From assembly GCA_964019415.1 (NCBI GenBank), contig OZ025868.1:2887961-2951960 (forward strand): DNA of 64,000 bases. Direction: 5' to 3'. The stretch is from Ianthella basta. Lineage: Eukaryota > Porifera > Demospongiae > Verongiida > Ianthellidae. The notes below the pieces were generated by a model that was not told where the DNA came from, did not search any database, and worked only from the letters and a program-made list of their open reading frames with translations. The translations under genes were made by a program, and so were the position numbers. Shown here piece after piece: positions 1 through 64,000 of this stretch (the stretch's first letter is position 1; each line of letters starts with the position of its first letter).

Positions 1-2906
1 AGTCGTGATGCCAACTGATGGAGGAAGTCTATTGTATCCTCGCCGAAGGATCCCATGGTCTCCACGGCAACTGGGACAAAGTGATGGTTCTGCGAGATTT
101 CACGATAGATGTCTCTCTTTCTTCTCGCTGCCATGTCTGCCACCCGTCCAGGGCCAGACATGGCAATGTGGATGTTGGAGGCTGCCATCAGAATCCCAGC
201 AGGTGGCATCCCAAATGAGAAGCCGGCCTTGGGCCCATGGTGTAATAGTCATTCCATCAGGGCGTTTGCCATCCGTACGAGACAGTCCTTGGGGCTCTAG
301 CACTGATGAAATGTTAGCGCTGGCGAGGGACTGTTCAATGATGGTGTTCAACTGACCATGGCGGGGGATTCTGCCTATGCTCCTGCGACAACTCAGGCCA
401 TGAAGCCCTGTTTCGTCCACTCTCTTCCCACAGTGGGTGCAGTCGTGGGGGGCACAGATGTGAATGCCCAGTCGAAGACTGGTGGCAATGCGGATTGTTG
501 CGTTGCACATCCGAAGGCCGAGGGCGCTTATTGGTGGGGCCGTGAGCCAAGCGCCTGACTCCTTCTGACTGCAGGCCTGTAGCCATGCCCGATCCCTGGG
601 GTCTGCTGTCTGCTGGCTGGACAGGCGGGAGAAGCAACACTCAATGGTTAGCGAGTCCCAAGCCTTCTGTTTGATGGCTGCTTGTCCTGTAGGTGGATTG
701 ACGGACTGGTCCACTAATTGCCTCCATTTCTCCAGTGCCTGGGCCTGGATGGTTGGAAGGAACGGGACCACATCTGCGGGTAGGATGGCCTGTGAGATAG
801 GGACACTGCCAGCTAACATCACTGAGCTGGATGTTGCAGATTGACTCCAACAGAGATCTCTGGAGACCGTCAAAACAGTCTAACGAAGGTGACAAAAAAC
901 AGGGGGCAGTTCTTAGAGTGTACAAAAGCTTTGGAATGGCAAAGGCACTCCGGAGAAGGCTCAGGGAATCGTGGGCCTCAAGCAAAAGCAAACGCTCACC
1001 CATCCTCTGCAGATCGGCAATCTTGGCCTTGATGACATCCTCAATTGCCTCAATGCCACCTATTGGTGATCCCAGTAGGACTGCATGACTTGGATCGGTG
1101 GGGTGAAGAGTGGGAAAAGTGACCAAAATGGAGGACCTTGTATTGTCATCCATGCAGATCACTTCGGACTTGGCCTGGTTCAAGGCCAGGCCAAGGAGTG
1201 GAGCCTGGCTCTCAATGTGAGCCAGGTCTGAACAGATCTCATCTAGCGTGCCACCCAGGGTCCCGTCATCCAGATAGAAAACTCTAAATTGGGACCGGAG
1301 GGAAAGGATAAGGTCGTGGATGCCCAGGCAGAAAAGGAGTGGTCCAAGAGGGTCTCCCTGCTGGACACCCTCAGCAGACATGATGGTGCTGCTTCTGTAA
1401 AACAGAAAGGATGGGAATCTGTACGCAGAGAAGGCGAGGGGGTACACATTGGGAGCCTTGGCCTGGACCTCCCTGAGGATGACGTCCCTCCTGATGGAGT
1501 TAAACGCGTTTTGGAAATCCAATTTTAACATCAGGTTTCCAGGCTGTAGTTGGGTGAGGTAGGCTCTGGCTGTGTGGACTGCACCCTCCGCGCCCTTCCT
1601 TGTGCCAAAGCCCAACTGTAGGGGAAAGAGCAAAGAGCCCATATCCTCAGAAACGGAGTTCCCCAGGCACTTGGCCGCCAGTCGGCGGAGAGTACAGCCC
1701 ACTGCGATAGGCCTAACTCCACCATCTGGTTTGTTGAAGCCGAGAAGTCTGGCCCCAAAGAAGAATGGTATGACAGGGTGAGGAACTTTGCCTGAAATTA
1801 CCAAAGTGACAAAAGAGGCCAAGGCCTGTACAAAGGAGGCACCCACCTCTCCTAAAGAGGGGGAGACAAGGTCCTTAAGGTGTTGGGGGAGCAGCCCATT
1901 GGGTCCCCCAGCAGAACCAACAGGGAATGACATGACTGCCTTTTTTACTTCAAGGGGGCTAACCTCTAAAGTGTCTTGGAGCAATGGAGCAGGCGGGAAT
2001 GTACTGTCGGGATGTGCTGGAGGGTGCTTCCTGCTTAGCTGGTTTAGTGATCTTTCATCTGGGATACACAGGGACTCTGCAGAACTCGCTAAGCGAACAG
2101 CTCCCTTAAAGTCTCCCTCTTCTAGTTTGGCAGAGACTCTGGTGGCTAAGTTGTTAGGTGCTGTAGGCCTTGGCTTCTGCTTCTCTGGCAAAGCATGGGG
2201 TGGGTTAACCTCATCCTGAATGGCCTGGTTAACTATTGAGGCAAGGTTTCGTCTGTGGCCACCCCTCTTGGGAGCCACAAGACATCTCCTTGGGAAGAGG
2301 ATTAGGCGCTCCCAGGATTCAACGTTATTCTGGGTGTTGATGGAGTACAGGATGGATGTCAGCCTCTGGGCTAATTGAGGTCTGGAGCCTCTAGGAATTC
2401 GTTTGAGAATCCTACCGCTGAAACAGCCAGGGTTGAGTGAGGATGGAGATGAGGCGACAACCTGTTGAGTAGAATCCTGCTGGAAAGGTGCATTCGGCAC
2501 GGTTTGGGGCCGAGAGACCGGGGCCGTGGGGGTTCCCGGTAGCGATGTTGAGAGGGAGTCGGCTGGCGGCTCCCCGGACCCTGGGCAGCGGTTAGCCTGG
2601 GGGCCGTGAGTTTTCATCTTTCCATCGAGCCGGACTTGGATGGTCCGTCCACAAGTCACGCAGGGAGCTGACGTGATCCTACCCGGCATGGCGCTGATTG
2701 GAGGGTAAACGTTCAACAAGAGGGATATTGACCAGGCGATCAAAAGTAGCCGAAAAATTAAGCGCGCTAATGATAGCTGTGCTGAATACTGGGATAGAAG
2801 GCTAGTGCCCTTGTGGCTAACGGTGGGGGTAGTGAGGGGCGCAATGGAGGGGATAGCATTTGAATCTCTACAGTTCATCCTCACCGCCCGTCCGCCATCT
2901 TGTTAA
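1..2906 (-). mobile_element. Non-LTR retrotransposon with restriction-like endonuclease, 3' end cut by or close to the window edge
   Basis: The minus strand encodes a reverse transcriptase followed by an endonuclease-type C-terminus (see 100-2689). The likely 5' end is near 2902, where the minus strand reads CAAGATGGCGGACGG just before a TA dinucleotide tract (2914-2933). Positions 1-99 would be the 3' untranslated part, so the 3' end may lie outside the window. No target-site duplication can be tested for this reason. Family-level placement (R2/NeSL-like, RLE class) follows from the C-terminal zinc knuckle and PD-(D/E)XK-like motif and is moderately sure. Confidence 0.8.
100..2689 (-). pseudogene. 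Non-LTR reverse transcriptase / restriction-like endonuclease, frameshifted
   Basis: The long frame is open to 2884, but the first sensible ATG is at 2689, directly before a CxxC zinc motif (CVTCGRTI... with H and C downstream). Reverse transcriptase motifs follow in order: a PDGGVRPIAVG block, LKLDFQNAFNSI (motif A aspartate), GVQQGDPLGPLLF (motif B) and YLDDGTLGG (motif C, catalytic DD intact). This frame runs into unrelated sequence near 840-795, and homologous coding resumes in another frame ending at 100. The second frame holds CTHCGKRVDETGLHGLSCR (zinc knuckle) and RPDG...WDAT, the usual restriction-like endonuclease core. One frameshift therefore separates polymerase from endonuclease. 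The copy is probably inactive but young, since only one lesion is apparent. Confidence 0.8.
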
Positions 2907-3282
2907 TCTCTGATTATATATATATATATATATTGCATTGCATGGGTCTCTCCGTGTGCTCAGCATATGCCAGCTGGTCGGACACAGGCTGGTAGTGCCA
3001 TTGCTACTCAGGCCCCAGCTAGTAATGCACTGGCTGGTCATGCATGCTCTGGCAAAGGATAGTCCAGGCTGGCCTGGTGATGTCAGTGTGACTGACCTAC
3101 CATGTGTGCATGCAATTTACATGGAAGATCACCGTAGACAAACAACGGATAGTTGTAAGAAGCTGATGGTTTCTGTGTGAGACAACCCCCCTTTCCTTTT
3201 TCTCAGCTTCGGCATCGCGCTAGCTTGGGTGTATCCTCGAACCTGCGCGAACGCCTAGGATACGGCATACTTTCTTCCAAGA
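2907..3282. other. Unassigned spacer with TA dinucleotide tract
   Basis: Holds a short (TA)n tract at 2914-2933 and otherwise unremarkable sequence. No coding exon or recognised element was found. Confidence 0.4.
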
Positions 3283-3715
3283 TCCAAGATGGCTGACGGT
3301 CGGTTCATCCTGGGTTATCGCCGCGTGCTCCTTGGTAGCAGCTTATTTTAGCACGTCTACCACCTTATATTGATGTGAGGTACAGCGTGCCACGGCTGGG
3401 AACGTTTGGTCATGATTGGTCGATGCTCGCGGGAGGAGTTCGCGAACAACGGTTGGGGTTCTTCTTTTGTATTGGCAGCATAGGAGCGTGCGCGGAAAAC
3501 CGTATATTTTCTCCATAAATCCAAGATGGCGGACGGTCGTTTGGAGGTTTTTCGCCGCACACTCCTCGGCAGGGGCTTCTTCGCGCATGTCGCCCCCCTT
3601 AGATCGAGACCGGGTGTGGCGTCCGTAATCTGGGAAAGTTTGGTGTCCATGCGCCGTTGCTCCCGGGAGCAGTTCGCAAACAACCGTTCTGCTCACTCCT
3701 TCTTTATATATATAG
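3283..3715 (+). repeat. Two tandem units of a small dispersed repeat starting CCAAGATGGC
   Basis: Two units begin with nearly the same words, CCAAGATGGCTGACGGTCG (about 3290) and CCAAGATGGCGGACGGTCG (about 3523), followed by related text on a locus of CGCCGC and CTCCTYGG motifs. The first unit is about 235 bp. It has a diverged inverted copy at 32185-32417, so this is a dispersed family and not a local duplication. It is likely a short non-autonomous element. No coding potential is convincing. Confidence 0.65.
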
Positions 3716-4304
3716 ATATGTGACCGGAAATCGTGGCTGTTTCATGTCTTGCGGCTAGAAAAGCGCCGAGACACTTCAATTTCTGATCTCTCTTTGTATC
3801 TATATGTTGAAAAACTAGCACTCTCAGTGAGTAGTAGATGGAAAGCTATTCCTTAGTCTTCAATTGACGCGCACCAGTGTAAAATCACCATTTTCATAAT
3901 GATGTCATCGAAAAAGTGCGCCCAGACCGTGCGCAGGTTCATTAACCTTGCAACCCACTTCCAACAGCCATTTTAATGGTCTGGTCCTACTTTTTACGGA
4001 CCGTGCGCGGGACTTCCGGTGGCCGTTTTAATAGTCTGGTCCTACGTTTCTACAGCGCACAGGGTATGTGTTCTATGAACTCTAGTTACACTCAGTGCTC
4101 ATGCACTAATCAGTGTGGTTGGTAGATTTGACTTGGAATTGTTTTCAGCTGCAGCATACATACTCCGAGATGAATGACACAATTGAACGAATAGGCACAC
4201 ATGCGCACTGCCTTACACAGCAAGGTAGTTAGTAATAATACTTATACATCGATAGTGAAAAAAACATATGGTAAAATGAAACTTGGAATTGTTGCCCACT
4301 TTAG

Positions 4305-7300
4305 AAACCAAGACCAGTGCCAGGTGATGCATGTCTGAACTGGACATACCATGCATACTTGAATGGATCTATGCTGAAGTTTCTTGAACAAAGAGTAGAA
4401 GATGCGAGTTTGGTACTTGTGTTTGAAGTTGAAGACAGAGATCTAATATCACAGCTGTGTGTAGAAATCTTGGCTGTGGGGGACACTGGTCTTCAAAGCA
4501 ATTCAACTTGTGGTGAGTGCATGGACTTTGCCACTGCACTTAAATTTTGACATTAAGTGGTTACTTAAGTAAATGATGTATTTCTCTAGTTACAGTACAA
4601 GTGGAATCTGGTGACACTGGGTCATATGGTGAGTTTGAATGAAACTATGCTTGTCTGTGATGTGCATATTTGGTTGTTATATGTACTGGAATGATGAGTT
4701 TACTCCAATCACGCTCTGTTTCTGCAGATTGGATAGCAGGCGTAGTACTTGTACCAGTGGGCTGTGTGATTGCACTTGTGGTGGTGGTAGTGGTAGTAAT
4801 TGTCTGCTACTGGTACTGCCATAACACCCATAAGAAGACCACCGAGGTATGTATGTACTTTATATTCCAGCAATGTGCATTAATATTGTGTCGCACTGTA
4901 AACGGTTGTACACGTGCCTTATGCTTATATGTGGCATTGCATAGCACTATTTTAGCCTCATTGTGTAATGTTAACTCTGTATAATGGTGTGCATAGTTGT
5001 GTCCTCACGCACGTCAAACGAACAACGACAAGCAACATGTGCAACACAGGGAATGAGACTCTCGGCAAATCAATGATTACTGACGCAACAACAGGGTCAC
5101 TACAAAACTGAGCATGCGTAACTACATTCATGCATTTACTAAAGGAATTCTGAACATTACAAGCATGCAATATTCACAAACATACACCATGCACACTGCA
5201 CTTCCCCTCCCTCCCTTAAGAAAATGGCTACAAGCAAGCACAATGAGTGATGATCATGAGCAGATAAACATGGATACAGCAACTACTAAAATGAGGGGTG
5301 AAACCTGTCAGGTTCGTTATGCACTCGTTGCGTGTAACGAGGCGTCACTGGCATAAGTGAAGTAGGAGTGGAAGTGGCATCATCGGTTGATGAATTCTCA
5401 ACATGCCAACTGTTAGAGGATATTCCCTCTGTGTCAGCTATCTCTGATGAGGTCTCTGCTGATGTCTCAGCTGATGGCAATTCTATGAGCATGTCACTCA
5501 TCATTCACCGCCACTGTCTCTAGATCACTCCTTGCTTGCTGTCTCTCTGTGCGCTGTTGCAAGTGATCTTGATGCCTGCGTACAATCTTCCCATTTTGCA
5601 ATCAAATGCTGAAAGATACTGGGCCATTTGACTATGATTTCACCTGGGATCTACTTCTCCCCCGCTCTGAAATTCAGGACGTACACCAGATCACCAACTT
5701 CAAACTTGAGTTGATGAGCAGAAACATGCGTTGCTTTCTGTTGCAACTGCTTGTTCTCAACATGCTTTGCTGTGTTGGGTTTCAAAAGGTCCAGTCTTGA
5801 TCGAGGTTTCCGACCCAAAAGAAGCTCTGATGGAGAGACTCCTGTAGTGCTATGTGGAGCAAGTTGGTAAGCAAACAAGACTCGGGCAATTTGGGTATCG
5901 AGGTCACCTTCTTTAGCCCACTTTTGAGAATCTGAACTGCTCGCTCTGCCATTCAAAGATGGATGATAGGGTGCGGAAGTGATGTGCTTGATGCCATTGT
6001 CCTTGAGAAATGCTTCAAATTCTTTACTAACAAAGCAAGATCCATTATCAGTGACAATGGTTTCTGGCAAGCCAAGCTGAGCAAATAACATTCTCAACTT
6101 GTCAATCGTGACCTTGGATGTTGATGAAGATACTCTGAATGCTTCAATTCATTTAGAATGGGCATCGATCACGACTAAAATCATGTGACCATGCAATGGA
6201 CCTGCGTAGTCCATGTGCAGTCTGGTCCATGGGCACATAGGCCAGCCCCAAGGATGTAAAGGAGCAACTGGGGGTAATGACTGATTGGCTTGACATTGGG
6301 AGCAGGTGCGCACTGAATCTTCAATATCTCTATCAATTCCAGGCCACCATACATACATTCTAGCCAAAGCCTTCATCTTTGTCATCCCCAAGTGACCTTC
6401 ATGAAGTTCCTGCAACACTGCCTGCTGACCTTGTGGTGAAACAACCACTCGAGCACCCCACACAATGCAATCATTGTGCATCGAAAGCTCTGATTTGCGC
6501 AATGCAAATGGTGCTAGTTCCTGGTCACATTGGCTTGGCCATCCTTGCATGACAAACTGGAGAACTGATGCAAGAGAAAGATCTCTTTTCGTCCAATCAT
6601 AGATCTGATCTGCCATGAAAGGTGAGTCCGCCAAGCACTCTGTTAGAAGCACCAATTCTTATGGTGTAGGCACCTATTCTGGAACAATGGGTAGCAGAAG
6701 CCTACTCAAACACATCTGCGTTAGCATGAGCACGTGTATTCCGAAACCTCAATGTGTACTCGTAAGTGGAGAGGAGTAAAGCCCAACGGCGAACACGAGC
6801 TGATGCCTGTGGCAATGTTGGTCGATGCTAATTCAGGAGGGCAAGAAGTCGCTGGTGGTCTGTACACAGTTCAAAATGATGTCCAAACAAATGCGAGTGG
6901 AATCATCGGACACCGAACACACAAGCCAGTGCCTCCTTTTCAAGTTGGGAGTAGTTCTTCTCACTCCCAAACAACATACGTGATGCATACCTGATTGGCT
7001 GTTCGGATCATCAGGCATTTGGTGTGCAAGCACAGCTCCGACACCGTAAGAAGAGGCATCACAGGCAAGAATCAACTTCAACTGCGGGTCAAAGTGGACG
7101 CGGAGACGGGAGGATGTCAGCAAATCCTTTGATGCTTGAAATGCCTGCTTTTCTTTTGCCCATCACCAGCGTGTATCTTTCCTCAGTAATTTGTACAGAG
7201 GAGCAAGGACAGTCGATAAGTCTGGGAGGAACTTGTCATAATATGTGAGTAAGCCCAGGTGAGCCTTCAACTCATAAACATTCCGTGGACTGGGAGAATC

Positions 7301-9886
7301 TTTCACAGCTTGGACTTTGTCTGAAAGCGGATGCAGACCTTTAGGATCAATCTGATGTCCCAAATACGTGACAGAGTCAACCATGAATTTGCACTTGTCT
7401 CTGCGGACACGTAGTCCTGCTTTCTCTAGACGATCAAACACTTGGTCCAGGGTTTCAAATGTCCCTCATCAATCGCTCCTGACACCAAGATGTTGTCTAG
7501 ATATGCAATGACTCATGGAATTCCCTGCAGAACACTTTCTATCACCCGTTGAAATATCCAGGGGCTGATGAGATACCAAATGGTAGGCAAGTATGGCGAA
7601 ATAACCCTTTGTGGGTATTGATCACCACATACTGCTTGGACTCATTGTCAAGAGGGAGTTGCTGATAGGCTTGGGTGAGGTCAATCTTTGAGAACAACAT
7701 CCCACCTCCGAGTGCCGCAAAAAGATCCTCAACCTTGGGAATTGGGTATCTGTCTAGCTTGGACACTGGATTCACTGTCAGATGGAAGTCCCCACAGATT
7801 CGAATACTGGACTTGTCACTCTTCAGAACCAGAACAATTGGGGCCACCCACTCTGAGAATTGCACAGGCTCTAGGGTACCTTCCTTAACGAGGCGTTCCA
7901 ACTCGTCTTCCACCTTGGCTTTGAATACATACAGAATGGTATGAGCTTTGCAGAAGCGTAGCATTGGGCCCACCAGGATCCTCACCTTGTGCCCACGGAG
8001 TTTACCTAAGCCACCTTGAAACAATTCTTCATGTTTGGCGACAACTGACATCAACTTGTCCTGAAGGTAATGGATTTCTCTCCAGTCCAGTCGTATTTGC
8101 TCAAGCCAGTTTCTCCCAAGGAGGTTCGGGCCTTCCCCCTTCACTACCACAAGTGGTAGCTGAGCTACTTGACTTTGTAATTGATGTTGACATCCATGCT
8201 CCCAACAACGGGGATTGCCTCTCCCGAGTAAGAGCACAATCTGATGTTTGAACTCAATGGGCTCTTGTCCAGCCACAACTCTTTGAATGTTGCTTCAGAT
8301 ACAATGGACAGGACTTTCATCACCATCACTACCGGGCAATCTTCAATTGCTATTGTCACTGTCAAGGGCTTTGAACTGCCTGCTGATCCGATGTGAAACA
8401 GAGGGTATCCGTTTACCTCATCTTTTCGCTGAACCACACGCACGGACTGTGGTTTCTTCCCAGCTGCTGTCTTCTGTTTCATGCGGCATACGGCTTTGAT
8501 GTGTCCTGTTTTGCCGCAGTAGTGACACTTCACATCCTTGAACCTGCACTTGGCAGCACTGTGTCCTGACTTGCCACAGCGATTACGATTAGCACCACTG
8601 TCTGACTTCCTTTGATCTGGATGTGACACCTTGTGGACTCCTAGCATGTGAGTGGTACCTGTTGCTCCTGGCACCTCTTGTCTGAAGCCTGTACTTTGTA
8701 ACTGCTTGACATTTTATTCAGCTGACTCCAAATCCTGTGCCAGTTCAAAGGCCTTCTTGAAGGACAGTGTGGATTTAGCCAGCAGCCATCGCTGAATGCC
8801 TGCATCATTGATACCACAGACAAGGCAATCCCGGGCATGTCTTCTAGTGCTGCTCCGAAGTTGCAGACTCTGTCAGACACCAAACCTCTAAAACAAATGT
8901 TGCAACTGACTCACCAGATTTGCAGACCCAACTATGGAACTTGAATCGCTGCACACTCTCAGTTGGAGCAGGGCTGAAGTGATTAGCTAGTGCCTTGACA
9001 AGTTCTGCGTATGTCTTTGTATCAGGCTTTGCCGGTACGGTCAAATTTTGTAGCCATTTGTAAGTGTTAGCTCCAATAAGCGAAAGGAAAACTGCATGTT
9101 TCTTGTCTGCATTCTTGATCCCGTTCGCCTGGAAGAAGTACTCCAGCCACTCCTGGTACTGGGACCATTCTTCTTTGTCCCCATCAAACTCCTCGATTCT
9201 CCCGAGGGTCACTGCCATCTCTGCCCTGAGTTCTCGGCCCATTTCATCCGCCGCTACACAATCTGTCTCGGCAGTTCTCTGCTGCTCTACAATCAGTCGC
9301 TGTCTCTCGCTAATCTGTTAAGTGACGCTGAAGCTCTCTGAAGCTGTGCAATCTGCGAGCAAAGTCTCCGCTGCTCCAGGGGCTAGCTGAAGCACGACAA
9401 ACAGAAACAACAATAACGCACACGGCATGGATCCAACCTTGGGTCGCCAATGACATGGTGCTTCCCACAACCACCGTCAAACGAACAACGACAAGCAACC
9501 TGTGCGACACAGGGAACGAGACTCTCGGCAAATTAATGATTACTGACGCAACAACAGGGTCACTACAAAACTGAGCATGCGTAACTACATTCATGCATTT
9601 ACTAAAGGAATTCTGAACATTACAAGCATGCAATAATCACAAACATACACCATGCACACTACCATAGTGTATATTGCCTGTTATGTAATACTTTGATAAT
9701 GTATTGTGCATCCCAGATCCACAAATTGAATGAAGTATGGAAATCTGCGGCTACATCATTGGATAATTCAGTTGTGTCAACGGTAGGTACAAAGGTATTT
9801 TACAAATAATATTGTTTCTTTTGGAATTGTACAAATTGTGTAATTACTCACATAGATGTTTCTTTTGCAAATTATAGCATAAATAG
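4305..9886 (+). CDS. 3' part of a single-pass membrane receptor (FN3-like, TM, short tail), interrupted in an intron by a gypsy element
   Basis: Exon chain with coherent phases: 4305-4512 (starts phase 0, ends phase 1), 4590-4628, 4728-4846, 9717-9782, and a possible terminal 9878-9886 ending in TAG. The first exon has an FN3-like C-terminal half (LVLVFEVEDRD..., then a beta-strand-like LCVEILAVGD) and matches in phase and position the FN3 second-half exon of the minus-strand gene at 38518-38761. The 4728-4846 exon is a clear membrane anchor, IAGVVLVPVGCVIALVVVVV, followed by CYWYCHNTHKK. The 9717-9782 exon gives a 22-codon tail (starts IHKLNEVWKSAATS). The intron 4847-9716 contains a complete but decayed gypsy element in antisense. 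No signal peptide or first FN3 half is visible upstream; these exons are either lost or lie before position 1. Confidence 0.65.
5012..5197 (-). repeat. LTR, downstream (3') copy
   Basis: Direct repeat of 9475-9660 with five substitutions and no gaps. It lies beside the purine-rich tract at 5201-5218, which marks it as the 3' LTR of the minus-strand element. Confidence 0.85.
5201..5218 (-). promoter_or_regulatory. Polypurine tract of the gypsy element
   Basis: On the minus strand this is AAGGGAGGGAGGGGAAG immediately upstream of the 3' LTR, the expected site of plus-strand priming in LTR elements. Confidence 0.7.
5286..6655 (-). pseudogene. Gypsy integrase and polyprotein C-terminus, broken
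   Basis: The minus frame 6655-6149 has the N-terminal zinc-binding pattern (HEGHLG..., then CSQCQ) and MDYAGPLHG with the first catalytic aspartate. It ends AHSK followed by TGA, where family members usually have tryptophan, so a TGG to TGA change is likely. The frame 6097-5651 continues with TDNGS (second catalytic aspartate), but the segment after NG reads RASSSDSQKW with no glutamate in the expected place, so the third catalytic residue seems lost. A third open segment (5504-5286) carries the typical end of the polyprotein (PRYTQRVHNEPDRF). Confidence 0.8.
6833..8276 (-). pseudogene. Gypsy reverse transcriptase and RNase H, broken
   Basis: The frame 8276-7542 gives the reverse transcriptase fingers and palm (VAPIVLVLKSDKSSIRICGDF, KIDLTQAYQQLPL, HTCLPFGISSAPG). 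The catalytic box is in the next stretch (about 7490-7510) and reads AYLDNILV, so the second aspartate of YLDD is asparagine. The frame 7441-7163 carries the thumb/connection (SVTYLGHQI, LKAHLGLLTYYDKFLP). RNase H is visible at 7123-6833 (LACDASSYGVGAVLAH) and frameshifts after GMHHV. Confidence 0.85.
8165..9242 (-). pseudogene. Gypsy gag with zinc knuckles, running into a damaged protease
   Basis: ATG at 9242 opens MGRELRAEMAVTLGRIEEF, a typical gypsy gag start, with WLEYFFQANGI and FLSLIGANTYKWLQNL. The frame breaks near 8850 and again near 8650. The next open segment has two CCHC knuckles (RCGKSGHSAAKC and CHYCGKTGHIKAVC). It continues into a retropepsin-like region ending IVSEATFKELW, but the expected D-T/S-G active-site triplet is missing upstream of it, consistent with a small deletion. 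Confidence 0.75.
9475..9660 (-). repeat. LTR, upstream (5') copy
   Basis: Partner of 5012-5197. The sequence inside it toward gag (9451-9474) is not shared with the other LTR, so either the LTR extends to about 9452 and the left copy has diverged, or the true end is at 9475. Confidence 0.8.
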
Positions 9887-10006
9887 TGCACATGGTCAGT
9901 CTAAGTTGCGGCATTGCATAAAATGAATTACTTGGTGCTAATTTTGATCTCAGTCCCTGGCCATGACTTACTACTGTCTAGGGAAGTGAAGTCATAGGCA
10001 ATTTAA

Positions 10007-10497
10007 CCCATTAGCGCTGAAGATTAAAATTTGCGCCGTGCATCCGGTGCCGAAATTAAAATGGCAACACACATGAGCGATTCGGCGTGCCACGATATTT
10101 TAACTTTATTCGCGCCCGAGACGGTAGGAAGAAGAGCGCCGTGTTGCCAATGTCAGGCAGAAACATGGAAGGGTCGTCTCATACGACTTCAAGACTCCTG
10201 CTCGCCCTGGTTTAGTCGCTGCGTCGTGTAATAAACTCACCTTCACCCGTTGCGTACTGGGTGCAAACTTTGGCACTCCAGTGCAGGCTTTGGACGCAAG
10301 TAGGGACGGCACAACGCAGCTGTTCAAAGCTCCGTGACTGCTATCTATCCTTCAAAAGTGGTGTGTCCTTACAAGGCTCGTAGCAAGAAATATACAAAGC
10401 TTAATGCGCACTTTCGGTTATGACGCCTACAGGCGTCATCCGGACTTATGCGCAAACTAATAAATGACGCCTACAGGCGTCATTCGGCGCTAATGGG
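10007..10497. mobile_element. piggyBac-like MITE with TTAA flanks
   Basis: The element begins CCCATTAGCGC and ends GCGCTAATGGG. It is flanked on both sides by TTAA (10003-10006 and 10498-10501), the piggyBac signature. Length is 491 bp, with no transposase frame. Near the right end the palindrome TGACGCCTACAGGCGTCA occurs twice (about 10420 and 10464). Confidence 0.7.
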
Positions 10498-10501
10498 TTA
10501 A

Positions 10502-12892
10502 TGTGGGGAATAAGACCACATTCATTGCTCCCAGTCATAATAACAGTTCCTGGCAACCTTTGTGTGGTTTACACACGGAGTTCATCACTGAGCAGTAGGT
10601 ACAGGGTGATTGTATGTGCTAGCATGAGGAAGAAGCTAGCACCTGTGAAGTGCTCAAAGCTTTTATACAGTATGTGACAATATAATGTTAACATTCTGTT
10701 TGTATAGAACAAAAGGAACATCTGTTTTTATAGAACGGCGGAAAAACGGCCAGAAAAACGCAATGTACCATTGGTCAAATCAAACGAAAGATTTACGCAA
10801 CGGTTCCAGACGGTTCGGCGGGCAAATGCAACAATATCAGCGCGCATTGGGGACACCAGCCAGAGAATACGACGTCTGCGAGTCACTTATCCCTCGTTCT
10901 GGAGCTACACACCACCCTCATTCCTATTCCTGAACGAACCGTTTTGTTCCCCCACCATTTCGGCGCACTAAACCGTTCTTTTCTTACCATCTTGTTAGAC
11001 CACACAATGCACTGTAGAACGGTCAATTCATTTATTTTTAACGCAACGAAGCGGAAACTAAACGTTAACGTTACAATGTCACTTACTGTATTTCTATCAT
11101 TTTGCACCAACTTGGCAGACATCTACACAACAATCCAAGGAGTAATCTAAAGTGGTTGACGTCATCGCTGCTGGCTGCTTTAGGTGGTGACATAAGAAAT
11201 TCTATGCCCACAGAGTTTGCTGAGACAGTCTATAGAAAGGTCCCTATGAAAAGTGACATTTGGATTGGATTTTCAGTAGCTTTTCTATAAGAATGGATAT
11301 CATTGTTTTGGGAAAAGATCTTGTTCTGTGAAATTTCTCCTGCATTAGAGAGGCTTAGCACAACGTAACACGTAACATAGTAAGCTTATTACGAGCACAA
11401 GAAGTAATGTTTTTGATGTAACAAGGCTGCTTATTGCGTTTATTTTATACGTACATTGTTTGGCTACAGAAAACTCGTCTTAGATCATTCGCGCTGCTGT
11501 CATCCCTCAGCTGCTTTCACTTCTTCTCGGTCTCCGAACTCGGCTAGTTTGAGTCCATCCCCCGTGTTGCATTCAGAAAACCAGCTGAAGCCGTCATGCG
11601 TTCACTTTCAGGCAGCAAACGCTGTAATACTGTTGTGCAAAGTTGTGGCAGTCAAGCACCCCTTTTGCATGAGGGTCAGCCTGTTGGGAGGACATAGCTG
11701 GGACACTGCAGAAAGAATTTCTTGCAAAATTCAAAATCCAAGCGTTTCCCATGTCTCCTGTGTCTTTTTGCTAGCGCAGCAAGTTCCATCTGCGAAATTC
11801 GTATCATCTGAATTGAGCACAGCCATCCACAAACCAACCTCTGTGCTGTTACTCGCCATTTTCACCCACTCTAAGGCAGTGCTTACGATTAGGTCAGTGC
11901 CACATTATGCTATGTTCGAACGTTGTTGCGTTAAATCGAAGAACGTATGAATTTGCTCTGTGCCACGTGCCCTTATTACACTATGTTTGAACATTGTGCT
12001 AAACCTCTCTATTGTGGTGTAGTATGAATGGTTACATGCTTGTGTGTGTAATTTCTTTCATGAGATAGGGTGCCCTAAATTCAGTCAGGGGCGGATCTGG
12101 GGGGGGGGGGGGTGGCTTTGGGGCTTGAGCCCCCCTCCTTGGCCCAGATCGGAAATATGTTTCTTAGCAAATTGCACTGACGTGTACATCCAACAGAACA
12201 GGTCTTTCATTCACTTTTGAGATGTGTAGAGTACAGGTACTAATAGCATATAGATCTCATTACCATGGTAACAGGCAATTTAACTGATGTTTCTGAAACT
12301 CGTAGACTTTCACTTGCATTTCACGCGGGGTCTAAATCCTTTAGATACTGGTGTCTAAATCCCATAGAACCCTCTATAGTAGAGAAACTGCAGCTGATAA
12401 CAATAGTAGCGCCATAACATACGATAGAATGCACAGGTCGCCCGGCTTATTTGTTTCATTGATAAGCAGGGTACAGAAACAACCCGGCTATGAACCAGAG
12501 CTAAGAAATTGGAACTGCAGCTGGATACGAGCTACGTGGACAACAGGCTTTGGTAGCTAGCTAAGTACACAGCTCTGGGAAACACTGTGGCTGACGTGGC
12601 TGACAGTAAGCTTACGCATAACTGATGCGCCGCATCCACTGCCGACCTGTAGGAAACGTCTGCTGCAAGATGAGCAACCCAACTTGAGACCCGAATCACA
12701 CGACATTTTCTCCGCCAGTGTCAGGAGTAGCTAACTACTTCCGGAAGATGCGTGATGACGCAGGGACGAGTAGGTAAACTGATTCGCTGCCGGCTCCTTA
12801 CCCAATCATTTGGGATCTATAACACTTAAATGCTGACCAATCAGTGTCACTGAAGATATAGACCACTCAGCACTCGGACGCTTTGCGCCCTC
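10502..12892. other. Intergenic region, no supported gene
   Basis: About 2.4 kb upstream of the ZU5-Death gene. Open frames here are short and lack domain or splice support. A G homopolymer of about 14 lies at 12100-12114 inside text resembling a decayed transposon end (AGGGGCGGATCT). A TGATGACGCA word, similar to a cAMP/AP-1 type site, lies about 140 bp upstream of the ATG at 12893; its function is not shown. Confidence 0.4.
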
Positions 12893-15800
12893 ATGCCTCA
12901 TGCTCTAAATCTCAGAGACACCTCTTGGTCAGCATTTAACTATTACAGAGACTCATTGCATGAAATTGCAATGAATGTAGTTATAGCTTCAAAATGGCTG
13001 GATGAAATAACCGGTCATTCAGCTGAATTTCACCGCAAGAATCAAGCTTCTTTGACCTTCGGCACCCAAGTTACGCTCCAAGGTATGAAAAGTAGTCGAT
13101 AGCTTACACTACAACTGAGCAAACTGTGGATTGTTAGTTAGTGTATATAAAATGGTTAGCATGAATGGTACCCTGGGGGGGGGAGGGGGGTGGAGGGGGA
13201 AAGGAAGGCAGTGTGCTGAATAGTATGTCAATTTCAAATCTACATTACTTTCTGTAGGATACTGAAGTTATCCCCTTACCATTGGCCACAGATGTTACCA
13301 AATTAACAAGTTAGTTTTTCACCATAGTCATGTATCTATAGACACGGCTGAGTCTGTTGCATCAATATGTGTCTATGTATCTTGTGATATGCACATCTTT
13401 CACCGTTAGGGGATGAAGTCCGTCTGCAGCAGCTCTGCTATATGGCCACTGGGATTAAACAGCTCCTCGTGGGTCCTGATGGTGGGACCTTCATCATGGG
13501 AAGTGGTGATGCATCACTGGAGTTTCCCCCAGGAGCTGTGGAGAAGAAGATATCTATTCGCTACGCCATCATCCTGCATGGGCCCTTTGAGTTCCCAGCT
13601 GGGGATATGCTGGGTTCAGTAGTTGTTTATCTTAACATGGATGGTGCCACTCTGGTGAAGCCCATTCAGCTCTTTCTTTCACACTGGTGTAGCAGGGAAG
13701 AAAGCATTGATGAGGATACATTGACATTTGCCACAGCTCCCCACACACTGCATACAAAACAACAATGCTACGAGTTAGAAGAGCAGAAGGAAGCAGATTT
13801 CATCACTCATGCCGATATAGGCATTCTGAAGATATCAAAGCCACGCTGCCTGCACTGTGTGAAAGGAAGGATTGGGAAGATAGCCAGATATAGAGCCGTC
13901 ACCTTCTCTCAGTACTTCCCTGCTAACGACACCCTGTTCTACAGGATACAGTTTATGTGTGACTCTAATGAGTGGGATCAGGTATTGAAAGATCTTAAAA
14001 AGCTGCATTACAGTGCATTCATGAACTTATTAAACTGTTTGTCTCCTTTCTTACAGAGCTTAACCGAGGCATTGCGACAAACTGGGTGGGACAAGACTAG
14101 TCTTGATGACACTGTGACACGGTTTGAATCTTCTAAAAAAGATCTCATTGCTGCTAGGCCAACTGAAAGAGAAGGGCGTGGTTGGATCGCAAGAGTTTCA
14201 GGAATGAGTGAAGTTGGTGCACTAAATTATGTTGATTACATGTTGTGGCATTTCAGCACAATCTTATACATTAAGTGTTTCCTTTGCATGTATTTCATAG
14301 GTTAAGTTCAAAGATTTCCAGTTTCCAAATCGCAAGTCCAAACTTGAAATTGACAAAGCAGTCAACAGTGGACAGTATCCTCTTTGTATTCTTTATGAAA
14401 TCATTTTCACTGTCCCTAAAGAGCAACGGGTGAAACCTGCTGTGCTGACAGTTAGTCTGCAAGGAGAGCAATTGAACCTCCAGTTCAATTGTCGAATCAT
14501 GGAGGAACTGCGTGAGTGTGTGTGTGTGTGCGTGTGTGTGCGTGTGAGTGTGCATGTGTGTGTGTGTGCGTGTGCGTGTGAGTGTGCGTGCGTGTTCATG
14601 AGTGAGTGTGGGTGTGCATGTGTGCATCCATCTGTGTGTAATCTGCTTGAGTGTACGTAATTTGCACAGGTGTGGATGTACGCATGGTTTGAATGCTATG
14701 TAATAGATTAGTATTATATTGCAACTTTATACGATATGCAATACTTGATATCTAACTGCTGTTTGAATTTTCTCCACTGTGTTTATCTGCAGCTCTGCCT
14801 GTGTTCCCTGCCACCTTTGAGCATGGTACTGGTGCTGCTACATCACCCAGCCTTATGGAGACAGCCCCAGTCAATGCCACTGGCAAGTATTGTGGTGCAT
14901 TTCAACTGCATCCCCACTAACCTGTCGCATGCATATATATACAATAAATCCTCGGATAGGAATATTATGCTAAATTGGTTGGGTATGTAATTGATGCTGG
15001 TACCGTAGATGGCTTGGAAACTTGCGTATGTATGTACACTAGTGGCCACTGACTGAGCACCCACTTTGAATTCTGCTTGTGATAGTGGGGTCTTATGAAC
15101 TTGTTGTTGTTTGATCCAGGATGATATACGTGTCTGTGTGTTTGTGCATGACATATTACTTGTGTGGTTAGCTGGAAGCACATCTGTTGTATATTACATA
15201 TGTAGGAATGCACAGCTGCACAGACCCACAAATTGTTAATAGTGAGGTCAATGCGTTGTCCTGATGCATAAGTATGTACGTATATGCATATTACTAAAGT
15301 GTCCCTTCCTTGTTGTGCGTAGGTGCCACTCCTCCTGTGTCTCCTGCCTTCTCTAAACCTGTCTCTGCTGCTGCTATGTTACCCAGTTCTAAGGAGGCAG
15401 CCCAATTCAACACCAAAGGTAAACACTGTTGGAAACTCATACAATGGCTACTTTCTATCCAAGTACAGTGTATTCTATTCAAACTATTTAACTCTGGCAG
15501 AATAGTGTCACTTCTAATGTAATTGTGTAGTTTAGCTTTAAAGATATTTGAGTCACTATACTCAGGAGGCATTGTACACACTTAGTTAACAATTTGATGC
15601 TGTAGCTGGCTGATGAATGCTCTATGTAGCTAGCTGCTGATGGTTAGTACTTCAATTGTCTGTAAATTGTTCATTCAGTGTACCCTCTCAAATGGACTAT
15701 ATAGCTATGTATATACATAGTGAGCAAGTTTCACCTGTCCCTTAACAAGTAGATCAGTACATTGCTGAGTTAGAGTTAACATGTTCTTTCCCATTCAGCC

Positions 15801-16067
15801 ATTATTACGACTCTTAAGCACCGATTGGATGCAAAGTGGAAGGAATTTGGTATGTTCCTCGGTGTAGAAGATTGGTTGATAGCAGCCATTGACACAGGAC
15901 GCAAACCAGAGGATTGCATGTTGGAGTTGGTGAAGAAGTGGATGTCCAAAGAGACAGGAACAGGGACCCTCCCTCGCACATGGCACACAGTAGTGAAGGC
16001 TGTGAAGGACACTGGTGTTGGAGTGCTTGCCGAGGACTTGGAACACCAACATGGAGTTCATCTGTAA
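12893..16067 (+). CDS. ZU5 and Death domain protein (intracellular adaptor type)
   Basis: Exons: 12893-13082 (ATG, ends phase 1), 13410-13981, 14057 to about 14205, 14301-14511, 14793-14882, 15323-15418, 15799-16067 (TAA). The second exon is a clear ZU5 domain: LLVGPDGGTFIMGSGDASLE, FPPGAVEKKISIRY, and PIQLFLSHW near its end. The following region (TFSQYFPANDTLFYRIQF, then IIFTVPKEQ) sits where UPA domains lie in UNC5- and PIDD-type proteins. Two short Ser/Pro/Ala-rich exons (14793, 15323) resemble each other and form a linker. The last exon is a Death domain (WKEFGMFLGVEDWLIAAI, ending WHTVVKAVKDTGVG). No signal peptide or membrane segment is seen, so it is probably cytosolic, acting by Death-domain contacts. 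The exon 5 donor is GC (G|GCAAGT). The boundary near 14205 is uncertain. Confidence 0.75.
14514..14610. repeat. Imperfect GT microsatellite in an intron
   Basis: GT-rich tract starting at the donor site of the 14301-14511 exon (C|GTGAGTGTGTGTG), so the splice donor is embedded in the repeat. Confidence 0.8.
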
Positions 16068-17216
16068 AGTTAACTGTGTCCTTTAATGTGAGTTACACAG
16101 TTAAAGATGCACATCAGTTTGTTTGTATGCATCATGCAATGTAACAAGGCCTTGTATAGCCTGGAGTAAAACAGCACTTTAGATGAAATTTGATGGAATC
16201 ACAAATTTGATGGCATCAGGTCTTTTAAGTGTATGTAGGCATCTTCGTTATCAAGTGTAATCATGCACTCCTTGCTCATACATGCAGTGAATGGTTGAAT
16301 GCCAATTAACTGCTGTGTGTGTGTTGTACAAGGCAGTATATAATTAGCTTTCTTCTTCTTATCTATGTTTTCATAACCAATGGTTCAATTCCCACTTTTC
16401 TGCAGCTCCCTACTGTATGCCTAACGAGAACGCACTGTGTGTTTGACAATGCTGCACATTAATTGTCAGAGTAACTCTGTAACAATGTATTTTACTGACA
16501 TGGTGCATTTGCACGCACACAGTTTGGGGGCCTTTCTTCAACAGTATTCAGCAGATGTCTTTCTAGATCCCACCTCAGACACCGTAACAGCGAGTGAACA
16601 CAATCTTCCACTGCACTTATCCCACATTTCGATACGGGTAGTTCTGCCGTGCAACATCACCAGGGCCAAGGTTCAGTGTATACATCCAGAGTCAATAATA
16701 CTGTACAGCTGCACAGCCAGCAGTGGCAAAGGACTTCTTCCTTGAGTCCAGCTGCATATATCGGCTCCATCTGCAGGCCAGTGAGAAGGGGGGGGGGGCA
16801 TAATCAGAATGTGAAGAATACATCCAGAGGCTAGTATATAGCTAGCTATATTGCTGCCTTCGTAGGCAGATGAGCATTAGGTGGATACTTAATTGGTCAT
16901 GTCCACCGCGGCTCTTAGCAAAGTGAGCTTAGCTGCTTTACTACTGTCATGACTAAGTGGGATCGGGTTGGTTAGATATATGGTTAGATATACCTTGCAT
17001 AATTCATCCATGTTGGCACTAATAAAGTATAATTCTGACAATATCGTTAGTTGGTGGATCACTTTGGCTATGCCCACCATGTCACATGGTGAAGCCAGCT
17101 GCAGCTGCAGGCTGGCTGCTGTACTGGCATGACTAAGTAACCTGCAGGGTTGGTCACATATGGGGTGCGCCTTGCATCGGCCATTTTGTCTCAAGGAGGT
17201 GTCGCAACTAATACAT
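16068..17216. other. Spacer between the ZU5-Death gene and the fold-back element
   Basis: No exon with splice and domain support. A poly-G run lies near 16789. The sequence is otherwise unique within the window. Confidence 0.4.
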
Positions 17217-17223
17217 ACAAAAT

Positions 17224-18353
17224 CACGGCTGTTTCGAGGCGGCAGCTTAGTTTTTGCGAGTAAATTGGAAACGGGAATCCAACAGTTGGCGTATTTGAAA
17301 GGATGGCCTTGTTTTTAGCCTTTTTCTCCATGATCTCTTGGACAATCACTACGTTACGGCAACGACAGGTAAGCTTGATAGTTGTTAATGTGCTTATGGT
17401 TTTAAAAGCGTTGTTCACGCCTTTTCACTTGTGATATATGGACATATACTTTCTTATGTTCAATTGCTTGTAGCGCGATTCTCCGGGTTTTCCTGCAATG
17501 ATGTTATACGTTCTGAGATAGTCCAGCCATCATACAACACTGTACTGTTGAGAGTGTTCTACTGCCATTTTCCTACAACCCGTTTTAAGAGCAAATATTT
17601 TGGTTATTATTGTGAACAGTGCAGCCATCATTGTTGGGCTGACTGCATATCAATGCTTCTTTACAGGATGCCAGATTGCATCAGAGCAGTGCATTCTTTG
17701 AAATGCAAACTGCTGTACCATGTGGCTGAAAATTTATGTACATATAGTTACTGTTGTTATACTAATAGTACTAAAATGCAATTACAACTATGCATCCTAG
17801 AAACACTCTGCATGCATGCAGCGTAGCATTGCTGCTTTTTCAAACATTGTACTGTATTGTATAAATTGTATTGAAACATGTGTGGGGATTGCACCGCAGT
17901 TGGCTGCATGCATGGAAAGTATCATTAAAATCAACACATTATGAACAATACTGTATAGCTAATGCATCTGATGTTAGTAGGTTGCTATAGCTATATTTTG
18001 TAATCTAATTTATTTTTATCTTGTCCTTCCTTAGCTTATACCTGGTTACAACACTTCCTTTCACAAACACCCAATCAGAGCCAGATAGATATGTTGGGGG
18101 GATGTCCTCTGCAGCTGTTTCCACCCCCGGCCCCCATTCCTCTTTATACAGGTAATTGTCATTGTCAACTGGCTCATTAACAACTATCAAGCTTACCTGT
18201 CGTTGCCGTAACGTAGTGATTGTCCAAGAGATCATGGAGAAAAAGGCTAAAATATATTGCGCGTGTCTTTGCGAGGGAGATACCCAGCACCTCAAGGCCA
18301 GTTCCCAAACCCAAACTAAACTGCCGCCATTTATATTGTGCGAAACAGCCGTG
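17224..18353. mobile_element. Fold-back DNA element with arms of about 170 bp
   Basis: The ends read CACGGCTGTTTCG (17224) and CGAAACAGCCGTG (18353). The inner parts of the arms, including AACGACAGGTAAGCTTGATA and ending GTTGTTAATG, occur at 17300-17390 and inverted at 18175-18250 almost without change; outer parts have diverged more. The middle of about 780 bp is not coding. A lone diverged end copy is at 61719-61833. Target duplication is not clear. It is probably a non-autonomous DNA transposon with long terminal inverted repeats. Confidence 0.7.
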
Positions 18354-18912
18354 AAATGACACTGATTATGAAATCCTTATCAGTTATTTATTTAACTATT
18401 CCATAATAAGAAGTAACATTGCACAGCCAATATGCCTGTGTCGGGTATACAGTATCTTCAGTTATAATCACATGAGTACGTATACTATGTAGTTATATTT
18501 ATAGTGTTAATATACAAATGCATGAAGCGAATCCTTTGCACCAGCAATAATATATCAACAAATCCATGTGCACCAGTACCAAACACAATAATTACGTATA
18601 CACTGTGGCTAATTATGTGCTGCTAACCATGTGCAAAAATCACAGTGCACGTGGTTACCACTCGCAAGTACTATTGCCACTTGTGAGGGACTATAATTAT
18701 AGCATTCATTTTACAGGTTGCCATGTTCACCCCACATGACCATAATAATTATGCATATATATATGCGTACAGCTTATGTAATAACTATGTAGTCTTAAAA
18801 AGTCTATGTGTCCAATACATAGTAACAGCTATATATTACACAGTTCAATTACCGGTCGTTTGTTGTCACCATGCAATTGCAAGACTATTCTATGAAGGTG
18901 CAATCGTCTCCA
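18354..18912. other. AT-rich spacer
   Basis: No exon or element recognised. The right end may contain the weakly conserved start of the dispersed repeat annotated at 18913. Confidence 0.3.
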
Positions 18913-19149
18913 TTGGCAACCGACTGTCCATTCTGAGAGGAGGTGAAGTAGTCCTTTAAGTGTGGAGAAGATGTGACGTATCACGGGGACACTCCATGCC
19001 CTCCCAAGCAGAAGCAGCTTGTGTCTCCCATAACGACCAAGGTTGGCAACAACCCTAACAATAGAGAGATAGCAGAACAAAATAGTTACAGTGCCTATCA
19101 AAAGGTGGCTACAGTCCACACATGTGTGACACACAGAACAACCTCCCAC
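18913..19149 (+). repeat. Dispersed repeat D, copy 1, left part
   Basis: Starts near TTGGCAACCGACTGTCC and continues through GTAGTCCTTTAAG, CATGCCCTCCCAAGCAG and a CACACATGTGTGACAC stretch. It matches 58577-58823 and, in part, 47312-47450. It is cut at 19149 by the inserted element 19150-20569 and resumes at 20577. Confidence 0.8.
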
Positions 19150-20569
19150 CATAGATAGAGGAAGAACGGGATTGGCAACGCGGACCGGAAGTGCGTATAA
19201 ATTCCGTACCTCCCATATGTTCCATGTTCCGAACACCCCCGTATCCAAGCAACGGTTGTTAAGGACGAGGTTTTGCTTACAAATCGCCGTATTTTAGCAG
19301 TGATAGATGCCGTATAACCCTGGAAACCTGCTATTATCCACGACCAGCGAGTTCTCTAGCAACCGTGAGCTTCACACTTCAGACCGACCCTCGATCGCCG
19401 GGCCCATGAGTGCAAAGAAGGACGCTGTATGGACAAACGAAGTTTTGCACTTATGACTGAGCCCTGTGGAACGTTTTTGGTGAGTGCTTTGTTGCTGTTG
19501 TGACCTGTCAGCTTGCTAGAATGGCGTAACAGGCAAATCGTCCCAATCCGTCACCTTTTACCCACTAGAAAATCGTTCTTTATCATGCCCCCTGCCAAAT
19601 GACGGCTTACGCGGCAGAAGGGCGCCAGGAGGAAGACTGACTTGGCTCGACAAAGTCGGATTGGGCCCAAGGACAGCGTGGGACTGCAGTCTACAGCCAA
19701 AGATAGATGACAACCCTCTCCCAAAACGTCCCGGGACACCATCCAGTTAACTTTGGTTTTTCTTGTCATGAACACTGTTACTTTGCTATTCACTTTAAGT
19801 ATATACTGGCATGTATTACCTTTATCATGCATGGTTGTTGCATGTAGCTATAGCAATTGCTATATGCATGCAATAATTATTTATGTGATATGGGATATGG
19901 GAATCTTGTTTAATCTGGGAAAACTTTTAGCCCAAGGGCTACTTCCCAAGGCGCCCAGCAAACAATACAATAAAGGACAAGAAATCAAACAAGGACTCAC
20001 TTACCCTACCTCCTTATGACTGTGGCTTCCACAAACACGTATATACAGTAACCAGTGATGGACAAATGCTGATACAACAACTCCCTCATCAGCATGTCGA
20101 GTCTCTGAAAAAAGACAAAGGCAATAGCCTGCCATATGCATCCCAACAACTCTTGAGATCTGATATCCTCTTCTCGTAGAATAGTTGGTATGATTTAACC
20201 CTCCTCGAATCCACGGACTATCTTCGACCAGCAATACAGCTACTTATACCTGAGATGAGTTCAGTACAAAAAGACGATACTTCATTCTCCTTCGCATGAA
20301 CAGCCTCCTTAAACCTCCGTACCTCTTCATTCTGTGTTACAGTACACTCCGGTCCCTAAGATGTCCAAAGCGTCACTGACCTGCTTGGTAAAACACCTGT
20401 GAACGTGCGCAGCTTCCGCCATGATCGCGTACAATACTGGCAAACCAGAGAGCCAACAATCGATAAGTGAGAACGTCCGCCATGTTGTTACTAAGGGAAC
20501 ATGTGACCTGTTCGGGAGCTGGTACCACTTCCGGTCCGCGTTGCCAATCCCGTTCTTCCTCTATCTATG
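19150..20569. mobile_element. 1420-bp DNA transposon with 44-bp perfect terminal inverted repeats, inserted into repeat D
   Basis: Left end CATAGATAGAGGAAGAACGG (19150 onward) and right end ...CCTCTATCTATG (20569) are perfect inverted copies over 44 bp. The element is flanked by the 7-bp duplication CTCCCAC (19143-19149 and 20570-20576). The uninterrupted paralogue of the host repeat near 58820 reads CCTCCCATTGCACC, an effective empty site. No transposase is recognisable inside, so the copy is non-autonomous. A 7-bp duplication is not diagnostic; hAT and P elements usually make 8 bp or 7-8 bp. Confidence 0.85.
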
Positions 20570-20925
20570 CTCCCACTGCACCCCATCTTTACTTGGAAAT
20601 CCCATGACCCACATTCATACATCCCACCATCATGCAGGAAGTTCTAGGTTAATGCAAATGCCCATGCAATCACCACCTCTCCATTTAAGTGAACCAGAGC
20701 ACGTCCTTCCATGCCCACTCCTGCCTCCATGCCTACTCCATACTTCACCCTCTCTCCTCCCTCTACACCAACCTGAAGGAATTTGGACATGATCTGCTGT
20801 CATGACTTCTTATGAATGCCACATTCTCAAACATCCTGAAGAATGGCCTCTCATCACCAGGTGGAGTAAGAATGAGGTAGAGTTCAAAGAGTCACATTCC
20901 ATCTGAGACCAGAGTGGGCATAGGG
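20570..20925 (+). repeat. Dispersed repeat D, copy 1, right part
   Basis: Continues repeat D after the insertion: GGTTAATGCAAAT, CTACACCAACCTGAAGGAAT, ATGGCCTCTCATCACCAGG. The same order occurs at 58824-59125. Confidence 0.8.
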
Positions 20926-21403
20926 TGATGAGTAGGAGAGTACAGAATACCATAAAATAGCTATTACTACATGACATATACACCCACACATGTACATACA
21001 TACGCTCATGTGCATGCATGTAGCTATACACATCTGCAGAGAAAACACTCCCCAAACATGCTGGTATGGGCATGTGTGTGCTGTACTGTAGACTGTGGTT
21101 GGCACACCTACACTGGTAGCATCTCTACAGTACACCTACATGCACAGCTTCCTTCCTTAGAGAAAAGTAGCACTGTTGAATCAGTGAGGCCATAGCCACA
21201 CTGGGCCAATGCACTAACAGATGATAGACACTATACATAGACCTACCGTAGTTCCTGACAACATAACTGGCACAGATATGTTATTAGCTACACTACAAAT
21301 GTCTTGTGTTTCATCTGTGCATGTACTGATGTCTCCATGTTACGCAGTAAACGTCTTTAGTTGAATATACAGACTTACTTGTAGTCATCCAATACAGAAG
21401 CGC
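20926..21403. other. Spacer, nothing recognised
   Basis: CA/GT-rich unique sequence with no supported exon. Confidence 0.3.
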
Positions 21404-21597
21404 CTTTCGCCACGAATTGGTAATAAATGTCCAAGAGAGTGATACAGCACCGACTTAGATTTGTCAATTAACCCTTCGCGGGGCGGGAGGAGTCGATGTA
21501 CACCTCCGCGGTGAAGATTAGGACGATTCCTTTCCACAAGTACACTTCGCCATAGTACACGCGCCATTTTTGTCGTCATTGTTATAGGGGGAATCCC
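21404..21597 (+). repeat. Dispersed repeat E, copy 1
   Basis: Direct diverged repeat of 34210-34403. The best conserved core contains TTCGCGGGGCGGGAGGAGTC and GAAGATTAGGACGATTC. Ends with a CGCGCCATTTT motif. The apparent reading frame across it is not conserved as protein beyond the nucleotide similarity. Confidence 0.7.
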
Positions 21598-23839
21598 AGC
21601 AGCTCTTGATAAAGCACGCATGTATAATAACGTACACATTGTATCCAATGGCCAGATATATAACAGATGAAGGTACCTCAGTGCTGCCATGGCTTCAGGA
21701 GCACTACCACTTGTGAATATTGGCATAACCCAATGGAGGGTCGAGCAAAGTCCCAATGCCCAGGTATTCAAACTACATTCCTGGCATCTTTGCATGTTGG
21801 TTGCATGTTCTTTAAACCCAAGTCTGTCTACCCTGAGTCATGGCAGTTCATGCCTTCTGTTCCTTTTGTACTTGGTATCACCCCTCTGTAGCTACCCTAT
21901 AAACCAGATGGTAGATTGGTTATGCCTATTGGGATGCTATATAGATGTAATTCCAACTGTAGCCAATCAGCTATATATTCCTGACATCTCTACTCGACTA
22001 ACACCAGTGTTGTACCCAAAGCCAGATGTACTATGGGTGCATGGGGATCAGGAAAGTATGATTGCATGTACCTGAAAGCTGCATGGCTCACGAAGCTGCT
22101 CTTAATTGTGTAGTTCAATTATATATGCTACTGAAGGGCAGATATTGTATTAATTTTGTGAGAATATACATTTTAATTGCTTAAAGGCCTTGATTGAACA
22201 TATTATAGGCCTAAGTTGACAGAAATTATCCTTGCTCTGTGCATTAGGGAGTTTTGCACCCATTTTATGTTAAACTACCATGTTGGAGAAGTTATGGTCT
22301 ATGTGCATAGCACACAGGGGTACCAAAAGAGGAGGACAATGGTGGACAGTTTATCCCAGAACTCAGTGTGAGAGGCACTACAAATGTTTTGCAAGGGACC
22401 CCAATTCTTAAACTGCCCTGGACCCCAAAAGACTGTATCTAGCCCTGGCATAAATGCTTTACATTTGTTACTATACCAAAATAGAGTGTTGAGTGAATGA
22501 TCTAATGAATACACTTACGACTACAGTCACATGAAGTATCAGTAATAGTACTGGGGCATCTGCAAGACAACCCATACCTCCCTGTCTATGATGCATGCAC
22601 TACATGCTTTGTTGGTACTGTTTCTCATTTACACTTGCTCTTGTATGCCTAGTGTACGTAATAGCAATGAAATTTGCAAGATCTGACTTACATTACAGAT
22701 GAAACAATACCTGTTTACAAAATCTTGAATGACTTGTGTGAAGTCTCTCTACAGTTTAACAGTAAGTTGTCATTGCCTTCTTGAAGAGGTGTGGTGCATG
22801 TCAACCAAACAATCTACTACAGATATATAGAAACGTCAGTACAGTTCTAATATAAACCCATGCATGTATAGGAGCAGTGTATTGATTGGCATCGTAATGT
22901 AGATCCACAGGGTATTTGGTGTTAACAATCAAGTTACTGTAATAAAGATGATGGTGTGGGGGGATGGGTGCATGCTAAATAGCTGGCATAAGCTCATTTC
23001 TTTAAATATTAACACTTTTATGCCCAATGTTGTGTGTGTGCATGGCTGGTAGGTTTGTTGTGCATGGCTAGTTTGATGTGGTACCAGTTATGAATTAATG
23101 TTTATGGATATTATATATATACCAGCACATGATTGCATGGCAGCTGCACACTATGGTAAATGTGTGTAGGCTTGAACTGCCTATCTACTATTATATTGAC
23201 AGTCCCAATCTGGGATCAGTGCATGAGTATAATTACATATTAAATTTTATATTATGCTTGGTTTGGCCTCTCTTGTGCATGAGGCTACATATACTTAATT
23301 ATATAACCTTAGTCCACGGGATGCCCCTATATTATAGCAACAGCATGCAGCAAGTCCTAAATAGAGTATTGTTCAGTAAGGCAAGCAGGGGTGGTTGGCT
23401 TTGGTTGGTCACACCCACATGCACACGCGCGCACACACACGCACACACGCACACACACACACATGCACCACACGCACACACCACACGTATACTTACACAC
23501 CACACACACACACAATGTACACATTCCTGCACCCCAGACTCCTTCCTACACAAACAGATACCACAACATCCCCTACCTATCAGCACAACAGCACGTGCAC
23601 TGTTCCCACACTCACCTATGCACACACACGCATGCACACACAGACACACACCTCCCCATGCATCCCTCCAGTGGTACACGTAATTGTATTCATGTGCAGT
23701 TCTAGCTTGCAATGGTACCTGTATCAATACCTGTGTATAGTTTGTACAGGACTGGTGCAATGTAGCAGTCGGGGCTACGTGAGATTGATGTGCATTCATT
23801 TAAATGTAATGCACTTGTTTTTTTTACCTTTCAGGTTCC
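21598..23839. other. Upstream region of the 23840 receptor gene
   Basis: No supported gene over 2.2 kb. Imperfect CA-rich tracts lie at 23413-23520 and 23620-23655. An acceptor-like TTTCAG directly precedes the first coding exon at 23840, so a 5' untranslated exon must lie somewhere in this stretch; it was not identified. Confidence 0.4.
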
Positions 23840-26800
23840 ATGAAGAAGCTTGTACAGGGTTTAGTATTACTCATCTGGGTCTGCTGTGTGACCTTCAGTG
23901 AGTCCATTACTGCTTGTTTTGTTTAATTGCTTTTGTGCTGTTTTTCTTTGCCATAACAGCAGACCATGCAGTGTTCTGTTTGACAACAACTGCATGTATA
24001 TTATCTACTTGCTTATACCTGTTCATATTATAGGGCTTCTTATGTAATGGTCAAACTATTACATAAGAAACCCTATGACAGGTGTGCATGTGGAATAATA
24101 ATAATATTATTATGCAGTCTTTGTCCAACACACACAGGAGGTAACTCTGGAATTAGATTCACCAACACACATATACGGTATGTTTACATTTTGAAGGGAA
24201 CTTCACTGCATTATTTCGTGCAAACTTTGGGCGAACTGCACACGAACATTGAGAGGAAACTTCACTAAGAAGTTTGGGGCAACTTTATACGAACTTCAAA
24301 CCTTTGGATGGAAACAAAATGGTACGTCCCCAGGATCAAACTTCACATGAACTTTGTGAGCCAACTTCAAATGCATGTTAACTTCTGTCAACCTTTGGAG
24401 GACTAAACTCTATCTAACCTGAAACCAACTTTGTATGGACTTCAAACGAATCCATCTCTAATGACCTTCCAGTAAACTTTGTTGTGTGCTTGTGTTAATT
24501 AATTCAAGGAATTTCGCGCCTGAAGTGTGATATTGTATCCAAGATTGTTTGAGAAGAGAAGTCTTAGAGAAGAAACAAGAAATATGTCAGCTCAGGAAGA
24601 TGCAGTACACCTCTTTCACATGGACGTGCAACCAGGTCAAACCCACGCTAGCTAATCTGGGTTTGACCCTCCCTCCGATTACCAGGGTCGAACTGAGTTG
24701 TTAGCCTGTGGCAAATGCTGGTTTGACTCACTTCATGTTAATGCATGATGTGGACACATTATAGTCCATTCTGAACCTGGGTTTGACCTGGGTTAAATTA
24801 GCGTGCTTGTATACTATAGTGCTCATGATTTAGTGAGACTTTTGTGTGCCCATTTTAGATCTATATTAGCTGATAATAATCAGACCGGGGTGCATTTATG
24901 GGGGCAGGAGGGATTCGCCACCCCTTGCAATAATTCCTCCAACCCCTTACTTTTGTATCTCCCCTTAAAATTAATTCTTGGAACATCAGTTTAACCACCA
25001 CCCCCATTTAAGAATTTTCTAAATACAGCACTGATAATGTCATATCAAAGGATTTATTCTAAAGGATTTATGCTAAAGAATAGCGTACATATGTATGTAG
25101 CTGGGCACCCCGTCTGCCAACAACCTATAGCTGTGTAACTTTCAACAACAATAAGTTGGTTTTCCTTTATATATAGTCCCTTTCTGTCTATTATCAATTA
25201 CATAGTTTCTGCCCAACGAGTGTTCCTCTCCTCCAACACCACCACTCCCTGTTTTGGTGACACTGTTGACCTCATCTGCTACTACCCTGATGTGATGGAG
25301 AGGTTTAATAGACAACCCAAGTACACTGTTACTACACCCTCCTGGAGAAAGGGTGGAAAACGCCTCTTCCTTGCCAGGGACAAATATGAGGAGGGCATTT
25401 TGAACCAGACAGCCTCAATATTCAGAGTGAGCATTGACCCAGCCATCTTCACTGGTGAACCTGTCTCCTTCACTTGCTTCTTACCATTGACTGTTGGAGG
25501 AGTGGACAGCAGCAACAGCATTACATTGAACCCACAAGGTAATGGTATGTACTGTATGCATGCATGTATGGGCATTACATAGCATGATAGCACTGAGTCA
25601 TAGGTCATCAATCACTTGCATAGAGTTCAGTAATGAAGAGCATGATATTGAGTATCATTTAACATGTCCACCCAATCTCAAGACATTGTAATATACATTG
25701 TAATGTAATTCATCTATTAACCCAATTAAGATGGTACAAAAGGGCAGGCAATGATTCTAAGCTCGAGAACTGTATTCCTCTTCATGGCATCTGAAGAAGA
25801 CTGAATTAGGAAACCATACATGCAGACAAACCTTTATTTTTACCCATGCAGTGTTCTGTCATATGATTTTGTTAATCTTGAAAATGTGGACACTATGCTA
25901 GTGCACTTTTAACATTAGATATGAACATTTTACGAATACAACATGCAAGAATTATAGTTAGACCACGTTTATGCAATTATGTAATTGTCTTCAGTGCTCA
26001 GCATTTCGATTCTGTTACCCCCTATGCCCACGCTATTCCAACACCAGTTTGTTGGCATCATCTGGATTACCTGGAGCTCACTGGTCAATCTCCTTGCTAA
26101 TCAGCTAATTTCCCACAAGAAGGCCAAAATGGCACATATTTTGTGCTTGTTTCAGCATAAAATCCTCAATATCACTGAGATCCAGCTCTAATCGGTTGCC
26201 GAGGTTATACCAAGCCCTCTCTATAGAGAGGACTTGAGAATACATACTCATTCCTCCAACGCTTGAGCTAGTCATGACTGAATTCAAATTCTACTATTGT
26301 GATTGGTACTATCAACTGGTTTCAACTGCATGCACTGCTTGCTTGCTTGCTTTTATCTTTGTACAATATACGTAGACTCTGCTCCACCACCCAGTCTCAG
26401 TTACCTCATAGTAAATGGTACCACTGTCACGCTAGCTTGGAACCACACTGACCAAGGACCCTGCTTCACCAACCTCACCTTCTCCTACAACATCACCTGG
26501 TACCCTGTGGTGGGTGGGGTCCCACTGAGGGGGGAGGGGCAGAGTGCTGTGACTGAACCAAGTGCAACAAAGTACAACATCACCAACCTGAGGACGGGCA
26601 CTGACTACCAAGTGGAGTTGTTTGGGTTCACCTCAAGTGACCCAGTTGTGTACAGTGGGGTGGCTACAGTGAACATCACAACAGAAGGTGTGTAAATAAG
26701 TATGTAGTATGTGCAGAGGACTGCAGAAGAAAATTTCTTGTTCATGCGTACAATATATATAGGCTACTGAACTTACCCGTATGAGTGTCATTACTTTTGT

Positions 26801-27281
26801 GTAATTAGTGTTTATCCTTAATTGGGCCTATGAAAATATTCAGCTTGTACTTGCTTTTAATTTGCATGGATTTTAGCACCTACGTATATAATTAGTTAAA
26901 CTCAATCAATGCACCAATAGTGACTTGAACTATTCATTGCACCTGTTATTGGCAGCTGCCACAGTACCCAGCATGGTCCTCTCATGCATGGTTTGGTTCA
27001 CTGGTTTGCATAAGTGCCAAAAGTGTGATTTGTACTTTTGGTCCTGTGTCATCCTGCAGTGTCTCTACCCACTAATGATACTTCTGGTGGAAGTGTAGGT
27101 GGTGCCGACGCTGTAACCATAGCAGGTAAGATGGCTGTAATGTCCAAGTTCCTAAAATTATTTTACAAGGAAATTCAACATGTGTAAATGGCATGTGTAT
27201 TAATACATGTTCAGAAGGGTGCTTCCGTTCTATTTACAGTTACTGTTGTTGGAGTACTTTTACTCATTAACAATCTTGAAG
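23840..27281 (+). CDS. Receptor with signal peptide, Ig-like and FN3 domains and a short membrane segment
   Basis: Exons, all with phase-1 boundaries: 23840-23897, 25206-25538, 26376-26687, 27060-27125, 27240-27281. The first exon (ATG at 23840) gives the signal peptide MKKLVQGLVLLIWVCCVTF. The second is Ig-like: DTVDLICYYPD (first Cys), WRKGGKRL (Trp) and GEPVSFTCFLPL (second Cys). The third is FN3: VTLAWNHTDQGP, YNITWYPV, NITNLRTGTDYQVELFGFTS. The last two exons join to make a hydrophobic run AVTIAGVTVVGVLLLI of about 16-18 residues, a short but plausible membrane segment. Downstream the frame stays open to a stop at 27557-27559 if the donor at 27281 is not used, adding a tail of about 90 residues. 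That tail overlaps a candidate antisense exon, so the 3' end is unresolved. Confidence 0.7.
24037..24088. repeat. Short hairpin in an intron
   Basis: AGGGCTTCTTATGTAATGG is followed within about 30 bases by its near inverse CTATTACATAAGAAACCCT, giving a stable hairpin with arms of about 18 bp. Confidence 0.6.
24170..24480. repeat. Degenerate AACTT-rich repetitive stretch in an intron
   Basis: The words AACTTCA, AACTTT and ACGAAC recur many times in about 300 bp at irregular spacing, as in a strongly diverged minisatellite. No coding frame is supported. Confidence 0.5.
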
Positions 27282-27426
27282 GTCAACAGTGTGATGTATG
27301 TAGATTACACAATAAGACAGCCAAGACAGTCTCGACTTCATTATACCAGATCTGCTCCATTCACGAAAACTCAAATGTATTAGTCACAATAAATCAGCCC
27401 ATTGGATGCAATGTAAGACAACACAC

Positions 27427-28956
27427 CTCCATATCTTCGGAACCCACTTCTGTCTTAAACAGCACTAGTGCTTCTTCGCTCTTAGTCTGTGCATCTACCC
27501 CCGGTGGTGGTGTTCGCCCCTCCTGGACAAAATGTTGCAACAAGACAGAAGCACTGTGAATTGAATAATTATACCTTGCATCATGCTGGAGTAAGTGCAG
27601 GCTTACGTCTTTGGCAAGTGCACGCATGCTCTCTTCATCCATTTCCGCATCATCTAAATGATCCTACGAATCATTTGGCACACATACGTACGTAGTGTAA
27701 GTATACGCAGAACTACACATATACTTACAAGAACTTTAACATAATGCTGCAAAGCTCATTGCTCTATCCAGCAATCATGAAATAAGAATGAATTATTTGA
27801 GCTATCATACACTAAGCCAGTGACACACATACACACACACACAGGCACATGTACATACATACACACATACACACATTCACAAACAAACAAACCATTGCAC
27901 AACACCCTGTGGAGCTTATGGGCTATGGATTGACAGACATACACATTGTTATGAACGCACCCACACTCACATTCATCCTCCACACTCACGTCTAGAACTA
28001 GTTATCACAAATTTGTGAAACTTGCAAAATAATAATACGTAGCTGCAAACATTTTGAACAGAGAGCCCATTGGATACATTGCAAATCCTTTGTAGTTTCA
28101 CAAACAACATTCTTATTCATTCTTCTGCGTCACACAGTGCAAATCACTCACTTCCTCATCTTTTGTACGTACTTCTTTCCACATCTTCCTTGGGTGCTGG
28201 CAGTGTTTGCTCCTCCTGGACCACACCCTGCAGCAACAGTAGTACTGTGACTTGTATATAGCCCACAATGCGTTGGAGTAACTGCAGGCTTACGTCTGTG
28301 GAGAGTGTGTCCTTGCCCTCTTCACTTACTGCGCCTACACTTAGCTCAACCTATGGGGTAGTTGGAATACATATTGTATGCATTATGTTAAGAGCACACA
28401 GCGTTAAATGCTCATTACACACACATCTATCACCGGACGTAATTCACTATGTAGCCAAGAGCTGATTATAAATGCCAAACATTTTGACAACTATTAATGC
28501 ACTTGCAATTGTCAATGTCAGTGCATGGTGAATACAACAAACATACGTACGTAGGAGAGGCTCACTTAATAAGACTAAATAGAGTATCAAATGGCTCACT
28601 ATATACATAGACATTAAAAAGAAATGAATATATACACAATGCTTAAGAGGTTCACTGTTACCACCAGCAAGAATGAAAAAGGAATAATTATACTATACAA
28701 GAAATCATAGTACAAGGTAAATAAGTTATACACATACACACATAATCACATCCATATCCATGCACACAAGCAAATGCACACACCACATGCATACACCTAT
28801 ACATACATGCTGGTTGCAAACAAACATACGTACACACATAAATACACACATACGCATATGTACACACATGCACATATTGTATGCACACATGCATGCAAAC
28901 ACATACATACACCAATCTCTCTCACACACTCACGTACGTACATCACACACACTCAT

Positions 28957-29019
<63 letters not shown>

Positions 29020-32000
29020 CACGCGCGCACACACTGTACACAAATACAATGGTGCAGCCATAATCTTACCACGCTCACCTGTACTTTACTGTCCACTATT
29101 GACCCTCCCTCTGTAACAGCCACAAAACCTGGTATACAACTTGATGCTAGGCAACCATCCTCTGTTTCTGACTGTACAGGGAACTGTGCATCCTACAGAC
29201 TTATAAGATGTATAGTAACTGGTTTGTCAGCAATTGTACAATGCAATATTTGTAACAAATATCTCCTCCTTTTTTTCCTTCCTCCTCTTTTCTCCGCTTT
29301 TCCATTCTCCTTCAGCCTATCTTGGGTAGAAACTGGACTCTGAGCCACATGGAGTAAAAATATGACAGACTATATTAATAACTAGTGCATGCACGCATGC
29401 ACACACACACACACACGCAGCCACTATCTTCTGATGTCCATACATGTATTTCACTTTCTACTTTCACTTCTTTCCCTGTGTCAGTCAAAGTATCCACTTA
29501 AGCGCTGTCAACAACCTGTATTAATACAATCATTGCAGTGGCCTGTGAATCAGAACAGACATAAGAATTAAGCGTGTGAAAAGTTTAGGGCTTGGTGGCT
29601 ATAAGTTTTCTGTGTATAAACATTTTTGGCTTGTACAACAAACCAGTGGGTACATTTTTTACCAATTATTTCACAACCTACTTATTTAACAGTGTAAGCT
29701 GATTGTGTATGTACATGTGTGACTGTTCTTTTCCATAGCTCATGGCAGAACCCATGCACTGTGCAGCCGAAAAACCAAGTTGAGTGAAATTGTACATGTG
29801 AGGTAGCCAGTATGGCTGCTTTATACTGTTTGTCAGCCCATATAAGCCGCAGTGTTTACAGTGTTTGTCAGACGTTCTTGCAACAATCCAGTGAATCTAT
29901 ATAGATCTTGAGGTAATCTGTGAAATGTTGTTGTACATCATATTTCCTCACTAAAGGTTATAGTGTTAATTAATGCTTTAATTCAAAGATATAGTTGTGC
30001 AATCTGCCTCCCAGGTGATTGTTACTGTATAAATTAATGATAAATACGTACATTAGTGTGAATAAAGCAAAGCCCACCTATATTATGCATGCTTATGGGT
30101 GGTGCAAAACTGGAAGTCTTGCTAAGTCACATCCATACCATGTAACATGGTATGTGCTTACATCTCTGTACATTGTATATACAACTAGATGCTTAATCAA
30201 TTATAGGGGTGTGATAATGCACTGGTGCATGTCAATACGTATATGGCTGCCACTCAAGAACATGGAACATTTACCACATGCACAGAAGTCTTCCATTGAT
30301 TGTCCCATTGAATGAAGAGGAGGATATAGGTCTTGCCCAGTTGAGGGAAGAACATTTTTGTATACATAAATTATATAACTATGCAGCCTCTAAATTCACA
30401 GCCTTCACCACTTGTATGCAGGCCAACATGTCTGTGTAGCCACACTAATGCTGGACAAATCACAGAACCGGCCACATATATACGATTTACATGCATGCAT
30501 ATAATACATTTTCAACACCTTTGTTACCTGCACATGTATGCTCACACTCATGCAAGCTGCATCCCCACATTTAATGCTTATAATTTGCATCATCAATCTA
30601 GTTTAATGGATGTTGCATGAATATTGAGTAACAGTTCAGTATGCTGCATGTTGCAAATATATTCCAACATGCACGTATACACTGGCATGTTGCCAAAGTT
30701 ATGATTGCTAACATACATGTGGCTAGTGGGTAGTTGTTCGAGCACTTGTGTAGCAGAAATGCACTGCAATTCAGGACGTTTCGGCCACGTAGGCCTTCAC
30801 GAGCTGATAAACTGAAGATACAGAGGAGATGTTGTGTTTAAATAGAGGTGTGACCAGTGGCTTGAAAGGGCTAGAGGTGTTCCTCCCCTACATCAGGGGA
30901 ATCAGTGAGAAGCTGGAGAGTCTGCACCCCTCTGGGTGTCAAACCCATCTTTAAATCCAAGAACACCCTCAAGAACATGCCAACGCAAGTGAAAGTGAAG
31001 GCCCCAATGGAGAAGTAGAAAGAAATTGTCTATGGAGTTCCATGCCGTGACTGAGATGAGGTACATTGGTGAAACCAAGAGAAGCATTAAGCAAAGGATG
31101 ATGGAACACAGATATGCTATAAAGACAGGAGACATGCAGAATGGCATAGCTGTCCACATCCAGAAACACCAACACAGCATCGACTGTGATTCCGCCAGGG
31201 TATGGGCCACAGCAATGGGATACTGGAGCAGGAGGACCCTTGAAGCCATCCAATTCCGGTAGGAACCACACACGATGAACCTGGATTGTGGCCTACACCT
31301 GTCACCTGCCTGGAGCCCATTTCTAGACCCCACCTGCATAGGTTCACTTACTACCACCCCACCACTCCAGACTCTGCACCACTCACACACACACTTAAGC
31401 TGTTAGCACCCCCTTAGAACTTTTACCTTTTATATCTCCTCTAACTCTTTCAAGCCACCGGTCACTCCTCTACATAAGCACAGCATCTCCTCTGTATCTT
31501 CAGTTTATCAGCTGGCGAAGACGTACATGGCCAAAACGTCCTGAATTACAGTGAATTGCTATGCAAGTGCTCGAGTAACTACCTACTAGCTACAATATGT
31601 CCCACATAGCAATGAGTCTCTATGCTGTTATCTGCTAACATACATCCCTATGCACAAGTGGAGAATCACTCATACAGTATTACAGCCCTATCAACTGAAT
31701 CCCTAGCACACACTAATCCATCTGGATCTGCGAAGCAGCATCTGGATCCTAAGGAATAGATGAATGCATGGATAGTCACACACACATGCATACGTGCACT
31801 ACTGCCCCTCCAGACCATGTGACATTACAGCCTGGTTGATTAGTACACATGCTGAGTTGTACATTCATACATGCTAGCACATGTGCATACAGTAACTAAC
31901 ACTTCATTCAAGTACGTACTAGCATATGTACGCTTCTACCTAAGCCCAAACATGCACACAGAGTACAGTACTTACTTTACTCTCCTCCATGGTCTCATCC

Positions 32001-34548
32001 CCAACTGCCTGAGTAGCTGGTGGAGTACTTGTGCCCGCACTCTCAACGTCACCCTGATTCACAGCCTGCACACAGTTGTACAACATGACATACATCATGT
32101 GCGCCGTGCTGTTCCACTGTCTCAATGAACTCCATGAGGGTAGCTAATTCCCATTGTGCACAATATCAGGCTTTCGGCTGGAACTCAAGCCAATTCTAGA
32201 AAATATATGATTTTCCGCACACGCTCCTATGCTGCCAGTACAAAAGAGGAGCTCCGACTGTTGTTTGCGAACTCCTCCTGCGAGAGTTGACGAAAAGTGC
32301 CCAAACATTCCCATCGGTCGCAAGCTATACCCCATCTCAATATAAAGTGGTAGACGTGCTAAAATAAGCTGCTGTCAAGGAGCGCTCGAAGAAAACCTAT
32401 GATTAACCAACATTCGGCCATATTGGATCTACGAAAAACATACAGGAACCCCTCTACAGGATGCACTAGACCCCCTTACAGAAAGCACCACTTTACAGTA
32501 TACACTGGACCCTCCTACAGGGCTTGCTGAAGGCGGGGGCCTTGCAGCTAGTAATAAAATATTTTCTTTATAATATATAGAAATTTAGGAATGGCCAGCA
32601 TAAAAAGCATAGAAATAAGATACTCGGCACACTGATGTACCTCATTTCTGTGGATCATGGAGGTAACTCGACATTCATAATTTCCTTGTACACAGACCAA
32701 AAATGTGCATGACTAACTAGCTAGTTCCATGTATAAGGAAATTAGGAATGTTGAGTCACCTCCACAGAAATGAGGTACATCAGTGTGCTTAGTATCTTGT
32801 TTCTATGCCTTTTTATGCTGGCCATTCCTAAATCCCTTTCAATCTTAAAGGAAATATTACTATACTAGTTTGTACACTTTTTTTCAATTCCAAAGGACCA
32901 TGCTACATCAATTTCTTCTTGAGCTGGCTATTAAGGCCGTTATTCAGGCATCGCTTGAGGGTCAAGCTACACCTCACTATAAGGCCATACCGCATGCTAA
33001 TGCAACAAAATGGCGACATTGGGGTATCTTTAATACATGGGAAGACAAACTTCGTACTTGTTTCAACGATGTCCAGGACCAGCTGGTTGACGCCGGTCTC
33101 TTCACTGGTGAGATTGAGCCTAGAACTTAATGCGTAGCCACTGTGATTCGAAACTCGGAGGACAGTGCTGCGAAGCTGTGGATAGCAGCACTGTGACCCA
33201 AATCCACGCTTGCTGTCCTGGTCCTTTCTCGCGGGCGCTGCAGAGGTGTCATGGACATTGTTCCAACTCCCGACTAACAAACCGAAGGGCTCGCAATTGT
33301 TGCCGAGTACATAGAGACTGGCAGATCGAATTAATAGTATTCATCCATTACATCAGAATATTAAGTAGCGTTACCGTGCCCACGTGTGACGTGTTGCTGC
33401 GTCATTTTAGAAAAATGCTGTTACGGGTGCATATACGCGGTTGCACACTCTCATCTGTTATCTACTCTTGGTAGTATATATAACTACTAGTACTTGTAGG
33501 TTGTGCGAATACCTTACTTGTCCTGCATATATACATCTAATTGTAGTTGATACATGCGCACATATCTATTTAGCTACGTAGCTGTGAATTTATAGTAGTG
33601 TTATGTTGTCATGGTTGTCAAATGTATTTTAGCTTTTCATTTGTAAATGATGGCTGTTTGACATGGCTTAATTTCAGGGCTGGTGAGATGTTTAGACCAG
33701 TGGTCCACAAACGTTGCTTATAGATGGCTAGGTGTGTTTTGTGTGATTTATGGCATGAGGTGCAGAGTTGAGTTGCTAACACAGTACAGAGAAAGCACAC
33801 TTCATCAGTAACTTGACCCATGCATACACCTGTGTAATCATTCCCCTACACTTCATTAGCTACGCAACTACACAGAATTATGCTTAAAGCCATCTTGCTT
33901 CAGGGAAAAGTTGCAATTGCAACGTACGGATACAATAAGTTAGCCCCGAATAGTCCCTACGCATAATTGTTGCATACAGGCATAGCTATCAGTCGTGTGT
34001 AGCTATATATATATGCCGACGGTGCATGCGCTCTTTAACAGGGATCAAAATTGGCAACATCATGCAGTACAAAGGATAGGACTAAAATGCTGTAATTCGT
34101 ATTCTGACAGGATACATCGTACCTTTCCAAACTACGCCGTAAAGGCGTCCCTTTTGTCCATGTTGTAAGGACGTGTCTACCCGTAGTAGACACAAGAAAA
34201 GGAGCACCTTGCGCGATGAATTGTTAATAGACGTCCAAGAAAGTAATCCAGCACCAGCTTAGAGTTGTCAATAAACCTTTCGCGGGGCGGGAGGAGTCGA
34301 TGTATATCTCCGCGATGAAGATTAGGACGATTCTTTTCCACAAGTACACTTGACCGTAATACATGCGCCATTTTAGTTGTCCGCCTAAAACAGGGGAAAT
34401 CCCTTCTATTCCTCGGCGCGTGCACTAGACTGCATGGAGTGGATGTATATAGCTATATTACGCGTTACATGATACTCATACATTACTCTCTCTGTTCCTG
34501 TATAGATCTCATCCTTAAGCTTCCTGTTCTCCTTTTCCTCGCTCTTAC
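27427..34548 (-). CDS. Candidate acidic/proline-rich cytoplasmic tail exons, possibly continuing the 35112-40372 receptor
   Basis: Small minus-strand exons with good splice sites and mostly matching phases: 34548-34487 (GKSEEKENRKLKDEIYTGTER), 32065-31976 (AVNQGDVESAGTSTPPATQA...), 28328-28294 (SEEGKDTLSTD), 28215-28173 (EEQTLPAPKEDVER), a possible 21-nt exon 27991-27971, 27653-27607 (DAEMDEESMRALAKD) and 27522-27427 (EGRTPPPGVDAQTKSEEALV). From 28328 downward the phases chain without conflict. The pair 28328/28215 is a diverged duplicate of 27653/27522 with conserved splice sites (GAC|GTAAGC and CAG|GAG), which supports them as real exons. Connecting exons are missing between 35112 and 34548, and between 31976 and 28328. 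No stop exon was found. Confidence 0.4.
28957..29018. repeat. (CA)n microsatellite
   Basis: About 30 CA units, with looser CA-rich sequence for 250 bp upstream. Confidence 0.95.
29560..30719. other. Spacer, nothing recognised
   Basis: AT-rich sequence without supported exons or repeats found elsewhere in the window. Confidence 0.3.
30720..31598 (+). mobile_element. Penelope-like element fragment with inverted terminal repeats
   Basis: A left repeat (30720-30875: GGTAGTTGTTCGAGCACTTG, AATTCAGGACGTTTCGGCCA, GATAAACTGAAGATACAGAG) recurs inverted at 31430-31598. Between them lies a Penelope-type reverse transcriptase end and endonuclease (30860-31262). Inverted LTR-like repeats are a known feature of Penelope elements. 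The element is short and damaged. Confidence 0.75.
30860..31262 (+). pseudogene. Penelope-like reverse transcriptase end and GIY-YIG endonuclease, frameshifted
   Basis: Successive frames give PYIRGISEKLE, GVKPIFKSKNTLKNM, then VYGVPC, typical of the end of Penelope reverse transcriptase. In another frame MRYIGETKRSIKQRMMEHR and the region around HIQKHQHSIDCDSARV match the endonuclease YIG half and following helix. At least two frameshifts and in-frame stops separate these pieces, so it is inactive. The long antisense open frame over 30902-31390 is a shadow. Confidence 0.75.
32185..32417 (-). repeat. Inverted, diverged copy of the 3283-3522 repeat unit
   Basis: Read on the minus strand it follows 3320-3520 closely: GCAGCTTATTTTAGCACGTC, GGAGGAGTTCGCAAACAACA, ACTGGCAGCATAGGAGCGTG. 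Confidence 0.75.
32583..32833. mobile_element. 251-bp palindromic MITE
   Basis: The sequence is almost entirely one hairpin. The left arm starts ATTTAGGAATGGCCAGCATA and the right arm ends with its inverse TATGCTGGCCATTCCTAAAT. Similarity extends about 110-120 bp into each arm with few mismatches. There is no clear target duplication. Confidence 0.8.
32900..33130 (+). CDS. Unrecognised 76-residue open frame
   Basis: ATG at 32900 (MLHQFLLELAIKAVIQASLE), ending GEIEPRT and TAA at 33130. It contains HYKAIPHANATKWRHWG and a Trp/acidic helix-like segment. I do not recognise a family. It follows an acceptor-like pyrimidine tract and lies in a probable intron of the minus-strand gene, so it may be chance or an element remnant. 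Confidence 0.2.
   Translation: MLHQFLLELAIKAVIQASLEGQATPHYKAIPHANATKWRHWGIFNTWEDKLRTCFNDVQDQLVDAGLFTGEIEPRT
33131..34209. other. Spacer, nothing recognised
   Basis: No exon with splice support was found on either strand. It may be intron of the minus-strand gene. Confidence 0.3.
34210..34403 (+). repeat. Dispersed repeat E, copy 2
   Basis: Direct copy of 21404-21597 with about one mismatch in five over the outer parts and a nearly identical GGGGCGGGAGGAGTCGATGT core. Ends in a GCGCCATTTT motif. Confidence 0.7.
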
Positions 34549-35111
34549 CTTGAATACCAATAATATTATAATAGAGTCCAATAGCTACACATCCAGCCAT
34601 GAGCTAGCTAGCTAGCTATGCATGCCTTAATTAAGCTTGGAGACCCAGGCTCTGCAGCTATCTCAGCTATGCATATAGCTATATAGCTATAGCTAATTAG
34701 CTACATGTCCAAGGGAAGTATATAGTGGCATTTACTGACAGCAGTGATCAGTCTGGTGTACAAGCACATGCACCATATACGTAGCTACGCACCCTACACA
34801 TGCAAGCATGCCTCTGTGCATCCATATGCAAAATTTATTTTATTATAACTATAGTTATCATTGCCAAGTATTAACATGGTGTGCATACATAGAACATGGC
34901 TTCATTATAGTACCATGAAATTGCACAAAGAGAGCAGCAAAATTCTAATTATTCTTAAACTTGTGGCACGTCATATTATCAGGCACACGGAGATCTGTAG
35001 AAGGAAATTGTGACACACCATTCAAGCAATGTCAAGCTGCATTTAAAATCTAATTATACCTATACCAATGCCATTTATAGGGAGATATAACTTTATCGCG
35101 TGCATGGTGAC

Positions 35112-38100
35112 TCACGGCAACTCAGTCAGATCTTTGCCATTTGTTGCAGCTAGTGGCAAAGTTGGATCTGTATAGGACTCTCCAGTACTGCTCGTCTATG
35201 TAAGTAAACAAACACACAGCTTGTCAAATTTCAAACAGAACCAGCTGCATGCAGATCATACACATAGTCATAGAAACAAGAAGCTATACATACCTCATGG
35301 CCAGACACCTGCACTGTTTTCCGGATTTGCTCCATCTCTGCAGGAGGCATGTCCTGAGACACCCAACCTACAACTTCAGAATTATCATTTCTTCTCTGCT
35401 CCTTCCTTTCAAACTGATCAGGAAAAAAGCCATATAATTATAAGCATGGCACTGCATGGTATTGTACACGTGCTCCTAAATGCAGTGCTGTATAATTATG
35501 CCTTGAGCTTGGAATCAATCATGATGATTGAGTTCAGTCCTTGGCCATACTGTGCTAACCTCATCCTTGCTTCTTGCTGTGTTTTGCTTCACGATCTCCT
35601 CCCCTCTGGATAGAGGCATCTATGCGCACAAGTCATAACATTATATGTCATCAACAGCTAAGTACAGTTTTTGATATAACAGCTGGTTGCAAGAGTTTCT
35701 TGCACTATTTACTTTTAATCATGCACCCATGTAAGCTCACCTGTGTGGAGTAGCTAACAACAACAGCACTTTTCTTTCCCTGCATAAAATAGATCAATAG
35801 GCAAAGTTAACACACATAATATTATACATACACCCAAGATATACTGTATATATATATGCAGTACTGATCAATAGGTGTAACAGTGCAATAGTGGGAAAAT
35901 GCATGACTGCGGATGTCCATCAAAATGGCTTGTAAGCTACATGTTTGTCACTTATACACTTTCAAATTATCATCTGACTGTGATAGAAAGCTATTGAACC
36001 ACAACTGAACGAGGAGCAGGCGGATAAGTCAAACCATGCACTTACATAATCATAAAAGACATTAAAACAGGGATTCAATCAAGCATTGCAGCAGCAAAAA
36101 GTGTGAGGTGGTCACAGAACATTTTGGCTAAGGAACCTTTGGATCGTGCGCTACTGCTGTCAGAGATAAACATGGAAATGCCATGGTGACCGGTCCTTTT
36201 AAGAATTCTTTAAGAATGCACTTTAAGTAAATTTTTATTTGCTTGGGAAACTAGGTTAGACCCACATACTAGTATACAACCAATACATCCTTGTGGACTA
36301 TCCTGTACATTTTTCAACCCTGTACAGTAGTGGCGATACTATTCGGTTGTGTTACAGCATTACAAACTAATGCCACAATTCTACATAAACAGCACAACAG
36401 TTAGTTATGCTGTGTGATATAATTACAAACAAAATTATTATTAATATTATTCATCCCACATTTGCTGAGATGATCCATGCAAAAACATACCTAACTGCAG
36501 TGTAATACTTCAGTATGAGTAAGTTTCTTTAATTTGCTTCTCTTATACAAAATGTACTGCACATAAATCTCAAATCATATTCCTATGGCCATCGAATTGA
36601 CATACCATTTCTCATCGAATTGACATACCATTTCATTGAAGTATTTCACTGGATTGTGCTGGTTAGCTGAAACCAATTCACCAGAAACTCTTTGCTTTCG
36701 AACTGGTGAATTACTGCTCGAATCAGGTGGTTCATGATGAGTGATAATTCCAGGACACCTCTTGCCATTTTTGATTGCCAGCACCACTCCAATCAAAACT
36801 CCTCCACCAATAAGTATAAGTGCGGCGACCACAGGAACAACAATAGGAGTAATCAACCCTAGTGGGAGGAAGAGTAAGCTCAAGGTAACATGTGCACAGC
36901 ATGTGTGAACATTAATTTACCTTTATTATATTATGTATATGTAATTTTGGTTTACCATTTTCTCCATACTATAACCCAAGCTAACACTATTGGCCTAGTA
37001 TACCAATTGGTATAACCCAGGAAGATGTATATAATTCATTTGCATTCTTGCATGCATGTTTAGATTATTATGTGCGTTGTGTGAAGCAATCAATTGCAGT
37101 ACATGTTGCAAGGAATTTAAGTGGCTATGTAAATTGGTAGCTATTCAAATTCCTCATGTCCCTGACCATTTGTAATCAACTTTGACATGACAGGATGCAT
37201 GTACGCTGCTTTGCAAGTGTTCCTTGACAAGCTCATCGAACTTAAAGAGATTGGAGATCAATTGCCACACACTGAGGCAAGGTATATACAGAACTACGTA
37301 TACCTGTATATATATGGCCGCTTCCTATCACCACCACCCCACCTTGCATGGAAGAGGACTATTCATACAAATGTCCTTTATCTTCTTGGCCCAGATTGCA
37401 TTTCTAATTACAGTCACTCCCAGTCACATTCACAGCCATCATTACGTTGCTTCGCATATTGCAACCACCATGTTATAGATCAAACTATAGTAAACAAATT
37501 CACACAAGTATATGAACAGTAACACAGAAATGACCCAGTCAATTGCAAGATCCACATTAGTAAGTCAGTACTCATACAGTATGTAATAGTTACTACACGC
37601 TATCGTACAGTAATGTACACAGACATGACCCAGCCAAGATGCACGTTAGTAAGTTAGTACACATACAGTATGTATGCGAAACAGTCATGTGTTCATGACA
37701 CACCATTATTGACACCATCTGATGATGTATTAGTCCATTGTACAATTTCTGCAGTTTAATGAAAGGAGTACATATAATTAGAATTAAGCTGAACATTCCT
37801 GAGTGGCTAGGCATGCACATAACAGTATGCAAGATTTAAATGGTCCAATGCTAACCAGGTAGTTCATAGTAATTCACTTCGCTGTGAGGCAGATTCAGCA
37901 TGTGTAACCACTGGCCATTGTATATATTGCCGCACTACTGCCTCTGTTACAAAATTATATAAATTATGGCAAACAAAGGTCAAGTATATAACCGACATGC
38001 AGATGCAAGTGCATCCTTTCAGTGACACTGAGGCTCTAAAAATGTAGTATATGCATGCATGCACTTGAAGATTCTCGTGTATACATTTGCACATCCATTG

Positions 38101-40372
38101 TTACTGTATGAGCTTCAGAGCATTTTGCTTGCATTCAACTGATTTCCAACAAACCTAGCTATCACACAGGTCTTCTGTAATCTTGTGTGTATGGCCAGTC
38201 CCTTTGCCCCTTCTACACGCTATTATGCAACAGTGGAAACGGAGGATAGGGTCTGGCCATGCGACACTAGTCATCTAGGCCTGAAGATGTCTTTGCACCA
38301 TCTTTACAAAGAGTGTTCTCGTACATGCTTGTGCTCCACATTAAAGCATTTTTGGACATAATTAACCATGCAAGCATGTACTGACACTACCCTGCACAGG
38401 GTAGTTATACCAAGAAACCTGTACTTCAGGTGAAAGGTGTGGATAACCGCTAAATTCCTTTCATTAACATGCACACATTAATATGGCTGATAGCAATCTG
38501 TGCGGTGGGAAACTCACTAGAAACTGAAGGACTCGTTCTGTTTTCTTCTCCAGTCGAGTTGTCAACAGCAGTCAGTACAACAGTTAGTGCAGTGTATGGT
38601 TGCAGTGAAGCTACTGTAGTGAGCACGACTCTCAGCACCAGAGTTTGGTTAACTTCCTGCATTTCAGTCAGGCACTTCTCAAAAGTAGCCACTGTCTGAT
38701 TGGAATCATTCAATATGCGACCAACAAAAATGCCTTGTTCTGAGCAAAAGTACGTTTGTGCCTAATATCAAACAGCAACACAGACAGGGTGCATGTACAT
38801 TTCCATTATATTACGTCAGAAATGTAAAAACGTGAGATTCAAATAAAGCACATTAGCCGAGGTAACAGATTAGCATTGTGGCTCCATAATCAGGATGTCA
38901 TGAATTGCAATTGCCATCCACAAGCATAATTATAACAGTCTATAGCTAGCTTTACTGCTCTGTAAAAATTTAATGTGCTTGCAAATAACCGATCCCATCA
39001 ATTCTATTGTTTTCCAGTTCACTCCTATTCTGCGATTCTTATAATTAATATGTACAGCAAATTGCTCCAATCCATGTCATTTCTCCTTTACTAATAAAAA
39101 CATTCCCACCCAATGCAGAAATGTAATGGCATGAATATTTGTTGCCCAATGTCCACAGTGTGGGCTGAATTGTGGTTCCACTACCATAAGTCCACTTCCA
39201 TCACTTGCACATTGGGACAACATTATAATTATTGCCTCTTATGCATCTGCTCATCTGTCGGACAAGCATGGACCCAAAGGTGAGATTTTCTGACCTGGCT
39301 ACTTGCGGTGGTCAGCCTACCTATACTGCAACCACTATAGTGTTAATTATAGGTAGGCTGATCATGAGCTCTACTTCTAAATCATTTATATACTACTGTA
39401 TGTAGAGCACACTCTTGCATGCATGCACACTTTGAAGAGAGTCTCATACCATCAAAGTCAGTGTGAGGTATTGATCAGCACTGGACCAATCTGCCTTCAA
39501 GATATTCGGTGGTAGTGGTCCTGCAAGAACATTTTGTACTGTAACGAAGTGGTACATACAGCACTGTCAAACAATTTGCACTCCAGTGCGCATACATATA
39601 TACACTCACTCATAAACTCATCAATGTCTGCTTCACAAATTGCTGGTTGGTATCCGTCATGTAGAATGTAACAGATAGCTGAATACTGAAGGCATCGCTG
39701 GAATCCAGTAAAGTTAAAGGTGCCGTGTCCTACTTCAATATACACTGGTTGTGGTGTCATCCGAAGCCCACTGATAGCTGTTACACTGCATGTAATGTTG
39801 GCTTCTTTGAAGCAAGTCTGATCGTTCTCCACCGCAACTTTGATTAATATGAATTCTCGGTCATGCACTTCTTGCACTACATAGCACTGTTGGTTTTCAC
39901 CTGCAAACACATATTAAGCATGTAATAATGTGCTGTAATTCAGGCATATAAGATCAGAACCATCGCATATATATATATGTACAATGAGATAGAGGCAGTG
40001 AGCTGAGGCTCAGTTGCCTGCATGGCAAATATTCACATGCTGCACTTTACACAATGTGCACACCTTGAATGGCATGTAGTATAACAGGGTTAATGTTGGT
40101 ACTCGTCCTTGATGAGGCTGGCATCACCCATATCTGTACTTCTCCACTGGTTTCAAATGCAGAAGACTGCACACAAAAGCTGGCTGTTGTATGATTTTGA
40201 CTTGTTTCACTGAAATATTCCACTGAACGTAACAAACTGAAGGTGCCATTGTTCAGTGAAAAATGTGGAGGGTATTCCATAGGTTGAAGATAGCACAGCA
40301 CGACTGGAATACAGCCAAGTCTGGGGTTGACACATCTATGTGTCAATCCATCACAGAGAGTTAAGAACACTG
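35112..40372 (-). CDS. Receptor with two Ig-like domains, FN3, transmembrane exon and short tail
   Basis: Exons in coding order: 40372-40064, 39900-39610, 39520-39450, 38761-38518, 36858-36629, 35779-35741, 35619-35560, 35413-35294, 35195-35112. Lengths add to 1448 nt, which with one base from an upstream phase-1 exon is exactly 483 codons. The first two are cysteine-bearing Ig-like modules (CIPVVLCYLQP..., NITCSVTAISG...). The third and fourth form one FN3 domain split by a phase-0 intron (PLPPNILKADWSS and LQPYTALTVVLTAVDNSTGE). The fifth is the membrane exon (LITPIVVPVVAALILIGGGV, then AIKNGKRCP). The tail exons are all phase 0. The stop TGA at 35112-35114 lies inside a consensus donor (CC|GTGAGT), so the tail may continue. 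The signal-peptide exon upstream of 40372 was not found. Confidence 0.75.
36859..38517. other. Intron of the minus-strand receptor gene
   Basis: No extra exon with both splice sites was recognised in these 1.66 kb on either strand. Confidence 0.4.
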
Positions 40373-42238
40373 CTGCAATAATACATAATGGGGAAGACAA
40401 CAAACACACATGAGTGATTTACAGTGGAGTGTATATATAAATATACTACTTATTGTACAAAATTATACACACCAAACAATGGTGTCTTTTCTTAAGAGGA
40501 ATGGAGGAAGGTAAAGGTTCTAAGGGAAATAGATGTAAGTAGCTAGAGGTTCTTAAGGTAAATGTGTGGGCGATGGAGTGTGGTTTCATGGGTGTAAAGA
40601 AGAGAAGTTGGCTGTTGCCTGCAAACATCCAGGAAAGAGGAACAGTGGTTAACTGTAGTTGCAGTTGTACATTTATATGAAGTATATGAAGTAGGTAGGC
40701 AGTGGGAAGTGCTTGGATAGCTGAGAGCGAGTGAGGTGGAACAGAATCAGCAGGTCCATGAGAAGAGGAAATGGAGTAGCTATTGGCTATAGATGGCTAC
40801 AGTTGAAGGAGTAGGATAATGTGAGGCAGAGGCTGAAGGGAGAGCTGTTTTTGGTATCAGTGACATCGTTTTGGGTATTTACTATGCAGATTTTAATAAT
40901 AGCCTTGGGGAGGGTTCACGTGACGTAGAGGCCGGGTTACCGCTGCAAAATGGCTGCTGTTGGGCGTGCCCAAACTCGCCTCAATGAATTACAGGACTTA
41001 TAGTGAGTTGATGTGCATAGCGATTTATCTATGATCTGACTTGTGAATGAATTGTCTATAGCCTGAGAGGGGCACTAGCTAACCCTATAGACTTTCGTCA
41101 ACAGCAATTTTGAGTGCTGCAGTCTGATATGGATTGGGTATCCTTGGGTCTTGGGCTTTACGGAAATGAAATATCTAGACACCAGCGTTAACGATAGAAA
41201 CAGCTAGTGAAAAAGTCGCTACAAGTCGCTTTATCGCATGCTATTGGGTTAATGGGCAGTCTAGCGCAGTCGCGGGGGCACATGGACACGAAACAGGAAC
41301 AGGGCATGCGACACAGTGTAGCAGGGAAGAACCAGAACGCGTTCAGCCAGAAAGGGCATGCACATACATTGTCAAGTCATTATTATACAAACCAGTATTA
41401 GCGATCACAGGGAGTACACATAATGCTAGCAGTGTACCCCCGGGCACCCCCGGGCACTAGCTAACCCTATAGGCTTTCGTCAACAGCAATTTTGAGTGCT
41501 GCAGTCTGATATGGATTGGGTATCCTTGGGTCTTGGGCTTTACGGAAATGAAATATCTAGACACCAGCGTTAACGATAGAAACAGCTAGTGAAAAAGTCG
41601 CTACAAGTCGCTTTATCGCATGCTATTGCGTTAATGGGCAGTCTAGCGCAGTCGCGGGGGCACATGGACACGAAACAGGAACAGGGCATGCGACACAGTG
41701 TAGCAGGGAAGAACCAGAACGCGTTCAGCCAGAAAGGGCATGCACATACATTGTCAAGTCATTATTATACAAACCAGAATTAGCGATCACAGGGAGTACA
41801 CATAATGCCAGCAGTGTACCCGTGCACAATACTCTTAGTATCCCCATCATTCACTGCAGAAAAGAAGGAAAGACAGCTAGCTAGGTAGCTTGAACTGCGA
41901 TTGTCAGCCGCCCAACACAGCGAGCCATACAGTTGCTACTAATAGTAACGATGGATTGTGCTTCTAACTGTGCGTGCCATACATCGCTAGGCGTGCCGCT
42001 GAATCAAAAGTGAGGACGCAGCTCTATCCACTAAAACCGTCTTCAATTCAAGGTTTCACCGCAAGTTTCAGTCTTTCGGCTTCCTTTTAATACTGCTCTG
42101 GGGTGGGCAGCCACGAATTCAGGAAGTACGTACACATAATTAGTATCCGACTGCGTCGGCCTTATTAGTGTCGTATTATAAAGTGCATTCACACTCTCTT
42201 TGGTCGTAAGATTAATACTTGATCGAGGTGAACATCAA
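40373..42238. promoter_or_regulatory. Intergenic region between divergent receptor genes
   Basis: The minus gene (first identified exon 40372) and the plus gene (ATG at 42239) point away from each other, so promoters of both are expected here. The region contains a 382-bp tandem duplication (41070-41821) and a CpG-rich stretch near 40915-40985 with a CAAAATGGC motif. Promoter function is inferred from position only. Confidence 0.45.
41070..41821. repeat. Tandem duplication, period 382 bp
   Basis: Copy 1 starts GGGCACTAGCTAACCCTATA at 41070, copy 2 at 41452. I see only about four substitutions over some 370 bp (for example GGGTTAATG against GCGTTAATG), so the duplication is recent. Each copy has a 64-codon open frame, but it lacks any recognisable domain. 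Confidence 0.9.
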
Positions 42239-45439
<3,201 letters not shown>

Positions 45440-45897
45440 AAGATGCAGGTATCAGACAATACTCCACCACAAACTCATTAACACCTTTTATCACCATTTA
45501 ATTCACAGAATTACACACAGTTTCCCAATTCCTTTACGTATACCTTGTGAACTAATAATAATCATTGACATGATACACTACAGATCAGTGTTAACTTCTT
45601 TGCAATTGTCTCCATTTGAGGTTTAGAGAGCTGACTGCTGACATGTACTAGAAAAAAATCAATCAATACACATGACAATACAGTATGCCCCGATAGTCCT
45701 TGTAAGCTGTACACAATGTTTATTTGTGTCTTTGGGGAGACTAGACAGAAATACAGTAATTCAAGATGGCATGTCCATACTATAGTATGTACACAGTACT
45801 GTACTGCACGTTGGGATATACTAGTATTGGTGTTTGGTCACTGGTGCATGAAAGAAAGGCCTATTGACTGATGCGCTAGTTGGAGTCACACACAAAT

Positions 45898-45975
<78 letters not shown>

Positions 45976-47189
45976 ACATGCACACACACACGCACACACG
46001 CACACACACACACACAGAGTACATACCCACTACCACCAAGGACATGGTCTGGGTCTGCCCAGGTAATGCTAACAAACATGTCACTCAGGGGAGGTATGTA
46101 ATGCAAACAGACACCCCCGATTCTCCTTTTGGGAATAGTGAAGGATCAGGGCAGTAGGGTCAGGAAGAGTACTGCAATGCTAATAGATTCTACCATGATT
46201 CTCCTTTGCAGAAGGTAAGGGAACAAGCTTAAGGTCAAGACACTCAGGGGGGTAACACAGACAGACACTAGGTTCCAACCAGTGACTTAATGCTTAAGCA
46301 CGTCTATTTAATTATTATAAGCATAACATTGCATGAGGGTATGTGTGGGGTGGGCTAGAGGTAAATTGAAAACTACCAAAGGCATTGTGGTTTGTACCTG
46401 GCGCATCTTATAATGAACACTACAGTATACAGGAACCAGCTCCTACAGTAGGAATACAACAGGTCACTAACACAGCTCTTCTTACTATTCTGTACAATTA
46501 AGTGTGTGTGTGTATATGTATACATACATACGTACGTACATGAGTTCCTGTGTATGTGATGTGTGTATGCATGTACAGTAGGTGCAGGGGAGGTTGAGCA
46601 TGTGTGTGCCCTCAGTAACATGTACTGTACTTTGTGTGTGTGGTATGATGGATACTGAGGCCCAGTTGGAAAGTACATACTTTAATGTCACAGACTGCCT
46701 ATACGTATATCAGGATGTGACAAGCCTACCATTTAAAATTCTCCCATAGTTGCCTGACCAGGGCAAAAGTGTCTACCATATGTGTCCATGTACAGTGAGA
46801 GACACAGATACCCACAGTACCAACACTGAATATATTTCAAAGATAAAGGAAAGACTATATGTAATTGTTTCCTTGTTTTCCCATACAACAGACTGCGTCA
46901 GCTTGGAAATTCACAGTTTCTAGTCACATTTCAAACTACAATGCGTTCTACACTCAATAATGTCAAAGTAAAGCAATGGTATGGTATACGTAGATTCACA
47001 TGTGTTCCCAGTGTAGATTGACATCATCACACACACAATTGCAAGTAGCCATGTGCTCCGAGAGGACTGTGTACACTTCTCAGTTTCACACAGCCAAAAG
47101 AGATAATGAGCAAAGTCCCAATTATAAGTCAACCTACAACACATGCAAACTGCAAAACAATCCATTTATGGGACCTTTCACAAAATAGA
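45440..47189. other. Spacer with microsatellites
   Basis: Contains (CA)n at 45899-45967 with CA-rich continuation to about 46017. No supported exon was found. Confidence 0.4.
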
Positions 47190-47450
47190 AACATATTGTA
47201 CTTACAAACCAGTCTAGTCCAAAGGGAGCTGTTATTACACATAGTCCCACAGTATATTGGCTTCATGGATTACCGAGCACCTACATTCTCTGTCAAGGTC
47301 CTGTCAACTTCCTTGGCAACTGTCTGTCCTATATTCTGAATGGAGGAGGTGAAGTAGTCCTTGAGTGGTGAGAAGAGGTAACATATCACAGGGACACTTC
47401 ATGCCCTCCCAAGCAGCTTGTGTCTCCCATGACGACCGAGGATGGCAACA
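47190..47450 (+). repeat. Dispersed repeat D, copy 2 (partial)
   Basis: CTGTCAAGGTCCTGTCAACT, GAGGAGGTGAAGTAGTCCTT and GTGTCTCCCATGACGACCGA follow the order of 58565-58720. The copy stops near 47450. Confidence 0.75.
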
Positions 47451-49374
<1,924 letters not shown>

Positions 49375-49508
49375 AATACAGTATAATATACTCATTTTGG
49401 CTGTCCTTGTGCCTTTGCTGGCAATGATTTCATGTGGTTCAATAGTGGCTGTTTGTGTGATGGGTGTGAAGCTGAGGAGGAATCGAAGTGCAGAGAAACA
49501 CAAGGAAA
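49375..49508 (+). pseudogene. Isolated transmembrane exon of the receptor family
   Basis: One frame reads NILILAVLVPLLAMISCGSI then VAVCVMGVKLRRNRSAEKHK, followed by a donor in phase 1 (GAA A|GTGAGT). It parallels the membrane exon 44660-44791 (PLLSILTATS..., KLHRIGRKK). The acceptor phase does not fit the usual phase-1 start, and no ectodomain or tail exons are visible nearby, so this is probably the remnant of a lost gene. Confidence 0.5.
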
Positions 49509-49554
49509 GTGAGTGACTTGTAATGTAGCTACAGATAAAGGAGACCATGCCAAT

Positions 49555-50175
49555 TTTTATTACAGTGTATATACATATATAGGACATAGCATGGAGGGAA
49601 GTAAGAGAGGTATGGAGGGAAGCAGCTAGGGAGCGGCCAAAGCTGGAAGTGATTGGGAGTTTAATGGATGCCAAATGCAAGGTGCGGTGTGTGAAGATAG
49701 AGTGTAAGATGGAAAGGAGGATGATGGTGAAACTACGAGGGGGAACAGCAGAATTAAGGGTAGAAACTGGCAGATGGTGTGGGTTAAGTAGGGGCGAACG
49801 ACTTTGTAAGAACTGTGACAATGGTGAAGTGGAAGATGTCATGCACTTTATGTGCCAGTGTGTATTTGTGGCAAAAGAGAGGAGAGAAATGCCAAGGCTG
49901 ATGAATGAGATAGTGGTGGGATGGGAGAGCATGAAGGATGACGAGCGGGTGATATGGGTACTGGAGGAGGCATGCAGAGATGAAAGAGTGCGGAAAGCGC
50001 TGCAGAGGATGTGGCGGAATAGGACAAGCTGCCCTTAAAGAACTATGCCCATTGTGATTCTTTTGACACTGTTACATTCAATTATATTATAGTGCTGCAT
50101 GGGGCTGACACCCTAGTGTTTGTATTATACAACACGGTGCACTTAAATAATAATAATAGTAATAATATACACTGA
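49555..50175 (+). mobile_element. 5'-truncated LINE, C-terminal fragment
   Basis: An open frame ending at 50038 carries a LINE-type C-terminus: LRVETGRWCGLSRGERLC, then CDNGEVEDVMHFMCQC, a Cys/His cluster common after the reverse transcriptase in many LINEs. About 130 bp of 3' untranslated sequence follows and ends in an AATAATAATA-type tail near 50170. The long antisense open frame 49336-49932 is a shadow. It lies directly downstream of the isolated membrane exon. Confidence 0.7.
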
Positions 50176-50244
50176 TTGCTTCAAAGTGGTGAAGTCATGG
50201 TTGAGTGTAAGCAGGTACATGTATATCTGCAACTAGCAATTCTC

Positions 50245-50277
<33 letters not shown>

Positions 50278-50999
50278 GACCGCACGCCTGGGCTAGTGTT
50301 CCATGGCCATTAGAATACATGCATGCTGTGACCCTTTGATCATTAGTATTGTGTGGGGCACTGGACCCCCCAGGGAGATCTGACCTCCATGGCTAATTAT
50401 AATAGCCACACCAGCTATGAATAACATTATGAAAACATTATTATTGTCTGGAGTACATACCTGTCCCTTATCACTTAGTCTGGCCTGCTGAGGATGGTCT
50501 AGCAGCAATAGGGATTAGTTAACACCTGTTCGACCAATGTTACCATGGGAACTATATAATTGGAGGTGTGACATCGATAACCCAAAGGTGTGAACTAATC
50601 GCTATCCAGGCTAGACCGTCCCTTCCCTTCTGCACACCTGGCGCTTATTGGGACGGTCTAGCTAGCCAGACTACTTATCACTTAGCAGAGAGCCTTATTA
50701 GTAGAGCCCTTATTGGTTTCAAATATTTGTCCTCAATTGCACCAAATACAAAACAATCTTTAGAGACATAGCAAAGTTCACAAGTTCACAAGTGGCCACA
50801 ACCTGCACCATGCTTACCATACACAGGTCTATAGCCCAACATGTGCGGTCACTCAATGAGTCACCCACACAGACGCATGCCTACCATGCAACCACCACTG
50901 TACCACAAGAAAACAGGCAACACAATTTACAAATGAACAGTCTAATGAATAGAGATGGGGCAATAGCCACTGCCACACAATCACAGGCCTTCAAATCAT

Positions 51000-51088
<89 letters not shown>

Positions 51089-51679
51089 AGCTGTAACCAT
51101 GCAGGCCAATGTCTAACTTTGAACATCAAAGCGTAAATGAAACAAGTGCGTGAATAGTCATTGTATCGTGTGACCTTAGAACACCATAACTACACACACA
51201 CATACACTACAACGTCAAACATAGATAAGAGTGATGTTCTCAGATGTAGGAGTAGCCTCACCATCGCCACAATACCAAATTCAACAAATTCCTGCAATCA
51301 TTTGAACTGTAAGTACGAAATTTCTCTAAACAATAAATATGGCTGCTAACTGACTTCAAAGTAGCCAAATAATAGACTCAGGCATTACCTATGTACCTAG
51401 CATGATCAAAGAAATGAAACTGTAACTGTTCCAACACACGCCACTATCCCCTCATACACACACACAATTATACACAGGCATAACGTACAGTACAGTGATG
51501 GTACTAATTAGCTAAACTGCACAGCAATGCTTACATATATTGTTAAAGCACAGTCTGGGGACACAGAAACACTCTTTAAGTGATCATTACTCCAAGTGAA
51601 TCTGTTCAGAAGCCACCTACAAGGGGCACTTGTGTTTGCCATGATAAGGCATATCTTGTCACAGCTATGTGGCACTTTC
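50176..51679. other. Spacer with microsatellite and a small hairpin
   Basis: GCTAGACCGTCCC (about 50609) and GGGACGGTCTAGC (about 50650) form inverted repeats. (CA)n of about 42 units lies at 51003-51087. No supported exon. Confidence 0.45.
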
Positions 51680-51925
51680 TCTTCAAATGGGGATTAGTGA
51701 GCAATTCACGTGACACAAATGATTGTACAACAGAACATTTTGGCCCAAAAGGCCTTCTTCAGCTGTTAGGCATGCAGCTGTTGGCTTCTAAATAAACGGC
51801 TAAACTGAAGTCAGCTGAAGTCAGTAGACCAACAGCTGAAGAAGGCCTTCTGGTCCATAACGTTCTGTTGCATAATCATTTGTGTCACGTGAATTGCTCA
51901 CTAATCCCCACTTGAAGAAACTATA
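51680..51925. repeat. Inverted repeat resembling Penelope-type terminal repeats
   Basis: Left arm 51680-51770 (GGGGATTAGTGAGCAATTCA, then AAGGCCTTCTTCAGCTG) and right arm 51830-51925 are inverted copies of about 90 bp with some mismatches. The ACATTTTGGCC...AAGGCCTTCTTCAGC wording is shared in style with the Penelope-like repeats at 30770. This may be a minimal inverted-repeat remnant. Confidence 0.55.
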
Positions 51926-51953
51926 CGAGGTGGCAATGAGCATCTACAATATC

Positions 51954-52029
51954 ATGAGGCACTTTCCTTTGTGGTTGGAAGCATTTACACTTTCACTTGT
52001 TCTTGTCCCAATTGTGCTTAACACTATGA
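51954..52029 (+). pseudogene. Orphan signal-peptide-like exon
   Basis: ATG at 51954 gives MRHFPLWLEAFTLSLVLVPI then VLNTM and ends in phase 1 before GTACGT, the same phase as the other first exons of the family. No Ig or FN3 exon follows within the next 1.4 kb, so it may be a remnant or chance. Confidence 0.3.
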
Positions 52030-53332
52030 GTACGTAAATCATGCATGTACGTGCAGCATTAGAGTGACACAGTAAATGTTTTGTACAACTCACGTGTAGG
52101 ACACTGTCAGTACTACAATGGATTAAATTAAATTGCACTAGTATCTGCCTCTCGTGGCTATATACGTTGAGTCCAGGGGATTGGTTGCATGCATGGTGTT
52201 AATTAGGGCTAGAAACAGTGAAAGTGCAACATTAAGAGAGTCAGCCAATTTGAAATGAACATCTTCATATTTGTACACATACAAGCACACACACACAAGT
52301 ACATGACTGTAGCATTCGGTGATAGGTAGTATGCACACTAGTAGCTATGCATGGCTATGCGTACATGAGGTGAGGGCATTGAGGGGAAAACTTGAACACA
52401 GGGGTAGTCCCATTCCAGCTAGCATTTGGCTGGAGATGGGTCCCTGACAGCTATGGGAGGAGCCAAGATAAGCTAACTAGCGTGGATATAATTATAGTGA
52501 GAGTAGCTAACAACGTTTTGTGCATTAGATTAACATTTTAAATAACCACTTACTTGCTTGAAGATTCTCTCAGTTTCTCAGAAGAATATTCACTAGTTAT
52601 GAATACATCACAGTCCAGGTAGAGCAAAGAGAGCGATTTAAGTGGTAAATTAAAACATCCTTGCCAGAATTGGCGCCATTTTATGATTGCATAATTATAC
52701 TGTTACGCAATGCCCAAGATGTCCGCTGTATCTTGAGAGGTCCGGGTTAAACTTTTAAAGTGACATTTATGATTACAGAGCCATGCGTGATGGAAGCGGT
52801 GTTTGAATGTTACACGTACGTTTATATATATAATTATCCATCGTTGTATAGTTTCAGTCAACATTCATAAGGAGGAACTGTCTGGCAAATTGCAGCAAAA
52901 CTCTTCACATAGCAAGCTAGTTAGCTAGCTTTGAGCTGACCTTGGCCTTGAATAAATGCAACTAATTCAATAGCACTGTATTACATTCTGATAGGAAACA
53001 CCTAAGTGCAGTTGTCTGAATCAATTATAGCTGTATCTACTCCAGAAACACTTTAAAAGGTAGCTAGCTAGCTACGTAGCTAGTCAGGCTAAGGCAAAAC
53101 AATATTTGCAGTATATTGTCTCTGAGGTGGTCACACAGTACAGGAAGTGCCTGGTTAGACTTAATTATCTGGTCACACTAGGCAAATATATGGCCTGGGC
53201 AGCTTGGACTTGCAGCTCTGCGTGCAAGTAAGACATAGCCTCAGTAACTACATATATATGCCGTTATGCTATTATTATGCATGCACATGTACACCTAAAT
53301 GCCTTTGTGCTGAATAATAGAATAAATGATGT
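52030..53332. other. Spacer, nothing recognised
   Basis: AT-rich, with GCTAGCTA-type runs; no supported exon or repeat copy. Confidence 0.35.
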
Positions 53333-54464
53333 ATTCACTGGTTCTATTCATATCATGAAACCGATCTCCTTATGGGCAGGTCTCACCTGAGTAGGTCACG
53401 ACTATGAAATAGGGTGACCACAGCAGCGTAGAAAGAGCTGCTGGGGTCTGTTTGATCTACACCTACATAGATCACTACTATGTTTCAGATGTGGATGGCT
53501 CCCGCTACTGGAATTCTAAAAGCTGTTTCTTTGGCTGCTCTTCTCTCTCTGTTTCCGAACTCCTGCAAAGGTAATACGCAAAATGTAGGTATTTTGAAAC
53601 CATACAGTATAAAATACATCTAGTTGGAAACCCAATCATTCACAGCTATTGCCCGTACAGTCCTACATATTCAGTGTAAATAGCTGTACTGACATAATTA
53701 TCCTGATATAAGTCACAATGTAATTCTTTCAGTCCCTAATTATAAACATGCATGATTGCTGACAATCTAATAGCTTTGTGTATAATTATCCTAGAGGTAT
53801 GGTACCGGTAGTACCGTACTGTGTGTATATGGTGTGTGTCATCTGCAGATGACTAAGCAATCCACTTAGCATACAGCTGGCTGCTGGATGTCTTGAATGT
53901 AAGGTCTTTGGGAGCTACACAATTTGCAATGTCAACTGATTTATGAGCAGGACACAACTGATACGTCAAATGCAGGACGTTCAACCCAAAGGTGTTTGTA
54001 TAAGCATCGATCATTGACTACACAAATTGCTCGTGCAGCTAAGTTGCACATCTCAGAATGATCCTCTAGCTATAGAATTGTATGAGTTGTGTATATACAT
54101 ATGTGAACAAAATTGAGTGTGTGCATGCTTTCTGTATACATTATAAACATGCCAATATTAATCTTGTCTATTCAGCATGCAATCGTTTCATAATTATAGT
54201 GTATTGTAGTGATCTTCCTTCAGTTACGGAATTCAAACTTTCATATAATTCTGCTTGGTGTTCGATTGTGCATATAATGATCTAGTCTAGCACGCTAGAC
54301 CCTCTCTGCCCTAGGTGCTATAATAGTCTAAGCACCCTTGGCAGAGAGCTATAGGGTCTAGTGATTGACTAACAACATTGATCATGCATACTGCATTCAT
54401 CAAGGGGGTCTTAAAAGGTGGGGGGCTCCAAGGTATAGACTATCAATCTCCCTATACTTTAGTT
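53333..54464 (+). repeat. Segmental duplication, copy A
   Basis: Starts near CACTGGTTCTATTCATATCA and includes the first coding exon and first intron of the 53489 gene. It matches 61974-63863 closely through to GGGGGGCTCCAAGGTATAGA. Copy A lacks the two insertions present in the other copy, so it shows the empty sites. Confidence 0.9.
54296..54360. repeat. Hairpin inside segmental duplication, copy A
   Basis: TAGACCCTCTCTGCC (54296) faces GGCAGAGAGCTATAGGGTCTA (54340-54360), with a further AGGTGCT/AGCACC pairing inside. The same hairpin is at 63697-63761, so it predates the duplication. Confidence 0.75.
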
Positions 54465-55968
54465 AGTTACTTTACTACTGGTCACACCTCAAGGTACATA
54501 GACTGCACTATAATATACACGTATACATAGATATAATTTTCATTCACTAGTGCATATGCTATGCTAAGTATGCTTCAGAATGTACTTTCCATTCCAACTG
54601 ATTGTAAATCCATGCACTGACCACCAGCTATTGCATCATCTGCACATGTTATGTATTGCATGTATTATACATACTAGTTTCTGTGTAATTCTAAGTAGAC
54701 TCAATCATAGCTTCATATCATTGTGTATGTACGCACAGATAAACCACAAAAGCCTGGAACACCTAGCAGCCACCCAGGAATATGGGAGGCAAGGATCCAC
54801 TGGAACAGAAGTAACGATCAATGCTTTGAGTCCCAAGCCTCCTGTGGACTGGAGTATAGTATTTCCTGGTCTGTATCCAGTGGTGGGTCTTTGTACAGTG
54901 CAACTGTTCCATATCCTGAAAATGAGTATACCATCACCGGCTTAAGGCCAAGCACTAAGTACACAGTGACTGTGAGAGCACAGTGCCAGGTAGACACAGC
55001 ACTGACTAGCTCAGGGTCCACAGTTTCCTTCACAACTGAAGGTAAGCAGAAAGTAATACACTAAGTGGACTGATTTTAATTATTTGTGAACTGTTGATCA
55101 CACCATTTTATATCTAACGCAGGTAGTAGAAGTGCCAATCTCAGTTAGACTGCCATCAATGACACCACCTGCTTTGAAATGCCAATTTATCTACAATGTG
55201 ACCACCCGGACGCAAATTCCAACGTGGAAGGGAATCCAGTGTTTACTTCAACTCGAGTGCAGTGGAAGAAGGATGGGGATTTCCTCACGGTGGACGATTT
55301 CACGTATCACATAGTTCAGCAAAGCAGACATTCAACTACTCTGGCTGTTACTTATCACAGAGAAGACTTCACAGATACAACCAGGAACTATAGCTGCTTT
55401 ATTGCTTTTGGTGAAGGTGCATTCTTAGAGAGCAATGAAGTGCAGGTCCACCTCAATGTTTCCGGTAAGTATGTGCACACATACACCTGCCCTATTTCAT
55501 AGCTATCTGCAGCTGTATGTAGCTCTGTACAGTATATACTCCAGGCCAATTGCATAATTATATTCTTTACTGTATATAATTCACTGCATTTTACGTTAAA
55601 TAATACATAAATTTACTCTTTCATGATATTAAATTATTCATGTCTTTCTTATGCTGCTTCCACTGTCTATATAGATGCAAACCTGTATAACTTGACAGCG
55701 AATGACAAGATACTGGATTTCTCACGTATCGTTGCTTGTTCGCTACTTGTTACCCCAGCAACAATCTACAACGTGACATTTACATATGCCCTGCCAACAG
55801 ATAATGGCATAGAGATGCAGAGTCTTAACATTACTACCCACCAGACACACATAGACCTCAGGAAGGTACTAGATGTCAATTTCTCATATGAGGGAGTAAG
55901 CGTCACTGCAGATATTAAGTGAACCAGGTAATTAAGGAGACTAAATCATGATCATGAATATGCTGTGT

Positions 55969-56094
55969 GTGTGTGTGTGTGCGTGGGGGGGGAAGGGGGG
56001 TGGGTGGGTGTGTGTGAGTGTGGGTGTGTGGGTGTGTGGGTGTGGGTGTGGGTGTGGGTGTGTGTTTGCATGTGGGTGGGTGTGGGTGTGGGCG
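55969..56094. repeat. GT/G-rich tract in an intron
   Basis: (GT)n passing into GGGGGGGG and repeated GGGTGTG words, with several G-runs close together. Confidence 0.9.
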
Positions 56095-57354
56095 TAATTT
56101 GCACATACTTCACAGTATTCCTTGATTATGGTCTTTGGTGCAGATGTTGTTGAATTTGTTCTTACATCATCGGAAACATATGCATGTTTGGGAGAGACTT
56201 ACAAGATGAACTGTACAAGTCCAGAGCGTTTCAACAAATGTGGAGTGTCCTATCCCAATTGGTACAAGGATGGAAAACTCATTGCCGTCAACATTAGCTG
56301 CACAAAACGTTATAGCAACAGGATTGAAGAACTGACTGTCCATATACCTCGCTCCTACCAGAATGACAGTATCTACTACTGTGCAAGTAATAATAGAACG
56401 GCAGACCCCACATGTCTGAGCAACAACTTTCCAGTACGACCTCTGCGTAAGCTGGAATGCATGATTTTATGCTCAAATGTCGTGCATTTCAAAACGTACT
56501 GATGTGCACATGTGAATATATTCTTATAGTGAAGGCTTGCATGCACAAATACCCTTTATTTAAGGTAATTCAAAAAATTCATTATAACATTATACTTAAT
56601 TCATCAATTATACTTAATTGCTATTGTACCTCTCACAGGCCAACCACTTCAACCTGTGATCCAAAATCGCTCAATAAGTGCTACCACTACTACTCTCTCA
56701 CTTATGTGGACCCACAATGATGTGTGCTTTGCAGACTGCATTAAATATAACATTTCCTGGTGGACCCCACACAATAGCACACTTGTAAATAGAACAAAAT
56801 ACATCATTGAGGGTTTGCAGCCAGGCCAGATGTACACTGTCAAGATTTGTGCAGTGTGTAATGGATACCCTCCAAGTTGTACTGAAACCCAGCAGTATAC
56901 AAGCCAGCCAGCTTCAGGTGAGATACACAAGTACTGCACATATCGTACAGTATATACATGCCGTGTTAATATAATATAGATAGATCTAGAGGAATCTGCA
57001 GTACAGTATGTGGATGCCCACAATGTTATATTAACTTGAAATTGAAACTATTTCTTCTGCTCTACACTCATAGAAATGACCGGAATAATCATTGCAGCGG
57101 TATTGGTACCAGTGCTGGTTATTGGTGTATTGTCAGCCGTCATAATAATAACCATCATAATAATATGTCGTTATAAGAACAAGTGCAAATGCTCATTGCT
57201 GAGAAAATTGTGCGAAAAGTAAGTACAGCAAAATGGTGTGTGTGGATGGGTGGGTGTGAGTGTGTATATGTGTATGGGTGTGATTTTAAATTCTAAATTC
57301 CGCTTCTTTATTTTCTAATGGAAAACCAACAGCCTAAAGAAATGCCCCAACTAG

Positions 57355-58439
57355 ATGGTGAGCCAGCTGTAAATCATGATGCACTCCCATTACATCTATA
57401 ATAATTATGGTAAAATGTCTTACTTTGCTATCTGCACTCAATTCTACATGCATCTCAATTCTCAATGCTACAGCTCAGAAAGCAAGTCAGGCTGATGAAT
57501 CCGCATCCAACTGTTAGTTCTTTCCCCGTAGCAACTTTTAACTTAATTGTTCGCATGTAACTGATTTGATAAAATTGCATGTATGTAGCAATACAGCTTT
57601 GCAGCTTGGTTTATTTTACTGCTTAATTGCATGTGTTTGTGTGTGTGTGTGTATACTGTGTGCATGTGCATAGTGTAAGTATATGGTGGCATTTGCATAC
57701 CCATGCATGTACATACATATATGTGTACATACATTGTGTGTGAGTGCATGCTTTTCATGCATAGCAACATACTGGTCAAGTAGTCTGCAGATAGCTAGCA
57801 CATTCCAGAGCCATACACCCATTGGTCAAATTGTATGCATGCACTTTAGAGCTTATTGTACCTTAGCGGAAAGATACTGTAGATGTGTACCCATGCAGGC
57901 CTTGCCAAAATGATACACTTCTCTTCTTGGCCATGCACATTCACACTTTTGCAGCCAATGAATTGCCTTATTGACATGGCTGTGAATACATTTCTCCAGT
58001 CTGGCTCAATACCCTCAGATATATAGCTTATATGCCTGCTCATTTGTTGGTTGCACACACCCTCTATAGTCCAAATAAACATTCACTCACGATTATTATC
58101 AATCAGTTTCCATTTATACTTAACAACACCATGGCTTCCAACGGGTTGGTCAGTCAAGCACCTGAAATGTACGTACATGCCTATGACAGGAACTCATCCC
58201 ATGCAGCAATGTCATGTAATTAAAACGCAACAAAGTCAGATGAAACTACTACAATCAATACATGCAGTGTCACTTGACATCAAAAAAATCAATAACACAA
58301 CATACCAATGATATTGTTGCTTTCCTTCAATGTTATAGAAAGCTATACATACATGCACTTTATTGTACTGTACTGTAACTGATTGTAAGGTCTCCTCTAC
58401 TCTATTATGAATCAACGCAACACCCTATCAAAAAGTTCA
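57355..58439. other. Spacer; possible alternative 3' exon
   Basis: A possible alternative end of the 53489 gene uses 57333-57357 (PKEMPQLDG) joined to a last exon near 57474-57514 (QKASQADESASNC and TAG), but this requires a different upstream phase. Otherwise nothing is recognised. Confidence 0.3.
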
Positions 58440-59125
58440 TTAATTAAATGTATGTTTGTACTTAAACACCAGTATAGTCCGTGGCCAATGGGAGTTGATA
58501 TTACATACATACTGTACGTAGTTTCCTTGTGTTCTGTCCATTGCTATGTGTTGCCAAGGACTCATTCTGTCAAGGTCCTATTGTCTCCCTTGGCAACCGA
58601 CTGTCCACTCTGAGTGGAGGAGGTAAAGTAGTCCTTTAGGGGTGAGAAGAGGTGCCATATCACAGGAACACTCCATGCCATCCCAAGCAGTTTGTGTCTC
58701 CCATGACGACCGAGGTTGGCAACAACCCTAACAGAGAGGTACAGTAGCAAAGCAAATAGTTACAGTACAGATCAAAAGGTGGCTTAAGTCCACACATGTG
58801 TGACACATAGAACAACCTCCCATTGCACCACACCTTTACTTGCCGGAATTCCTGGTGACCCACATTTGTACATCCCGCCATCATTCAGGATGTTTTAGGT
58901 TAATGCAAATACCCAATCACCGCCTCTCCATTTAAGTGCATGCCTACTCCATACTTCACCCCCTCTACACCAACCTGAAGGAATTTAGACATGATCTATT
59001 GTCATGACATCTTATGAATACCACATTCTCAAACAGCTTGAAAATGGCCTCTCATCACCAGGTGCAGTAAGGACGTGGCAGAGCTCAAAGAGTCTCACGG
59101 TTCCAGCTGAAACCAGAGTGGGCAT
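58440..59125 (+). repeat. Dispersed repeat D, copy 3 (uninterrupted)
   Basis: The most complete copy of the family also seen at 18913-20925 (interrupted) and 47190-47450. It runs from about CCAATGGGAGTTGATATTAC to GCTGAAACCAGAGTGGGCAT and ends where the receptor promoter cassette begins. Confidence 0.8.
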
Positions 59126-59580
59126 ACTGGTTCTATTCATATCATGAAACAGATCTGTTTATGGGCAGACATCACTGGAGTAGGTCACAACTACAAATAT
59201 AGTATGCGTGGCCACAACAGCGTATAAAGAGCTGCTGGAATCTGTTTGATCTGCACCTACTGTAGGTCTCTTCTACATATCAGGTGTTGATGGCTCAGAG
59301 CTCAAAGAGTCTCACGGTTCCAGCTGAAACCAGAGTGGTTCACTGGTTCTATTCATATCATGAAACAGATCTGTTTATGGGCAGACATCACTGGAGTAGG
59401 TCACAACTACAAATATAGTATGCGTGGCCACAACAGCGTATACAAAGAGCTGCTGGAATCTGTTTGATCTGCACCTACTGTAGGTCTCTTCTACATATCA
59501 GGTGTTGATGGCTCTTGCTACTGGAATTCTTAAAGTTGTTGCTTTGGCTGTTCTCTCTGTACCTCCAAGCTCCTGCCAAG
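59081..59580 (+). repeat. Two tandem copies (217-bp period) of the receptor promoter/signal-peptide cassette
   Basis: GAGCTCAAAGAGTCTCACGG occurs at 59081 and 59298, each followed by the CTGGTTCTATTCATATCATG cassette that also precedes the coding start at 53489 and 62126. In the first copy the coding exon is cut off after GATGGCTC. In the second it is complete: ATG at 59508 gives MALATGILKVVALAVLSVPP, ending in phase 1 at 59580 before GTGATG. No receptor exons follow before 61974. Confidence 0.8.
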
Positions 59581-59927
59581 GTGATGTATATAGTATGTAG
59601 ATATTTCAAAAGTAATTTGTTTACTAACTAGCAGATTTGAATTTTCTAATACCGTGTATACTAAAACATAATTGACACTGATCAACATGCACATATACCA
59701 GTCCGGATATGTATACTGTAAATATAACTCCATTCACATTTCTATTTTATATATATACATTTTAATGGAAATGTGATCATTTACTTTAGATACAACCTCC
59801 CATAGACCATTTTCCCGAGGGTCACGTGCGATGACGTCACCAGCCCGGTGTAAGGCAGAAGCTGTAGGGGACAGTATAGTAATTATACGCGTTGTTGTAG
59901 TTATAGTCTAGTTGCAGTAACGTAACG

Positions 59928-60158
59928 ATGATCGCGACGGAGGTGGATGCTCTAGGTGAATCTCTGAGGTCTACCATGGATGCGCAGTCTCTTTGAAAGA
60001 GTTTGGAGAGTGCTACGGTGCCTGTGCTGCAGAAGCTACGCAAGATATTGAAAATAACCTTTAGCAACAAGAAGAAACAGGAGCTCATCGATGCCCTTCT
60101 AGGATACGCGGCCACGCACGGCCTATTTCTCTTCCGCAACTCCAGCAGGACCAACTGA
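59928..60158 (+). pseudogene. SAP-like DNA-binding motif frame with in-frame TGA
   Basis: ATG at 59928 opens MIATEVDALGESLRSTM; TGA lies at 59994-59996; the frame then continues KSLESATVPVLQKL and RKILKITFSNKKKQELIDAL to a stop at 60158. The L..LLK..S..K.ELI pattern resembles a SAP helix-turn-helix. Together with the opposing THAP frame it may be a transposon remnant. Weak assignment. Confidence 0.35.
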
Positions 60159-60165
60159 TGGCACT

Positions 60166-60506
60166 TCAGAAGGTGATGCCAGTACCTTGGGCTGTTTCCT
60201 CTGCCCGCACCTTTTCTGATATCTTTTGCTCTTGCACCAGTTGCTTCTGCATTTTCCAAGCTCCTTTCTTAATGTTAACAATTGTTAGAACATAGTCCAC
60301 GCCACTGGGATCCTCAGAAGGTTTGCCTTCTACAAAGTGCTTTCTACAAATGATGTGGGCCACCAATCGACAGCACGACGACAGCAAACTCCTTTGATCC
60401 ACAACTCCGTTCTCTCTTCATCAGAAAGAGGAAAACGAAAGAATCCATATGGACATGACGGGACATCCCGATTTGTGCAGCTGTCGGCAGCACAAGAAGA
60501 CGGCAT
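60166..60506 (-). pseudogene. THAP zinc-finger domain, frameshifted
   Basis: ATG at 60506 gives MPSSCAADSCTNRD, then GFFRFPLSDEERTELWIKGV and DWWPTS, matching the C-x4-C, FP and WxP pattern of THAP domains. The second half (IICRKHFVEG, the C-x2-H pair) is in another frame, so one frameshift falls near 60345-60360. After it come KPSEDPSGVDYVL and a charged helix up to a stop near 60166. THAP domains occur in P-type transposases and derived host genes; which one this is cannot be told here. Confidence 0.55.
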
Positions 60507-60682
60507 GACTGACAATAAGCGCCGTTGGAAGCGCATTTCGGCTAGAATCCGGTACTTCTGCCGCTCGTTCTTCGTAATATAACTAGCTAAAAGGAGCCAG
60601 ACATTTTGACTTGACATGCTTTGAGAGTAGGGTAATATAGGTTAGGTCTGAAAAGAATGCACGCATAGCTGTCTTCCTTGCG

Positions 60683-60750
60683 CTAGGAGGCAGAGAGCGA
60701 AGCGACCGAAGTCATGTAACTTCGCGGCCACTTCGCTCTCTGCCTCCTAG
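60683..60750. repeat. Hairpin with 22-bp arms
   Basis: CTAGGAGGCAGAGAGCGAAG at 60683 and its inverse CTTCGCTCTCTGCCTCCTAG at 60731-60750 pair with one mismatch over 22 bp around a 24-base loop. Confidence 0.8.
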
Positions 60751-60759
60751 CTAGCTATG

Positions 60760-61710
60760 CATGTGCCCTAGCTACCTCTTGTGCATTCATTCCTTTCTGA
60801 TTCAACCCTGTATAACATATTTTGGTTCGCTCTCAAAGCATACCCAGTTTAGAGCTCTGGGTCAGCTTAACTACGAAGAACGAGTGGCCCAAATACGCAC
60901 TCTAACATATTATCGCTGGAGCTTTTGCCTTACACGCTCGCGGGCAGCATATCACGTGACCAATGTGACAAAGGTCTATGTTGTCCTGTTCAGTGTGCTA
61001 GCTGTACTGATAGCTAACCACACCATTCACTTCGTACGTACGTAAACAATTGCAAATTACAGTCACTTATCTAAACTTATATCATTAATATTGCTGATTC
61101 ATTACAGACCAATAACTTTGTGTATGCTACAAGAATGGTGTGTATGACATGTGTGGTAAATGATCAAGATATCTCCACGTATCAGAACATACTGGGTGCT
61201 AGTCTGGCCCGCAAGCCCCTACTTCCGGTCCCCGATTGCATGTGGGCATATTTTAAACACCTTAGAGGGAACATACTGTGCAATGCGTAATTCACTAGAA
61301 TGCATGAAGTGTATGTTTAAAGAACACTGCAATACAGAGACATTCTCAATTCACTGAGACTTAGTCACACTAGCTGGGGTCGTGGGAAGTGCACTATGTA
61401 GTCACCTAGCTACGTACCCTATACACATGCTGTGCCATGTGACTATTTTATTTTTGCTCAAAACATCAAGTAAGAAAATGGCTCAAGAACAAGCTCTCTT
61501 TTGCTATGTTGTAGAGTGGTTGGGTTGTCGCGACATGCATAGCATGTTGGCAGGAAAACCCGGAGAAACGCACAACGAGCCGTTTAATACGAGCAAATGT
61601 TTGCCAAAATATCGCTAACATAACAGCATAAACAACGCTTTTATCCTTTACAGCACATTATCCACTGTTCTGCTCACCTTGATACGGAATTTCCTATAGA
61701 TTGCATCCTC
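60760..61710. other. Spacer, nothing recognised
   Basis: Short open frames without domain or splice support. Confidence 0.3.
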
Positions 61711-61718
61711 TTTCACAG

Positions 61719-61833
61719 AGAAAAAGGCTAAAATATATTCGCTCCACGATACGAGGTGAAAACTCGCATATTATTGACAGGTTTCCAAACCAAAACTAAG
61801 CTGCCGCCATTTATACATACGAAACAGCCATGG
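61719..61833 (-). repeat. Lone end of the fold-back element family
   Basis: GAAAAAGGCTAAAATATATT and CTGCCGCCATTTATA...CGAAACAGCC match the right arm 18238-18350 of the 17224-18353 element, with the part between diverged. Confidence 0.65.
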
Positions 61834-62125
61834 GTACGGCATTTTTGACACCGGATTCGTGTTTCTCGACCTCGGCAGCCCCATTGTGGCAATTTTCGGC
61901 AACTTTCTCCCATTATTCATGGAATTACAGATGATTTTAAAAGTGGAAAGTCTTGGTGAAACGCACTATATTCACTGGTTCTATTCATATCATGAAACCG
62001 GTCACCTTATGGGCAGGTCTCACCTTAGTAGGTCACGACTATGAAATAGGGTGACCACAGCAGCGTAGAAAGAGCTGCTGGAGTCTGTTTGATCTGCACC
62101 TACATAGATCACTGCTATGTTTCAG

Positions 62126-62203
62126 ATGTGGATGGCTCTCGCTACTGGAATTCTAAAAGCTGTTTCTTTGGCTGCTCTTCTCTGTTTCCGAGCTCCTGCA
62201 AAG
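62126..62203 (+). pseudogene. Signal-peptide exon of copy C, 4-bp deletion
   Basis: ATG at 62126 after the same acceptor gives MWMALATGILKAVSLAALLC, but a CTCT unit present in copy A is missing, so the exon is 78 nt and ends in phase 0, not phase 1. It would not join in frame to a standard phase-1 second exon. The remaining gene, if any, is outside the window. Confidence 0.6.
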
Positions 62204-62645
62204 GTAATACACAAAATATAGGTATTTTGAAATCATACAGTATAAAATACGTCTAGTTGGAAACCCAATCATTCACAGCTATTGCCCATACTGTCCTACA
62301 TATTCAGTGTAAATGGCTGTACTGACATAATTATCCTGATATAAGTCACAATGTAATTCTTTCAGTCCCTAATTATAAACACAATTGCTGACAATCTAAT
62401 TGCTTTGTGTATAATTATCCTAGAGATATGGTACCGGTACTGTGTGTATATGGTGTGTGTCATCTGCAGATGACTAAGCAATCCACTTAGCATACAGCTG
62501 GCAGCTGGATGTCTTGAATGTAAGATCTTTGTGAGCTATACAATTTGCAATGTTAACTGATTTTTGAGCAGGACACAACTGATAAGTCAAATGCAGGACG
62601 TTCGACCCAAAGGTGTTCGTATAAGCATCGATCATTGACTACACA

Positions 62646-62776
62646 TGACTATGAGCTTTGTGTTCCATCAAAGTGTTAGTGCCTCATGTGTAACTATGTA
62701 CAAAAAAAACGTTTAACATGCAGGCGTCACTTGGGTGCCACGGCACAATGTCTGTTATAGTAAAAGAAAAAAAAAA
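62646..62776 (+). ncRNA. Retroposed H/ACA-like small RNA with poly(A) tail
   Basis: An insertion with a 15-bp duplication (ATCATTGACTACACA at 62631-62645 and 62777-62791) and an A-rich tail (62763-62776); copy A has the empty site. The body of 117 nt fits the H/ACA layout: a first hairpin (ATGAGCTTTG with CAAAG and CTCAT), an ANANNA box ACAAAA at 62700-62705, a second hairpin (AACA...TGTT around GGCGTC/GGTGCC), then ATA at 62757-62759 exactly three bases before the tail, in the place of the ACA box. No A or B box of a tRNA-type promoter is visible. The snoRNA identity is inference from layout; the retroposition signature is direct. Confidence 0.5.
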
Positions 62777-62808
62777 AATCATTGACTACACAAATTGCTC
62801 GTGTAGTT

Positions 62809-63432
62809 AGGTGGTAGGTGCGGCTCAAGCGACCTGTTTTGATTGCATTCATTCTTGGTCCATAGACGGTGCTTACGATAAATACGAGCAATCGCTTTTT
62901 CTAAAGTGTTGCGCTGACGAGATCTTGCCCCCAAGCGATCATCGTCGAGGTGTTGCAACTGAAACCAATCTGTCGCAGTACTAACGACTCGGTTTGCTTG
63001 TACAGGAAGGATATCGTATGTAACACAATCGCACGGGAACGATTAGTGATAAACGCTTTGGATAAGAAAATATGGCGCTTTTCGTTCGCGTGTTACTGAC
63101 AGCGCTCTCACATGGCCAGGATAAACACCATCTTCAAACGCTCCCGTAGGAGTGCAGGTATACGCCTTGTCTTGCTTTGTACCGCGTTTGGTGGCTCCGG
63201 TGTTATCTAGTCAGAAATGGTTTCACTTTACTGGGAGTAACCAGGGCTACAGTGCTCTTAATTGATTGTGTTATCATAATAGATTGCGCAATCAATTAAA
63301 TTGTAACACAGGATTGCTTAGAGAAGTCATGTCTATGACATATAAAAAATGAACTTCATAGGATAAGTGGTTAGGCAGTTACGGGCATTCAAACTTGTTC
63401 TTCTAGTTTAGTAAATAGCCACACCTACCACC
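62809..63432. mobile_element. Harbinger-like non-autonomous DNA element, 624 bp
   Basis: Ends GGTGGTAGGTGCGGCT and AGCCACACCTACCACC are inverted repeats with one mismatch. TTA flanks both sides (62806-62808 and 63433-63435), and copy A reads CTAAGTTGC at the empty site, consistent with a 3-bp TWA-type duplication as made by PIF/Harbinger elements. No transposase frame. Confidence 0.7.
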
Positions 63433-63696
63433 TTAAGTTGCAGAATGATCCTCTAGCTATAGAATTGTATGATTTGTGTATAATACATATGTGGACATAA
63501 TTGAGTGTGTGCATACTTTCTGTATACATACGTAATAACCATGCCAATTGTGCCAATATTAATCTTGTCTATTCAGCATGCAATCGTTTCATAATTATAG
63601 TGTATTGTAGTGATCTTCATTCAGTTACGGAATTCAAACTTTCATATAATTCTGCTTGGTGTTCGATTGTGCATATAGTGATCTAGTCTAGCACGC

Positions 63697-63761
63697 TAGA
63701 CCCTCTCTGCCTTAGGTGCTATAATAGTCTAAGCACCCTTGGCAGAGAGCTATAGGGTCTA
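63697..63761. repeat. Hairpin inside segmental duplication, copy C
   Basis: Counterpart of 54296-54360, with the same arms TAGACCCTCTCTGCC and GGCAGAGAGCTATAGGGTC. Confidence 0.75.
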
Positions 63762-63863
63762 GTGATTGACTAACAACATTGATCATGCATACTCCATTCA
63801 TCAAGGGGGTCTTAAAAGGTGGGGGGCTCCAAGGTATAGACTATCAATCTCCCTATACTTTAG

Positions 63864-64000
63864 TATGGGGATGAGCCCGAAGTGAGGGATCAAACCCTGC
63901 TGCCCCCTTCCCCCCTGCCGCCACCCCTGTTCATACATATGATTGTATATATGGCCACATGATGCAACTAGATATTGGTCGACCCCATGCACTAGCTCTG
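63864..64000. other. Window end, nothing recognised
   Basis: C-rich stretch at 63905-63930; no exon of the copy C receptor gene is visible. Confidence 0.3.

Follow-up and report, generated by a model that had tools for sequence, protein, structure and literature searches.

The window analysed here (one stretch of 64 kb, C1:2,887,961-2,951,960) contains several predicted single-pass receptor genes, designated A to E1, the exons of which are listed in Table 1. The gene models, predicted here from sequence, combine reading frames, splice consensus and homology, and both signal peptides and transmembrane (TM) segments were called from hydrophobicity. Signal-peptide exons were assigned for genes B and D and none for A, C or E1. 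Gene A is a fragment, made up of an ectodomain exon plus a TM exon. We read the window and the 200 kb on its right (264 kb together), the remainder of contig C1 being read only as fragments. Whole-genome queries were run against 209.09 Mb in 96 contigs; all comparisons are within this one genome and the match counts given for genes are lower bounds (best-scoring candidates only). On contig C96 (21,233 bases), the last in number, an open frame of 78 codons encodes ATP synthase subunit c (atp9). Among animals a mitochondrial atp9 gene is a sponge trait, and by this one gene the genome is very probably that of a sponge.

Table 1. Receptor exons and genes assigned within the window, in window positions.
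Gene	Feature	Position	Strand	Basis
A	last ectodomain exon	4324..4512	+	phase 1-1 by reading
A	TM exon	4728..4846	+	hydrophobic segment read; paralogue exists
B	signal-peptide exon	23840..23897	+	start, hydrophobic run and donor read; weak self-match
B	Ig exon, phase 1-1	25206..25538	+	CFGDTVDLIC...W...FTC; aligned with 12 relatives
B	FN3 exon, phase 1-1	26376..26687	+	Pfam fn3 1e-7; genome relatives
B	short membrane-proximal exon (inferred)	27060..27125	+	reading; self-match only
B	TM and tail exon (inferred)	27240..27559	+	relative at C1:2813862, 86%
C	predicted single-pass receptor	35112..40418	-	exon reading
C	exons near	40418-40047, 39913-39497, 38761-38450	-	
C	TM	36916-36575	-	
C	tail near	35437-35112	-	
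D	signal-peptide exon	42239..42295	+	reading
D	Ig-like exon 1, phase 1-1	42457..42780	+	alignment; paralogue 48% identical
D	domain 2 exon, phase 1-1, no fold assigned	42987..43313	+	paralogue 90% identical
D	possible short exon, phase 1-0, uncertain	43558..43625	+	reading
D	domain 3 exon, phase 1-1, predicted beta sandwich	44114..44440	+	reading, structure model
D	TM exon	44660..44791	+	reading, paralogue comparison
D	tail exon, YDTV and NPSYIPL	45282..45439	+	reading, motif scan
E1	FN3a exon, phase 1-1	54739..55041	+	Pfam fn3 2.3e-8
E1	Ig1 exon, stop in frame near start	55123..55464	+	reading, paralogue alignment
E1	'mid' exon	55675..55895	+	phase-1 donor looked for, not found
E1	Ig2 exon, phase 1-1	56144..56446	+	part of Ig profile
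E1	FN3b exon, phase 1-1	56639..56917	+	Pfam fn3 4.9e-10
E1	TM exon	57074..57218	+	reading, paralogue comparison

Other features share the window with these genes. A gene at 13388-16067 (+), lying among the receptors, has a ZU5-like exon (Pfam ZU5 19 bits, cut-off 21) and a weak Death-like exon. A 753-codon open frame at 641-2902 (-) with a reverse transcriptase match (RVT_1 3.4e-17) belongs to a LINE-like element, and frames at 5651-9317 (-) resemble, by eye, remnants of a Ty3-type retroelement. A 382-base unit is present in two tandem copies, 98% alike, at 41070-41821, and an open frame at 60330-60641 (-) has a cysteine pattern that, judged by eye, looks like a THAP domain.

Domain identity and exon phase

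The original prediction held that the genes of the window share one plan, with a signal-peptide exon, Ig/FN3 exons, one TM exon and tail exons. Several single-pass genes with signal-peptide, domain, TM and tail exons are indeed present, but the Ig/FN3 part of the description does not extend to gene C or to domains 2 and 3 of gene D: Pfam gave no Ig or FN3 match in the pieces of C that were scanned, nor for either D domain. The genome query with gene C listed six matches, all six being the gene itself, and no relative. Structure prediction of the gene D product, proposed earlier as a check, gives domain 3 a beta-sandwich fold (pLDDT 72), for which comparison with the PDB yielded no confident relative.

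Taken one by one, none of the Ig exons of the window reaches the Pfam Ig cut-off. In an alignment of 16 Ig exons, C14, C23, W45 and C89 are invariant, and the profile made from these exons has 181 matches in the PDB up to an E-value of 1, the best being DCC (1.6e-5); the best 60 of the 181 are Ig-superfamily or antibody chains, including JAM1, Thy-1, CD80, Robo 1 and NCAM. By sequence comparison the Ig exons of B, E and the array described below are assigned to the immunoglobulin superfamily, as is exon 1 of gene D by alignment only, with gene C excluded. FN3 exons of B and E are likewise assigned by sequence to the FN3 family (PF00041), with Pfam matches above the cut-off of 25 bits at 26303-26695 in gene B (E 1e-7, 32.5 bits) and at 54711-55064 (2.3e-8, 34.6 bits) and 56569-56979 (4.9e-10, 39.9 bits) in gene E1. 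The FN3 exon tested from a short gene of the array scored 20.6 bits, below the same cut-off.

The phase-1 borders that had been described for these exons hold up well. Domain exons were scored for strict GTRAG donors, nine from the window and 62 from the right flank; of these 71, 44 have one in phase 1, four in phase 0 and none in phase 2, against about 5% per phase expected from random placement. In the window alone, seven of the nine domain exons have a phase-1 strict donor; both B exons have weaker donors. Pyrimidine-rich acceptors of the 71 exons follow suit, with 51 in phase 1, five in phase 0 and three in phase 2 (raw counts, without a random baseline). Exons with phase 1-1 borders can be gained, lost or exchanged without breaking the reading frame.

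Extent of the cluster on contig C1

The cluster extends far beyond the window, and most relatives of genes A, B, D and E are found on C1 at 1.96-3.71 Mb. At least one paralogue of gene A exists in the genome, its ectodomain exon and TM being found at C1:2796063-2796572 with 67-74% identity. Gene B has at least 77 genome matches, 62 of them on C1 (all at 1.96-3.70 Mb), ten on C9, two each on C3 and C5, and one on C23. Within the best 51, those on C1 correspond to 15 Ig and 18 FN3 exons at 1.96-2.91 Mb. As far as 2.716 Mb these exons lie on the minus strand, from 2.740 Mb onward on the plus strand; B-type members beyond the window are known as short fragments. For gene E, at least 67 matches were found, all on C1 and 66 of them at 1.96-3.71 Mb, and for gene D at least 19, where all 19 are on C1 and two of these lie at 5.24 Mb. 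A query with a short Ig-FN3 gene placed 47 of its 49 listed genome matches on C1. The window sits in a complex of single-pass cell-surface receptors of about 1.2-1.7 Mb.

Outliers of the B-type family off C1 map to C9:2.63-2.66 Mb, C3:10.59 Mb and C5:10.45-10.56 Mb. The matches to B-type Ig and FN3 at C1:2,696,709-2,702,296 fall inside open frames 1816 and 1783 codons long, where members elsewhere have one domain per exon; this is perhaps an intronless or giant B-type member.

The search of the flanking sequence for further members that had been suggested was successful. To the right of the window, the 5,000 bases of C1:2951961-2956960 read as N, perhaps a gap, and an array of about 205 kb comprises nine long genes (E1 in the window, E2-E9 in the right flank) and 13 short-type TM exons, all on the plus strand. 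The long genes follow the plan Ig0-FN3a-Ig1-mid-Ig2-FN3b-TM, with E1 lacking a recognised Ig0 and E4 being diverged and without a clear TM; the short genes follow the plan Ig-FN3-TM-tail. The 13 short-type TM exons span C1:2,979,077 to 3,136,215, one of them containing a stop within the part that matched. Extra exons precede E3, E7 and perhaps E9, one of which is an Ig exon above the Pfam cut-offs (Ig_2 1.5e-9). We found no layout of the Dscam or clustered protocadherin kind, with many ectodomain exons and one TM/tail, as a TM exon follows eight of the nine long genes (E4 being unclear) and there are 13 short-type TM exons besides.

Segmental duplication is conspicuous in this array. The blocks S1-S2-E3, S4-S5-E5 and S9-S10-E8 are mutually 91-99% alike, E1 and E2 are about 96% alike across 4.7 kb, and a segment of 3.8 kb repeats, entire or in part, at the edges of the duplicated blocks, where unequal crossing-over would be expected. 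Stops in frame occur in E1, E8 and S9, that of the E1 Ig1 exon being missing from a near-copy 27 kb downstream, and in S1, S4 and S9 the Ig exon is in frame over its second half only; these stops and half-open exons point to birth and death of genes. The ectodomains, described earlier as very different from each other, are so when gene types are compared; among paralogues of one type, many are 57-99% alike, E4 being an exception with 25-45% in most exons.

Calx-beta domains and cytoplasmic tails

The 3.8-kb segment terminates in a two-exon Calx-beta domain (Pfam 1e-13, above the cut-off). Calx-beta domains occur in seven places of the 264 kb read, all in the flanking array and none in the window. 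At C1:3,089,756-3,091,160, a short-type TM exon comes after the Calx-beta exons, then an NPxY tail, and no Ig or FN3 exon was recognised in between. Ig-FN3 heads and Calx-beta heads therefore appear, where exons are joined by phase, to sit on one kind of TM/tail. The DNA of the 3.8-kb segment partly matches a cluster at C23:1.61-1.83 Mb, at 66-83% and mostly 67-74%, and Calx-beta is also common in other parts of the genome, a search in which 150 of 969 candidates were scored pointing chiefly to C11, C6 and C23. Large Calx-beta clusters lie at C11:4.8-6.4 Mb, at C6:7.36-7.44 and 8.45-8.47 Mb and at the C23 location just given; these are possible candidates for aggregation-factor loci.

Calx-beta is a hallmark of sponge aggregation factors, which are secreted proteoglycan cores. 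The domain is common to these factors and to short-type genes of the array. The array genes do not conform to the secreted, TM-less type, given that TM and tail exons follow Calx-beta, for example at C1:3089756-3091160, if the joining predicted from phase is right.

In the 264 kb read, nine open frames contain the signature YD[TS]V...NPxY, namely those of eight short genes and of gene D in the window, whose ectodomains are unlike. The minus strand of the same sequence has none. NPxY is a common endocytosis signal. The tails of D and of the short genes do not match each other in genome searches, so that their kinship is one of signature only. Regular expressions for ITIM, ITAM and hemITAM-like sites found none in the D tail or in the YDTV-type short tails; in the D paralogue both tails match ITIM (IIYDTV), and among the K-type short tails (such as DDDYLQLQANPSYIPI) three of six have a hemITAM-like DDYLQL.

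Constraint, variable cores and exon mosaics

The comparison of gene D with its paralogue at 2.80 Mb gives a different picture for each exon. Exon 2 is 90% identical (Ks 0.24), domain 3 is 63% identical (Ks 0.60) and the TM and tail are 83% identical, with the Ig exon at 48% and saturated for synonymous change; the introns are mostly unalignable except for simple repeats.

In the long genes of the array, median pairwise dN/dS values (pairs with Ks 0.02-1) are 0.26 for Ig0, 0.45 for FN3a, 0.31 for Ig1, 0.57 for mid, 0.51 for Ig2 and 0.49 for FN3b, and in the short genes 0.31 for Ig and 0.54 for FN3. These values, well below 1, indicate constraint and do not favour strong diversifying selection in the array. 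A descriptive scan of local windows found pN at or above pS in loops of Ig2 and FN3b and in a few other places.

The Ig exons of the B-type family have a hypervariable core. Across 13 of these exons, a core of 30 codons has a pN of 0.31 against 0.11 outside it and a pS of 0.46 against 0.16, a contrast in pS that was equalled in none of 5000 column shuffles; raw pairwise dN/dS exceeds 1 in only 15 of 78 pairs. Because pS is raised in the core along with pN, exchange of variable cores or homogenisation of the flanks fits better than selection on the protein alone.

Tree comparisons suggest that exons of the long genes have also been exchanged. In AU tests on seven of the nine long genes (p uncorrected throughout), the FN3b topology is rejected by all five other exon sets (p 0.0002-0.025), Ig2 rejects the topologies of Ig0, FN3a, Ig1 and mid (p 0.0021-0.0025) as well as that of FN3b, and the FN3b data reject the Ig0, FN3a and mid topologies. 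Several of the topologies rejected by AU are retained under the stricter SH test, with p 0.07, for instance, for Ig2 against four topologies. By the AU tests, exons within one gene have conflicting histories, and the genes are mosaic at the level of the exon.

The original prediction of a turning-over Ig-type array gains support from the clustering on C1, the recent segmental duplications, the in-frame stops, the exon mosaics and the hypervariable Ig core.

Discussion

In our judgement the C1 complex is best explained as a set of modular, tyrosine-tailed recognition receptors that evolve by duplication and exon exchange, a reading that we hold to be reasonably probable. Each receptor would be assembled from mostly phase 1-1 exons (Ig, FN3, some Calx-beta and unassigned domains), followed by a TM segment and a short tail bearing tyrosines. 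The ectodomains would bind ligands on other cells or on microbes, and signalling may start from phosphotyrosines of the Yxx[LIV] and NPxY sites in the tails, at which SH2 or PTB proteins would dock. Duplication and exon exchange would keep yielding new combinations of ectodomain and tail, as in recognition loci. A role in recognition, whether of self and non-self or of microbes, is likewise somewhat favoured by the sequence; allorecognition in particular seems doubtful. The most far-reaching proposal is that the complex would be the sponge histocompatibility region. Its polymorphic receptors would place exchangeable Ig/FN3 and Calx-beta heads in front of a shared kind of tyrosine tail, connect the Calx-beta of aggregation factors with Ig-type allorecognition and gain new specificities through exon exchange between neighbours; we consider this proposal unlikely.

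It is quite possible, if short of probable, that the complex represents an enlarged repertoire of microbe sensors in a filter-feeding animal and takes no part in allorecognition, the variable Ig/FN3/Calx-beta heads binding microbial ligands and the tyrosine tails triggering uptake. The NPxY sites of the tails and the constraint on most exons agree with such a function. In one sponge, Ig-, FN3- and Calx-beta-containing genes are described among those altered by microbial cues (PMC6208332, in part), and an excerpt on another sponge reports that its receptor genes are mostly expressed in an individual-specific way (PMC8242945). Against microbe sensing, the 33 pieces scanned, which cover part of the complex, gave no SRCR, C-type lectin or LRR match.

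Ordinary adhesion and tissue receptors of the NCAM or DCC sort, tandemly duplicated by chance, would account for the nearest PDB relatives of the Ig profile (DCC, JAM1, Robo 1 and NCAM being among the best 60 of 181) and for dN/dS below 1. Structural adhesion genes would however not usually come as about 20 copies in 205 kb, with stops in some, exon mosaics, a hypervariable core and blocks that are 91-99% alike. This is a judgement made without a control family, and we regard the adhesion explanation as improbable. That the array is partly an assembly artefact, with unmerged haplotypes set in tandem, is very improbable: the likeness of E1 to E2 and of the three blocks and the 5-kb stretch of N adjoining the window are what it would predict, and some near-identical copies could be unmerged haplotypes, but three block copies with differing neighbours and divergence up to saturation need real duplication.

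The complex of modular recognition receptors that we favour can be set beside systems studied in other animals. The Hydractinia Alr complex, to which the original prediction had pointed, is described as an extensive region of single-pass IgSF genes, the members of which share little identity and include many presumed pseudogenes, as here (PMC11067881). The Alr traits of a signal peptide and a single-pass TM are seen, as hydrophobic stretches, in D and B, and that of a clustered multigene complex in one chromosome region is seen in the C1 complex. Unlike in Alr, FN3 and Calx-beta exons are mixed in here and the tails carry YDTV/NPxY. ITAM/ITIM motifs are reported for Hydractinia candidate allorecognition genes in a recent review (PMC12065747), and most tails of the C1 complex that were examined differ in their motifs. 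We take the likeness to Alr to be apt in genetic form only, and make no claim of membership. The same review describes Botryllus fuhc as a linked locus whose Ig receptor family carries ITIM and hemITAM motifs and whose genes undergo birth and death (PMC12065747); Botryllus is a chordate in which the function of fester and uncle fester was shown by knock-down, and the C1 complex is likened to it by description. Among sponges, the receptor tyrosine kinase of Geodia cydonium is cited as a cell-surface receptor with Ig-like domains, as here (PMC12018476). The Geodia receptor is a kinase, whereas the 20 window pieces scanned gave no kinase match.

The mechanisms of invertebrate allorecognition were called a complete mystery in that 2025 review, parts of which also state that candidate proteins are not conserved across sponges, cnidarians and ascidians (PMC12065747). 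The bounded complex described here, with its duplicating receptors and what appear to be exchangeable heads on common tails, offers a concrete locus for the genotyping of graft pairs, and is a testable candidate for self/non-self discrimination or microbe sensing in sponges. If the recognition role is true, the solution of a cluster of Ig receptors would also have arisen in one of the earliest-branching animal phyla.
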